DNA of 64,000 nucleotides, from NCBI GenBank assembly GCA_963921795.1, contig OY997640.1, positions 12,614,937 through 12,678,936 of the forward strand, read 5' to 3'. The position numbers and the translations under genes are program-made. Shown here piece by piece: positions 1 through 64,000 of this stretch. Positions within the stretch are counted from its first letter, which is position 1. Every line of letters starts with the position of its first letter. Origin of the DNA: Nannobrachium achirus (lineage: Eukaryota > Chordata > Actinopteri > Myctophiformes > Myctophidae). The notes beneath the pieces are model-generated. The model saw nothing but the letters and a program-made list of their open reading frames with translations, was not told the origin of the DNA and ran no database searches.

Positions 1-402
1 AGGGGCTGTCGGGCGGGGGGAGGGGGAGGGCGGTTACGGTGGGCGCTTGGTGAAGGGGGCAGGGAACGCGCGGAACCGAAGAGAGAGTAAGGGGCGTGGG
101 CGGCTTAGGAAGGGTGGGCTAGAAGAAGAGGGGAGGAGCGAGGGATGGCGAGGGGCGAGAGATAGGTGGCGAGGTGGCATGAAGGGTCTCTGAATTGGGT
201 GAATGGCAGGGAGGAGGGGGAGGATGGGAGGCCGGATAGGGCGGAGGGCGAGCAGTGTTTGAGGGTGGCGAGTTAAACGAAGGGAGAGTAGTGGGCGGGG
301 GGCGGGGAGGTTAGGGGGGCAAGCCCTGGGTGTTTTGGCTATGGGGCCCGTGGTCGCTGGTCTTTCGTGGCCGACCAAGACCCCAAAAGAGATGTGCTGC
401 AA
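1..402 (-). mobile_element. 3' region of DIRS-order retrotransposon
   Basis: This is the stretch downstream (minus strand) of the tyrosine recombinase frame. It is very G-rich on the plus strand and holds an open minus frame (34-402) that begins right after the recombinase stop. The predicted 122 residues are almost all proline, leucine, arginine and serine, with no domain I recognise. It is more likely the C-rich 3' untranslated region than a protein. The element may continue beyond the left edge, since no terminal repeat is visible. Confidence 0.5.
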
Positions 403-1375
403 TTACGAGGCGAGAACAGAGTGTGCTTGGAGGAGATCTTGGGTATCAGAACGGATGTACCTGTGGTATGCTTGTGACGTCCATCGGCCGAGGGTTTGGA
501 TTGTGTTTTCGGGGACGCCCTTCCGCGAGGCCGTGGATGCTGCGCCTATGCGGAATGAGTGACCTGAGAAGTGTTGTGCGTCATAACCTGCTTTGGTGAG
601 AACCTGGCGGAGATGGTGATGGAACCATTCCCGAGTGGCGACGGACCCGGTTTCTGTGGTAAACAGGGGGTCTGAGGGAGACGCGTTTTGTGAGTGGCGG
701 ATGCTTAGGTGGCGATCGAGCGTTTCGAGAGGGCTGAGGGGCGAGTTTAACCGGAATAGGTAGATGGGGGTGGATTTGCCGTATTGGTCTGTCTTGCTAT
801 GTTTGAGAGTGAAGATGGCGGTTGAATTGGAGATGGACAGGTCGGATAAACAGGGGTGACGAGTGGGATTGAACCGGGAGTTAGATGACGTGAACTCTGA
901 GCACCTGAGGAAGCCGTAGAAGGCTAGGAGGAACATGGCCTCCAGTGTGCAGTCTGTGAGGGGGTTTGAATGGCCTAATCGGAGGACACGGATGCAGTCG
1001 TAAAGTATGTTGGCTGTGATAGGTTGACGGGTAGGGGGGCGTTGGGGCTCTGATCGTTTCAAACCTTTGAGGAGTAACGAGACCTGGGAGTGCGAGTGGG
1101 ATGGATGCGGAGCGCCGGTGAGGAGTTTGGTGATAAAATTAATGCCTGATAGGTAAACTCGGATGGTAGAGGAATGCATGGCTCGGGAGGAATGGCAGTG
1201 ACTAATGTAGGAGGTGAGTGTGGCCAGGTCTAGGGACGGAAAGGGCAGGGAGAAGGTGGTGTGGAATAACTGGTAGTTCTTCCAGGCTGTCCAGTAAGAG
1301 GACAGGGTGGAAGGGGCGACTGACTGGAGGATGGACTGTTGGGTCTGGACGATGAGGTGGCGGAGTGGGTGATTT
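403..1375 (-). CDS. Tyrosine recombinase (integrase) of DIRS-order retrotransposon
   Basis: Tyrosine recombinase of the kind DIRS-order retrotransposons use to integrate a circular DNA copy. The frame with an ATG covers 403-1179 (258 residues), but the same frame stays open upstream to about 1375, where residues typical of the N-terminal SAM-like domain (LSSYWTAWKNYQLF) can be read. Catalytic signatures, numbered from the ATG: Arg92 in GFLRCSEF, the HxxR motif at 207-210 (HSFR), Trp233 in GRWTS, and the nucleophile Tyr in YHRYIR (probably Tyr241). The frame overlaps the end of the RNase H frame in a different phase, so it is either a separate ORF or shifted by decay. It lies 3' of RT and RNase H, the order expected for DIRS and Ngaro elements. 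Confidence 0.85.
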
Positions 1376-2240
1376 AGGGGAAGGTCATCTGAGAATACGG
1401 AGGGACTGGAGTGGGATGGAGATCTGCGTCTGGAGCCAATTGCCTGAATTTCTGAAAGAGAAAACGGGAGAGTGAATCGGCAATGGAGTTGAGGTGACCG
1501 GGGACATGGGCGGCACGAATTATGAAATTGTTTGTGACGGTGATCCAGGTGAGGCGTCTGAGCAGTGACATGATGGGAAGGGAGGAGGAACGGCCTTTGT
1601 TGATGATATCAACAGTGGTCTGGCTGTCCGAGTAAACTAGAATTGAGCGGCTGGTCCATTCAGAACCCCAAAGAGAAGCCGCTACAATTATGGGGTACAG
1701 CTCGAACATTGCAGAGGAATGACCCACACTGTCACACTGAGGATCCGTCATCTCCTCTGGCCATTCCTCTGCAAACCATCGACCGCCATAGTATCCCCCG
1801 AAGCCTACGGAGGGGGCCGCATCAGTGAATAACTGAAGGTCTTCTGGGGAGGAATGATAGTCATTATAGAAAAAGCTAATGCCATTCCAGTTTTTTAGGA
1901 GGATGTGCCATAGCCTGAGCTCCATTTTGGATTCTGAGGAAAGGTTAATCTGGTGGTGGAGGGATGGGACTGAGGAGGCTAGGGAGAGGAGATGGGAAAT
2001 GAAAGAACGGCCTTGGGGAATGATTCGGGTAGCAAAGTTGAGGTGGCCTAACAGTTGGAGTAGCTGCTGCTTGGTACAGGAGGGGGCATCTGCAAAGTTG
2101 GCGGCAATGAGTGAAATACGGTGGAGCTTTTCCTGGGGAAGGGAGGCTTGGAATTTGACTGTATCCAGTTTAATGCCTAGAAACTCGATTTCTGTGGCTG
2201 GGCCTTCTGTTTTGTCCTCAGCGAGGGAGGCTGCGTGCAG
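1374..2240 (-). CDS. RT C-terminus and RNase H of DIRS-order retrotransposon
   Basis: Second half of the pol frame. Minus-strand translation from about 2240 shows an RT connection region (EIEFLGIKLDT followed by LPQEKL), then a helical linker, then an RNase H domain. Acidic residues that fit the RNase H active site are in LQLFTDAAPSVGFGG, FELYPI, LVYSDSQTTVDIIN and NSIADSLSRF. The ATG-started portion is 1374-1925 (183 residues), but the frame is open well upstream of that ATG. It is separated from the first RT half by a one-base phase change in a G-run at 2240-2246. RNase H degrades the RNA template during reverse transcription. Confidence 0.8.
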   Translation of the reverse strand: MHAASLAEDKTEGPATEIEFLGIKLDTVKFQASLPQEKLHRISLIAANFADAPSCTKQQLLQLLGHLNFATRIIPQGRSFISHLLSLASSVPSLHHQINLSSESKMELRLWHILLKNWNGISFFYNDYHSSPEDLQLFTDAAPSVGFGGYYGGRWFAEEWPEEMTDPQCDSVGHSSAMFELYPIIVAASLWGSEWTSRSILVYSDSQTTVDIINKGRSSSLPIMSLLRRLTWITVTNNFIIRAAHVPGHLNSIADSLSRFLFQKFRQLAPDADLHPTPVPPYSQMTFP

Positions 2241-2246
2241 GGGGGG

Positions 2247-2955
2247 AGGATGGGAAGTCTACAGTGAGAAAATCGTCTAGTAGGTGGACGAGGAAGGGGA
2301 TACGGTAATTGTTGAGAAGTATCCAGCACAAAAGTTCTGACAAATTGTCAAACAATTTGGGGCTGCTTTTACAGCCGAACGTTAGTCGGACTGCAAAATA
2401 ATACTTCCCCTTCCAGCATACGCCGAAAAGGGGCCAGGAGTCGGGGTGGAGTGGGAGGACTTTGAAGGCCGACGTGATGTCGGCTTTGGCAAGCCAGGCA
2501 CCACGGCCGGCCAAACGGATTAGGGAGATAGCGTGTGCTACGGTCGAGTAGTGGAGGGAGAATTCTGAACTGGGAATGAGGCTATTGATACTGGGAACTG
2601 AGGAACCGTGGGGGGATGAGAGATCAATGATTAGTCTTTTCTTACCTGAATATTTTCGGGTAGCGACACCGACGGGGCTGATCCGGTAAGTGGGGAACGG
2701 GGGGGAAGTGAATGGTCCGATCATGAACCCCTGGCGGAGTTCTTTCTCTAATAAGGTGTCGACTGAATCTGGGTCGTTTATGGCAGATTGAAGGTTATTG
2801 CAAGTGTGGGTTGTGTCTGGGGTTACTGTGAGTCCGGGGGAAAAACCATAGTTGAGGCCATCTAGAAAAAAGCGGATGAAACTGGGATCGGGGTGGTGAG
2901 ATAAAGCTGATGCTAGGGCTGGGATTTTTATGGGTGTGGCGAGGTGGCGTGCTAG
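2247..2955 (-). CDS. Reverse transcriptase N-terminal half of DIRS-order retrotransposon
   Basis: Reverse transcriptase fingers and palm. The minus frame is open from a TGA near 2955 down to the G-run at 2240-2246; the first ATG is at 2724. Conserved blocks in order are KKRLIIDLS, WLAKADITSAFKVLPLHPDSW (first catalytic Asp), RLTFGCKSSPKLFD and VHLLDDFLTV (the catalytic Asp pair). These are characteristic of the DIRS/Ngaro branch. After DFLTVDFPSSPP the ATG-started frame runs off into a short non-homologous tail (ARSLPR, stop), while the true continuation lies in the next phase. An in-frame TGA separates the start of this frame from the second gag zinc knuckle. The copy is therefore probably inactive unless suppression or frameshifting occurs. 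Confidence 0.85.
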
Positions 2956-3853
2956 TCAGCTGCTTGATGGTTTAGTGGGGTTGTGAGGGCAAGTTGACCG
3001 GGCGTGGGCGCCGCTGCAGAAGGAGCACATGTGCAGCAACTTACAGCCGGACATGTCGCAGCCTCGGTCGTTGAAATTGTTGCACAGCATTTCGTTGCCT
3101 ACGAACATAATAGGAGGCAGGGAAGTTGGAGGGGCGTTGGGTTCTGGGCCTGGTTGGACGGACTAAATTGGACATAAGGGCCGGGATGCGATTAGGGGTT
3201 GGTCGGATGAGGGGGGCGGGGGCGGCAGGGCGGGAGGCCGAAAGGGTGCACTCGGTGGTAGGGTGGGCGGGACAGCCGCACAGGCTGCATGCAACAGCAG
3301 TTCTGCCGGCAAAGAGCCGGCAGTACAGCTCTGTGTCGAGCGCTCCCCAGTAGGTGTTAAGGTTCCATTGCTGGAGCCGGGCTGCCGCTGCCGCCGCGAA
3401 TTGCTTGTGGTATTGGTAGTATAGTGTACCACTGAAACGGACAGCTAAGTCCATAATGATCTGGAGATAATCGTCAAGTTCTTGTCTGCGATTTGGAAAC
3501 ACTGAGCAAATGATATTGCGGAAAATAGAGAAGGCTAGGACGAATTCTGTGGGGGTGAGTATTGAGGTGGCTGAGGAGGAGTGGAGATCACGGAGGGTGA
3601 TCACAACCCCCCCAACGTCGACGGTTCTGGCCTGGTGGGAGGAAACAGAGGGTTTTAGCAATGAAGCAAGGTCAATGTCCGTACCCTGTAATATCTGCTG
3701 CCTGAGCGATGCGGAGACCGGGAGAGGGCTGGCTGCTATGGCTGTGGGCGGCATGGGTACGGGCTGCGCTGTGGAGAGTGAATAGGAGGGGGACTGGGAA
3801 ACGGAGGGGAGGGCAGAGAATGGAGGATGGGAAGAACTATGGTAGGTAGGCAT
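2956..3853 (-). CDS. Gag-like C-terminal region with zinc knuckles (DIRS-order element)
   Basis: The ATG-started frame 3041-3853 encodes 270 residues. The central part (TEFVLAFSIFRNIICSVFPNRRQELDDYLQII, split here: TEFVLAFSIFRNIIC then SVFPNRRQELDDYL) matches the conserved gag-like domain I know from fish DIRS-order elements. It is followed by a CX2CX4HX4C knuckle (CSLCGCPAHPTTEC). In the adjacent phase, reading continues past the stop at 3041 into FNDRGCDMSGCKLLHMC and a second knuckle-like CSFCSGAHARSTCP before a TGA near 2955. The shift between phases lies somewhere around 3060-3130. The product would package the element RNA. Confidence 0.7.
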
Positions 3854-3991
3854 GTTGGCAATGGCGACGGAGGGGGGGATGGGGGGGGGGCATTTGGGCC
3901 TGAAGCACTGGGATACTCACCTGTGGGGGGAGGGGGGTAGTTTGGATGGGCGCGGTGGATGGAATGTTAGCCGCTGAGGTGGCTTGGTTAG
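3854..3991 (-). other. Break between the two gag-like frames
   Basis: A G-rich gap on plus, where neither flanking gag frame is open. On the minus strand a pyrimidine run ends in ACAG and is followed at once by GTGAGTA, so the site looks like an acceptor abutting a donor. It may be a relic of splicing or chance in C-rich sequence. Confidence 0.3.
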
Positions 3992-5134
3992 CTACAATAG
4001 CGGGGGTGGGGGGTGGGCAGTTTGGGCATTGGTAGAGTTGGCAGCGGGAGATTGGGAAGTAGTTTGGCTGGCCAGAAAAGCTGGGGAGAGGGTGTTTAAG
4101 ACGTTGACTAGTTGGGAAATTAGACTGTTTGGCAAAATAACAGGGGGAGGAGGAGGGGTGGGTTGAACATGGCTGGCCTGGAGAGAAGCAGTGGTGAGTA
4201 TGGTGGCTTGGTTAGGTATGGGGGGAGGGGGGGGGGGGGGTGGCAGGGAGGGAAGGTTGGTTGGAAGGGAGGGGGGGAGGGGGGGAAGGAAGGGGAGGAG
4301 GGGGGAGGGAAAGGGAGCTAGACACAGGAGGGGGGGAGGGGGGGCGTGGGAGGGAAGATGTGCAGAGGATTGGGAAGTTACAGTTAGTGCAGCCTGCGAA
4401 CACAGGGAAGACAAGACAGACAACAAATCAGACATGGGGGAGGAAGCAGGCACAGGGGTGTGAGACGTGTGAGACACTGAAGTAACTGTTGGCTGGAGAA
4501 TGACACGGCGCGTGTCTGCGCCGTGTCCTGGGGGTGGGGGAGGGGAGTGGGTGTTTTTAGACTTCCTGGTAGCTTTACGGGGAGGGGGGCGGAACTCTGC
4601 TGTGGCCGTGCGTGCGCTGTCAGGAATGACGTCACTAGAGCGCGACGGCCCCGGCGGGGAAGACATAACTACACCAGCTGATGTAAACAAATCGAAAAGA
4701 GTAGCTTTGTTAGCAGCTCTCGAGAACAAAATGTTTTTCGCACGTAGTGCGTTCTGAAGGCCGGTTACGGTCCAGTCAGAGATTGACGATCTAGACTGCT
4801 CGACTGACCTGGTTGTTGAGCGGCGGGGCCGATTGTATGGGGTGGAGCGGGTGGGAGAAGTGGCAGATCGGTGGGATGTTCTCGACCGGCGGCTGGGCAC
4901 GGGAGAAGGAGTTGTGGGAGTTGGAGGTACGGTGGTCGGAGTTGCTGGTGTTGTTGGAGGATGCTGGCGGAAATCGGCGGGGGTCTGAGCGAGGGAGGAG
5001 GAGAGGTCCTGGACCGGCTCGTTGGCAAGAGCCGCCTCCTCGTTCGGTGCCGGAGTGTCGTCCTCCGGTGGAATGCCGAAGAGGTCCTCTTCCTCGGATG
5101 CCATGAGATCGATGTGATCGGCGTTGCTTTCCAT
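3992..5134 (-). CDS. Gag-like N-terminal protein with SAP-like motif (DIRS-order element)
   Basis: An open frame of 380 residues starting MESNADHIDLMASEEEDLFG. The N-terminus is acidic, then come long Ser/Thr/Pro/Arg-rich stretches. Near residues 117-155 the segment SISDWTVTGLQNALRAKN followed by NKATLFDLF resembles a SAP-type helix-extension-helix DNA-binding motif, which I have seen in ORF1 of comparable fish elements. The C-terminal third is low-complexity polyproline. It is the first frame in the minus-strand order gag, RT, RNase H, recombinase. The upstream 5' untranslated region probably lies in 5135-5400. Confidence 0.65.
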   Translation of the reverse strand: MESNADHIDLMASEEEDLFGIPPEDDTPAPNEEAALANEPVQDLSSSLAQTPADFRQHPPTTPATPTTVPPTPTTPSPVPSRRSRTSHRSATSPTRSTPYNRPRRSTTRSVEQSRSSISDWTVTGLQNALRAKNILFSRAANKATLFDLFTSAGVVMSSPPGPSRSSDVIPDSARTATAEFRPPPRKATRKSKNTHSPPPPPGHGADTRRVILQPTVTSVSHTSHTPVPASSPMSDLLSVLSSLCSQAALTVTSQSSAHLPSHAPPPPLLCLAPFPSPLLPFLPPLPPSLPTNLPSLPPPPPPPPIPNQATILTTASLQASHVQPTPPPPPVILPNSLISQLVNVLNTLSPAFLASQTTSQSPAANSTNAQTAHPPPPLL

Positions 5135-5963
5135 GACAGCTAACTGGTGAGTTTAACTGACTGGCTGGTTTGAAAATACGTTTTTAAGGTGAGCGAAACA
5201 AGCGTTCTCTCGTATGCGTGCGTTCTGCAAAGGAACTGAGCATGAATGGTGGCAGTTGTGAAGGGGTATAAGTACAAGCGTTGATTGGCTAGGTAGGCGG
5301 AGATAGGGGAGGATTGTGATCAGCGAGCAGGTGAGCTCTGGAGGATTGATAACAGGGTGTGATTAGGAGATTGTTCGTGGGAGGAGATTGGTTCCATGTA
5401 TGGTCTTTCCTCCCGAACCTACGTTGTACCAACTACATTTCTGATACATCCTCGAATGATGATTCCGATTAGAAAAAAATATCATGGAGAAAACTATCCC
5501 CAAAACCTTAACAGACACCCCACCCCAAAACCCACCAAAGACCCTGAACAATAACAAATCAATTATCCCATTCTTACAATTGGAACGGCAGTTCAACCTA
5601 CCTCCTTCCACAAGGTCAAGCTGGCTAACCATCGCCACGCCGGAGGCTCGTAGATTTGCCAACTTCCCTAGGGTTAATTGCCTCTTTGCCGCGATAAATA
5701 TTCTTCGGTTTTCTTGCTCCTGTTGAAGAGTACAGTCTGGTTAACCACACAATTTTGGTCCAGTGAGGTCCAGTCAGTCAATATACACTATAATTTGACC
5801 AAATCTTTAATAAGTAGCAAGCAAAAAAAATGAACTTACACCGGAAGCTAGGCCATGAATGTCTTCGAGTTGTTTGTCCAGCCTCGAGTTTTTCTTCTTA
5901 CCACATAAAACACAATCAAGGTAGTCCCCCTTGTGAACCCTAACAAGTGAAGACAAGGTAAGC
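5135..5963. other. Gene-free flank of the DIRS-order element
   Basis: The first 250 bases are probably the element's 5' untranslated region. No terminal repeat pair could be matched because the 3' end lies at the window edge. The remainder is unique-looking AT-rich sequence with no recognisable gene; short frames at 5363-5662 (minus) and 5484-5726 (plus) show no motif. Confidence 0.4.
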
Positions 5964-5977
5964 AACATCAGTTTTGA
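5964..5977. repeat. Left target-site duplication of SINE (AACATCAGTTTTGA)
   Basis: The 14-bp sequence AACATCAGTTTTGA occurs here and again at 6492-6505, on either side of the SINE. This is the hallmark of target-primed retrotransposition. Confidence 0.9.
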
Positions 5978-6491
5978 TGGCACGGTGGCGCAGTCAGTAG
6001 TGCTGTCGCCTCACAGCTAGAAGGTCCTGGGTTCGATTCCTGCCGGGGGACGCTGTGGGTGCTGGGGGCGTGTTCTCTCCTCCGCGTCATCAGTGCCCAC
6101 ACCCTAGGTGGGGTTGGCAAAAGGGCCTTTCTGTGTGGAGTTTGCATGTTCTCCCCGTGTCTCCTAGGGTAGATACCCTCACAAAAACATGCAGTAATCC
6201 TGGTCTCTATAATGCCTCCCCCTGGCCAGCCGGGGCGCCTGATGGAGGGGAATGGAACTGGTTGGAATAACGTGTTCCTTCCACGCGCTACGTCCAACCG
6301 GGGAAGCTCCTCCTGTCAGGTGATAAGAAGCGGCTTGCTCACTCCTCATCAAGGAAGCATGAGCTCAGTTCGGGGCCCTCCCCAGGTTGTCAGAGGGAGA
6401 GCAGAGCCCAGGATTACAGCTTAGGCAATTGGCACCGGGTGAAAAAATGGGTTACAAAAATCGTGGGATAAAAATTATAAAAATAAAAAAA
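5978..6491 (+). mobile_element. Full-length tRNA-derived SINE with 14-bp TSD
   Basis: A 514-bp SINE. The head has tRNA-like internal RNA polymerase III promoter boxes: an A box at about 5986-6000 (TGGCGCAGTCAGTAG) and a B box at 6030-6040 (GGTTCGATTCC). The body contains the segment TGTGGAGTTTGCATGTTCTC common to several fish SINEs. The 3' end is A-rich (AAAATTATAAAAATAAAAAA). Both ends abut the perfect 14-bp duplication, so both boundaries are certain. The open frames inside it are not genes. Confidence 0.9.
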
Positions 6492-6505
6492 AACATCAGT
6501 TTTGA
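6492..6505. repeat. Right target-site duplication of SINE
   Basis: Exact copy of the 14 bases at 5964-5977, directly after the A-rich tail of the SINE. Confidence 0.9.
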
Positions 6506-7139
6506 AAGTGTCTGCTTATTGCACCATTACAGAATAATCATGGTCTCATTAAACAATGACGGTCATGGGGTCGACTTTACCTGCCATTGGCATAATCCTG
6601 TATAAGGAGTCTCTCCTTTTCATTTGTAATCTTGTGACCTTTTTCGAGGTGGGATTTAAAAAAAACATTCCCCTTGGTTACAGTTGACCATGGGACAGAT
6701 GACCGTCGAAACGTGGCTGCTCCTCTTCCCCTAGATGAGTCAAAAAAGGTGATTGTCAGTAATTGGGTCACGTAGCAATTTTAATTAGAAGGACGTTGGG
6801 TCTAGCCAAACTTCATGACAAGCTGTAAGAAATGAAACCTGCTGTTTTGCGTAAGTTGTTCTGTTTGGATTTGATCAAGTAACTCAATAATACCCAATAA
6901 AAACCTCATAGTACAACAAAATTTTAACCCAATCATATTATCCTAACATGTGGGAAGATCCGATCAGCTCTCGGGGGCTGGGCAGAATACGTTTAGCAGA
7001 GTTAGGGGTTTTGCAGCTTTTTGGGCCATTGAACAATAGGGCTTGATATAACATCGGGCCTGACCAAAGTACCGTTTTGGTTAGGGTGCTAACTTGTAAT
7101 TCGGTTAAAGTGCAAGGAAGTTTGATAAATAGTTGTGAA
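6506..7139. other. No recognisable feature
   Basis: AT-rich sequence. Short open frames at 6577-6771 and 6938-7219 (minus) carry no motif I recognise. Confidence 0.4.
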
Positions 7140-7437
7140 AGCAAGCGCCGCCGACTCCAATACAAACTCACATCTTTAGAGACCTTTTTCTCTGAACTGT
7201 GTTCCCAGTGCAGCGACAAAGTTTTTTTGCGACTAAAATAGCTTCAGATCAGGCTTCTAAAAAAATTAAGAAGCTAATAGCTAACTGTTAGCTAACTTAC
7301 TCCTCTCGTCATCCATAACAGTGGTTGCAGTGAAATCACAAGCCACTACTGCCTCTGTAGACGGATGTTAGAGCGAAGGCCTATACAGAAATGTCTGGCA
7401 CTTTAGCGGCACCTTGTGGCCCCCGGCAGTAAATGTG
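7140..7437. repeat. Dispersed repeat, family shared with 16.5 kb and 29.8 kb
   Basis: About 300 bases starting at the phrase CTCCAATACAAACTCACATC and ending in CCCCGGCAGTAAATGTG. They are closely similar to 16510-16795 and more distantly to 29820-30111. The latter copy sits between two TTAA tetranucleotides, so the family appears to be a TTAA-targeting DNA transposon. This copy is truncated on its left side. Confidence 0.7.
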
Positions 7438-7603
7438 TTAATAAAAAACATTTTTATCCTGTTTTCCCTTGTATTTCCCCCTCTAGTGGACAGTCGCGTC
7501 ATCTCTGGTCGCGCATTGTTGTAAACGGAGATGATGCGATGACGCGACTCTTCACTAGAGGGGGAAATTCAGGAAATACAAGGATAAAAATGCTTTTTAT
7601 TAA
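7438..7603. mobile_element. Fold-back MITE flanked by TTAA
   Basis: A 166-bp near-complete palindrome. The left arm reads TTAATAAAAAACATTTTTAT and the right arm is its near-exact reverse complement; the arms continue through CCCCCTCTAGTG and GTCGCGTCATC. TTAA occurs at both ends (7438-7441 and 7600-7603), consistent with a piggyBac- or Kolobok-type TTAA target duplication. It is too short to code for anything. Confidence 0.7.
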
Positions 7604-8189
7604 ACAATCCGAGAGCGGCGTGTAATTATCGTTGAACGGTGTCATTTCTGAGTAAAAGGAGACTTGGGGAAGCACTTTATTTTTGAAATCTGACGTTTGT
7701 AGCTCAAACCGTTGAGCCACAAATACCCCACTGGTTCTCAGGTTGAGGGGGAAACATGACGGTCATGTATATGACCGTCATGTATTCAGGGCTAACTGCA
7801 CAGCGTGTCCTCACCGGGTCTTGGGTCTTGCGTCATTCCCAACTTGCATCGTTCTCCAGTGTTGTTTTTTCCAAGTAAGATCAACAAACCGACATGTTTT
7901 ATTAAATACAAAATGATGTGCTGAATATTGCGATATACTTTGGCAAGAACCCACTTGTTGTGCTAAAGGAGTCCTTTGAGAGCCGCTTCACAGTGTAGTC
8001 ATTTAAAGCAACGAGAAGTGTATTTTAGAATAGGTATCGATCTCTGATCAGATCAATCAATTGAGCAACTCTACTCTTGAACATAATCCTGTCAGTATTT
8101 GGAGTTACATCATGGCACGTTAACGGCAAAATCCTCTACCAAATTGTCACTTTGCTTTTGTTCTCAAATCATGTCCGCATTTTGCTGTC
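7604..8189. other. No recognisable feature
   Basis: Intergenic sequence. A small inverted repeat GACGGTCATGTATATGACCGTC lies at about 7758-7779, with no gene context. Confidence 0.4.
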
Positions 8190-8737
8190 ACACACGCACG
8201 CACGCACGCACGCACACACTCACACGCGTCTCGGACTACCCTGAACATTGACAAGTACTCCAGGAGTGAGAATATTTTGCAATAGCACACCCCTCCTAAA
8301 TAAATAAACGCATGACACTACTTAGCACAGCAAGTTAATAACCATTGTGTGAGTGTGCGTGTGCGTGTGTGAATTTTTCAGTGTTTTTGTAGATTAAGGA
8401 GAGTGGGCGACAGAGAAAGAAGATATATGAAGTTATTAGACTTCAATTGAACGCCCCCCTCCCCCCCCTCCCCTCCTCCTCTCCATTCTCCCTCTGACTA
8501 TGTACAGCTGCTGTTCCATCCCTCTGCCCCACCCACCCACCCCTCACCCCAATTCACTAAATAAACGGTCAAAAACAAACACATTTAGCAGTTATTGCTG
8601 TCTCGCTTCTCTCTCACAGTCCCAGCAATATAACTGTGGTAAGCAGCATATAGCTGCACTCACACACACACGCACACACACAAGGGCACAGCGAATGAAA
8701 ACAAAATATACACAATCGCAATGACAATTGCAATGAA

Positions 8738-8794
<57 letters not shown>

Positions 8795-8970
8795 CCAAGC
8801 ACACAAACACTCGCATATTACACTCTCAAACGCAATACTGATAGATACACACTGTAAAAATGCCCAGAGTTCAAATTGAACTCAGAGAGTACCATGTTGT
8901 AGGAAACTCAAGGGTTAAATGAACACTCGGGACTCTACAGACTATCTGCTCTCGCATGCACGCATGCACG

Positions 8971-9011
<41 letters not shown>

Positions 9012-9228
9012 AGAGAGACACACACACCGTAAACACATTGATAAAACCATTTCCATAATAAGCAGTGTTTGTCAAAATGTCACGCCGGGGCCCGGCGGCC
9101 ATTATCACTGCTACCAACATTTATAGAGGCTCTTTAAATAAATGGCCCGGCGGCTTCACCAGGCCGCCCACCTTCTCTTAACGTGCACGCACACAGAGGT
9201 GCACACACTCACGCACACACGCACGTGT

Positions 9229-9262
<34 letters not shown>

Positions 9263-9452
9263 GCACGCACACAGACACACCAGCACCAGCAGCACCACCA
9301 TATATATTCCAGTGAGTGCAGCCTTAATGGGAGCCTCTCCACACGGCTGCCACATGTAATATGGGACACCTCATCTTCTGGGTTTTATTCACAACTATTG
9401 GCTGTAATTGACTGTCATATAATTTATTTAAACTTACTGTATCGCCAAACCC

Positions 9453-9508
<56 letters not shown>

Positions 9509-9589
9509 GCATAGAGAGGTAGAGAGAGACAGAGAGGGCGAATGACTCAGAGAGGCAGAGAGAGAGAGAGAGAGACAGACAGACATAGG

Positions 9590-9623
<34 letters not shown>

Positions 9624-9690
9624 GAGAGAGAGTGCGAAGGAACAAGGGAGTTGCAGGGAGAGGTCAGTGAAGGGAGATGAGAGAGGAATG

Positions 9691-9721
<31 letters not shown>

Positions 9722-9740
9722 TGTATGCGTGCGTGCGTGA
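8190..9740. repeat. Microsatellite cluster (CA, CGCA, GA, TGCG)
   Basis: Several simple arrays within 1.5 kb: CGCA near 8192-8226, AC at 8741-8792, AC at about 8976-9009, AC at about 9230-9262, GA at 9455-9505, GA at about 9555-9632, and TGCG at about 9690-9738. The many open frames across them are polythreonine/histidine, polycysteine/valine or polyserine/leucine artefacts of dinucleotide repeats. Confidence 0.9.
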
Positions 9741-9899
9741 GGGAAGGAGGGAGGAAAAAGGTTGAGAGAAAGGGTTGCAGGGTGAGATGCAGCCCACAGG
9801 TAGAATGGAGGGTTGGGGAGGAATACAGAACAGGAGGAGATGAGGAGAGTGGGTGGGTGTGAGATATCGATTGTGAATCGTTGATTGTAGGAATGCAGT

Positions 9900-10155
9900 G
9901 GTATAAATGGACTGCATTTATATACTATCACTTTTCTCTGAAGTGCTTTACAATGAACTCATCGACTCACATACTATATATTCACACACCAATGGAGGAA
10001 ACCATGCACCTGCTCACCGGGAGCAGTTAGGGGTTCAGACTCAGAGTCTTGCTCAAGGACCCTTCAACGCATAGGCGGAAGTAGCTGGGAATCGAACCTG
10101 GGTACTTCGGATTCCAAGACGGCCGCTCTACCTCCTGAGCCACCTCCATGCCCCA
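9900..10155 (-). mobile_element. tRNA-derived SINE, minus strand
   Basis: Reading the minus strand, the head at about 10155-10085 is tRNA-like: an A-box-like TGGCTCAGGAGGTAGAG and a B box GGTTCGATTCC (plus 10088-10098). The body continues to a conserved segment near 9945 (AAGTGCTTTACAATGAAC on plus). A second copy of the same family lies at 26545-27560. No flanking duplication was found, so the ends are approximate. Confidence 0.75.
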
Positions 10156-10159
10156 GTGT

Positions 10160-10635
10160 TCTCAGATGTTTTCATGCGAACATCAGACTCTGCCAGCACG
10201 ACTGCCATATGTCCACGAATTAAATACAGAGGGCTTTCAACATAAAAAAAAGACCATAAAATGTCTTATTTGAGATGTTCCTTTTAGGCAGGGTGTTTAA
10301 CTGTACTTGTACTGTTCTCCATTTTTGTCTAATAAAATAATCAATCAATCAATCAATATACTGTACATGTAATGTTGTTGTTAGTTGGAATAAACACCAA
10401 CACCTCTCTGCCAGGGTTTTCCAGTGTATTTATGTGGCCAGGATGGCTTTGAGTGTATGTATGAGTGTCCGTATGAGCACGGACCTCCATGTATGGAGAT
10501 AACCAATGTGACAGACAGAATGGCCCATACAAGGAGATATGCACGCGTGTCGTGGTTTGATACCATGCAGAGTGAGGACCGAGAGTAAACTGCCAATTAA
10601 TGTTTTATTACAAACCAGTAAGACACCCTAAGGTC
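10160..10635. other. Gene-free; contains short repeat with CATGTATGGAGAT
   Basis: About 10470-10560 matches the recurrent short repeat also seen at 18600-18740, 20440-20540 and 25985-26220: CCATGTATGGAGAT, then a divergent copy of the TGACGTCA region, then CCATACAAGGAGAT. No gene is visible. Confidence 0.5.
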
Positions 10636-10639
10636 GAGG

Positions 10640-10930
10640 TTGCGCTGAAACAACAGAGACTGACCCATTATGTCCATATATGGGCATTCCCAGATACGGC
10701 TTTAATATTGATGACATCAGGGATCTCCAAATATGGGCATAAAAGGGACAAGGACGGAATTCATTTGCAAGTGTGACTTGCCTCGCGACAACCACACTGG
10801 TTATCAAGAGACTGACATAATATGTCCATATATGGGCATTCCCAGATACTGGCTTAATATTGACGACATTCAGGGATCTCCATATATGGGCATAAAAGGG
10901 ACAAGGACAGAATTCATTTGCAAGTGTGGT
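10640..10930. repeat. Two-copy direct repeat of about 155 bp with CCATATATGG
   Basis: Segment 10660-10770 is repeated at 10812-10925 with few changes (AGACTGAC, then TATGTCCATATATGGGCATT, then GACAAGGACGGAATTCATTT). CCATATATGG occurs at 10674-10683, 10826-10835 and 10880-10889. The open frame at 10628-11068 (minus) is an artefact of this repeat. Confidence 0.75.
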
Positions 10931-12063
10931 TGCCGTGACCCGAGTCACACTCTTGTCTTGGCCATATAGAGCGTGACATGAGGCGTGACTGACTGAGTGA
11001 CTGACTGACGCACGTGAGGGCAGAACGATAAACTGAGTCCAAAGTTTTAAGTGTGGTAACAGTTGCATTTCTATATATTATGTTCCCATAGTCAATTCGC
11101 TTCTTTCTAGTAGGCCATGGAAATCAGAATGTATTGTGATTAAAAAAAGAGAAGCCAAGATAAATTGACGAATTATTTGTTAAAATTCCAAGGTGTGTAT
11201 TAAAAGTACGTTTTTCATCCAACCAAATCCCAAGGTAGGCTATTTATAATGATAACGATAATGAATTATATTTGTATAGCACCTCTCAAAACAAAGTGAC
11301 AAACTGCTGCACAGATCAAGAGGTTCTTTCACAGGGCACTCGCTCAATGGAGGTGCCATTTGGCGTGCATAAGTGAGGATAATTTTCATTAAAAAACTCT
11401 CCCCTATTTACCCTCTGCCACACTATGACTATCAATAAAAGCAAGAAAAGCAAGGAAGGAAAAAACACATAGATTGCAGCTTTTAGTCAAGGCTCTCCTC
11501 TTCTTGGTTGTTTTCCATGCCGGCTCCATGCATGCAGCCATGGTGCTCAGACAGACAGCGACGCACAACAGGCCTGGATAACAGCCTGGCTTTCTCAAAC
11601 CATTTATCTGCTTCTAGGCTTTTATTATTTGAATACATTCTGTCAAGCACCTGTAAGCGTGCACTGCATCTAAAGAGATTGATTTATTGCCATCTCCTTA
11701 AATGAGCTACTGTGTTCGTTTGTGGTCGGTCAGAGGCGCACATTCACACGCACGCGTGGGCACGTATGCGCGTGCGCGCACACACACACACGTGTTGTCC
11801 TCGCCCACATTGCATGTATGTATTTGTATGCATGTGGCGTGTTCTGTTTTCTGGCCCCCTATTGAAAGAAATGCATTGGCTCCACTCCACACCTTTATGA
11901 GGGCATTATGGGAAGCTTCCAGTGAAAATGAGATCTTTTTAGAGTCTCGCCCTTGGGTCAACCCTGAGGACTTCTCCAGAATGTTAATAAAGACACGGAC
12001 GGGGCCAGAGGGGGAGGAGAGGTGAAAGAACCTCTTAGAAACTCTCTGCTGTAACAATATAAT

Positions 12064-12094
<31 letters not shown>

Positions 12095-12099
12095 ACACA
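10931..12099. other. Gene-free stretch
   Basis: No gene is recognised. A short segment near 11245-11330 (GTATAGCACCTCTCAAAACA) resembles the ends of fish SINE-like repeats. Mixed CA-rich sequence lies at 11745-11790, and a GA array sits at 12063-12089 just before the next element. Confidence 0.4.
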
Positions 12100-12550
12100 C
12101 ACACAGGCAGGGGCGTCACACCAAAATTCTGGGCCCTGGGAACAAGGATTCACTGTGGGCCCCCCATGAATGTTAACTATTGAAAAATAGCAGACAAGCT
12201 CGCTGCAAGTTTGTAGATCTGCTATTTTTGAAAAGAAAAAAAAAAAAAAAAATGTGTGCAAGAAACCTATGTTTCCATGTCAGTGGTGCTCAAACTTTTT
12301 CATGTCAATGACCCCCAAGATGATATGTATTTGGTCACGGACCCCCATGTCAAAATATTTAGTTCCAGGGACACATTTTCACGACTTTTCGAAAATAGCA
12401 GATCTACAAGCTTGCAGCGCAGCACTGCACTGTGAGCTTGTATATCTGCTTTTCAATAGCTAAAGTTACGAGGGCCCCTCCACCTTGGGCCCTAGCAACT
12501 CAGTCCCACTCCCCCCCCCCCCCCCACCTTGTGACGCCCCTGCACACAGG
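12100..12550. mobile_element. hAT-type non-autonomous element with perfect 8-bp TSD
   Basis: The element occupies 12108-12542 (435 bp) with terminal inverted repeats CAGGGGCGTCACA / TGTGACGCCCCTG modified by a C-run. It is flanked by the perfect 8-bp direct repeat CACACAGG at 12100-12107 and 12543-12550, as expected for hAT transposition. Inside are two copies of the recurrent palindrome (12182-12230, 12391-12455) and an apparently nested repeat beginning CAGTGGTGCTCAAAC at 12281. A relative of the inner part lies at 32830-33140. Confidence 0.8.
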
Positions 12551-12669
12551 GGAGAGGAAGCTTGACCACTTAAGATTCAGTATATAATCACAATTTGGAA
12601 CTAGAAAATCACTCTGTCGAGGTGCCTACTTGCGCAAGCAGAGCATGGAACCGTGCAAGTACTGCGATC

Positions 12670-13321
12670 AGCTGAGTATGTATCTATGTCAGGGGTTTTC
12701 AAAGTGGGTGACGGGGCACCCTGGGGTGCCGTGACGGCAGTCCAGGGGTGCCGCAAGACAATTTGATAATATTTGGAATTCATGTGGACACTTGAAAAAA
12801 TATTTAGTATCATTTTAAACTTGAAGTGCAACGTTATTTTCAGTCAGTTCTAACCAAAATGGCTATTATCTCAACATTTTCCTTGCAACATAATCTATCG
12901 TCACTGTCGGGCAGAAACCTTGTATCTCCTCGTATCTAGTGAAAACAGCAGATCTACAAGCACACAACGCCTCGCGTCGCGAGGTTTTACAGCTCATCCG
13001 CACTGCCTGCGATGCGACGCGAGTGACGCGACACTTGCGATGAAATCTCACTAAAATACATCTGTTTCAATGAGGACGTCCTGACCTATATCGCGAGCGA
13101 CAACGCATCGTGCTGCGACGTCGTCCACCCCTCCCGTTTTCGCTCGCGGAGCCTCTATTTGAGCGAGGTTTCGCGGCGACGTCCATAGAGGTAAATAAAT
13201 GGCCATGTCCCGCCCCCCAAACACTTTATGTTATTATTTCTTTATTTGATTGGTTCAGGCTATGTCGCAACGCAATGTCCGATGCTGCAAATGCGGACAG
13301 TATTTCGCGGGACATCGCGTC
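12670..13321. repeat. CpG-rich inverted-repeat element, left half
   Basis: A hAT-like segment starts near 12690 (GGGGTTTTCAAAGTGGGTGA). A CpG-rich stretch at about 12985-13321 contains CAGCTCATCCGCACTGC, which is inverted at about 15095-15115 (GCAGTGCGGATGAGTTGC), so 12985-15115 appears to be one inverted-repeat element split by the insertion at 13322-15066. Half of the recurrent palindrome is at 12941-12970. Confidence 0.55.
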
Positions 13322-14227
13322 CAGTGCTTAATTTGTGCCGGATCAAGCCGGATCTTGTTCCGGTACCTCACTTTTTCTGACCGGCACCTATTTGATTGGA
13401 TCCGCCACCTATTTGATTTTGAATCAAGGATCCGGGACCTTCCCTGTCAATAAAAATCTATAAATAAACTGTTTTTTTAATCTATGTTCTATGTATGCTC
13501 TCTGTTTTATGTTGTTCTGGTGTGACCCTTGTTTGATAATTTTTTAAATATTTGTATGCGTTTTAATCTGAAAAACAAAAGAGGAGTTTGACAGACATCA
13601 ATCACGTGATGACACAGGTTCACGCAACTAGTTGTTTTGTTTCCGCCTCGGTCGCACGCTGCACTGCACACTGCACAGGGAGTTTACCATGGAGTTTACC
13701 GGGCAACAAAACAATACGCAAGCAAGCGGCTGCTAAAATGTCAAAGCGACAGACTAAACTTTAACGTTCTTCAAACCAGTCGGTCAGCCAGACCCCAAAC
13801 AGGCCAACGTTATTTCGGCAGATAGCGACAGGCCAGCAGCGGGGCTCTGTGCTGTAAACAGCGGCACAGATGAGGAGGAGGAGGGGGCAGCCACTGGCAT
13901 GATGACACCCGATGACCAGCACGGGGAACGAGAGGAGGAGGATGAGGATAAATCAGAGTGAGGAAGAAGGAGGTGGTGAGGAGGACAGGACAGCAGCGAC
14001 AGGTGAAAGGGGGCTCCTTACTGCAGGGGGGATTTGGACCGATCTCAGTTCAATGCCATAAAAGGCTTTTAAGCACACATTGTTAACTTGCATTTATCTT
14101 GTGCTTGTTATTGATTTAGAGCCATGAGTAAATGCTGTGAATGAGTGTAAAAATGTCCCATCGCTGCGTGGGTATGATTAGCGTGAGTCGTGACATTGCT
14201 TGCTCTGTTGCTCAGGGACAGCGCTGT

Positions 14228-14277
<50 letters not shown>

Positions 14278-15066
14278 TGCGTGCGTGCGCTGATGGACAG
14301 TGAATGGACAGAGAAGTGAGAGAACGTGTCACCCAGTTTAGGCTTGCTTTTTTAAAATAAAACTTCGAGTCCTAATTATAGGCTATGTCCCCTCCATTGA
14401 AGGGAAACTACATTAAATGAAGACTGGAGGACAGGAGAGCCAGTGAGAGTACTGTGAGACAGGAGGGGAGACCTTTGTGACGATGAAGAACTCATAGAAC
14501 TGATTGCAACATCTCTGGAAAAAGATGTCATGTGTCTGAATTTGCAAGCATATAAAGAGGATTCAGTTAGTCATGGACAAAACACACGTGAACAAGAAAA
14601 GGAAATGCATCCTTGTTACACAGGACAATTAATCAGATTGAATCTGAATCTGCTTTTGTTGGACTGGACATTAGTGATATTACTGTTGTACACTGATATT
14701 TTGGTTAGCAACAGTGAGTTTGGCACTTTGGCTGTGTGTGCAGTGTTCTTACAAATACATTTTTCACTTTACTATTTTGATACACCACACCTCTGTTGAC
14801 AGATAAGATAATTATTCTATTGCACTGTGCAGTAGTGCTGTTTATATATGGTCATCTATGTTTTCGTCCTTCCAAATAGAGACTTTTTTGGCTTCTGTGA
14901 TGCTTTATTGTTGACAGTGATATATACTGTGTATATATATATATAGTTAATTTGTTAATGAAAATGTACACCGGGTGTGCGTGCGTGCGTGCGTGCATGC
15001 ACGCGTGTGCGCGTGTGCACGCGAAACCTAGGATCCCCCACCTTTTCATTGACAAATTAAGCACTG
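13322..15066 (+). mobile_element. hAT element, internally deleted, with 8-bp TSD ATCGCGTC
   Basis: A 1,745-bp element with inverted ends CAGTGCTTAATTTGT / ACAAATTAAGCACTG, flanked by the perfect 8-bp duplication ATCGCGTC at 13314-13321 and 15067-15074. It therefore inserted into the CpG-rich element around it. The interior keeps the N-terminal part of a transposase (next entry). A GT microsatellite at about 14231-14275 and a GTGC array near 14975-15010 have expanded inside it. Confidence 0.85.
13738..13972 (+). pseudogene. hAT transposase N-terminus, frameshifted remnant
   Basis: The ATG at 13738 begins MSKRQTK. After a one-base phase change near 13757, the frame reads LTFFKPVGQPDPKQANVIS and then an acidic stretch rich in Glu and Asp to a TGA at about 13972. 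A basic start followed by an FF motif and a long acidic spacer is typical of the N-terminus of vertebrate hAT transposases of the KIAA1586/ZMYM-like group, ahead of the zinc finger. The zinc-finger and catalytic domains are absent, so this is a deletion derivative that could only move in trans. Confidence 0.55.
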
Positions 15067-15074
15067 ATCGCGTC

Positions 15075-15731
15075 GCGTTGCTCGCTCGCGTGCAGTGCGG
15101 ATGAGTTGCAAGACCATAGCCCAATCAGGGCATCATTAACAGGCAATGAGGGACCAGTATTCATGGTGATGCCAGTGGTGAGCGCACCGCATGGCACACT
15201 CTGCTTGCGCACAAGTAAGCCAATTATTAATACTAGGACCTTGCCCAGTGGGTGTGCACAGTTTATGAGGGATAGAATGTAGTAATGTTGGAGAACCCAG
15301 ACGTATTAGTGATCTCCAAATTTGGGCATTGTTTCAGCATGCGGATGCATTGTACAGGTGGCGGTATCAGTGATGTCAGACATCTGGGAACTGTTTCACC
15401 CGTTTATGCCCATATATGGTGTTCCGTGTCCAATGTCCATACATGGTGTTCAGACGGCAGACAGGCAGACAGATGGTGGACAGACAAACATTCCGTAAAA
15501 TGAATAGTTAGATTATTTATTTATTTATGAACATTTCGTTAGCCTCATGTCATAATTGCCTAGCTAACTAACTTTTTTGGTCAAATTGACATTTTTGCTA
15601 ACACTGCTGCGTCATTGTGGCTTATTGCCCAGGTCCTCAGCTTAACAACTTTTTGACTTATAGGCAGAAATACTTTGTGATTTTAAGGCCGAGAACATTG
15701 CCAATTGGGGGAAGGCGACCCAGATAGGATG
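15075..15731. other. Gene-free; one CArG-like 10-mer
   Basis: No gene is recognised. CCATATATGG lies at 15410-15419 in the same phrase (TGCCCATATATGG) that recurs at 34.6-35.0 kb. Confidence 0.45.
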
Positions 15732-17196
15732 CTTAAATTCAGTGGTGTAAAGTAACTAAGTACAGTACTTAAGTACAAATTTGCGGTATTTGCACTTTAC
15801 TTGAGTATTTCCAATTTCCAGTACTTTTACTTTTACTCCACTACATCTCAGAGGCAAATGTTTTACTTTTACTCCACTACATTTCTTTGAAAAATTTAGC
15901 TACTAGTTACTTTTCAGATATAAATTATAATATAAAACATACATTATTAACCACTTTATCCCTATTTTATACCTGCGCTATTTGATAATAGCGGATCTAC
16001 AAGCTCACAATGTGTCACATTGCGACGCGCTGTGGGCTTGTAGATCCGCTATTTTCAAACTTTAACTTTGGTACTTTAAGTACATTTTGATGCCAATACT
16101 TTTGTACTTTTACTCAAGTATATTTTAACCCTTTTTGTGCCTATCCCGGACAAGTTCGGCTTTATTTCAATCCAATACAATGTTTTTTTTTTGCTATTTT
16201 ACTTACCCTGAGCTGCTTGTAGAGATGTGGGTGGTCCTGGCTCGTCCTACGCTTTCCAACGAGTGATTAGATGGTCCGACGATTTATTCCATTGAAAATG
16301 GTTTAAAATAAAGTTTAGAGCCCCCCATCAATCTATACTGTCGGCGGCGCGACGTATTCCAGGGTGCCTATCCCGATCTAGTCCGGGATATTTAATAAAA
16401 TGAATTAATTAATCAGAGGCCTCAACGAAGCCCCGGTCTAATTTTCCATCCATGCCCGGGGCCGCGACTCTGTTTACATCGGCCCGTAATCGGGCAACGC
16501 CGCCGCACCGCGCCGCCCACTCCAATACAAACTCACATCTTTAGAGACCTTTTTCTCTGAACTGTGTTCCCAGTGCAACGACAAAGGTTTTTTGCGGCTA
16601 AAATAGCTTCAGATTGGACTTCTAAAAAACAAAGAAGCTAATAGCTAACTGTTAGCTAACTTCCTCCGGTCTTCCTTCATAACAGTGAATGCAGTGAAAT
16701 CCCAAGCCACTGCTGCCTGTGGAGACGGAGGTTAGAGCGAAGGTCTATGCAGAAATGTCTGGCACTCTAGCGGCACCTTGTGGCCCCCGGCATTAAATCA
16801 GCCAAAATGACGTAATCTGCATCATCTGTATACGTTGTGTATACGTTGCCCAATCACATCGCCGATCATGAACACATGGTACACTACCGGCCAATCACAG
16901 CTTATCTGCTCTGGTCTCCAGGAAGCGCCTCCGCTTGGCTACAGTGTTTACCATGGTGAAGGATTTTAACCTCTTAATCCACAAATCCTGGCCAGAAAAT
17001 TACGTTCTACCATGCGTTCTACCCCTCCACGGATTACTATCGGTCGCGGTGGTTTGCGGTGCCGCTCCGGTGGTCCGCGACGACTCCGGCCGTAAAACGA
17101 CCGAAAAAAGCAATACCGCTACTGACCACTAGTTGAACTTACACAGTATAGCTTTAAGTAAAACATTTGATTACTTTTTCCACCACTGCTTAAATT
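15732..17196. mobile_element. hAT-type MITE (CAGTGGTG ends) with nested TTAA insertions
   Basis: Outer element 15740-17188, with ends CAGTGGTG...CACCACTG and the perfect 8-bp duplication CTTAAATT at 15732-15739 and 17189-17196. The body is the fish-typical AAGTACTTTTACTT-rich sequence. At 15984-16055 it contains the recurrent palindrome. A TTAA-bounded insertion runs from 16125-16128 to 17154-17157, with another TTAA at 16793-16796. The left part of the insertion shares the repeat family of 7140-7437 and 29435-30111; the right part shares the family of 33830-34340. Confidence 0.85.
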
Positions 17197-17750
17197 ACGT
17201 CAGACTTCGGAGCTCTATGTGGGTCTCCGGACAACGGTGGTAGTTTGTGATTACAGTACAATTTATAGCAGATGCATTCCTAGAGCAAGTTCATCACTGG
17301 CTGCACTCAGCACAAGGCAGAATTAAATTACCTAATCTTCCGGACAACTGAAGGATTTGTGAGATCTTGCATCAATTATTTCTTTGCATTCCAGTTATTC
17401 TCTCAAGACCTCAGATCCTAATGAATTGCTTTTTGTTTTTTATTCAGGTTTAATCCAGTACTGCTTGCTCCCATTTAACGAACCTGCCAACACTCTATTC
17501 CTTTTGTTGACACATCATCATGTAATGATATGGCGGCTCTCACCCTCCAGTCGGGATATGGCCTACCAGTTTCAACACGGCCTTGATCAATCTCCAACTT
17601 TGGCAGTTTGGCAGAAGCACTAGCATACTGTACGTACTCTCCTTATTGTGTTGGGGAGAAAAATGCAATTGATTTCCTTTTCAGGCCACCGATCATGTTC
17701 TCATATTTGAACATCAATACTTTTTTTTTTACACTCACTTAAAACCACCC
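17197..17750. other. No recognisable feature
   Basis: AT-rich intergenic sequence without a convincing gene or repeat boundary. Confidence 0.4.
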
Positions 17751-18000
17751 TTGGGCTGGTTGTATTTGTCATGTCTAAAGAGAGAACAGCTGAAACAGCG
17801 ATTGTACAGGGCTTTTTCTTTTGCTGCCCCAACCCTGCGGAATGAACTCCCTAAACACTATCAGAGACGTCCCCATCCCCAAATCCTTCAAAACCGCTCT
17901 CAAAACCCAACTCTTTATTATGGCTTTCCCCAGCTAATTGCACAACCCCCTGTACCGCTGTTTTATTGATTTTACGGCATTACCATTTTATTTTATTTAT
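17751..18000 (+). pseudogene. LINE 3'-terminal coding fragment
   Basis: The translation includes RAFSFAAPTLRNELPKH. After a phase change, the next frame gives PSPNPSKPLSKPNS. This resembles the C-terminal end of ORF2 in several fish non-LTR retrotransposons, where a motif like AFSxAAPxLWNxLP precedes the stop. It is frameshifted and lacks all RT motifs, so it is a 5'-truncated dead copy. Confidence 0.6.
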
Positions 18001-18059
18001 TTTTTTACTTGGCCTTTTTAGTGTGTTTTTCCTACTTTTTTTGGAACACAGTTCTAAGT

Positions 18060-18990
18060 TGCCCCAAAAACATAGCGTCAGTGTTGGGCAGAAACCTCGT
18101 ATCTCCTAGTTTCAAATTTGTAAAATTTTTCGCAAAGTAAAGCACTGCTTCATCATATGGCCATTGCACAATAGTAGTGAAAACAGCATTTTTGGTGTGA
18201 GGCGTTGTGTGCTTGTAGATCGGCTGTTTTCACTAGTTTAAATCATTTTAAAAATGATAAATACAAAACAAACGGTTTTGGACATATAAGGTTTCCACCC
18301 GACAACGACAATATGGTTTTGGACAAATCATCTTCATAGCATTTGAACTCTATGGCAAACACACAAACGCACTTACAGTAATGAACTATGTTGACTAGAA
18401 ATGTGGGATTGATGTTGAAACTGACTAGAGGACAGGGGACTTCAAAAGCCAAGGTTAAATGTGTATTCTCAGCAGAAGTTGACCTTTGGCTCTTTTTTCC
18501 CTCAACAGCAAGCCTCTTCGCCAAAAATAGCAGATCTACAAGTCTCTCTATTTTTGTTTTTGGCGAACGTTCCCCCCCAGATTAGGGATTCTAGTATTCA
18601 AATGGTTAATGTCACACAACAATCACACCCGTGTGAAGTGAGAGGTGGAAACACGACACACGTGCATACGCCCTTGTATGGGCCGTTCTGTCCGTGACGT
18701 CAGTTACTTCATGAGCACAGAGCTCCATACATGGAGATCCGTATGAATATATTTTGGCTAATACATTTCATTTCATTTTGTTTTGCACATGGTAGTGTAT
18801 GATACAAATCCATTACAAGGATAATTAAGTAGTACATATGTTACCGGATGTTTGGGTAACTCAGGACGTTCTATGTAAGAGCACTTGTTTTGTCGTTCAC
18901 CACACACCAATCACCACCAGGTGGCGACGACAGCCATTCACTAGTGAAGGCGCTGACGTCACTCGTTTGCGACTCTATTTGCGACTTTAT
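18060..18990. other. Gene-free; palindromes and short CRE-like repeat
   Basis: Copies of the recurrent palindrome lie at 18178-18233 and (half) 18525-18560. At 18600-18740 is the short repeat containing TGACGTCA (about 18694-18701) and CCATACATGGAGATCC. No gene is visible. Confidence 0.5.
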
Positions 18991-18994
18991 TTAC

Positions 18995-19025
18995 TAGCCT
19001 AGCCTAGCCTAGCCTAGCCTAGCCT
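18995..19025. repeat. AGCCT pentamer tandem repeat
   Basis: Six to seven uninterrupted AGCCT units. Confidence 0.9.
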
Positions 19026-19069
19026 AGCTTAGCCATTAGCTCCATTGTAGTCACTTGGACAGGGCGTTT

Positions 19070-19331
19070 ATCGTGGGCTTGCCCAGGCCTTACGGCCTGG
19101 GCATAAATATAACGATTGCATTCACCACGGCTTCGTAACTCGCGCGGCGCTCCGCCGGCCGCGCGGCCCTGGCCCGCTCTTCGCGGCCACTCGCACCTGC
19201 GGTGCTCGGGGGCGAAGAGCAAGGTCCGCTGGCCTGCGCGCCGCTTGCAATGTCGTGGACAATCGAGCGGCTCCGTTCCGCCCCGTGCTGCACGACGAGT
19301 GCTCCGTTTCTCGACCGTCCTGTTTCTCGTG

Positions 19332-19369
<38 letters not shown>

Positions 19370-19915
19370 CACTCATGAACGAAAAGGAGCAGGAAGACGA
19401 ATACACTCAAACTAGAAATACTGTTTCTACGAAACAGTGTGGGCTCGCTCGTGATTATATTTTGCAGCGTGCTAACTGTCATGTGAAGCTCAACCAATAC
19501 TCCAGCTAACACCACTCCCAGATTTTCCACACCTCAATTGCACCTCATTGGCTAGGGGCCCTGCCTTTGTACTGTCTGCGACGGAACTCACTTATATAAA
19601 TAATGAAGATAACAGTGTTCTCGCCTTTCAGGCAAGCCCACAATAATGAGGATAACATAGTGTTCTCGCCTTTCAGGCGAGCCCACAACAATAACTAAAA
19701 TAAAAACTCTTAATCAAATAAATTGTTCTTCATTTCTTATGTTTGCCAACGACTATATTCTGCAGTGTGCTAACTGTCATGTGAAGCTCAACCAATACTC
19801 CAGCTAACACCACTCCCAGATTTATTTCCACCAATTGCGACTCATTGGCTAAGGGCCCTGCCTTTGTACTGTCTGCGGCAGAAAAATGCGGCTCGACTTT
19901 CAGGCGAGCCCACAA
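19070..19915. repeat. GC-rich inverted/direct repeat block with CGCCTTTCAGGCG hairpins
   Basis: It begins GTGGGCTTGCCC followed by a GCCCAGGCC/GGCCTGGGC hairpin, then about 200 bp of CpG-rich sequence, a TA array (19335-19367) and a 130-bp segment (about 19445-19590) directly repeated at about 19745-19880. The hairpin phrase CTTTCAGGC(A/G)AGCCCACAA occurs three times (about 19625, 19670, 19895). Its relation to known elements is unclear. Confidence 0.6.
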
Positions 19916-20059
19916 TTAATCCCTGCACCCTATTCAAAACAGATACTTGATGATCGGCGCAATACAACCACTATACTTGCATTGAAATGTAAATGTAACA
20001 AAACAAAAAAACAGAATAACAAAATAACTCCAAGGTCAAATCCTATTTGTTATCGTCAT

Positions 20060-20590
20060 ATTAATATTGGCTATCCATACATGGAGATCCATACCAATAC
20101 ACACAAAGTGAAATGTAGGAGTGGTTTGCACCGCTCAAAAACAAAAAAGGCTCCTACAGTACAACACAAAGATTTGGCAATCCTCCTGCAGTGGTATCTC
20201 TGAGGCCAGACCCCCTGTTGAAGACCCCAGGCCTATAGGCAATCTGTGTTGAAGACCCCAGGCCTAGGATTATCTGTGTTAAAGAACCAAGACTGGGGCC
20301 CAGGCCTAGGGTAATCTCTGTTAAAGACCCCAGTCCTAGGGTAATCTGTGTTGAGGCCAATCAAGTTGATTTGTGTGACTCTGATTCTGGGTCAGGTTAA
20401 AAATCATACCTTTGCGAAGTGAGCAATGCAAATAAGACACATTGTGCATTGTATGTCCTTGTATGAGGCATGTTCTGTCCATGACATCAGTTACTTTATG
20501 TGTATGAGTACAGATCTCCATGTATGGAGATTTTTTGGGCTAATACACACAAAGTGAAATGTAGGAGCAGTTTGCACCACTCAAGAATAA
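20060..20590. repeat. Minisatellite and short CRE-like repeats
   Basis: 20205-20370 holds four to five degenerate units of about 37 bp around GTTGAAGACCCCAGGCCTAGG. On each side (20075-20150 and 20440-20590) is the short repeat with CCATGTATGGAGAT or its variant and the phrase ACACAAAGTGAAATGTAGGA. Confidence 0.65.
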
Positions 20591-20758
20591 ATACATGAAT
20601 ACAAATAAAAATAAACAAAAAAATAAAAAAGATTGTGCCCACAGCAAGTGATGTATCTTGTAGTACCTCTGATTTGCCACCAGATGGGGTACTTTCCTTA
20701 CTACGTAGTATTTCCAAAGTGTAGGCTTAAAATAGCATGTTTAATTAACATTTAGTAC

Positions 20759-21115
20759 TTAAAGGAGCTATAGTCAACTTTTTCTTGAAAAACGGATGCT
20801 AAAATAAAAATAATGTTTCGAAAATATTTTATAAAAAAATAAGCTTCATATATGTGTTTCAATTAAAAAATGACCACAAAAAGCGGAAAAATAAAGATAA
20901 AATAATCATTTTGGCCCTTTGTTTACATTTTTCGGACCCTGTAAATGTAAACAAAGGACCAAAATGATTATGTTATCATTATTTTTCCGCTTTTTGTGGT
21001 CATTTTTTTTATTGAAACACATATATGAAGCTTATTTTTTTATAAAATATTTTCGAAACATTATTTTTATTTTAGCATCCGTTTTTCAAGAAAAAGTTGA
21101 CTATAGCTCCTTTAA
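20759..21115. mobile_element. Long fold-back MITE flanked by TTAA
   Basis: A nearly perfect palindrome of about 350 bp. Arms start TTAAAGGAGCTATAGTCAAC and mirror outward from a centre near 20938. TTAA lies at 20759-20762 and 21112-21115. A shorter relative with the same outer arm is at 36605-36859. As RNA it would fold into one long hairpin. Confidence 0.85.
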
Positions 21116-21119
21116 ACTA

Positions 21120-22290
21120 TGTGGTAGTTTTGTGATTGTTTTGTGTGTAATAATGTAAACACTGTGTGATTGTGTTGTTCTATGTTTACTGTTTAGTGCT
21201 CTTAAGTGAAGTTGTTACATTCCCGTCTCTTGAGTTTGGTTTTCATGGTTCTTTTGAGTTCCTGTTTTGGGCAATTTGTTACACATTGCTATGTCATTCA
21301 TTTGACATTACGAAAATGGTAAAGAACGTGGTGGTGTATAACTATGTAACAATGTGTTAATACGTATGTATTTTATATTATTATTTTTTTCATATTAGTA
21401 CGATGTCGGGGTTGAGTTCCATTTTCGGGAAAAACAGGACACGATTTGTGATTTTGGTCATCTGCTCATAATTCTGTACTGTCCCAAACCTTCTGGGATC
21501 AAGCCTTTATTGGGAAGGTCTCACTTTCCATTAACTCAAATGATACCCTTTATTTTTTATACATATTTTGTAACTATCATTTTTTATACATATTTTGTAA
21601 CTGTATCATTACCTTAAGTATATTGTTGCTACCCTTAGCTGTATCTACTATTTATTTGTATTTGCTCTGGGTATCTTTCTGCTGTACTGCTACTGACAAC
21701 CCCCATGGGAACCATAAAGGTCTGTATATCTATCTTAATATAAATGCAAGGAATCTGTTCGACGGTTCATTCTTTCGACACGGGAGAATGTTAACCTGGT
21801 GAAATGCTAACCTGCCAATGCGGGTGAGTAGCTAACCTGCCAACGTGGGTGAATGTTAACCTCTATGCCTAAACCTAACCCAAACCCTAACCCTAACCTC
21901 AGAAACCTGCCAACGCCCATAGTTGAAAGAATGATTTCCCAGATGGTTTCAACATTTTTGAGCGGTGGTAGACCGCTCCTATACGTGGCTGTGCGTGTAT
22001 CTGTAGCCTTTTTCCTCAGCGTTTTGCCATAGCAAAATGTGTACGTAGCATCATGTTTGTCTAGTGATGTCATATGTCGTATGTCTGTAGCCTTTTGAAG
22101 ACGTTATGCAAGCACGACCACCGCTCACTTCACATTGGGTGTGATTTTTTTATGTCTATCTAAGAGCTTCAATCACTGCATGTGTAATGCCAAAAAAGCA
22201 CAAGACAGAATTACCAAGACATATTCTAAGCTGGGAGAACCAAAACGACGAATCTCAGGTGCCAGTGTCTGACCATTCCAGCCACTACAG
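21120..22290. other. Gene-free; minisatellite with telomere-like repeats
   Basis: At about 21780-21905 a degenerate array of GTTAACCTG/CTAACCTGCCAACG phrases grades into CCTAACCC units that match the vertebrate telomere hexamer. The rest is AT-rich with no recognisable gene. The last 180 bases may be the 3' untranslated region of the TOMM70 retrocopy; no poly(T) marking a retrocopy tail is evident. Confidence 0.5.
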
Positions 22291-22483
22291 CTAAGAGACC
22301 AGGCCAGAGAAACAGGTGGCTGTTAAAACACAGTTACAGTGGGAACTGATGTAGTGCAAGCGACCAGACTGGGCGCATGGGCAGAATGGCACTGCAGCAG
22401 CAGAGGAGACTGGGCACCACGTTAACCTTCCAACATCCCTGGGCTCAACTGGACCGAGGTCCCGCCAGCAGTTGGAAGACACG

Positions 22484-24145
22484 TTACTGTATTTGCGGTT
22501 TGAGCCCGTACTTCTTCTCCACCTCTCTGTGGGAGTACAACGTGTCACACAACGAGTACAAGCAGAACAGTTCCCTCTCTGATTTGGCAAAGTCAATGGC
22601 ATTGTTGAACATTTCGATTGCCTTGTCGAGATTGCCCCTCTGAAACTCAAAGCGTCCCATCGTTTCATAGGCGAATTCACACTTGTTGTCGACCTCAATG
22701 GCCTTGCTGATGAGGTCCAGACTCACGTCCAAGTCCTTCGTCCACTGCTGCTGCAGGCAGCCCTTGTGTACGTATGTCATCGCATTGTCCGGCTCCAGAA
22801 CAATGCACTTGTCATACATCTCGTCCGCTTTAGCAAACTGTAGCTGATCAATCAAGGCCTGGGCGTAAAGTCTATAAGCCTCTGCGCACTCGGGAAACCT
22901 TCCGATGACATCCTCGAAGCCGCCCATCGCCTTCTGCACTTGGTCTTGGTCGTTTACGGCAAACGCCTTCCTGTAGAGGACGAAACACTTCTGTGCCTGG
23001 GCTTGAGCACAGTCGGGTCTCAGCAGGAGGCACTGATCAAAATCTGCTATGGCATCATCCAGCTGGTCCAGCAGGAGTTTGAGCTGCCCCCGGTGGTGGT
23101 AGACGTCTCTGTTGCGCCTGTCGATTTCTACCGCCATGTTAAAGTTGTGCGTGGCGAGCAGGGGCTGTTCCTGCTGCATGTAGATGATGCCACGCTTGAT
23201 CAAAGCATTGGCGCGGAGCTTCACGTTGGTGCCCTGCATGTCGATGAGACTGTCCAAGTCAGGCAGTGCGCTGGCGGCCTTGCCACTCAGCAGGTAGAAC
23301 GTGGCACGCAGCAACATGGCCTCTGCAGTGTGTTTACCTCCGGCATCGATCTCCTTGGTGCATTCACAGATGACCTTGTCATAGTTCTCCTCCTCCATGT
23401 ACTGCTTGGCATTCAGGTAGGCAGAGCCCTCGTTGCCCTCTGATAACTCACCCTCGTCTCTCTTCTGGGAGATGACGTCATCCGTGAAGGAGCTGAAGTA
23501 TGACCTGACAAACTGAGGAGAAGGCATCATTGGCTCGCGGTTCTTGTACTTGTCCCGTGCCTTCTCTTTCGCGAGCAGCCTCAGCACCCTCTCCGCTAGA
23601 TTTATGCTCTTCTCGTTCTGGTACACCTCCAGGATGCACACGGCCGTGGCGTCTTCCAGACACTCCTGCTTCTTGTCCAGTCTCTCCAGCGCCTTGGCTC
23701 TCCTGAACAGAGCCTTGACGTAGCGCGGGTTCAGTTCCAGGGCCTGAGAGCAGTCCTGCACCACCTCCATCCACTGTGACAGCTGTTCATACGCGGCAGC
23801 TCTGTTCTGGTAAAAGGTCGACAGATCGGGCTCTCGTTCGCCTGGACAGAGGGTGATGGCCTTTGTGTAGTACCGGATGGCCTTGTCGTACTTGCCAGCC
23901 ATGAAATACTTGTTGCCCTTTTTCTTCACTTCCTGGGCCTGGTCGCTGCTGCTGTTGTCTTGGCCCTGCAAGGCGATCGTGCTGACTTCAAGAGTCGAAC
24001 TCTCTCCACTAACTGTTTTCATGCTATGCAAACAGCGAGGCCAAGGCCAAGGCCTCTCCTTGGCCTTGTAGATCCACAGGTACGCCACTCCCAGGACTAG
24101 CGGGGAACCCACCAGCAGCACCAACCGGGCACTCACGAAGGGCAT
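22484..24145 (-). CDS. Intronless TOMM70 retrogene (mitochondrial import receptor)
   Basis: A single uninterrupted frame of 553 residues, recognisably TOM70, the outer-membrane receptor that takes precursor proteins from Hsp70/Hsp90 for import into mitochondria. Residues 7-25 form an N-terminal membrane anchor followed by basic residues (YKAKERPW). TPR repeats start near residue 73 (KKKGNKYFMAGKYDKAIRYY) and continue to the C-terminus, which ends KYGLKPQIQ. The chaperone-clamp helix YVKALFRRAKALE is at 142-154, and the family phrases NREPMMPSPQF and SSFTDDVISQ follow. Vertebrate TOM70 is about 600 residues and its gene has many exons. This copy has no introns, is slightly shorter and N-terminally diverged, yet is fully open, so it looks like a retrogene under selection rather than a pseudogene. 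No poly(A) or target duplication remains. It diverges from the NAXD frame across 517 bp. Confidence 0.93.
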   Translation of the reverse strand: MPFVSARLVLLVGSPLVLGVAYLWIYKAKERPWPWPRCLHSMKTVSGESSTLEVSTIALQGQDNSSSDQAQEVKKKGNKYFMAGKYDKAIRYYTKAITLCPGEREPDLSTFYQNRAAAYEQLSQWMEVVQDCSQALELNPRYVKALFRRAKALERLDKKQECLEDATAVCILEVYQNEKSINLAERVLRLLAKEKARDKYKNREPMMPSPQFVRSYFSSFTDDVISQKRDEGELSEGNEGSAYLNAKQYMEEENYDKVICECTKEIDAGGKHTAEAMLLRATFYLLSGKAASALPDLDSLIDMQGTNVKLRANALIKRGIIYMQQEQPLLATHNFNMAVEIDRRNRDVYHHRGQLKLLLDQLDDAIADFDQCLLLRPDCAQAQAQKCFVLYRKAFAVNDQDQVQKAMGGFEDVIGRFPECAEAYRLYAQALIDQLQFAKADEMYDKCIVLEPDNAMTYVHKGCLQQQWTKDLDVSLDLISKAIEVDNKCEFAYETMGRFEFQRGNLDKAIEMFNNAIDFAKSERELFCLYSLCDTLYSHREVEKKYGLKPQIQ

Positions 24146-24662
24146 CTTAGCTAGCTTTGAAAGAGCACCTATGCTACAGAGATTTGCTGTTGGCGTCTCT
24201 GTTGCGACTTGTGTCTTCTGGAGCTCTCAGCAAGCTTGTCAGTACCATTTATCAGGGTTAACGTGTCGTGGAGGCCAGTGATATCATCAGTACAATCATG
24301 CCGTCATAATGACAACAGACATCTCCATATATAAACAATAATTGACAGCATTAATGTATGCCCATACTGAGAATGGGCTTGAAGGAACACAGGACACAGA
24401 CCTACAGATGCACTGCCGATCCTAATGTTAAAGGCTTTCTTGGAGACCGGTGATGACTTCTGTTATATGACGTCCTATTGATGAAGTCAGGCATCTCTCT
24501 CCATATGGGCATACAGTGCCAACACAACAGGAAGACACACAGAGATTCCTGGATTCCTGGATAGATTAGATAGATTAGCCTCGGTACAGATTCTTATTTT
24601 TGCTTACATTAGGAGCTTAGAGTAGAAGACGAGCACAGTACATGTTCTCAGAGTACTAACAG
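24146..24662. promoter_or_regulatory. Shared spacer between divergent retrogenes
   Basis: 517 bp between the ATGs of the TOMM70 and NAXD retrocopies, so any promoters must overlap here or lie further away. A TATA-like TATATAAA is at 24328-24335 on plus. TGACGTCC-like and CCATATGG sequences near 24470-24510 belong to the short-repeat family seen elsewhere. Directly before the NAXD ATG, TACTAACAG looks like a branch point and acceptor, so a 5' untranslated intron is possible. All of this is motif reading only. Confidence 0.4.
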
Positions 24663-25688
24663 ATGACTGACCACAGCCCAAATTGCTTCATGATCAAGAA
24701 TAATATTGCCCTATTATCAGCATTAACCCGCAATTTGAGTGCAGTCACTGATCGCCACTTCAGCTTTGGCTCTGCCGTACTTAGAGGTATGGATGACGAT
24801 ACCCTCACACTGGTGAAGGGTATAATTCCCCCGCTGACATCAAAGAAGCACAAGGGACAAGATGGAATAATCGGAATCATCGGAGGTTGCCAGGAGTACA
24901 CGGGAGCGCCATACTTTGCCGCCATCTCCGCGCTGAGAGTGGGCGCTGACCTGTCTCACGTTTTCTGCACCAGGGACGCCGCGACCGTCATCAAGTCATA
25001 CAGCCCCGAGCTCATCGTCCACCCTGTACTGGACGGCCCCTACGCAGTGGAGGAGACGGAGAAGTGGATCCCGAGACTGCACTGCCTGGTGGTGGGCCCG
25101 GGACTCGGGAGAGACGACGCAGTCCTAAAAGCAGCCCAGGAGGTCATAGAGAAGACAAAGGCCAGAGATATTCCTATAGTTATCGACGCAGACGGACTGT
25201 GGCTCGTGGCACAGCGGCCTTCTGTCATCCAGGGCTACCGGAAGGGGATCGTCACCCCTAACTTTGTGGAGTTTGTGCGGCTGTACGAGGCACTGCATCA
25301 CGGACCCATGGACAGCGACGATCGTCAGAGGAGCGCCATGAAGCTCGCCGCAGCTCTGGGAAACCTCACTGTGGTGCTAAAAGGGGAACAGGACCTGATC
25401 ACGGACGGCACCCAGGTGATGGTATGCGGTGCGGAGGGCAGCGGCAGACGGTGCGGAGGCCAAGGCGATCTTCTCTCCGGAGCCTTGGGTGTGCTCGCGC
25501 ACTGGGCCTACGCTGCGCCTGCTGGGATGTTCAACGGCGTGAATCCGTCGGTCGTCGCCGCGTTCGGGGCGTGTCGCCTTACCAGGCAGTGCAACCGCCA
25601 AGCGTTCCACCAACGTGGCCGATCTACAACCACGTCAGACATGATCCAGGAGATCGGCTTGGCCTTCAAAAAGCTCTTTGAAAGCTGA
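24663..25688 (+). CDS. Intronless NAXD retrogene (ATP-dependent NAD(P)HX dehydratase)
   Basis: A single open frame of 341 residues, clearly NAXD (formerly CARKD), a ribokinase-like enzyme that uses ATP to convert damaged NADHX/NADPHX back to NADH/NADPH. Family motifs: [20 protein letters not shown] at 62-81, GPGLGRDD at 145-152, DADGLW at 175-180, VTPNFVEF at 197-204, [13 protein letters not shown] at 261-273 with the expected catalytic Asp269, and the C-terminal RSTTTSDMI. The first 42 residues are not conserved with the proteins I know; Met43 ([16 protein letters not shown]) is a plausible alternative start giving a cytosolic form. Vertebrate NAXD genes have several exons, while this copy has none, indicating retroposition. 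All recognisable motifs are intact. No poly(A) tract or flanking duplication was seen. Confidence 0.93.
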
Positions 25689-25984
25689 AATTATTAATTA
25701 TAATTAATTAATTAATCAATCAATCAATCAATCCAACTCTCAAACTGTACAAACAGTTGTGTTTTCGCATAGGCCTATAGGCAACATACTGTAGGTGGCC
25801 GAGCCTAAGAAAACCAAAAGCACCGTTGAAACTATCACCCAATCAAGAGGAAGTTCTGTTCACTTTAATTTCAACTCCTCCACCTTGCCTGTTAACTCTA
25901 CCCCAATAAACATTTTTAAGCGGCTCAAACTGCTCCTACATTTCAGTACTTTGTGTGTATTTGTACGGTGTGTGTCAGCCAAAA

Positions 25985-26260
25985 AGAATTGCACAGATCT
26001 CCATACATGGAGGTCCGTGCTCATACACATAAAGTAACTGACGTCACGGACAGAACGGCCCATACAAGGAGATGTGCACATGTGTTGTGTTTTCTCAGCT
26101 CACTTCACACAAGTGTGATTTTTATTAGTACGGATCTTCATGTATTGAGATCCGTGCTCAATGCTCATACACATAAAGTAACTGACATCACTGACAGAAC
26201 GACCCATACAAGTAGATACTGTATGTTGTGTTTGCACTGCTCACTTCGCACAGGTGTGAT
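25985..26260. repeat. Two-copy short repeat with TGACGTCA (CRE-like)
   Basis: Two tandem copies of about 125 bp: CCATACATGGAGGTCCGTGC, ACATAAAGTAACTGAC, then CAGAACG and CCCATACAAG. The first carries TGACGTCA at 26039-26046, the second a mutated TGACATCA. Same family as 10.5, 18.6 and 20.5 kb. Confidence 0.7.
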
Positions 26261-26544
26261 GGTTTTTGTTTCGTCAATACTCATCGATACAATGATGATA
26301 CAAATAAACAGCATCATGCTTCTGACAGGTGCCTTTGCCTTTGGCGCGGGGTAATTGTATGGCAATCACACCTGGTAATTTGTGATTGCATTATGTGCTT
26401 ATGAAGGAAGATTACACACGCTTAGTGCTGCTGTGAATACCCGGTAATTAATCTTTAGGCGAGTGCACACAGAGCGCGACAAATTAGCATGCCATAGAGG
26501 TGAATGTTCTGTGGCTGAATATGTATGGAAGATCAGATAATCTA

Positions 26545-26686
26545 TGTTCATGGTAAATGACTGCCTTTATCCAAGGCGCTTTACAGTAATCGTGCATTAC
26601 ATTCACCCATTCACACACAGACACAATCATACGCCGATGGCCGGAGGAAACCATGTAAGGCACCAACTTGCACATTGGGAGCAATA
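26545..26686 (-). mobile_element. SINE, 3' part, split by insertion
   Basis: Matches the family of 9900-10155. It reads through CCAAGGCGCTTTACAG and GGAGGAAACCATG to GGGAGCAA, then is interrupted. The tRNA-like head resumes at 27432. Confidence 0.7.
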
Positions 26687-27431
26687 GGGTATATGCACAT
26701 ACGCCATTTTGTTCTACTTCCGGGTGTCTTTCGACTTCCTTCACAGGTGTTTCTGATGATACTAATCAAGGGTCTGTTCCATTCTGGTCAAACAGAGTCA
26801 GGGTGCTGATATTGTGAATGTTGGCTCACTGGAAACACTCTGCTACACCAGTGGGTCTCAACGTGTCCTTGAGTGGGTTCCAAACATAGAGTATATTTAT
26901 TATATTATTATATATATAATAGAGAGCGGACCATCCCCGCCCCCAGCTATCATTTCAATGCAAGTGCTCAGTGGCGTTTTGAAGCATGCAGAAGTAGCTG
27001 AATTCCAGTGCATTGTGGGTGCATTCTGGGGGAAATTGGTCTCTACCTAGAGACCAAAATGTTTGACGCCGAGACGTAATGACGTCACGAACGACGTCAA
27101 CGTCCATTGAACCCTATTGTAGACCCCAGGGGCGCGCTCTTATCCTCGTGCATGTATGTTTCACCCCGCCTGAAATTCCAACTTTGGCCAGTAGGGTGGC
27201 CGCTTCAACGTTTACAAGCCGTTCTGGGGGCTTCGTTCCAAATGTCCCCATACAGGTGTGTAACTCTGAGAATGTACAAATGGAAGCAAATGAGTTTATG
27301 GGGGTCCTTGAAATTAAAGAACCACTGTACAATAAATCAAACAGAGCCTTAATTAGTATCATCAGTAACACCTGTGAAGGAAGTCGAAAGACACCCGGAA
27401 GTAGAACAAAATGGCATATATGCATATACCC
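26687..27431. mobile_element. DNA transposon with about 80-bp TIRs inserted in a SINE
   Basis: A 745-bp element. The left end begins GGGTATATGCACATACGCCA and the right end is its near-exact inverse for about 80 bp (through CTTCCGGGTGTCTTTCGACT and CAGGTGTT). It lies inside a SINE. Superfamily is unresolved because the flanking duplication is very short (AAT or TA can be read). Open frames inside it (27079-27543 plus, 27114-27548 minus) show no transposase motif. Confidence 0.75.
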
Positions 27432-27560
27432 AATTAGGGGTTCAGCCAGCGTCTTTCTCAAGGAGACTTCGACAGTAACTCTGGGGGAGCCCGGGATCGA
27501 ACTAGGAACCCTCTGGTTCCCAAGTGGCCGCTCTATCTCCTGAGCCACTGCTGCCCCATG
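27432..27560 (-). mobile_element. SINE, tRNA-like head, split by insertion
   Basis: Continuation of the SINE at 26545. On minus it has the A-box-like TGGCTCAGGAGATAGAG and a B-box region (GGATCGAACT on plus near 27495). Confidence 0.7.
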
Positions 27561-27561
27561 G

Positions 27562-28490
27562 TCTTTACTGCTTTTTGCTTAAGTAGATTGACATTTATTC
27601 ACACATCTTTTTGACAAATACATATAATACAATATAATGTTCATACTGTATGTATTATGTATTTATTTGTCAAAAGGATTAGCAACAGATAACACAAATG
27701 GACCCTGTTACAATTCAACAATAATTGATGGTTTTATAAAGGTAGACTTTTACAAATGCTTTCTTTTTTTTCTCCGCCTTTGTTCATCCTTTCAAATAGC
27801 TTGTTTCCAGCCTTCACTTGCCTTTGTCAAATGTAAGAATGGTGTCAGATGTTTACAGGTTTCAGGAATGAAGGGAACCAGTTACTGTTTATAGAATAGT
27901 GGAGTCAATCGGACTACATTAACTGCAGCACTGCTAATCTTTTAACAATAATATTTAAAAACACCTTCTAAATGGGGACATCGGTTTACTGAAAAGGCTT
28001 TCCAGGTCATGTTAGGTTAACAACCAATTCCAAATATTTAAGACAGCAGTAAGTAAGTAGTAAGTAAGTAAAAGAAAGTAAAAGAGGGTAATGTGTTTTA
28101 ATACAGTCAATCTCACATCGGCATACAAATATCTCACGTCCACAGCCAAAACTCAATAAAAGCACTTAGGGTTCAACTAAAGAGGACTTGATTGATTAAA
28201 TGTGAGAGCAACCGAGCATTAGCACATTATAGTACAGATATTTTGCCCAGGCATCAAATCGTACAACATTCAAACACTGACAGAAGTATTTTTCCCCCTG
28301 ACAAGCAGAAATTACTTCGGTAATGCACTGTTTAATAAGAGCACTAATGTAGAGCAGCTATTGAATTCCCTGAGTCAAGTTCGGCAATAACTGCTGTATA
28401 ATCTGGGAGGAAGGGGAGGGGAGGGAAATAATTATGAGAAGAATGAGAGACTGGAGTGAGTTGGCTGCGTGTGTGCGTGCGAGCGTTTTT
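27562..28490. other. No recognisable feature
   Basis: AT-rich. A short AAGTAAGT/AAAGAAAGT array lies at about 28050-28085. The frame at 27637-27894 has no motif. Confidence 0.4.
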
Positions 28491-28495
28491 TAAGA

Positions 28496-28908
28496 CGGGG
28501 GTCTTCAACAGGGGGTCCGGGACCCGTAGGGGGTCCTCAGAGTTACTACAGGGGGTCCTCCAAATCTTCCAATCCTTTTTACATTAACACCTTGAACCCT
28601 AGTGTCCATATTCTGAGAACTGTAGCCAAAAATAGCAGATGTGCGAGGCGTTGTGAGCTTGTATATCAGCTATTTTCGGCAAAGAGGTTTGGTGTAGAGC
28701 GGAAAAAGAGCAGACTAAGTACAGAGTGCAAGGTCAAGTTTATTAGGTAATGACGGTTCAAGTGGTTAAATATCTGAAAACACAAATGACTGTGCTGTCA
28801 AACAATGAAACAAAATGTATATGGAATCTATGAAGAGGTTGTGGGGGTCCCTGCTTCATCACTCTTTCAACTAAGGGGTCCTTGGCCTGAAAACGTTGAA
28901 GACCCCTG
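28496..28908. mobile_element. hAT-type MITE with imperfect 8-bp TSD
   Basis: Ends CGGGGGTCTTCAAC / GTTGAAGACCCCTG, flanked by TTTTAAGA and TTCTAAGA (7 of 8 match). The recurrent palindrome lies inside at 28624-28680. Confidence 0.75.
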
Positions 28909-29430
28909 TTCTAAGATACATGGTTGTTTTGTGGTTACAAAAAAGAGATTCAGAGGTTAGGCCTACAGGCAGTGGTGAAAAAAAGTACTCACATTTTATA
29001 CTTAAGTAAAAGTATCAATACTGCAATGTAGAAATACTCAACAATTAAAAGTCCAGAATTCAAAATGAGTAAAAGTACCAAAGTATTGGCATCAAAATGT
29101 ACTTAAAAGTACCAAAAGTAAAAATACAAAATGTTTGAAAATAGCAGATCTACAAGCTCACAAGGTGTCACGATGCGTTATGAGCTTGTAGATCGGCTAT
29201 TTTCAAATAGCCCAGGTATAAAATAAGGCTAAAGTTGTTTGTGTATGTGTTATAATGTTATAATTTATATCTGCAAAGTAACTAGTAACTAAAGTTTTCA
29301 AATAATTGTAGTGGAGAGAAAAGTACAACATTTAGATCCGAGATGTAGTGGAGTAGAAGTAAAAATATTGTAAATTGTAAATACTCAAGTAAAGTACAAA
29401 TACCTCAAAATTGTACTTAAGTACTGGTAC

Positions 29431-30115
29431 TTAACTCATTCTGTGCGAAAACCGAATAATCTCGGTTCTTTTTTCCATTCCAATACTCATTTTTTAATCT
29501 ATTTCGCTTACCCTGAGCTGCTAGTAGCGACGTGGGTGGTCCTGGCTCCTCCACCGCTTCCCAACGAGCCATTCTACTTGTCCCGATGATTTATTCCATT
29601 GAAAATGGTTTAGAAAAAAGTTTAGAGCCCCCCCAAAAAAACGCTGTTTCAGCAAGACGTATTAAGGATTACAAGAACCGACATTTTTCGGTTCCTTTAG
29701 TAAAATGAATTAAATAATCGGAGGCATCAACGGAAGCCCCGGTCGAATTTTCCATCCAAGCACAAGGCCGCAATTCTGTTTACACGGCCCGTAATGGAAA
29801 AAAAAGGCTGCGCCACGCCGCCCACTCCAATAGAAAAACACATCTTTACAGCGGATTTTCTCCGGATTGTGTTCCGAGGCCAGCAGAAAAGTTTTTTTGG
29901 CGGCTGAATAACTTTAGATCGGTCTTCTAAAAAATTACATAGCCGATTGCTAACTGAAAGCTAACTTCCTCCGGCTCGCTAGCATAGCACTCATTCGAGT
30001 GAAAAGCCAAGCCAGTTCAGGCTGGCGACCCGGATGTGATAGTGAATGCCTACGGGAGAATGGCTGGCACTCTAGACTAGCGGCACCTAGCGGCGCCCGG
30101 CAGTTATTGTGTTAA
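29431..30115. mobile_element. TTAA-flanked dispersed element
   Basis: A 677-bp element between TTAA at 29431-29434 and 30112-30115, in the same family as 16129-16792 and 7140-7437. It has no coding capacity. Confidence 0.7.
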
Positions 30116-30140
30116 ATAAATGTACTTGGTTACTTTACAC

Positions 30141-31856
30141 TAGGGATGAGGCCGAATATTCGGCACCGAAAATTTTCGGCCGAAAATGGCTAAAAATGCA
30201 TTTTCGGTTTTCGGCTGGATAGCTTTTAAAACCGAATAGTTGAGCACCGAATAGTGTGAAGGACAGGGTCAGGGGTCCTCAATAGGCGGACCGCAGTCCA
30301 TGTCCGGACCGCGGCACATTTCTGAGAAATCTCCGCACAGTTGTATCTGACGATCGGACTGACTGTGTGTGATGTGTGTTTGTGTGTGCGTGGGTGTGTA
30401 TGTGCTGATTGTGCTCATTCGCTCAAACACATACACAGGCTCACAAGACACACCCCTACGCCAATTTGCAAGCCCACAAAGCGTAGCGGGTGCAACGTGC
30501 TGTGGGCTTGTAGATCAAAGGTTTTCCTTCCCTCCGAGTCTCCGACGCAGTCTGCTCTCCATGCTGCTCCCCCCCTCCCCTCTCCTCTCCTCTCCACACA
30601 CTCATGCCGCTCGCTGCCTTAAAAAAGTTGCTAAAACCTCTTGGAAACCATTGCTCCCACTGGATTAATAACTTAGATATCTTCTACCTTTGGCTGTTCA
30701 ATTGGAGAGGACAACAGCAACACATTAATATCCACGATGTAAGGCTCCAACTGCTTGCATTAGACGAGAAATGGTCGCGAAACTCGCGATGCGTGATCAT
30801 GCGTCTTTAACAATGTGATGTGTCGTCGCATATTATTGCCAGCTATCCTAGGCTGTGTTAGGTTAATAACTATGACTCGTTGACCCTGATTTGACTGGTC
30901 ATTTGACATAGTCAATCAGCACAGTCAGTCTGGCTTGTGCAGTACGTGTGTCAACTAACTGAATGTCAAGTAATCCTCTCCCCCTCACGCTAAGTTCCAC
31001 TTTATTTTCCATTCTGAACGACAAGCCTAATATTGCATTTATGCTCTTTAGTTTCCAATAATTAAACTATAAGCCAGTGTTTTATTGCTACACAATAAAT
31101 GTAAATAATGTAGCCTACTCTACATGCATAAATAATTATCCATTCATCCATCCATCCATCTTCAACCGCTTATCCAGCATCAGGTAGCAGGGGTAACAGT
31201 TCCAACTGAGATTTCCAAAGTTCCAAATAATAATAATAATAATTAAAATAAACAATTCTAATGATTATAATAAACATACATACATACAGTACATACTGTA
31301 TAAATGTATCCGCCTTATTTCGCCTTCGCCTTTTTTTCGGACCTGGACCTGTTTCAAAAAAATATTTCTGGACCTTCAAGATTTGTATTTGAGGACCCCT
31401 GGGCCCTAGATCATTTTGCAACATGCATTTGTTGTTGAAGGCCTGGCTGTTACAGCCCTTGTGTTTACAATAATATTTTGTTGTAGGCCTAGATCATTCT
31501 GCAGTTTTAAGCATCTTGTTCTGATGCACTTTTATCTCTGTAGGATACTACAGAAATAGTTGCACTATTTTGACTTTGTTTTATGCTAACATTGCAAAGA
31601 GAAAATATTTTATTTTGTTATGTGTGCATTCAAAAGTGAGAAATAAATGTTTTATGGAACCATATGGTGATTATTATTTAAGTTAGGGTTTGCCATAATC
31701 AGGTAGCTTTACAACAAAGGTACAGCAATGGTACAAACATTTATTATACAAAATAAATTATATACATGTATTATTCGGCTATTCGGTATTCGGTGGAATG
31801 TTTCCAGTATTCGGTATTCGGCTTCGGCCAAGAATTTTGCTTTCGGCCCATCCCTA
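30141..31856. mobile_element. hAT-type element (TAGGGATG ends) with 8-bp TSD
   Basis: Ends TAGGGATGAGGCCGAATA and its inverse ...CGGCCCATCCCTA, flanked by the perfect 8-bp repeat CTTTACAC at 30133-30140 and 31857-31864. The phrases TATTCGGTATTCGG recur at both ends. It is interrupted by the element at 30270-31401. Confidence 0.85.
30270..31401. mobile_element. Innermost inverted-repeat element (CAGGGGTCCTCAA)
   Basis: Ends CAGGGGTCCTCAA and TTTGAGGACCCCTG are inverted repeats of hAT type. No clean 8-bp duplication was found. Inside are a palindrome copy at about 30468-30522 and, at about 31140-31200, CCATCCATCCATC then CAACCGCTTATCC, a 3'-tail phrase common in fish retroelements. Confidence 0.65.
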
Positions 31857-31879
31857 CTTTACACCACTGCCTACAGGCA

Positions 31880-32189
31880 TTGCAATACTAAACAATAGGT
31901 TTTTAATGGTGATGTTAATGTGAAAAAGAACAGGAAAACGAATTATATATATTTTTTTTAAATGATTTAAAACATGTTGCCAAAAAGCAACGCTGGGCCT
32001 TGCAGGGGTATGTAGGCCTACAAGCTCACAAGCTTATAGACATCGGTTATTTTCCAGTTATTCATATCCCAGGCCGCTGATGACAAGCATCAACATTATA
32101 GTCTACACAGCGACATGCATTTTTACCGAATTGAAATGATCAGTAATCCAAAGAAAGTTTAAACGTCCCTTGCAGAATACCGCAAAGTC
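31880..32189. other. No recognisable gene; half palindrome
   Basis: Unique-looking sequence with one half copy of the recurrent palindrome at about 32012-32052. Confidence 0.4.
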
Positions 32190-32623
32190 TTAAAGAGGTG
32201 GTGTCATGATTTCCCCCCCTCTAAAACATGATTATCAGGTATTATGATTATACTAGGAGGAAGGTTTTTTCCAAAAAAGTATACAGAAAGAGTTAGAATT
32301 GGGTTTTTATGTGGACACACCCCCAGTTCATTAAGTATGCACGGATGGCATGGTGGGTGGTGACCCAGCTGATATAGCCACACCCCACAGTGTTGGGTGA
32401 ATGGTAAATAGGGGAGGAGTTGATTGTGTGATGTCATCTTATCTGTGTTTTTTAACTGACACTTTTCACCACAAGGTGGCAGCCTCCAAGAGAAAACAAA
32501 CAAATACTAAGAGAATAATCATTTCTAAAAAAAAAACACATAAGGGGGTCTAATGAAGTACTTTCAACCTCCTAGACACATGAAAAACAGAAAAAGTACA
32601 AAACTATGGCACCACCTCTTTAA
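32190..32623 (-). mobile_element. TTAA-flanked element with AGAGGTGGTG ends
   Basis: A 426-bp element, with inverted ends AGAGGTGGTG, between TTAA at 32190-32193 and 32620-32623. An inverted, nearly identical copy lies at 45808-46250. It is non-coding despite a 99-residue frame. Confidence 0.85.
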
Positions 32624-32829
32624 GCTATGCTCTAAAGGTCAGATAAGCCGTTGAAGTCAAATAGCCTGGAAAATTGTTCAAGATTATTTGCAACCCTTAA
32701 TCCCTCTATAAACACATATAAATTGAAACACAAATAAGCCATAGGAAAAACACATTCTGGGCTGTCACATGAGCATTAGAATAAATGCATACAATAAACC
32801 CTTACACAACCATGAGCATTATATGGGAC

Positions 32830-33145
32830 GCCCAAAATGATATGTATTTGGCCACGGACCCCCATCTAAAAATATTTAGTTCCAGGGACCCCCCAGAAGC
32901 AAAATGTGAGTTACAAATGTTCGCTTAAAAAAAAAACATATATTCAAAGATTTGCACACATTTTGACGACTTTTCAAAAATTGCAGATCTACAAGCTCGC
33001 AGCGCGACACTCGGTGCCGTGCTGTGAGCTTGTATATCTGCTATTTTTTCAATAGCTAAAGTTACTAGGGCCCCTCCACCATGGGCCCTAGTAACTCATT
33101 CCCACCCCCCCCCCCCCCCCCCCTTGTGACTCCCCTGACTATTGG
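32830..33145. repeat. Relic related to the hAT-type element at 12.1 kb
   Basis: Shares GATATGTATTTGG(C/T)CACGG, TTAGTTCCAGGGAC, the palindrome (32975-33050) and the C-run ending TTGTGACTCCCCTG with 12281-12542. The left end is truncated. Confidence 0.6.
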
Positions 33146-33447
33146 AATAATAGAGCTTTAATATTTGGACAACAAACATTTAATTTAAATCAAGTAATCA
33201 CTTGGAGCACTTTTTTTTATGTCAAATCCCTGGTATTATTGAATAAAGGCAGTGAATAGAAGCCTTTTTACGTAAGAACCGGTCTGATGCGTGGAATTCA
33301 GCACAGATAAGCAAGCAGGAAATGTCAAATGTCAGGGCCGTTTGTTTTTTGGTTTAAACACGAGCATAATCCATAATCCTGTTGAGCAAATAACCCTGTC
33401 ACACATTAGATCCTTAGGGGGATACTTTTTATAGTTTTCAGTTTATG

Positions 33448-33606
33448 CCCCATTGTCTCCCAATTTAGTCACTGCCAATTACCCATGCATAGGCTACTGT
33501 TGGTGCTGACCCCACTGTTGGCCAGGGGATGGTCATGAATGATTATGGAGGCCTCAGTGGGAGAACTAATACTATTTATTTTTGTTTGAAGTTAGTCGGG
33601 TGGTCC
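33448..33606. repeat. Relic of the histidine-rich unit's 3' flank (unit 0)
   Basis: Matches the sequence found downstream of the three histidine-rich genes (48816-48990, 57955-58110, partly 40828-40910): TCTCCCAATTTAGTCACTGC, GATTATGGAGGCCTCAGTGG and TAGTCGGGTGGTCC. It lies before copy 1, so an older unit or the array boundary existed here. Confidence 0.7.
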
Positions 33607-33788
33607 AATTCAATCCAAACTCAAGTTGGGTTAGGGTCTGTTTTTTTTTTTGTTTTTTTTGTTTTTTTAATTCTTCCTATTATTTCCCTTGTATTTTCTC
33701 TTTTATATTTTAAGATGTTCGAAATGAATGAATAAAAAATTAAAGAAAAAACATCACTGATATTACTGAATAAAGACGAAGTGAATAG

Positions 33789-34545
33789 CAGTGGTGTAAA
33801 GTAACTAAGTACATTTACAAGTACCGTACTTAAAGCTATACTGTGTAAGTTGCTCAACTGGTGGTCTGTAGCAGTATAGCAAACCGCGGTCGCGTTTGCT
33901 TTTTTCGTCCGTTTTTCGCTCGCGGACCGGGCCGTCAGACCACCGCGTCCGCCTCGCCTCGCCGAGACGCTTTCAATGAGGTCTCCCGTGTCCTTCTACG
34001 AGCAGCGGTTGGGGAGTTACATGCTAGACTCCTCCAGTGTAAACACTGCAGTGTACTTCCTGAAGGCGTGTTTCCTAAACCCACCAGAGAGCCCGGCAGT
34101 GTATGTTCTGCGCTGTGATTGGCCGGCAGTGTATAACCCTCGCTGTGATTGGCCGGTAGTGTGATGACGCAATTTTTCCGCGAAAACCGGTCCCGGCAGG
34201 GATCATAGAAAACATATAAAGAGAAGGCTTTAGAAGCTGAAAATAACGGAGTGGGGGTTCTAAAACTTTAGCGATTTAACAGCTAGGACCATTTTAAGAT
34301 TTGTTTTATAAAAAAAGTTACATGGTATAACTAAGTATAATTTTGAGGTACTTTTACTTTACTGGAGTATTTCTACGAAATATTGTACTTTTAGTCCACC
34401 ACATTATTTGAAAACTTTAGTTACTAGTTACTTTGCAGGTATAAATGATTATATTATGAATAACCACTTCCAAATTATTTTATACATGGGCTGTTAGAAA
34501 ATAGCCGATCTACAAGCTCACACGGGCACTGCACTACCTGCTGTG
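33789..34545. mobile_element. hAT-type MITE left part with nested TIR element and half palindrome
   Basis: Starts CAGTGGTGTAAAGTAACTAA. An element of about 510 bp (33830-34340), with partly inverted ends TTAAAGCTATACTGTGTAAG / CATGGTATAACTAAG and a CpG-rich core, is nested. The MITE stops at a half palindrome (34496-34540). Confidence 0.65.
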
Positions 34546-34599
34546 GTGGGGAACGCGCGTGCCGAATTTGAAGACGGTTCTCGAGATACGCGGATTACA

Positions 34600-35010
34600 T
34601 ACATACATACATACACACTCACAGAGATTTTTTGATGTCAGAATGCCCAATTGCCCATATATGGAGATATCTGTCTATCTGCGTCCATTTTATGCCCATA
34701 TGGAGATATCTGTAGGCCTATCTGTCTGTCTGTGTCCCTTTTATGTTGTAAATGGAGATCTTTGTGATTCTGGGTCCATTTGATTTTATGCCCATATATG
34801 CCATATATACCGTATCTGTGTCCATTTTCTCTATACCCATATATGGAGATATCTGTCTAATGCAAACCCCATTATAACCCCATTATACCTGTTGTCATAG
34901 GACCCATTTTGACCATGTTTGCCTGTGTCCATTTATGCCCATATGGACATATCTGTATCTGTCTGTCTGTGTCCGTTTTATGCCCATATATGGAGATCTC
35001 TGCCGGTTCC
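34600..35010. repeat. Tandem short repeats with CCATATATGG
   Basis: Degenerate repeats of TTTTATGCCCATATATGGAG and ATCTGTCTGTCTGTGTCC. Exact CCATATATGG is at 34655-34664, 34837-34846 and 34984-34993. The sequence fits the CArG consensus CC(A/T)6GG, but it is part of a repeat. Confidence 0.7.
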
Positions 35011-35123
35011 GAAAAACCCTGATGTCAGACATCAGCTCCGCAAACGGAGAATCCGAACCTTTCGCGCCGGTTCCGGAAAATCGTGTATCGGGTCGGGTCG
35101 AGGCCGGGCACTGCACTACCGTG

Positions 35124-35290
35124 CTGAAGACACCCTCCAAGGAGAAATAATTTCCACAAACTAATGAAGGTGAGCTCAATATTGGCTTGCTAGGATGCAA
35201 TGATTGCTTATGAGAATGACATAAATTATGATCCATGTTCTTAATCGTATAATTAACTGGCCATGTAGGCCTACACTATCTGTAACTAGG
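35124..35290 (+). pseudogene. Orphan exon 1 / intron 1 fragment of the histidine-rich gene
   Basis: GAAGACACCCTCCAAGGAG through CACAAACTAATGAAG|GTGAGC matches exon 1, its donor and part of intron 1 of the three genes. There is no matching TATA box upstream and no coding exon follows for 3 kb, so it is a relic. Confidence 0.75.
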
Positions 35291-35577
35291 GTTTCTTTTG
35301 TATTGATAATGAGCACCTTATCGATCCTGCTTATTGAGCCCGGCTTTTATCGAGCCCACTATTGAGCATTTTCTAATATTTCGTGGAGAGACGTGAGACG
35401 ACAAATTCTGAACAGAACTGGTAGCCTATATTTTTCATAGGCCAGTAGTTGTGACTGTGAGTTTGTGGCTTAGCACCATCTATGAAGATGAACAAACACC
35501 CTAACAAAAATAAATTAAAACAACCATGCATGAATGTGCAAAGTGTTAAATGGCTTTACATTAGGAATAGTACTGTA

Positions 35578-35578
<1 letters not shown>

Positions 35579-35638
<60 letters not shown>

Positions 35639-35640
35639 TC
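35579..35640. repeat. CTTT microsatellite of unit 1
   Basis: About 15 TTTC units. Equivalent arrays lie at 44367-44475 and 44877-44923 (unit 2), 52588-52660 (unit 3) and 59357-59388 (unit 4), each just before the phrase CATGGGCAAACATGGACAG. Confidence 0.9.
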
Positions 35641-35689
35641 ACTGTTTGTGCCACACATTTGAGTGTTATAGTATGTTTTTTACATGGGC

Positions 35690-36180
35690 AAACATGGACA
35701 GTAGTATTGCTAGCTTTATGTAATTATTCTAATGGCCATGTGACAGGCGGAAGTGGGGCTCATGTTTTTGCATACTTCCGTTTGCACAAAGAATGTTTAG
35801 TGAGGAAAAGGTTGCAAACAGCCCTGAGCAGTGGCCCGTTTGACACTACTGTAGCTGCTTATCCATGTATCAGACATGGTTCTCACTTAAAGGCTTATAT
35901 TCATCACGTTTAGGCTTTTAGGCTTTTTGCATACTTGCATACTTGCATTTAAACAAATAATGTTTAGCGAGGAAAAGGTTGCGAACAGCCCTGGGCAGTG
36001 AAAGTTTGACACTAGCTGCTTATGCATGTATCAAACATGGTTCTCACGTAAATTGCTTTTAGGCTGTTCAGTAATATCAATGATTTGACTTAAAGAGATA
36101 TTTCACTTTCAAAAAATGTTAAGATCCCCCAGTTTGTAAGTTGCTCGAATCAGTATTTATATAATTCTATATTTGATGTC
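35690..36180. repeat. Unit-1 upstream sub-repeats
   Basis: The phrase GAGGAAAAGGTTGC(A/G)AACAG followed by GTTTGACAC and TCAAACATGGTTCTCAC occurs twice here (about 35797 and 35967), twice in unit 2 (44645, 45097), twice in unit 3 (52823, 52985) and once in unit 4 (59558). No coding content. Confidence 0.7.
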
Positions 36181-36604
36181 TTATGACTATAATCCGAGAG
36201 GGGTCCCCCAATTTGTTGTGCCGGGATGGCAAGCACAGGAACACTCAAATAACACTAATAACAAGACGCAAGTTGGCACCTCGACAGAGGACATACGTGA
36301 ACTAAAATCAACAGGGTTTTCGCCCACAATATTCTCCACAGGCATGGTCACGTTATAGGCTATCTTTCCTACCGACTTACATGATGAGTAATTTAACTTT
36401 TTTCCAAAAGAGTTTGATGTCATGCTTCACGTGACATCACATTATACCTACCCTAACTCATCTTACTACTATATTCCGAGAGGGGTCCCCCAATTCGTTT
36501 TTTCCGGGATGGCAGGCGCAGGAACACTCCAAATCAACTGGGTTTTCGTCCACAATATTCTCCAGAGGCATGGCGACGTCATAGGCTATCTTTCCAGCAT
36601 TTAC

Positions 36605-36859
36605 TTAAAGGAGCTATAGTCAACTTTTTCATTGTAGGGCCGACACTTTGTTTACATCCTAGTCTATAGACTGGAATGTAAACAAAGTGTCGGTCTGACA
36701 ATGGCAAAATGATTATTTTATCATTATTTTACACTTTTTGTGGTCATTTTTGAATAGAAACACAAATATGAAGCTTATTTTTTTATAAAATATTTTCGAA
36801 ACATTATTTTTATTTTAGCATCCGTTTTTCAAAAAAAAAGTTGACTATAGCTCCTTTAA
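36605..36859. mobile_element. TTAA-flanked fold-back MITE, short form
   Basis: A 247-bp relative of 20759-21115 with outer arms AGGAGCTATAGTCAACTTTT, between TTAA at 36605-36608 and 36856-36859. The inner part is rearranged. Confidence 0.8.
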
Positions 36860-37204
36860 GTACTGTACTCCACTACAATTATGTGAAAACCGTAGTTACT
36901 TTGCAGATATAAATTATAAGATTTTAAAACATACATAAACCACATTAGCCCAATTTTATAATGTGGAAAATAGCCGTTCTACAAGCTCACTACAAGCTCA
37001 CAACATGTGAGCTTGTAGATCTGCTATTTTCAAACATGTTGCACTTTTACTTTTGGTACTTTAAGTATGTATCAATGCTGATACTTTTATACTTTTACAC
37101 TAGTAAATTTTTAATTCCATACTTTTATTTGTAACAGAGAATTTCTATTTCTGCAGTATTGCTTTTTACTTAAACAAAACATTTGAGTACTTTTTCCCAC
37201 CACT
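36860..37204. mobile_element. hAT-type MITE right part with palindrome (unit 1)
   Basis: Ends ACTTTTTCCCACCACTG. The palindrome is at 36966-37033. The matching MITE in unit 3 (about 53510-53874) lacks the palindrome, and the one in unit 2 (about 45700-45803) is cut by another insertion. Confidence 0.75.
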
Positions 37205-37639
37205 GATTGTGAGTAGTTGTAGAATAGTTTGGGTTTGGGTTCCGTGCAGGATCATCGCCATGTTGGCTTGTGGAGGACATTTTGATAAAATTGACCACAC
37301 CAATGACCATAACAAGTCTGCAACACTGAGATCAGACCTGTGGGGTCCATTTGGTACGTAATCATATTCAATTCAAAGAACTTTATTTTCCTTTCGTAAC
37401 TTTGTTTGTGCAGTGGTTAAAAACATACATTCACAAAACATAAAAACATAAATGTCACTATGATGAAAAGCACTACTACATTTCAAAACTAGTTAGACCT
37501 AACATGCTCCACCAGACCTAGGTGTTCAGCAGTCTGATGGAGGTGGGCACAAAGTTGTTTAAGCCCCTTTTTTTAAAGGTCGAGGCTCTGTATCGACGGC
37601 CTGAGGGCATTAAATTAAAATAGTTGTGGAGGGTGTGTG

Positions 37640-38090
37640 TATTATCCTCAACTATTCATCATACCCTGAAGTTACGCGGGAACGCCTAGCGAGTGGCAAT
37701 AAACGACTTTCTGGCCTTGACAGCCCATACATCCAAACAGAAATGTCCTGTCTGATTGCATTAAACAACGTTGAAAACATGTTGCCACTCACTTTGCCAC
37801 CCGACTTGCCTGGCTCTGTGTTCATTGGAGGCCCCATGCAGCCAAGGCAGCTGGCCGTTGGAAACTAAACTGGGTTTCTGTGGTGGTACCTCTATGACAC
37901 CCAGACATGCTCTGCAGAGCACTTTTCTTCATGTATTTCTTATTTAAGTCATTCTCTTCAAGGCATTACAAAAAGGTAATGTACACTAAGCATGGAATGG
38001 CAGTTGGCCATTGCTCTGGGCTATTTGCAAATAATTCCTCAACAAACACATTGTGTTATGCAATGGAGTCCTCCTACAGTATATATTCCA
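37640..38090 (+). promoter_or_regulatory. Conserved upstream region and TATA box, histidine-rich gene copy 1
   Basis: About 400 bp conserved in all units. TATATATT at 38080-38087 lies about 25-30 bp before the expected start of exon 1 (near 38110). The same TATA and flanks are at 46743-46750 and 54472-54479. Frames through this block (SGLDSPYIQTEMSC...) are broken by indels in unit 2, so it is regulatory or passive, not coding. Confidence 0.6.
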
Positions 38091-38109
38091 GTAGCTACAG
38101 TAGGTCAGG

Positions 38110-38175
38110 TAGTCAGAACCTCAGAATAGGTGAAGACACCCTCCAAGGAGAAAGAACGTCCACAAACTACCGGAG
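38110..38175 (+). other. Exon 1 (non-coding) of histidine-rich gene copy 1
   Basis: Inferred start from the TATA distance. It ends at CCGGAG followed by donor GTGAGC at 38176. Intron 1 is 162 bp and ends in TTTTTGCTTACAG at 38337. Confidence 0.55.
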
Positions 38176-38340
38176 GTGAGCTCAATATTGGCTTGTTAGT
38201 ATGCTTATTAAAATTACATTAATTATGCTCAATGTTCCTATAATTAATTGGCCATGTACACGGTCTGTAACAGACCCAATAGCAGCCACAGTCATATACA
38301 TTACTGACATCTTTTTTTAAATTGTTTTTGCTTACAGAAA

Positions 38341-39453
38341 ATGAAGACCCAAATTGGGTTCCTGCTCTTTGCTCTGTTGGTCATTGTCAGTGGCGCAGCA
38401 GGGCAAAATGTGAACGCTGCGGATCCACTGCCCCATCTTCATCACCACGGTGGAGAGCCCCATCTTCATCACCATGGTGATCCACTGCCCCATCTTCACC
38501 AGCCCCATCTTCACCACCATGGTGGAGAGGATGAGATGGCTGATCCACTGCTCCATCATCACCGCCACGGTGGAGAGGACCAGATGGCTGATCCACAGTC
38601 CCATCATCACCGCCAGAATGAGATGGCTGATCCAGAGGCCCGTCATGGTGGCCATCATGGTGGCCACCATGGTGGCCACCGCGAGCACCATCAGTTCCAC
38701 CGTTACCAGGACGAGATGGCTGATCCTCAGCCCCATCATCACCGCCACGGTGGAAAGGATGAGATGGCTGATACGGAGCATCGTCACGGTGGCCATCGTG
38801 GTGGCCACCGCGGGGACCATCAGTTCCACCGTTACCAGCGTTACTGGGACGAGATGGCTCATCCACAGCCCCATCATCACCGCCAGAATGGGATGGCTGA
38901 TCCAGAGCATCGTCATGGTGTCCATCATGGTGGCCACCGCGGGTACCAACGGTTCCACCGTTACCACCGTCACTGGGACGAGATGGCTGATCGACAGGGG
39001 TCCATGGCATTGGGCCTACAGCACATTAGTCCGAAACTGTTGAATGCTAACCTGATGAATTGTAACACTAACCCTAACCCTAACCAATGTACGACCAATG
39101 GGCATCATCACCGCCACGGTGGAGAGGATCAGATGGCTGGCCATGGTGGCCATCATGGGTTCCACCGTGACCACCGTTACTGGGACGAGATGGCTGATCC
39201 ACAGCCCCGTCATCACCGCCACGGTGGAGAGGATGAGATGGCTGATCCACAGCCCCGTCATCACCGCCACGGTGGAGAGGATGAGATGGCTGATCCACAG
39301 TCCCGTCATCACCGCCACAGTGGAGAGGACGAGATGACTGATCCACAGTCCCGTCATCACCGCCACGGTGGAGAGGATCAGATGGCTGATCCAGAGCCCT
39401 GGGGACATAATGGTGGCCATAATGGTGGCCATCACGGGAACCACCATTACTGA
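38341..39453 (+). CDS. Histidine-rich secreted repeat protein, copy 1 (370 aa)
   Basis: I do not recognise this family. The ATG lies 3 bases after a splice acceptor (CTTACAG|AAAATG), and the whole protein sits in one exon (38338-39472) that ends at GAAG|GTGAGG. Residues 1-21 form a clear signal peptide (MKTQIGFLLFALLVIVSGAA). The rest is histidine-rich, built from two alternating degenerate modules: HHHRHGGEDEMADPQ (about 14 DEMADP-like cores between residues 63 and 350) and a Gly/His/aromatic module such as RFHRYHRYWDE. Residues about 219-254 are a non-repeat insert (SMALGLQHISPKLLNANLMN and onward) that includes translated telomere-like DNA. The C-terminus ends GHHGNHHY and lacks the YGWNPHGH...RYW tail of the other copies. 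Such proteins commonly bind Zn, Cu or Ni, but no function is shown here. Frame-preserving length differences between copies support coding. Confidence 0.75.
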   Translation: MKTQIGFLLFALLVIVSGAAGQNVNAADPLPHLHHHGGEPHLHHHGDPLPHLHQPHLHHHGGEDEMADPLLHHHRHGGEDQMADPQSHHHRQNEMADPEARHGGHHGGHHGGHREHHQFHRYQDEMADPQPHHHRHGGKDEMADTEHRHGGHRGGHRGDHQFHRYQRYWDEMAHPQPHHHRQNGMADPEHRHGVHHGGHRGYQRFHRYHRHWDEMADRQGSMALGLQHISPKLLNANLMNCNTNPNPNQCTTNGHHHRHGGEDQMAGHGGHHGFHRDHRYWDEMADPQPRHHRHGGEDEMADPQPRHHRHGGEDEMADPQSRHHRHSGEDEMTDPQSRHHRHGGEDQMADPEPWGHNGGHNGGHHGNHHY

Positions 39454-40553
39454 TAATCTTTTACAGGTGAAGGTGAGGACAGAAACACAACTTAAATGTA
39501 TTATAGTCGACAGCGCCTACATTTAGACTGAAACAGTTCATACAGCAGTTGTGGTAGATGGAAATATAAACCCAGCAGTCCAGAAGTCTTTGTAATAGCA
39601 TTGATTCATCAGTTGAGTGAATTTGTACAGCCTTTACTTTATTATAGGCTGTTAAATAATCATTTCTAATGCTATGTGTGATTAATGGCAACAAATACTG
39701 GATCAGCATGCTCTCTTGATTAATAGCTATAGAGTAACGAAGTCATGATGTCACTCGCTCATCCACCGGTTCACTGAAGTAATTTCTCTATGGAGAATAA
39801 TATTGAGTCATCTTAAAATCGTCTCATATAAGCGTTTTTGTCCAAAAAAAAAATCTTGTAAATCCACAGGGTTTTTTCCCTGTTTTGCCTTTCTAAGTTA
39901 TGGAGAATGGAGCGCATTTTTTGCTGAAACTCACAAATGGCATGAAATCATTCCATTTTTATTGAAAAGCAGAATCCACCTTCAAAGGTAGATTCAAAGT
40001 CAGAGAAGGTCATAAAAATAGCAAATGTTTTCCCTTATCCTCTTTTCATTACAGAAGCAAATGACTGAAAACTTTTTTTTTTTTTTTTATTTCTCTTACA
40101 AAGATTTTCTTCTCTCTTTTTTGTCTCTCGATATACAGTATATATTTAATACATCGATTTAAATTCACCAGCTTGAATCAATTTTGATTGGGTTACTATA
40201 AATCGTTACATGCCCTATGTGAGTCAGTTTACACAGCCATCTAAAAATGTATATTAATATTATTGTGTAACTTAAAAAAATAACTTTCATATTCTAGATA
40301 CATTGTGAATGCAATGAAATGTTCAAAATGGCAATGTCTTATGGCATACAGCTCATGAATATCAAAAATCCATATCTCAAAAGATTACAATATTACACAA
40401 GACGACTCAAAACATGCAGAAATGTCATCCTTCTGAAATCAAGCTGAAGTCCAGTGTGGAGTTTCTGCAGTCGGTGACGATTTGGAGTGCTATAGCATCG
40501 ACCCCTTTGTTTTTTTTTACACAATATTCTAATTGTTTTGGCTTCTCCCACAG

Positions 40554-40712
40554 CTCCACGAGGAAGACACCCAGAGGAACACCTAGACTGCAGTACCATC
40601 ACCGTCTTCAATAACATGAACCAACCACCATGTTTATTCATTGTTTGGTTGTGTGAGGTCACTGTTTCTCTGTTTGTCACGCTCCAATAAAAGCCATTTC
40701 ACTCAACTTGTA
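40554..40712 (+). other. Exon 3 (3' UTR) with AATAAA, copy 1
   Basis: The acceptor CTTCTCCCACAG ends at 40553. The exon begins CTCCACGAGGAAGACACCC, and a poly(A) signal AATAAA is at 40686-40691. The same exon exists in copies 2 and 3. It would be untranslated because the stop is in exon 2. Confidence 0.55.
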
Positions 40713-40784
40713 GGTGGTCTTGTTAATCCTGGTGGACATGCCAGTAAAACAAAGTGATATCAAAAGAGCTCATGCCTCGAGAAT

Positions 40785-40827
40785 AGAATAGAATAGAATA
40801 GAATAGAATAGAATAGAATAGAATACT
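40785..40827. repeat. GAATA pentamer array, unit 1
   Basis: About 8 units of AATAG. Equivalents are at 48768-48816 and, as a mosaic of GAATA, GAGCA and GAACA, at 57858-57956. Confidence 0.9.
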
Positions 40828-41417
40828 GTTGGCCAGTGGATGGTCATGATTATGGAGGCCTCAGTGGGAGAACTATTTATATTTGAAGTATAGTCGGGTG
40901 GTCCTTTGGGTCAAACACTATAGCCTTGAGATACAAATAAGATCTTGATTAACACACAGGTGACTAACAGGTCATTTTGACCGATTTTGAGATCACAAAG
41001 TGCATTAACTCTCCCCGTGAAGGTATCAGAAATGTCCCCTTTCAAGACTTTTCCTAAATACTCAAGACATAATTATGTTCTCGTTTTTCCCCTTCTGAAA
41101 TGTTTCCTAAATATGACATAATATACCATTATACCACTCTGACTGTTAGTTATCGGTCTTTCGATCATAATGACAAGTCTCACCCATTCCTCCCCCTCCC
41201 AGAAGCAAGGAGAGAATTTCACACCTTTTGCGCTCCCCATTTGAGAGGTCAATTGAAATGCTAATTCACATTGGAAGACAACAGGACCCCCGCTGACAGC
41301 AGGGGAGGAGGTGTTGCTCTTCTGGGCCAAAAGGGAGAGAATTTACCTGTCAATTTGACTGATTCATGCAGTCAGAGTGGAAGTGATATTTTTTTCAGTC
41401 TCCAGAGTGTTAAAAGC

Positions 41418-41421
<4 letters not shown>

Positions 41422-41514
<93 letters not shown>
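41422..41514. repeat. TA and GA microsatellite
   Basis: An AT array of about 50 bp followed directly by an AG array of about 40 bp. Confidence 0.95.
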
Positions 41515-41515
<1 letters not shown>

Positions 41516-41544
41516 ATGCTGGCAAGGGTGTCAATAGTACCCGA

Positions 41545-41690
41545 ATCAGCAGAAGGGGGTCTATAGATACGCACAATAATTAAAGATGATGATCCAAACT
41601 GAACTCTCAGGGACAGCCATTCAAAGGTTTTGAGACAGCATTTAAAAGGGTATTGAAATAAAGATTAGGTATCCGGGCTGGTTTAAAGGA
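41545..41690 (-). pseudogene. LINE endonuclease fragment, unit 1
   Basis: Matches 58180-58330 (see there): AATTAAAGATGATGATCCAA and CTCAGGGACAGCCATTCAAA. Too short to carry a full domain. Confidence 0.55.
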
Positions 41691-42039
41691 GGAGTAGTAT
41701 CGGCCAGAATGCACGAAGAGAGGAAGAGATCCAGGTTTCTGATTTTATACCATGTTGTGGTTTTATTCTACAAACAAATACATAGAAATACATAATACAA
41801 TTAAACAATTAATACCATAATACACCAATTGACAACATCTAATACGATACTCCAGCAATCAAACTATCTAAAGGTCAGTTATTACAACATTTCCTTGACT
41901 ACATAACGGTGTTGCCTCCATTGCTGCTGCCAAACATGACTGAACACTCAGGCAGGTTATATAGTCTGTCAATAATTGGTTTGTTTGTTGTTTTGTTTGA
42001 TTGTTTTTTAATAGTATGCTGATTACTGTGAATAAATGG

Positions 42040-42330
42040 TTGTCTAGCAGAAATATGGAGAATGTAATAGGCCGGGGGGGTTCGGGGAAGCAGAGATATG
42101 ACACAAAGCGGCAGGATCCATAAGATTAAGGCTAGATTAAGGCTAGCTGAGGTAGATATCGATTTGGAATGATATCATGGTACCTCTGGTCCATAGCGTT
42201 AGTGGAGTTCTCCCTAACACTATGTTCTTCTACCTCCGCTCCAGCTTGGCAAAACCGGAAAACCATTTGGTCTGGTCCGAAAATAACAAAAACTGTTTCG
42301 CTACACACCAAACCAAAGGTATCAGTGTGG
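42040..42330. repeat. Repeat shared with unit 3 3' flank
   Basis: GAATGTAATAGGCCGGGGGG and GGTCCGAAAATAACAAAAAC recur at 58730-58960. Part of the duplicated unit, not identified further. Confidence 0.6.
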
Positions 42331-43050
42331 AGTTGAAAGCTTACTCTACTTAGTGGACCCAGTCTGGGCCCCCCACCACACGCTTAAAATACATTTCTAG
42401 GGTGAAATAAAAAATATTCCACCGGATGGAGACTCCATTTCTTCTAGTTTTTCACTATTTGTCGTCGCCATCACAGCGCCAACTCATTATACTGCCGCGC
42501 AGGTCAGAGGACAGCATTAACAGACCATTAGTCTTGTTGGGTGTTAATTCAGCTCTGCAACATTGGAAGCACTGTTTGTATTTTTCATTTCGCCCTAGAA
42601 ATGTATTTCAAGTGTAAAAATGTTTTGTGAGGAAAAGGTTGCAATCAGCCCTGAACAATGTCCTGTTTGACACTATAGCTGCTCATCCACGTATCAAAGT
42701 TCTATTCAGTAATATCAATGATTTACTTGATATAAAATGTTTGGATCATTTTATCATCTACGCAGGCTTTTGTGAGCCCCTCAGTTTTTAAGTTGCTCGA
42801 TTCAGTATTTATATATTTGATAATAATTTGATCAAACCCGACCCCTCCCTATACTGTACAAACCCCTTTGTATCTTCAAACACATTTTTAACCATGTTAG
42901 ATCACTGATATTGTCCTTCTAATGTGTGAGGGGGCCGTGTTTTTCCAATTACTTTTTTTTCATCACCCCAAAGAGAGTGTTTTTTTTTTTTTACCTTTGC
43001 TCCCCTAGGCGAGCTAAAAGATATATCAGTAAATATTTACACATTTCCCA

Positions 43051-43516
43051 TTAACTCATCCACTACATTGGACGAGTTTGACGAGCTATAGTTATGGGTC
43101 CACTCTGCTTATGACGAATATGACGAGCTATCAATTAGCTTTAATAACTATAAAACAAAAAAGTATGATCGCCGATTCGCCGTCCATAGCGCTCTGTGGA
43201 CTCGCCCTATTCACAAAAAACGGATCTGGATGTTCCAGAACGGAAATGGGGGGGCGGGACAACGACGCCTGTATCCTGTCTGCCGAAATATCATCCGGTT
43301 CAATGTTGTGCAACACCAGCGTGGCGCTCCGTCGGTTTCGCTTTGAGCGATGGAAGGCTGTAGTGCTTTGTTGCTTACCCTGCCTGGATCGTATTGTGAA
43401 TGCAATCGGTGAACCATCGCGCAATGGATTCGCGCGCGCGCCCACGTTAAAGGTAGGCAAAATCCTGGCGGTGTGGACCCTCAGAAGGGTCTTAAAAATA
43501 GCGGTGGGTGAGTTAA
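43051..43516. mobile_element. TTAA-flanked element with matching empty site
   Basis: A 458-bp element, ends CTCATCCAC / GTGGGTGAG, between TTAA at 43051-43054 and 43513-43516. The undisturbed target CCCATTAATTCTGGATG is present at 62451 in unit 4, so the insertion and its TTAA duplication are directly visible. The 151-residue frame inside (43078-43533) has no transposase motif and reads out of the element; I do not call it a gene. Confidence 0.85.
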
Positions 43517-44007
43517 TTCTGGATGTTTCCTAACAATGGAAATTATCAGAATGTATTCAAGACAAGGGGCAGTGAAAATATGATTGTTTAAAAAAAAGTG
43601 GTCTTGTGTCTCACTTTACCCCAGTTCAGGGGTAAACTGAGACAGATGAGAGAAATCAAGGGGGTAAAGTGAACCGGGTACATTTGCGGCACATGAGGAT
43701 TCATAGGGGGTAAAGTGAGACATGTTTTTACATTTTGCTCCCCTCTAGGCGAGGTAAAAGATATATCAGTAAAAATGTACACATTTCCCATTCATTCTGG
43801 ATGTTTCCTATTGGAAATGATCAGATGTCAGATCACTTTACCCCAATGCATTTGTCTTATTTTCCCCCCCAGCCACATTTTGGGAAAAAGGACGGGGGCG
43901 TTTCACTGTTTCTACGTGTCATCTTTTCGACACCCAAACCTAACACTTACCCTAACCTCCGTAGGGTGAGTCGCTAACCCTTCCGACGCTCCGTTGTCGA
44001 AATACTG

Positions 44008-44010
<3 letters not shown>

Positions 44011-44090
<80 letters not shown>
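44011..44090. repeat. CA microsatellite
   Basis: About 39 uninterrupted AC dinucleotides, preceded by telomere-like phrases (CCTAACACTTACCCTAACC) near 43938. Confidence 0.95.
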
Positions 44091-44093
<3 letters not shown>

Positions 44094-44129
44094 ATATATA
44101 CATATATATATATACATTTATATATTGAG

Positions 44130-44387
44130 CATTTTCTAATATTTTGTGGAAAGACGTGAGACGACAAATTCTGAACAGAACTGGTATTTTATTATTTTTT
44201 TTGCCAGTAGTTGTGACTGAGTTTGTGACTGATCAGAGTGATCAGCCACAAACTGGTGACAAAATGGTGATCAGTGATCACCATCTATGAAGATGAACAA
44301 AAAAAAATAAAAACAACCATGCATTAATGCTTAAATTAAATGGCTTTACATCAGGAATAGTACTGTAATAATTTCTTTCTTTCTTTC

Positions 44388-44475
<88 letters not shown>

Positions 44476-44878
44476 AATTAACTAATTTGAGTGATATTGT
44501 ATTTTTTTTGCATGGGCAAACATGGACAGCAGTAGGCTATTGCTAGCTTCATGTAATTATTCTAATGGCCATGTGACAGGCCAGAGTGGGGCTATTTGCT
44601 CATGTTTTTGTATACTTGCATTTAAACAAAGAATGTTTAGTGAGGAAAAGGTTGCAAACAGCCCTGAGCAGTGGCCTGTTTGACACTACTGTAGCTGCTT
44701 ATCCATGTATCAGACATGGTTCTCACGTAAAGGCTTATATTATTATTGCTATATTATTATATTGCTTTTAGGCTGTTCAGTAATATGCCAAATAGCCGTG
44801 ATAATGCACACCCTCTCTTGTAATATTGCTTAAATAAGTGTTAATTGGCTTTATATTAGGAATAGTACTGTAATAATT

Positions 44879-44922
<44 letters not shown>

Positions 44923-46250
44923 TAGTTTAACTAATTTGAGTGTTATTGTATTTTTTTACATGGGCAAACATGGACAGCAGTATTGCTAGCTTTATGTAAT
45001 TATTCTAATGGCCATGTGGCAGGCCAGAGTGGGGCTATTTGCTCATGTTTTTTTTTTTTTTGCATACTTCCGTTTAAACAAAGAATGTTTAGTGAGGAAA
45101 AGGTTGCAAACAGCCCTGAGCAGTGGCCTGTCTGACACTACTGTAGCTGCTTATCCATGTATGAAACATGGTTCTCACGTAAATTGCTTTTAGGCTGTTC
45201 AGTAATATGAATGATTTGACTTAAAGGGATATTTCACATTCAAAAAAAGTTTGGATCCCCCGGTTTGTAAGTTGCTCGAATCAGTATTTATAGAATTATA
45301 TATTTGATGTCTTAAAACTATAATCCAAAAGGGGTCCCCCAATTTGTTGTGCCGGGATGGCAAGCAGAGGAACGCTCAAATAACAAGGCGCAAGTTGGCA
45401 CCTCGACAGAGGACATACGTGAACTAAAATCAACAGGGTTTTCTCTAGGGGTGTAACGATATAGTAACTGTATCGGAATATCGTTTTTAACTTAAAGAAA
45501 TTGAAGTATATCGAAATGAAAACAGCTAAAATCAAATCGTATTGTTTAATTACTTTTCCTTTCCATATAGCTACACTGGTCTATCGATAAATGTGTGTAA
45601 TCTCTGGGTTCATGTCAAGGTGCAGGTTTGTCAATATACAATGTCCATGAATTTGGCAGATAATGACTGTGTTTACTTATTTATATCCCTAATAATACAT
45701 CTTTTACTTTTTGCCAACACTTTTATACTTTTACACTAGTACATTTTTAATTCCATACTTCTACTTGTAACAGAGTATTTCTATAATGTAGTATTGCTTT
45801 TACTTAAAGAGGTGGTGCCATAGTTTTGTACTTTTTCTGTTTTTCATGTGTCTAGGAGGTTGAAAGTACTTCATTAGACCCCCTTATGTGTGTGTTTTTT
45901 TTTTTAGAAATGATTATTCTCTTAGTATTTGTTTGTTTTCTCTTGGAGGCTGCCACCTTGTGGTGAAAAGTGTCAGTTAAAAAACACAGATAAGATGACA
46001 TCACAGAATCAACTCCTCCCCTATTTACCATTCACCCAACACTGTGGGGTGTGGCTATATCAGCTGGGTCACCACCCACCATGCCATCCATGCATACTTA
46101 ATGAACTGGGGGTGTGTCCACATAAAAACCCAATTCTAACTCTTTCTGTATACTTTTTTGGAAAAAATCTTCCTCCTAGTATAATCATAATACCTGATAA
46201 TCATGTTTTAGAGGGGGGGGGGGGGGGGGGAATCATGGCACCACCTCTTT
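44130..46250. repeat. Upstream part of unit 2
   Basis: Starts GAGCATTTTCTAATATTTTG, matching unit 1 at 35365. Holds two CTTT arrays, the GAGGAAAAGGTTGC sub-repeats, a truncated MITE (about 45700-45803) and, at 45808-46250, the inverted sister of the AGAGGTGGTG element of 32194-32619, here with a G-run and only the left TTAA (45804-45807). Confidence 0.7.
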
Positions 46251-46742
46251 CTTTTTATCAAATTGACCACACCAATGACCATAACAGGTCTGCAACACTG
46301 AGATCAGACCTGTAGGGTCCATTTGGTACATAATCATATGATGTTATGCGGGAACGCCTACCGAGTGGCAATAAATACTTTCTGGCCTTGACAGCCCATA
46401 CATCCAAACAGAAATGTCCTGTCTGATTGCATTAAACAACGCTGAAAACATGTTTTTGCCACCCGACTTGCCTGGCTCTGTGTTCATTGGAGGCCCCATG
46501 CAGCCAAGGCAGCCGAGAGTTGGAAACTTGGTTTCTGTGGTGGTACGCCACCTCTATGACACCCAGACATGCTCTGCAGAGCACTTTTCTTTATGTATTT
46601 CTTATTTAAGTCATTCTCTTCAAGGCATTTACACAACAGTAATGTACACTAAGCATGGAATGGCAGTTGGCCATTGCTCGGGGCTATTTGCAAATAATTC
46701 CTCAACAAACACATTGTGTTATGCAATGGAGTCCTCCTACAG

Positions 46743-46838
46743 TATATATTCCAGTAGCTACAGTAGGTCAGGTAGTCAGAACCTCAGAATAGGTGAAGAC
46801 ACCCTCCAAGGAGGAAGAACGTCCACAAACTACCGAAG
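46743..46838 (+). promoter_or_regulatory. TATA box and exon 1, histidine-rich gene copy 2
   Basis: TATATATT at 46743-46750. Exon 1 is inferred from about 46775 to 46838 (ends CGAAG, donor GTGAGC at 46839). Intron 1 ends CTTACAG at 46993. Confidence 0.55.
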
Positions 46839-46996
46839 GTGAGCTCAATATTGGCTTGTTAGTATGCTTATGAGAATTACATTAGTTATGCTCAATGTTC
46901 CTATAATTAATTGGCCATGTACATGGTCTGTAACAGACCCAATAGCAGCCACAGTCATTTACTGACAGCTTTTTTAAATTGTTTTGCTTACAGAAA

Positions 46997-47653
46997 ATGA
47001 AGACCCAAATTGCGTTCCTGCTTTTTGCTCTGTTGGTCATTGTCAGTGACGCAGCAGAACAAAATGGGAAAGCTGCAGATCCACATCCCCATCACCACCA
47101 CCACCATGGTGGAGAGGATGAGATGGCTGATAAACAGCCCCATCATCACCGCCACGGTGGAGAGGATGAGATGGCTGATCCACAGTCCCATCATCACCGC
47201 CACGGTGAAGAGGATGAGATGGCTGATCCAGATCCACGTAATGGAGGCCATCATGGTGGCCACCGCGAGCACCATCGGTTCCACCGTTACCACCGTTACT
47301 GGGACGAGATGGCTGATCCAAAGCCCCATCATGGTGGCCACCGCGGGTACCATCGGTTCCAACGTTACCACCGTTACCGGGACGAGATGGCTGATCCACA
47401 GCCCTATCATCACCGCCACGTCGGAGAGTATGAGATGGCTGATCTAGAGCCCCGTCATGGTGGCCATCATGGTGGCCACTGCGGGTTCCAGCGGTTCCAC
47501 CGTTACCACTGTTTCTGGGACGAGATGGCTGACCGCCACCGCCACGGCGGAGAGGATCAGATGGCTGATCCAGTGCCCTGGGGACATCATGGTGGCCCTC
47601 ACGGGTACGGATGGAACCCCCATGGGCATCTCGGGTACCACCGTTACTGGTAA
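46997..47653 (+). CDS. Histidine-rich secreted repeat protein, copy 2 (218 aa)
   Basis: Same design as copy 1. I chose the ATG at 46997, 3 bases after the acceptor and equal to the start of the other copies; upstream in-frame codons belong to the intron. Signal peptide MKTQIAFLLFALLVIVSDAA, then about 8 DEMADP-like cores alternating with HHHRHGGE and GYHRFQRYHRYRDE modules. The C-terminus is YGWNPHGHLGYHRYW, followed by TAA. Unlike copy 3 it has two cysteines in the mature part. The exon (46994-47669) ends at GAAG|GTGAGG. Differences from copies 1 and 3 include many in-frame gains and losses of modules. Function unknown; secreted metal binding is a guess from composition. Confidence 0.75.
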   Translation: MKTQIAFLLFALLVIVSDAAEQNGKAADPHPHHHHHHGGEDEMADKQPHHHRHGGEDEMADPQSHHHRHGEEDEMADPDPRNGGHHGGHREHHRFHRYHRYWDEMADPKPHHGGHRGYHRFQRYHRYRDEMADPQPYHHRHVGEYEMADLEPRHGGHHGGHCGFQRFHRYHCFWDEMADRHRHGGEDQMADPVPWGHHGGPHGYGWNPHGHLGYHRYW

Positions 47654-48541
47654 TCTTTTACAGGTGAAGGTGAGGACAGAAACACAACTTAAATGTATTG
47701 AAACAGAAGATGGAAATATAAACCCAGCAGTCCAGAAGTCTTTGTAATAGGATTCATCAGTTGAGTGAATTTGTACAGCCTTTACTTTATTAGAGGCTGT
47801 TAAATAATCGTTTCTAATGCTATGTATGAGTAATGGCAACAAGTACAAGTACCTTTCTATGTTGTATGGAGAATGGAGCGCAATGTTTGCAGACACTCGC
47901 AAATGGCATGATCATTCCATTCTTATTGAAAAGCAGAATCCACCAGGTAGATTCAAAGTCAGAGAAGGTCATAAAAATATCAAATGTTTTCTCTTATCCT
48001 CTTTTCATTACAGAAGAAAATGACTGAAAACTTTTTTTAATCAATTCTCTTACAAAGATCTTCTCTCTTTTTTGTCTCTCGATATAAAGTATATATTTAA
48101 TACATCGATTTAAATTCACCAGTTTGAATCAATTTTGATTGGGTTACTATAAATCATTACATGCCCTATGTGAGTTGGTTTACACAGCCATCTAAAAATG
48201 TATATTAATATTATTGTGTAAATTAAAAAAAAATTTAAAACGTTCATATTCTAGATACATTGCGAATGAAACGAAATATTCAAAATGGCAATTTCTTATG
48301 GCATACAGCTCATGAATATCAAAAGTCCATCTCTCAAAAGATTACAATATTACGCGAGACGACTCAAAACATGCAGAACTTCAAAACAAGGATTTATAAT
48401 GCAGAAATGTCATCCTTCTGAATCAGAGTTGCTTGAAGTCCAGTGTGGAGTTTCTGCAGTCGGTGACGATTTGGAGTGCTATAGCATCGACCCCTTTGTT
48501 TTTTTTACACAATATTCTAATTGTTTTGGCTTCTCCCACAG

Positions 48542-48702
48542 CTCCACGAGGAAGACACCCAGAGGAACACCTAGACTGCAGTACCATCACCGTCTTCAAT
48601 AACATGAACCAAACCACCATGATTATTCATTGTTTAGTTGTGTGAGGTCTCTGTTTCTCTGTTTGTCACCCTCCAATAAAAGCCATTTCACTCAACTTGT
48701 AG
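48542..48702 (+). other. Exon 3 (3' UTR) with AATAAA, copy 2
   Basis: Follows the acceptor CTTCTCCCACAG (ends 48541). AATAAA is at 48675-48680. Nearly identical to exon 3 of copy 1. Confidence 0.55.
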
Positions 48703-49079
48703 GTGGTCTTGTTAATCCTGGTGGACATGCCAGTAAAACAAAGTGATATCAAAAGAGCTCATGCCTCGAGAATAGAATAGAATAGAATAGAATAGAATAG
48801 AATAGAATAGAATAGTGTCTCCCAATTTAGTCACTGCCAATTACCCATGCATAGGCTACTGCTTTCCTTGTTGGTGCCGACCCCACTGTTGGCCAGTGGA
48901 TGGTCATGATTATGGAGGCCTCAGTGGGAGAACTATATATATTTACATAACTATATAACTATATATATATTTTTTGAAGTATAGTCGGGTGGTCCTTTGG
49001 GTCAAATACAAGCCTTGAGATACAAATAAGATCTTGATTAAAAGTCTGATGTATATTTACTATTATTTAGAGAGCATAG

Positions 49080-49250
49080 TGAAAAGCGTAAGGGTGTCAA
49101 TAGTACCCAAATCAGCTGAAGGGGGTCTGTAGATACCCACAATAATTAAAGATGATGATCCAAACTGAACTCTCAGGGACAGCCATTCAAACACTTAGGT
49201 TTTTGAGACAACATTTAAAAGGGTATTGACATAAATTTTGGGTATCAGGG
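49080..49250 (-). pseudogene. LINE endonuclease fragment, unit 2
   Basis: Same sequence as in units 1 and 3 (AATTAAAGATGATGATCCAA and neighbours), so the LINE inserted before the units duplicated. Confidence 0.5.
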
Positions 49251-49257
49251 CTGGTTT

Positions 49258-49560
49258 AAAGGAGGGGTAGCTTCAACATGGTTGCATCGGCCAGAAAATA
49301 AGGGTTTTTCATGATGCTGAATCCATTGCAAGCATTTGTTTTGCACGAAAAACATTCCATGGGCTACACATTGCCCCCACAAAACGGTGAAAAGTGATGA
49401 TTCATCACTAAACCATCGTTTTGTGGGTCCAATTTTAGCCCAAGGAATGTTTTTCGTGCAAAACAAATGCTCGCAATGGATTCAGCATCATGAAAAAACC
49501 CTAGTTTTGACCCCTCACATGCTACTTAAAGCAGATTTATTTTTTGTATTATTTTCCTGT
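49258..49560. mobile_element. Fold-back element (family of 56.8-57.7 kb)
   Basis: A palindrome centred near 49393. Both strands read GCAAAACAAATGC and ATTCAGCATCATGAAAAA, so both strands encode the same short artefact frame. Related to the long inverted repeats of 56838-57675. Confidence 0.7.
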
Positions 49561-49856
49561 ATAGTAAATTAATGGGACGCAAACACAAATCAGTTTTTGT
49601 ATGAGGTTTCCCCCAGGAGTTGAATTTCAACCTTTTAGTACATATTATTACACACCTTTAGAAACACATTGGTGAAGAAATTTCTTGGTAACGATTTACT
49701 TCGCAGATTGGTCAAATATCTTATAAAATCTCCTTACTACAAGAGTTCTTCATGCATGAGAACCAATCAGCTCCCACCTCTCTCATTGATGAAGGGAAAC
49801 TCAATCACACCTGGAAAAAAAAAGCCAGAATCAGATGTTCTTATAGTGGATGGATC

Positions 49857-50313
49857 ATCTATGGCAAACATGGGCAACTGGCGGCCCGGGGGCCACATGT
49901 GGCCCTCACCTTCACTTAATGCGGCCCACAGGTTAGTACCTGAATACTGATATATTGTTGATTTCAGCTGTTACAATTCCAAAACTTGACCTGCTTTAAT
50001 TCCGTCAGTCTATATTAGTAGCTTAATATGACTAGTATATAATAGTAGTATTAAAATGTATTTTTTTATGTCCAATGTACATGTATTTAGGTTCATAAAG
50101 TTAACTAAATGCGTTTGAAATTAAATCAAAATGTTACATTTCAGGATTCCAATTCAAAAATAACAAAACAATTATTCCAGGATTCCAATTCAAAAGAAGC
50201 TTCGTTTGTATGAGATACTGGAATGACAAAGTAGGACGTAGCAATGTGGCCCTCTGGAGTGAAGGTGGAAATATAGTGGCCCTCATCAATGTTGCCCACC
50301 CCTTATCTATGGT
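49857..50313. mobile_element. hAT-type MITE with perfect 8-bp TSD ATCTATGG
   Basis: Element 49865-50305, ends CAAACATGGGCAACTGG / TGTTGCCCACCCCTT, flanked by ATCTATGG at 49857-49864 and 50306-50313. It contains GCGGCCC-rich phrases and an internal ATTCCAATTCAAAA direct repeat. A relative is near 63040-63230. Confidence 0.85.
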
Positions 50314-50319
50314 GAATAC

Positions 50320-51470
50320 ACTGCCACCACATTCTATCAAGACATTTGATGAATATGCAATAGATGACATACTTACTGGACATAGAGGCGGACAGACATT
50401 GTGTTCGTTGTTTACTGGAAGTCAAGTCTGAAGTGTGAGGCAAGGTCAAAACGGGAAAATTGGAGTTGACCAAATGTGGGTGAACCAAGGCATGTACTGG
50501 AAGGTGTAAGCGCTTCAGATATGGACTCAGTTGCACATGCCTATGTACTGTAGTTGCCCCTGCTAGAACCTATTTGCATGTTTCTTTTGCCAGAGTTATT
50601 GTCCTCTGTGTTTTCAGGTGTAGGCCTGTGGCTCAGCTTCCCTGTCACATCAACGCATCGTGTTTTACTTTCTCACCTGCTATTACTGTGACACTTTCAG
50701 TTGTTAACATTGCTTCCACTGCACATTTTCAGTTTAGGTCCTCAGTATCGTTTCCGTTTGCAATGGTTCCGTGGCTGTGTCAGCCAAAGCTGCTGCTGCA
50801 TCATTCAGTATTGCTCAATACTTATTTTGGAGCACTGTCCGTTCAGCACCACAACTGTGCTAATTTATTCATCTTATTTTCTCCCCATCCCTTAATATTT
50901 GACAAATGTTAGTTAAAATGTTAGTTAACCCTAGCCCTGTTAGTTAACTCTTATACCGCTTTGGACGTTCCTGTTCGCCCCAATTCCCAAGAGACCTCCG
51001 CGCCAATACGGCGCTCGTTCGCGTTCGTTCGTTCGTTCATTTACCTTGTTGAAGCTGATGAGGGGTCGCGCCGCCGTGTACTGTAAACACATTTTCCGCG
51101 GTGATGGTGTAAAAAATCCATTATGCGTTAACATCAACGGAGACCAATTCACTTCCTTGTTGATTTCTCTGGCTGTGAGGCTCTGTGGCCAGTGACTGGT
51201 CTGAATGCACGTAACAGGGAAATCACATTCATTCTCAGCATGACGCCGCCCTCTGCTGCCTGGCAGACCAAAGTGCACTATTGCACAATCAAAAAATAAT
51301 AATAATAATGAAATAAATAAATGTCTATCTATCTACTATAACGTCGCAAAGGTAAGCCGCTTTTTGATGGCACCAGACACAATAAATAAATAAATAATCT
51401 GGCAGTAGGAGAGTTAAAAAAAAATAAAAAAAATAAAAAATAAAAAAAATAAAAAACAGGGAAAAAAACT
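50320..51470. other. Gene-free stretch
   Basis: No gene is recognised. 50940-51410 has ends AGTTAACTCTTATA and GGAGAGTTAA that may be inverted repeats of one element; short TTCG and A-rich arrays are inside. Confidence 0.4.
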
Positions 51471-51660
51471 CCCTTGTGACTGTTACCTTGTCGTGGTTAG
51501 GGAGTGTACCTCAGTGAACCCTGAGAGCTATTCCGGTGGGAGGCAACCCCTGGCAGGTTTTACCAAACTGGACAGGTTGTGGGCGAGGAGTCAGACAAAT
51601 TACAGTCAAACAACCTCCCTTGAGCGAGCCTTTTGAAGAACCCAATAAACTTCTGTGAGG
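51470..51660 (+). repeat. Segment resembling a fish retroelement 5' region
   Basis: Contains ACCTTGTCGTGGTTAGGGAG, CTGAGAGCTATTCC and AACCCCTGGCAGG, a phrase order I know from the 5' end of a fish non-LTR element family. Identity is not certain. Confidence 0.35.
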
Positions 51661-51689
51661 ATATGTTTAATTTAAAGATCAACGTAGTG

Positions 51690-52125
51690 GGCGGAAGTCA
51701 TCCTGAAAAATCTTGAAATTTCAAGTAGCTGTGGGGGGCTTATTGTCAAGTGACCCACAGAGACGGCTCATGGCAATTTTCATGCTTGTATCACCAAATA
51801 AACCAGTATATCACTTAACTGCTCCACTTAGGTGGTGACAAGCTTGAAAAATGGCCGCCATCTTGTAATTTCAGGTAGCTGCGTGTGGGTTATTGTTAAG
51901 TGACCCACAGAGACTGCTCGTGCCAATTTTCATGCTTGTATCACCAAATAAACCCTTATATCACTTAATTGCTTCACTACGGTGGTGGCCATCTTGAAAA
52001 ATGGCCGCCATCTTGAAATTTCAATTGGCTCTGACAATTTTCTTGTTAAGTGACCCATGGAGACTGCTCATACCAATTTTTACGCTTTTATCATCAACTG
52101 AAAGATTCTGACCAAAACAAGCAGT
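51690..52125. repeat. Three-copy tandem repeat, unit about 150 bp
   Basis: Each unit has CATCTTG(A/T)AATTTCA, TTGTTAAGTGACCCA(C/T)(A/G)GAGAC, TTTTCATGCTTGTATCACC and ATGGCCGCC. Not coding. Confidence 0.8.
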
Positions 52126-52139
52126 TAGCCGAGTGTTAT

Positions 52140-52589
52140 TGTATTTTTTACATGGGCAAACATGGACAGCAGTATGCTATTGTTAGCCTTATGTAACTAG
52201 ACCAGGTCAACCTGGTTGTGCCAGACCCCGGTTCTGCCAACCCTCTGGGCCTATAAATTTAATGGTACATTAACCCCCTGTCTGTCATCATCATTTATGA
52301 CATCATGCCTTTTGTAGGCATGTCATCATCATGTCATCATCATATATACCCTTTATATAGAAAACCCGGACAGACCGACATTTGCTTATGTAGGCCTACC
52401 CATTTCATGGGTCTGGCAATTATTCTAATAGCCAAATGACAGGCCAGAGTGGGGCTATTTGCTCATGTTTTTGCATACTTGCATTTAAACAAAGAATGTT
52501 TAGTGAGGAAAAGGTTGCACACCCTCTCTCGTAAAATTGCTTAAATAAGTGTTAAATGGCTTTACATTAGCAACAGTACAGTAATAATT

Positions 52590-52647
<58 letters not shown>

Positions 52648-53874
52648 TTTCTTTCTTTCGTTTAACTCATTTGAGTGTTATTGTATTTTTTTTTAAATGG
52701 GGAAATATGGACAGCAGTTTTGCTAGCTTTAGGTAATTATTCTAATGGCCATAGGACAGGCGGAAGTGGAGCTCATGTTTTTGCATACCGGTACTTGCGT
52801 TTAGACAAAGAATGTTTAGTGAGGAAAAGGTTGCGAACAGCCCTGAGCAGTGGCCTGTTTGACACTAGCTGCTTATCCATGTGTCAAACATGGTTCTCAC
52901 TTAAAGGCAGCTTATATTAATTGCTTTTAGGCTTTTAGGCTTTTTGCATACTTGCATACTTCCGTTTAAACACATAATGTTTAGTGAGGAAAAGGTTGCG
53001 AACAGCCCTGAGCAGTGGCCTGTTTGACACTAGCTGCTTATGCATGTATCAAACATGGTTCTCACACAAAGGCTTATATTCATTGCTTTTAGGCTGTTCA
53101 GTAATATCAATGATTTGACTTTCAAAAAATAATACAAATAAAAATAAATTGGATCCCCCAGTTTGTAAGTTGCTCGATTCAGTATCCATAAAATGATATA
53201 TTTTGATGTCTTACTACTGTATGCCGAAAGGGGTCCCCCAATTTGTTGTGCCAGGAAGGCAAGCACAGGAACACTCAAATAACACTAATAACAAGGCACA
53301 AGTTGGCACCTCGACAGAGGACATGCGTGAACTAAAATCAACAGGGTTTTCGCCCACAATATTCTCCACAGGCATGGCCACGTTATAGGCTATCTTTCCT
53401 ACCGACTTACATGATGAGTAATTGAACTTTCCCAAAGATTTTGATGTCATGCTTCACGTGACATCAAATTATACCTACCCTAACCCATTTTACTGCTATA
53501 ATCCCACTATATTTTACAAGTTTTCCAAGTTGTAAATTTCCAAGTTTCAATACTTTTACTTCTACTCCACTACATCTTGGATCCAAATATTGTATGTTTA
53601 CTCCACTACAATTATTTGAAAACTGTAGTTACTTTGCAGGTATAAATTATAAGATTTTAAAACATACATAAACCACATTAGCCCTATTTTATAACATGGA
53701 AAACAGCCTTTCTCAAACATTTTGTACTTTTACTTTTGGTACTTTAAGTAACTATGTATCGATGCCAATACTTTTAGAAGAGTAGATTTTTTTATTCCAT
53801 ACTACTTGTAACAGAGTATTTCTATAATGTCGTATTGCTTTTACTTAAGTAATACATTCAAGTGCTTTTTTCCA
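52140..53874. repeat. Upstream part of unit 3
   Basis: Same order as unit 1: GGGCAAACATGGACAG, CTTT array (52588-52660), paired GAGGAAAAGGTTGC sub-repeats, then the MITE without its palindrome (about 53510-53874). Confidence 0.7.
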
Positions 53875-54471
53875 CCACTGATTGTGAACTTGTAGAATAG
53901 TTTGGGTTTGGGTTCCGTGCCGGGTCATCGCCATGTTGGCTTGAGGTGGAACATTTTGTCAAAATTGACCACACCAATGACCATAACAGGTCTGCAACAC
54001 TGAGATCAGACCTGTAGGGTCCATTTGGTAGATAATCATACCCTGAAGTTATGCGGGAACGCCTACCGAGTGGCAATAAACGACTTGCTGGCCTTGACAG
54101 CCCATACATCCAAACAGAAATGTCCTGTCTGATTGCATTAAACAACGTTGAAAACATGTTGCCACTCACTTCGCCACCCGACTTGCCTGGCTCTGTGTTC
54201 ATTGGAGGCCCCATGCAGCCAAGGCAGCTGGGAGTTGGAAACTGGGTTTCTGTGGTGGTACGCCACCTCTATGACACCCTGACATGACACCCAGACATCT
54301 GCAGAGCACTTTTTTATGTATTTCTTATTTACCGGTAAGTCATTCTCTTCAAGGCATTTACAGAACAGTAATGTACACTAAGCATGGAATGGCAGTTGGC
54401 CATTGCTCGGGGCTATTTGCAAATAATTCCTCAACAAACACATTGTGTTATGCAATGGAGTCCTCCTACAG

Positions 54472-54569
54472 TATATATTCCAGTAGCTACAGTAGGCCAG
54501 GTAGTCAGAACCTCAGAATAGGTGAAGACACCCTCCAAGGAGGAAGAACGTCCACAAACTATACCGAAG
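54472..54569 (+). promoter_or_regulatory. TATA box and exon 1, histidine-rich gene copy 3
   Basis: TATATATT at 54472-54479. Exon 1 from about 54503 to 54569 (ends CGAAG, donor GTGAGC at 54570). Intron 1 ends CTTACAG at 54708 and is 139 bp, shorter than in copy 1. Confidence 0.55.
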
Positions 54570-54711
54570 GTGAGCTCAACATTGGCTTGTTAGTATGCTT
54601 ATGCTCAATGTTCCTATAATTAATTGGCCATGTACACGGTCTGTAACAGACCCAATAGCAGCCACAGTCATATACTGACAGCTTTCTTTCAATTGTTTTT
54701 GCTTACAGAAA

Positions 54712-55311
54712 ATGAAGACCCAAATTGCGTTCCTGCTCTTTGCTCTGTTGGTCATTGTCAATGGCGCAGCAGGGCAAAATGGGAACGCTGCGGATCCACT
54801 GCCCCATCTTCATCACCATGGTGATCCACAGCCCCATCTTCACCACCATGGTATAGAGGATGAGATGGCTGATCAACAGCCCCATCATCACCGCCACGGT
54901 GGAGAGGATGAGATGGCTGATCCACAGACCCATCATGGTGGCCATCATGGTGGCCACCGCGAGCACCAACGGTACAACCGTGACCACCGTCATTGGGACG
55001 AGATGTCTGACCCACAGCCCCATCATCACCGCCACGGTGGAGAGTATGAGATGGCTGATCCAGAGCATCGTCATGGTGGCCATCATGGTGGCCACCGCGA
55101 GTACCAACGGTTCCACCGTGACCACCGTTACTGGGACGAGATGTCTGAGCCACAGCCCCATCATCACCGCCACGGTGGAGAGTATCAGGTGGCCGCTCTG
55201 GAGCCCTGGGGACATCATGGTGGCCATCGTGGTGGCCATCAGGGGTACGGATGGAACCCCCATGGGCATCACGAGTACCACCGTAACCAAGATTACCACC
55301 GTTACTGGTAA
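54712..55311 (+). CDS. Histidine-rich secreted repeat protein, copy 3 (199 aa)
   Basis: Shortest copy. Signal peptide MKTQIAFLLFALLVIVNGAA, then two PHLHHHG motifs, about 6 DEMADP-like cores (some changed to DEMSDP or YQVAAL), and modules such as RFHRDHRYWDEMSEP. The C-terminus YGWNPHGHHEYHR...YHRYW resembles copy 2. By my count 44 of 199 residues are histidine. The mature part has no cysteine. The exon is 54709-55327; here the alternative donor CAG|GTGAAG of copies 1 and 2 is lost (CAAGTGAAG) while GAAG|GTGAGG remains, which identifies the used donor. Exon 3 follows after a 1.4-kb intron. Function unknown. Confidence 0.75.
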   Translation: MKTQIAFLLFALLVIVNGAAGQNGNAADPLPHLHHHGDPQPHLHHHGIEDEMADQQPHHHRHGGEDEMADPQTHHGGHHGGHREHQRYNRDHRHWDEMSDPQPHHHRHGGEYEMADPEHRHGGHHGGHREYQRFHRDHRYWDEMSEPQPHHHRHGGEYQVAALEPWGHHGGHRGGHQGYGWNPHGHHEYHRNQDYHRYW

Positions 55312-56724
55312 TCTTTTACAAGTGAAGGTGAGGACAGAAACACAACTTAAATGTATTATAGTCAACAACGCCTATATTTAGACTGAAACAGTTCATACAG
55401 CAGTTGTGGTAGATGGAAATATAAACCCAGCAGTCCAGAAGTTTTTGAAATAGGATTCATCATTTGAGTGAATTTTACAGCCTTTACTTTATTATAGGCT
55501 GTTAAATAATCATTTCTAATGCTGTGTGTGAGTAATGGCAACAAATACTGTATCAGCATGCACTGTTGATTAATAGCTATAGAGTAACGAAGTCATGACG
55601 TCACTCGCTCATCCACCGGTTTATAGAAGTAATTCTATGGAGAATAACATTGAGTCATCTTAAAATCGTCTCATATAAGCATTGTGGTCCAAAAATAAAC
55701 AAACGGTCGCCACGATATTGTCGGGAGAATTGATACAGTCTGTTTCTGGTGAAAATGTAACTAATTCAGTGACAGAAACTGATGGGAATTCAGAATGGGG
55801 GGGACGTGAACCAGGTAGGATGTGTAAATGACATCAAACTTTGTTATAGCAACTGAATCAACAGAATCAGGTAAAGATGAACTCAACTCACGATACAGAT
55901 ATGCTGCTTCAACTCTTCAGTATTTACTGCTCTTTTCCTGAAATATTCTTTCTAAACAGAAAAGAATTTATTTTCTGTTTTGCCTTTCTAAGTTGTATGG
56001 ATAATGGAGCGCATGTTTTGCAGAAACTTGCAAATGGCATGAAATCATTCCATTCTTATTGAAAAGCAGAATCCACCAGGTAGATTCAAAGTCAGAGAAG
56101 GTCATAAAAATATCAAATGTTTTCTCTTATCCTCTTTTCATTACAGAAGCAAATGACTGAAAACTTTGTTTTAATCAATTCTCTTACAAAGATTTTCTTC
56201 TCTCTTTTTTTTCTCTCGATTTACAGTATATGTTTAATACATCGATTTAAATTCACCAGCTTGAATCAATTTTGATTGGGTTACTATAAATCTTTACATG
56301 CCCTATGTGAGTCAGTTTACACAGCCATCTAAAATGTATATTAATATTATCGTGTAAATTAAAAAAAAATAACTTTCATTTTCTAGATACATTGCGAAAG
56401 CAATGAAATATTCAAAATGGAAATTTCTTATGGCATGCAGCTGATGAATATCAAAACTCACATCTCAAAAGATTACAATATTACAGGAGACGACTCAAAA
56501 CATGCAGAAATCCAAAACAAGGATTTATAATGCAGAAATGTCAACCTTCTGAAATCAGAGTTGCTTGAAGTCCAGTGTGGAGTTTCCGCAGTCGGTGACG
56601 ATTTGGAGTGCTATAGCATCAACCCCTTTGTTTTTTTTTACACAATATTCTAATTGTTTTTAGATTGCTCTGTATAATTTGCTGTTTGTTCTGTATCAAC
56701 GTGTTTTGTTGGCTTCTCCCACAG

Positions 56725-57790
56725 CTCCACGAGGAAGACACCCAGAGGAACACCTAGACTGCAGTACCATCACCGTCTTCAATAACATGAACCAAACCAT
56801 CATAGTCTAGATGGACAGGGGGGGTCTTCGTGCTTACTCCTTTAAAGGTATATTTTAAGATTCTGCCAGGTACCACCAAGCTGAAATATGTTCTCATGGG
56901 GTTCATTTGCAATGATTTCTTGCACCTACCCATTCACTTAATATACAGGGAAAAAAAGACCACCCAAATAAATCTTCTTTAAGTAGCATGTGAGGGGTCT
57001 AACTAGGGGTTTTTCATGATTCTGAATCAATGCTTGCAGCATTTGTTTTGCACAAGAAACATTCCTTGGGCTAAAGGGTCTGACCTACCTAAGAGACATG
57101 TATGTCTGTATGTTATGTCGGATCTACATATCTTTCTTTTACAGATTTGCACATCTATAATAATTTTCCTGTACAGAATGTTTTTCTTTCCTTCTATTCC
57201 TACTATTATTTTACTTGTAGGGAGGGGTGGGGGGGACGGGTGGATGGGAGAAAATATAAATACAAAGAGGTGTTTTTATTTCTATATTTCTATCCTTGTA
57301 ACCTAAACCTGTCTCTTTGAATTAAATATGTTTAGGGGAAAAAGAAAAAAAAAACGGCGACACAAAACTATGGTTTTGTGATGAAAAGTGATGAGTCATC
57401 ACTTTTCACAGTATTGCGGGGTCCATTAATAGCCTTAGGATTTTTTTTTTATTTTTTTTGTGCAAAACAAATGCTTGCAATCGATTCAGAATCATGAAAA
57501 AACCCTAGTTAGACCCCTCACACGCTACTTAAAGACGATTTTTTTGGGGGAGTCTTTCTTTTTCCTGTATAGGAAGTGAATGGGTAGGTGCAAGAAATCA
57601 TTACAAATGAACCCCATGAGAAAATATATCAGCTTGGTACCTGGTAGAATCTTAAAATATACCCTTCAAGGATTAAGAAAAAATAAAATAAAGACTACCA
57701 TGTTTTGTTTATTCATTGTTTGGTTGTGTGAGGTCTCTGTTTCTCTGTTTGTCACCCTCCAATAAAAGCCATTTCACTCAACTTGTAGGT
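56725..57790 (+). other. Exon 3 (3' UTR) of copy 3, split by a transposon
   Basis: The acceptor CCCACAG ends at 56724. The exon runs as in copies 1 and 2 to ATGAACCAAACCAT, is interrupted by the element at 56838-57675, and resumes at TTTATTCATTGTTTGG, with AATAAA at 57761-57766. The mature 3' UTR would be about 0.9 kb longer or processed differently. Confidence 0.6.
56838..57675. mobile_element. Long-TIR element in 3' exon of copy 3
   Basis: Inverted arms of about 230 bp (left from TTTAAAGGTATATTTTAAGA, right its inverse), covering TGCACCTACCCATTCACTT and TTTTTCATGATTCTGAATC. The core has no recognisable transposase. Absent from exon 3 of copies 1 and 2. Confidence 0.75.
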
Positions 57791-57857
57791 GGTCTTGTTA
57801 ATCCTGGTGGACATGCCAGTAAAACAGAGTGATATCAAAAGAGCTCATGCCTCGAGA

Positions 57858-57956
57858 AGAGAATAGAATAGAATAGAGCAGAGCAGAGCAGAGCAGAGCA
57901 GAACAGAACAGAACAGAACAGAACAGAACAGAATAGAATAGAATAGAATAGAATAG
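57858..57956. repeat. Mosaic pentamer array, unit 3
   Basis: Blocks of GAATA, GAGCA, GAACA and again GAATA, where units 1 and 2 have pure GAATA. Confidence 0.9.
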
Positions 57957-58086
57957 TGTCTCCCAATTTAGTCACTTCCAATTCCCCATGCATAGGCTAC
58001 TGCTTTCCTTGTTGGTGCCGACCCCACTGTTGGCCAGTGGATGGTCATGATTATGGAGGCCTCAGTGGGAGAACTATTTATTTTTG

Positions 58087-58620
58087 TTATAGTATAGCCG
58101 GGTGGTCCTTTGGGTCAAACACTAGCCTTGAGATACGAATAAGATCTTGATTAAAAGTCTGATGTATATTTAGAGAGCATACTGGTGTAAGGGTGTCAAT
58201 AGTACCCAAATCAGCAGAAGGGGGACTATAGATACCCACAGTAATTAAAGAAGATGATCCAAACTGAACACTCAGGGACAGCCATTCAAAGCACTTAGAT
58301 TTTGAGACAGCATTTAAAAGGGTAGTAGAAATGTTTGATTTAGTATAAATACATACCCCCCACAAGCCCACATCTACCCAATCTATCGGCTCTAAATAAA
58401 TTATAATTTAAATGAGACACTTTGGAGTCACTAGTACTCCTGTTGAGCCATGTCTCACTTAATTCGAGGATATCAGGATTAGTCTGTTTGACTAGTAGCA
58501 CTACGTATATAGTCAAGATTGTGGACCAGACCTCTAATATTTAAATGTATTATTCCAAGCCCTTTTTGATTTTTAAACTCCAATTTGGTGAGTGATGTGC
58601 TTGAAATGGGGATGGGAACG
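58087..58620 (-). pseudogene. LINE AP-endonuclease domain remnant
   Basis: Minus-strand reading with phase changes gives, in order, LGIIHLNIRGLVHN, NPDILELSETWLNRS, NLFRADRLG, then a GGVCIY-like segment and VQFGSSSLITVGIYSPPSAD. These match the N-terminal APE-type endonuclease of fish non-LTR elements (L2/Rex-like): the ETWL glutamate block and a degenerate YRPP block. RT motifs are missing. Shorter parts are in units 1 and 2. Confidence 0.7.
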
Positions 58621-58689
58621 TTGAGGGTGGGAATGTTGACAGATGACAGAAGGGGAATTTCAATTAGATTGTTTTCAATAGTATTCTGA

Positions 58690-59300
58690 TTACTGTATGT
58701 GAATAAATGGTTGTCTAGCAGAAATATGAAGAATGTAATAGGCCGGGGGGGTTCGGCCGGGGGGGTTCGGGGGAGCAGAGATATGACGCAGGATCCACAA
58801 GATTAAGGCTAGCTGAGGTAGATATAAAGGTTTGATTTGGAATGATATCATGGTAGCTCTGCTATGTTCCTCTACCTCCGCTCCGGCTTGGCAAAACCGG
58901 AAAGCCGTCTCGTCTGGTCCGAAAATAACAAAAACTGTTTCGCTACACACCAAACCAAAGGTATCAGTGTGGAGTTAAAAGCTTACTGGACGCTGTCTGG
59001 GCCCCCCACCAGACGCTTTAAATACGTATCTAGGGCGAAATAAAAAACATTCCTCACCACCGCAGGTCAGAGGACCACAGTAACAGAGCATTAGTCTTGT
59101 TGGGTGTTATTCAGCTCTGCGACGTACTGTGGCGGCTAGGTTGGCTGACGATCTGTAGACCAGCATTGCAAGCCATGGTGAAAAGCATACAGCCACAACC
59201 CCTTAACATAAAACAATGGCAACACAAAAGGTGGATGAGGTGCTGGCTTTGGAAAAGATTATAGCCAAAATACATTTGAAAACATATTTATGGGCACAAT
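58690..59300. other. Gene-free 3' flank of unit 3
   Basis: Repeats the segment at 42040-42330 and runs into unit 4. No gene recognised. Confidence 0.45.
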
Positions 59301-59356
59301 ATTATGGTGATGGACCATATGGCAAGGTCTAAAACAAAACCTTATTGTTATCTTAG

Positions 59357-59388
<32 letters not shown>

Positions 59389-59650
59389 TAGGTTTTACTA
59401 GGTGTATAAGGTTAACTAATTTGAATGTTCTTTTGTTTTGTTTTTTTGGACATGGGCAAACATGGACAGCAGTATTGCGAGCTTTATGTAATTATTCTAA
59501 TGTGACAGGCCAGAGTGGAGTTATTTGCGCATGGTTTTTAGACAAAAAAAAATGTTTAGTGAGGAAAAGTTTGCAATCAGTCCTGAGCAATGTCCTGTTT
59601 GACATTAGCCTCTTATGTTATAAGAGGCTAAATATGTTATATTCATTGCC
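59357..59650. repeat. Start of partial unit 4
   Basis: CTTT array, GGGCAAACATGGACAGCAGT and one GAGGAAAAG(G/T)TTGCAA sub-repeat, then insertions. Confidence 0.65.
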
Positions 59651-59653
59651 TTT

Positions 59654-60052
59654 TTAAAGGTGATACCCCATGGAAATTCACTTTTCCTATTTTAAAACCT
59701 TTTTTTTGGTGTCCCACTAGCACCTTCTATCCTCACAAAGTCCCATTTCAGACCGTTGTGTCTTTCTCTGGATTTGGGAAGGTGGAGGTTAAAAGCATCC
59801 CACGGGTTCTCAAAACAGGCTGTCCAGATTTGCTGCCGTTTGTGACGTCATAAACGGCAGTTTTTGAAGAAAAACATTTTCTTTTTCAGGCCAAAGGTGG
59901 TACTGCAGCTGAAAATGCTCTGAGAGCCATTCAAAAATGAGAGGCTCTCTATTCAGGAGTGGTAATTTAGCCTCAAACCTTTTGAAAAACGTTTTTGGGA
60001 CATAAACAATATGACATAAATACTTTTTAAATGCATGGTGTATCACATTTAA
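59654..60052. mobile_element. TTAA-flanked element in unit 4
   Basis: Ends AGGTGATACCCCATG / CATGGTGTATCACAT between TTAA at 59654-59657 and 60049-60052. In units 1-3 the matching place (CATTGCTTTTAGGCTG) is uninterrupted. Confidence 0.75.
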
Positions 60053-60059
60053 GGTATTC

Positions 60060-61550
60060 AGTAATTAGTCCCCCCAGGAATCCGCGATTCCGCGATCACG
60101 GAAATTTTCGCGGAAATCGAAGCCCTCCGCGGATATCAGAGCCTCCCGCGGATATCATAGCAGTCCGCAGAATAGCACAAACGAGGTGCAGAATATTACA
60201 TTTTACATGTAGTTTTCTTCCCGGCCGCTAGATGTCGCGGTGATATAGACGGACAAGACTCACAGCCTAGCCGGTCCTCGTTGCCGGATACGGAAACGGA
60301 AATGGCTTTGTTTGCCGTGGCATGTATTCATGTGCTGTGTCTCGTGTGTGGTGACGATACCAGAGCGGATGGTGCTGATTTTTTATGGAACTAGGCACAT
60401 CGTCTGACTGTTTGACTCACAGTGAGAAAGACGCACATGGAGTAATGGAGCGATTTCTCCGACCTCCGGCTACGATGCCGAACAGGGGTCCAAGCCCTCA
60501 GAGTGAGCAGGGATATGTTATGCTGAAAGAGCTAAATCATACACAGAATTACAGGAGGAGAATAAAGTTCTTGATTACCGCCGCAACTCAACAATCAAAG
60601 ACCACTTGGCTGCTTTCATCAGAAGAAAAAACAAGCAACGCCCGCAGACACAGTCTTAAAAAGACAAAAAGCCATCACAACAACCACAATCGCCAGCAAA
60701 ACCGTGGCTGCAGAGGAACGAGAGAAGGTATGCTATCGTTTTAGTAATGTATTCTTGACTTGTGCTCCAGTGGTTTTCAACCGGTGGTCCTTAAGAGTTG
60801 GTAACCAAATGAACGCTATATATTTAACTCTGAGAGGGTAAAATGAAACCCATAAGCGTCCATTTGGTTTAATTACGGGTCCATTTGTTTTCATTTTACG
60901 CTCTCAAGAGTTAAATTGTTGTTAAACATCTGCATTCATTAATTTACAATAGCCTAAGTACACAATTAGAGAATGTATAAGAGTTGTTTTATCAACGTGT
61001 TGCCTGTTTATCTCTTCTATCTATGGCACCAACATCAAAACAATACAGCATAGAATTGTGAACAAAATGTTATCCAAACAATAACAAAATATTCTATGTT
61101 TTGGGTCTGAGTGAGAAGCTAAATGTCATTAAATAATGAATAAATATTGGACCTTGATATGAAAAAAGTATGAATTAGTCAAGGTAGATAAATAAATCAT
61201 TTTAGTTTAGCTCCAATGTATAATCATTTAATTGTACTATTTGAAAAAAGTATCTATCAAAATGTGTACAATCAATGTATTGTGTTTTGTATTCTGTTTT
61301 GGTAGGCTTGTACATCAACAAACACACCACTGTCCAGGTCTGATGAGAAGTTTCTTGCAAAACAGAGTAGTGAATGGGGGAGGGAGCCATCCCTGGCCAT
61401 ACACAACTGCAAGAGAGGTAAGAGAGGTTCCCTTTCTTGATGTACCTTGCTCTTTACTGTACTCTGTTCTTGTTTTTATTTTATTTTTTCTCTGTAACTT
61501 TGTAAATAACCTTACACTGCTGCAACTGAATTTCCCCCTTGGGATAATAA

Positions 61551-61613
<63 letters not shown>

Positions 61614-62139
61614 TCAGAAGGATGCTGCGTGCTCAACATAATGGTGTCTCCGCTCATCAAGGATGAATCTGGTGAAATCTGCAGCTATCTGGTTGACACT
61701 GTTTTCTTAGACAAATGCAATCATTCAACAGTGGCAAATGCGGCAGTCAATGCTCTAAATGACTTTGGAGTGAAACAAGAGGATGTGATTTCTGTCTGCC
61801 CTCAAATCCCTGTTTCCCAATTCCATCCACGGGACATGCCTGGCACATATAAATAAATCTTCCCAAGAGGGACAAAGAGAATATTGATGTTGATTATTTG
61901 ATAACCACAATGTTTCACAGTGTTTTGGTATTGCAATTCATTTCATAAGTTCATTTCTACTTCATTATTACATAAAAAATTATGTTTGCTTCATAACTGG
62001 TAATTTTACGTAGTTTTTTAATGCCCGCGGAATATTAACTTTCAAGCCGCGGAATCAAGAATTGCTCTCCGCAGAATCAGGATTGTTCACCGCGGAATCA
62101 GAACTTTTTCTCCGCGGATTCCTGGGGGGACTAAGTAAT
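60060..62139 (+). mobile_element. hAT-like transposon, TIR TAGTCCCCCCAGGAATCC, 6-bp TSD
   Basis: Element 60066-62133 (2,068 bp) with about 21-bp inverted ends (TAGTCCCCCCAGGAATCCGC) and the direct repeat AGTAAT at 60060-60065 and 62134-62139. The empty site CAGTAATATCAATGATTTGA exists at 36079, 42709 and 53098. A 6-bp duplication is unusual for hAT, so the superfamily is uncertain; the coding remnants point to hAT/CGGBP1-like. Confidence 0.8.
60560..61856 (+). pseudogene. Broken CGGBP1/hAT-like transposase pieces
   Basis: Scattered frames read as one ancestral protein: a BED-finger-like end (DYRRNSTIKDHLAAFIRRK) near 60570-60640, KTVAAEERE near 60697, RSFLQNRVVNGGGSHP near 61345, and VSPLIKDESGEICSYLVDTV then NALNDFGVKQEDVISV at 61644-61800. 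Similar blocks occur in that order in vertebrate CGGBP1-like/hAT transposases. The catalytic region that should follow is missing, and a CT array (61555-61609) has expanded inside. Confidence 0.55.
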
Positions 62140-62520
62140 ATCAATGATTTGACTTGGGATATTTCACTTTCCAAAAAAGTTTGGATCATTTTATCATCTA
62201 CGCAGGTTTTTGTGAGCCCCCCAGTTTTTAAGTTGCTCGATTCAGTATTTATATTTTTGATATTCATTTTATCAAACAACATTTTAACCATGTTAGATTC
62301 ATCACTGATATTGTCCTTCTAATTTGTGAGGGGACCGTGTTTTTCCAATTACTTTGTTTATTTATTTTTATTTATTTATTGCTGTATATATTTTTTAATA
62401 TCCCCAAAGAGAGTGGGGTAAAAGATATATCACTAAAAATGTACACATTTCCCATTAATTCTGGATGTTTCCAAACATTGGAAATTATCAGAATGTATTC
62501 AGGCAGTGAAAATATCATTG
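62140..62520. repeat. Unit 4 continuation
   Basis: Resumes the unit sequence (AAGTTGCTCGATTCAGTATT) after the insertion. Includes the empty TTAA site at 62455-62458 used by the unit 1 insertion. Confidence 0.6.
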
Positions 62521-62559
62521 TTTTTGAAGCGGTGAAAACCGCTTCCAATGAATGGCTTT

Positions 62560-62790
62560 GTGTGTATCACACCCATATATGGTCATTTCAGTCCAGAATG
62601 AACAGGCTTTTTCAAAAACAGAATGTCCGTTTAATTACCATATATGGTGATATCAGTCCAGAATGAACAGGGTTTTTCAAAAACACAAAGTATGTTACCT
62701 TATGTCCATATATGGTCACTCCAGGCCAGAATGAACAGGTTTTTCCTGTCCCGTACGTGTAAAATATCAGTCCAGAATGAATAGGCTTTT
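62560..62790. repeat. Tandem repeat with CCATATATGG
   Basis: About four degenerate 65-bp units of CAGTCCAGAATGAACAGG and TTTTTCAAAAACA. Exact CCATATATGG is at 62573-62582, 62638-62647 and 62706-62715. Confidence 0.75.
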
Positions 62791-63039
62791 TCAAAAAGCA
62801 AAATGTCGATGTCCCTCCCGGTTAGATGAATGGATACTTTGAGGATTGGTCAAGCTTCACATGATAATTTGGCCTTCAGGGTTTAAAATATGTAGTAAGC
62901 CACAAATACATTCAGAATAGAGGTTTTATCTGTCCACCGCTTCACTTCGAACCGAGGTTTGATTTTTTTAAAAGTGATTGTGTTTCACTTTACCCCAGCT
63001 CATGGGTAAACTGAGACAGACGAGAGAAATAGTAGGCCT

Positions 63040-63240
63040 AGGGCAGGTGTGAACAACTTTGATGATGGAGAGGGCCACTATATTTTCACACTCACTCCAG
63101 AGGGCCACAATGCATAATACAGGCAAAAAATGCAAAAATAGCAGCTCTACTAGAGCTGCTATTTTTTATATTTTTGAATTGGAATCCTGAATTATTTTTC
63201 GCTATTCTTGAATTGGAATCCTGAAAAGGAAACCTTTTAT
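63040..63240. repeat. hAT-type MITE relic with palindrome
   Basis: GGGCAGGTGTGAACAACTTT and GAGGGCCACAATGC resemble the element at 49865-50305. A short palindrome copy (AATAGCAGCTCTACTAGAGC) is at 63133-63168. Confidence 0.55.
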
Positions 63241-63619
63241 TTAATTTCAAATGCATTTAATTATTCTTATGTTAACTTTATGAACTTAAATACAAATACA
63301 TTGGAAATAAGAAATACTAGTACTAGTACTATTAATTATTATTATTATTATTATTATTACCCCAATCTTTATTTCAGACCCAGGAAGATCCATATCGGTT
63401 ACAATACAAGAACAAGTAATAAAACAATACAAGAACAAGTAATATAATAATTCAGAAATAAAGCACAAAGCACCAAGCCCAAAAATTTAGTTTCTGACAT
63501 ACAGATATGTGCGCCAATGGTTCCACAGTCTAGATGAGAACCTGACAGAACTCATCCTAAAACATGTTAGAAGGGGTACATGTTTGTCCATGTACAAACA
63601 TCTTGATGGTTTTCATTTC

Positions 63620-63930
63620 TTATTTACAGATGTGCTGTTTGAACTATTCAGTATTTACTGCTCTTTTCCTGAAAATGTCAGGCATTTTTTCACAGGTTTC
63701 TTTCCCTGGTTTGCCTTTCACATTTCTATGGAGAATGGAGCGTATTTTTGCAGAAACTCACAAATGGCAAGAAACCACTCCATTCCCATTGAAAAGCAGA
63801 ATCCACCTTTATAGGTAAACTTCGAAGTCGGAGAAGGTCATAAAATAGCAAAAATAGCTGATCTACAATCTCAATGTTCGCCAACTCCCCTGAAAATCTA
63901 TTTTCTTTGAAATGGCACATCTGTAACTAA
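63620..63930 (+). pseudogene. Intron-2 sequence of the histidine-rich unit, displaced
   Basis: ATTCAGTATTTACTGCTCTT, ATGGAGAATGGAGCG and TGAAAAGCAGAATCCACC match intron 2 of copies 1-3 (39900-39980, 47867-47945, 55915-56080). Here it precedes rather than follows the promoter-type sequence, so the unit is rearranged. Confidence 0.65.
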
Positions 63931-64000
63931 TTTTCTTCAGGGCATTTACACAACAGTAATGTAAACAAAACATGGGATGGCAGTTGGCCATTGCTCAGGG
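63931..64000 (+). promoter_or_regulatory. Upstream region of a fourth histidine-rich gene, cut by window edge
   Basis: GGCATTTACACAACAGTAAT and GGATGGCAGTTGGCCATTGC match the sequence about 120-60 bp before the TATA box of copies 1-3. The expected TATA, exon 1 and coding exon would lie just beyond 64000. Confidence 0.6.

Follow-up and report, generated by a model that had tools for sequence, protein, structure and literature searches.

Three tandem genes and their proteins

The window, a stretch of 64,000 nucleotides from Nannobrachium achirus, contains three intact neighbouring genes, encoding proteins of 370, 218 and 199 residues. They share a common plan: a TATA box and a non-coding exon 1 are followed by a single coding exon and by a 3′ UTR exon with AATAAA. 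The original prediction had drawn this same plan, and all of its elements were located, on the forward strand. The proximal promoter of copy 1 (37966–38079) belongs to repeat family D5, as do its counterparts in copies 2 and 3 (46629–46742 and 54358–54471), and it is recognisable in a related gene on another contig, C19. The TATA box and exon 1 of copy 1 (38080–38175) likewise have long conserved runs in common with the C19 gene; the interval is bounded by the TATA box at 38080 and the first intron base at 38176. The corresponding intervals are 46743–46838 in copy 2 (TATA at 46743, first intron base 46839) and 54472–54569 in copy 3 (TATA at 54472, first intron base 54570).

Exon 2 extends from 38338 to 39472 in copy 1 (CDS 38341–39453, 370 residues), from 46994 to 47669 in copy 2 (CDS 46997–47653, 218 residues) and from 54709 to 55327 in copy 3 (CDS 54712–55311, 199 residues). 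The whole CDS thus lies in one exon, and there is no coding intron in any of the three. The intron that follows the stop begins with GTGAGG in each copy (at 39473, 47670 and 55328), about 20 bases beyond the stop codon. Splice sites and signal peptides occupy counterpart positions throughout, in agreement with the prediction. The 3′ UTR exons, whose 3′ ends are estimated, lie at 40554–40710 (AATAAA at 40686), 48542–48700 (AATAAA at 48675) and 56725–57790 (AATAAA at 57761). Their first 26 bases are identical in all three copies, and these bases were found at no other site in the window when up to three mismatches were allowed; shuffled controls gave 0 sites. The 3′ exon of copy 3 is split by an inserted element with long inverted arms (56833–57677, outer ends approximate, no strand assigned), which puts the AATAAA of this copy about 1 kb farther downstream.

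Older or incomplete material flanks the array, also on the forward strand. An exon 1/intron 1 remnant of an older copy, 78–86% identical, is found at 35125–35267. A promoter fragment at 63923–64000 (83–89% identity, depending on the query) is possibly part of a further copy; it abuts a run of N in the genome, 64001–66500. An Rfam search of the window returned no match at gathering scores, and a scan for sigma-70-type promoters is uninformative for vertebrate DNA.

What sort of proteins are these? Histidine makes up 21.6, 20.2 and 22.1% of copies 1, 2 and 3, the last value bearing out the 22% first counted for copy 3. Their repeat units consist of DPQPHHHRHGGEDEMA and a 30-residue B unit. The repeated DEMADP and HHHRHGGE modules of the prediction were recovered, with DEMAD occurring 7, 6 and 2 times and HHHRH 3, 2 and 3 times in the respective copies. 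The calculated net charge of copy 3 moves from about −11 at pH 7.4 to +25 at pH 5.5. The proteins are predicted to be intrinsically disordered: the AlphaFold model of copy 3 has a mean pLDDT of 49 and a pTM of 0.17, values that may partly reflect a shallow alignment, since three rows were used. When treated as a helix, the B-module segment is amphipathic above shuffled sequences in six of eight instances (P < 0.05, uncorrected), and at the strand angle of 160° in none of the eight.

Conservation of the reading frame

Are the long frames genes, or might they be the accident of a stop-free repeat carried by non-functional, minisatellite-bearing duplicates? Several frames stay open through the repeat DNA, on either strand, so that long frames alone are weak proof of genes; moreover, changes in the number of repeat units are inherently multiples of three, and decayed copies and remnants do exist. 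Against this, all 22 pairwise indels among the three coding exons are multiples of three, as the prediction of frames differing by in-frame changes would have it, while 53 of the 74 pairwise indels in the non-coding parts are not. Under neutral simulation, with rates chosen by us near the observed indel values, three copies free of frameshifts arose in 0 of 20,000 runs, and at lower rates in a fraction of 0.00025. The 5′ flank and promoter diverge by 2.7–3.8% between copies, compared with 5–7% in intron 2b. Better evidence of genes is provided by the absence of frameshifting indels together with the unlinked, older C19 paralogue, which keeps its signal part and splice sites. We consider it very improbable that the three are non-functional. 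An ordinary minisatellite was likewise judged unlikely, the indel test having revealed no frameshifts in the coding exons.

Within the modules, the reading frame is kept while the residues of the His-rich modules drift. Over all pairs pN/pS is close to 1 (0.97 for module A, 1.09 for module B), no lower than in the other frames (0.49–1.92), so that constraint on the individual residues of the His blocks is not evident. This ratio also suits the non-functional reading. Of the two signs of decay that the original prediction had set against itself, a ratio near 1 was found in the modules; frameshifts were not found in the three genes, although a decayed copy does occur elsewhere in this genome, at a distance of 10.7 Mb.

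Relatives elsewhere in the genome

A fourth intact His-rich gene, unlinked to the window, is found on contig C19 of the source genome, within 6380.5–6382.6 kb. It has poly-His and RKRK units, with five RKRK sites between blocks, and no cysteine in its sequence. It retains the promoter blocks, exon 1 and the signal part, as well as exon 3 and the closing stretch of exon 2. Its intron 1 is 23–26% diverged from those of the window copies, and the compared part of intron 2 cannot be aligned. The decayed copy ends in poly-His and has, between its signal and DEMAD parts, a 401-base gap that begins with the donor-like GTAAAC. Pattern matches on C11 and C20, with one locus examined on each, had no visible His-rich gene and were set aside. 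Weak matches on C13, C22, C12, C16, C10 and C4 and at C19:60.2 were rejected as members, with 16–42% identity and, in several, stops; C13:14.47 alone among them reaches into the query's signal part (E = 0.45).

How far does the family extend beyond the histidine-rich genes? Besides the His copies, the signal exon has 25 matches in the genome, a count that includes the query. At all 11 loci that were read it is open to a phase-1 donor. These loci were located by a pattern demanding ATGAAG after AG and a GTA donor, so the ATGAAG and the GTA donor are present by construction. In the His genes and the dispersed family the signal exons are homologous and use the same acceptor; the dispersed relatives that were read are not histidine-rich. 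The His genes therefore seem to form one branch within a larger family that shares this exon. In a tree, the five His rows fall together on the same side (83/86), with modest support and a bootstrap that is not settled. The proposal of a tandem family therefore holds for the three adjacent genes; it was too narrow in that the C19 gene also belongs and the signal exon is that of a large dispersed family.

An acidic exon follows the signal exon at 6 of the 11 loci and was not found in the fetched flanks of the other five, among stretches above a set length. It has 27 matches in the genome, including the query, of which 26 lack stops. The tails of 14 acidic exons were read. They are variable, several have two cysteines, and one ends in KRPYIL, resembling members of the neurotensin/xenopsin class. 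In four of the 14 a GTGAGG donor lies no more than 12 bases from the end of the frame, an arrangement comparable to that of the window genes; the other ten have none at that distance. The C6:14.7 tail was taken in the frame of its acidic part, and those of C14:52.8, C1:58.94 and C1:58.97 enter Leu/Tyr microsatellite codons and may overrun the true end. The sibling frames that were read encode short peptides, except at C14:40.19, where the frame continues into a long Lys-rich repeat.

Is the acidic exon related to the His modules? Five acidic stretches, four of them cut by hand beforehand, were compared with the four His proteins. That of C7:14.33 gave z scores of 4.0–6.2 (shuffles as high in 0, 0, 1 and 0 of 500), and the other four did not exceed shuffles in any of 16 comparisons. 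With one exon of five significant, the acidic exon may be linked to the His modules through units of the acidic GED-M-A type. The intron between the signal and acidic parts is absent from all four intact His genes.

Known systems and possible action

Searches for described relatives are, within their scope, in line with the claim that the family is apparently undescribed. Copies 1–3 matched no Pfam family at E ≤ 1, with no cystatin domain found, and the C19 protein gave only an unrelated match (E = 4.5). The Pfam searches also took in eight pieces of exons from relatives; nothing convincing emerged from any of them, and the best of the weak matches overall had E = 0.074, below its curated cut-off. 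Copy 3, the one protein compared with the PDB, had no relative up to E = 10. No relative was confirmed among viral and prokaryote contigs, as expected for a vertebrate gene. The literature search found no paper on the His-rich family, and its motif search produced one unrelated polymer paper.

Two known families invite comparison here. The coding introns of SCPP genes are in phase 0; by contrast, all 11 relatives that were read have a signal exon with a phase-1 end, and coding introns are absent from the window genes. No SCPP neighbour was identified among the partly annotated neighbouring genes. The likeness to SCPPs (histatins, MUC7 and fish SCPPs) consists of a signal peptide in the second exon and a change of repeat number within the coding exon, as described for MUC7 in PMC4997351. 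Histidine-rich glycoprotein (HRG) offers an analogy of composition: PMC5372734 reports Zn2+ binding and a pH-dependent charge switch for its His-rich region, and the tandem His-rich repeats of the present proteins might be expected to do both. HRG has two N-terminal cystatin domains, whereas none was found in them; copies 1–3 contain no GHHPH and no N-glycosylation sequons, and their CDS lies in a single exon. Fish genes annotated as HRG ("histidine-rich glycoprotein-like") appear in passages of PMC8147987 and PMC7859520 that give no sequence.

What, then, might these proteins do? One possibility is a calcium- or zinc-buffering protein of a secretory compartment, of the HRC type. The signal peptide and the tandem repeats that alternate His-rich and acidic parts recall HRC as described in PMC6171002, where the repeat is HRHRGH with 10–11 acidic residues. 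In contrast, the acidic runs here are far shorter (EDE, GEEDE), the proteins are much smaller, with 2, 2 and 0 cysteines in copies 1, 2 and 3 and no C-terminal Cys cluster, and no Pfam match was obtained; we give this reading very little credence. A structural or adhesive extracellular matrix protein cross-linked through His and metal, in an egg coat or cuticle for example, seems improbable. Its model would be Nvjp-1 or the Nereis jaw protein Nai11527 (29% Gly, 16% His, with a signal peptide; PMC13120676), likewise secreted, rich in His and Gly and part of a paralogous family. That likeness is one of composition, and the fish proteins differ in the acidic spacers interspersed among their blocks and in the sibling frames, which, apart from C14:40.19, read short.

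Host-defence peptide precursors, in which acidic spacers would silence a cationic or His-rich cargo until its release by proteolysis or acid, are a more serious though still unlikely alternative. The export exon with its variable C-terminal peptides, the amphipathic B-module helix and the five RKRK sites of the C19 gene all speak for them. On the other hand, the net charge is negative at pH 7.4, in the AlphaFold model of copy 3 the B modules are non-helical apart from residues 91–94, and C6:50.4, the single helical-looking tail of a relative to be tested, showed no amphipathicity beyond that of shuffles (P = 0.32). Copies 1–3 have no dibasic site, and an antimicrobial precursor released by dibasic cleavage was rejected for them, though it may apply to the C19 protein.

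We tentatively prefer, at somewhat short of an even chance, a different reading: that these are secreted, disordered His/acid proteins, a branch of the signal-exon family, switched by metal and pH after secretion. The ancestral plan would have comprised the signal exon, a separate acidic exon and a short, variable end peptide. In the His branch the end slot would have turned histidine-rich and the intron that had separated the signal part from the acidic part would have been lost, in an order that we infer. The block of spacer plus cargo would then have been amplified in tandem, giving proteins in which acidic (GEDEMADP) and His/Arg-rich cargo blocks alternate. Once secreted, the His blocks may bind Zn2+ or Cu2+ and serve as a charge switch, so that in acid or metal-rich surroundings, for instance mucus or wounds, the protein would become cationic and bind membranes or polyanions. 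Our best guess for the site of action is the epithelial surface. The metal-binding, mucus, egg-coat and antimicrobial roles raised by the original prediction are conceivable.

Might the family as a whole constitute an exocrine peptide system of fish? Amphibian skin precursors of the caerulein/xenopsin/levitide type have a conserved signal exon, different downstream peptide exons and an acidic pro-part. By analogy, the shared signal exon, acidic part and variable C-terminal peptides found here could make up a fish counterpart, in which a single export exon, together with an acidic pro-exon, is attached to many hypervariable peptides and poly-His cargo was amplified with its spacer into metal- and pH-switched polyproteins. 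We consider this somewhat less likely than not. The fish His branch differs from the amphibian genes in its tandem spacer–cargo repeats and in having no intron after the signal part. If expressed, these genes would amount to a vertebrate multigene family of secreted proteins and peptides for which the searches made found no description. They would also display a path from single-peptide precursors to His-rich repeat polyproteins, via a shared signal exon, intron loss, spacer–cargo amplification and a decayed intermediate. The family would be a test case for the birth of new secreted, possibly metal-responsive proteins, and it yields a set of short peptides, one of them ending like neurotensin.

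Gene plan and proteins of the tandem array

The array occupies 37.6–57.9 kb of the window. As originally predicted, its three consecutive units follow a common gene plan: each has a conserved promoter that contains TATATAT, then a non-coding first exon, a small intron of about 140–160 bases, an exon 2 to which the entire coding sequence is confined, and a 3′ UTR exon bearing AATAAA. A GTGAGG donor follows the stop by about 20 bases; since the stop lies so close to the last exon junction, nonsense-mediated decay would not be expected. In copy 3 the 3′ exon is interrupted by an inverted-arm element. Copy 1 carries about 105 additional bases in frame (about 35 residues), TAACCC repeats among them, at approximately 38996–39102. 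An inverted pair of 417 bases and 98% identity lies before (32213–32624) and inside (45803–46219) the array.

The proteins of copies 1, 2 and 3 are 370, 218 and 199 residues long and contain, over their whole length, 21.6, 20.2 and 22.1% histidine; the last value agrees with the 22% or so first counted in copy 3. All three begin with MKTQI.FLLFALLVIV, judged by eye to be a putative signal peptide. Their bodies consist of a 16-residue unit (A), DPQPHHHRHGGEDEMA and variants, and a 30-residue aromatic-basic unit (B), DPEHRHGGHHGGHREYQRFHRYHRYWDEMA and variants, often alternating, and a distinct C-terminal part closes each. AlphaFold, given an alignment of three rows, placed nothing confidently past the signal helix (mean pLDDT 49, pTM 0.17).

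Conservation of the reading frame

Could the three frames be open by chance? Stop codons are scarce in several frames of the repeat, so long open frames were not taken as proof. Coding-exon indels numbered 7, 10 and 5 in the three pairwise comparisons, and none of these 22 breaks the frame. Of 74 pairwise indels in non-coding segments, 53 have lengths that three does not divide; the pairs do not give independent counts, and changes of repeat units are inherently multiples of three. When neutral change was simulated at rates of frameshift and substitution that we set near the non-coding values, none of 20,000 runs left all three copies without a frameshift (a fraction of 0.00025 at lower rates). 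Stops are the weaker argument, 0.11–0.23 of simulated runs being stop-free.

The pN/pS ratio of the modules is close to 1 (0.97 for A and 1.09 for B when all pairs are used, 0.82 and 1.16 when only tree-reduced edges are); that of the signal region in the three copies is 0.70–0.80. For the original prediction, the module ratio counts against it and the coding frames without frameshifting indels count for it. We conclude that the genes preserve frame and composition but let residues drift. Substitutions are commoner in the coding exon (13–21%) than in the introns (4–10%), partly because non-equivalent modules get aligned.

Relatives elsewhere in the genome

Is the array the whole family? We searched the source genome (1.66 Gb in 564 contigs, the window being on C3). 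The copy 3 protein gave 13 matches, all at the three tandem loci and one locus on C19, so the family extends beyond the predicted tandem genes. The C19 gene (L033) encodes 224 residues, 21% of them histidine, with the same start as the tandem copies and units DPHHHHHHGGEDEMA and DPRKRKGEEDEMA. Compared with the C3 genes, it differs by 9–10% from TATA to exon 1 (with small indels), 23–26% in intron 1, 8–13% in the signal part (no indels), 0–5% at the end of exon 2 and 21–23% in the first part of exon 3 (no indels); the last part of intron 2 cannot be aligned, and the coding sequence ends slightly before the common end. The C19 protein gave 27 matches; those beyond the known genes, of low identity and mostly in repetitive frames, were not counted. 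Exon 3 DNA gave seven. Four fall in the tandem genes (copy 3 in two pieces) and one in the C19 gene; the other two are a 3′ remnant on C5 and a short stretch at C3:23.34 Mb. The last is a decayed copy, with a broken signal frame and several stops. Still recognisable in it are the signal part, DEMAD units, a terminal poly-His run and some of exon 3, and between its signal part and DEMAD units lie 401 bases that begin with GTAAAC. Literature searches limited to open-access texts found no paper describing the family.

The signal exon is more widely dispersed. A promoter-to-signal search yielded 19 matches, of which several span no more than the end of intron 1 and the signal exon. Repeated with the C20 match, it yielded 30: the three tandem genes, the C19 gene, the decayed copy and, counting the query and some partial matches, 25 others on C1, C5–C9, C11, C14, C16, C20, C21 and C71. 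We read 11 such loci, ten of these 25 plus C21:58.59 Mb from the first search. In all 11, located by a pattern demanding acceptor, ATGAAG and donor, the signal peptide is open and of the type MK(I/T)..LLFA.LATINAAAVQNVKAADKP, an acceptor precedes the ATG and the donor is in phase 1; their pN/pS is 0.55 (bootstrap 0.31–0.94). In a tree of 16 signal exons the four His genes share one side with the decayed copy (support 83/86), and most inner forks are unresolved. Signal-exon stretches at C8:48.216–48.218 and C20:42.319–42.321 Mb are identical over 168 bases, have a TATA/exon-1 piece some 2.1 kb before them, and represent either a recent duplication or an assembly duplicate.

At six of the 11 loci the fetched flank contains a second, acidic exon. 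A search with that at C7:14.33 Mb gave 27 matches (query included), 26 of them stop-free and many adjoining signal-exon matches; eight added from it bring the acidic exons read to 14. Local clusters of both exons lie at C1:58.94–58.97, C7:14.29–14.35 and C14:13.06–13.07 Mb. A recurring part is KAADLPEAGEDMAETQ.HEGED-like; C14:40.19 and C21:58.59 Mb show no more than looser acidic ED repeats. The tails vary: GFSCLMSRYGCGK, SFSCLMSKYGCGK, SFSCLMSKRCYG, AWFDSLLKG, DFCDKHPEFCPISPRG, AKVLCKHIPSWCG, YAHYAGW, RKCIQRHPMANDLCVIWE, FLAWSILLEHALNHLFG and HRKRPYIL; three more start FCA.HP.IC and run into microsatellite codons. Four tails share the pattern FC..HP..C (L050, C14:52.8; L046, C1:58.97; L052, C1:58.94; L053, C6:14.7 Mb) and may form a recurring class of two-cysteine peptides. 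HRKRPYIL ends the acidic frame that accompanies a signal exon at L037 (C21:58593000–58595000), and resembles the neurotensin C-terminus; a genome search with this exon matched only itself. In four of the 14 acidic exons a GTGAGG donor lies within 12 bases of the stop. Against the four His proteins the C7:14.33 Mb exon scores above shuffles (z 6.2, 4.5, 4.0 and 5.4); none of the 16 comparisons with four other acidic exons does so.

Probable origin, possible action and neighbouring features

How might such genes have arisen? A gene with the dispersed signal exon would first have gained a terminal poly-His run, such as the decayed copy shows, and would then have lost the intron that separated its signal part from its acidic part. 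Amplification of the acidic-spacer-plus-His block would have produced the C19 gene, and amplification with the B unit added, the C3 tandem genes.

The calculated charges of copies 1–3 and C19 are −15.7, −7.8, −10.6 and −35.3 at pH 7.4, and +48.5, +27.8, +24.7 and +4.3 at pH 5.5. Metal- and pH-dependent charge switching is described for the His repeats of HRG, and zinc binding for the His/Gly-rich jaw proteins of Nereis, in PMC5372734 and PMC13120676, respectively. The calculated shift and these precedents lead us to favour proteins that would be secreted and switched by metal or pH at an epithelial surface, the site being guessed from the type of family. The nearest rival is a host-defence precursor, for which six of eight B-segment instances exceed shuffles in amphipathicity (uncorrected) and the C19 protein carries RKRK sites; the proteins of copies 1–3, however, contain no dibasic site.

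Elsewhere in the window, an intronless open frame of 342 residues (24660–25688, forward strand) encodes NAXD, the NAD(P)H-hydrate dehydratase. It looks like an old, open retrogene, because a split version exists on C22 in seven matching pieces (65–91% identity, one with a stop). Head to head with it, about 0.4 kb away, is an intronless frame of 580 residues (22484–24226, reverse strand) with Pfam TPR matches only; we take it to resemble TOMM70, and it is possibly a second retrogene. At 403–5152 (reverse strand), open frames for a tyrosine recombinase (Phage_integrase), with a weak, sub-cut-off reverse-transcriptase match, presumably belong to a DIRS/Ngaro-like element.
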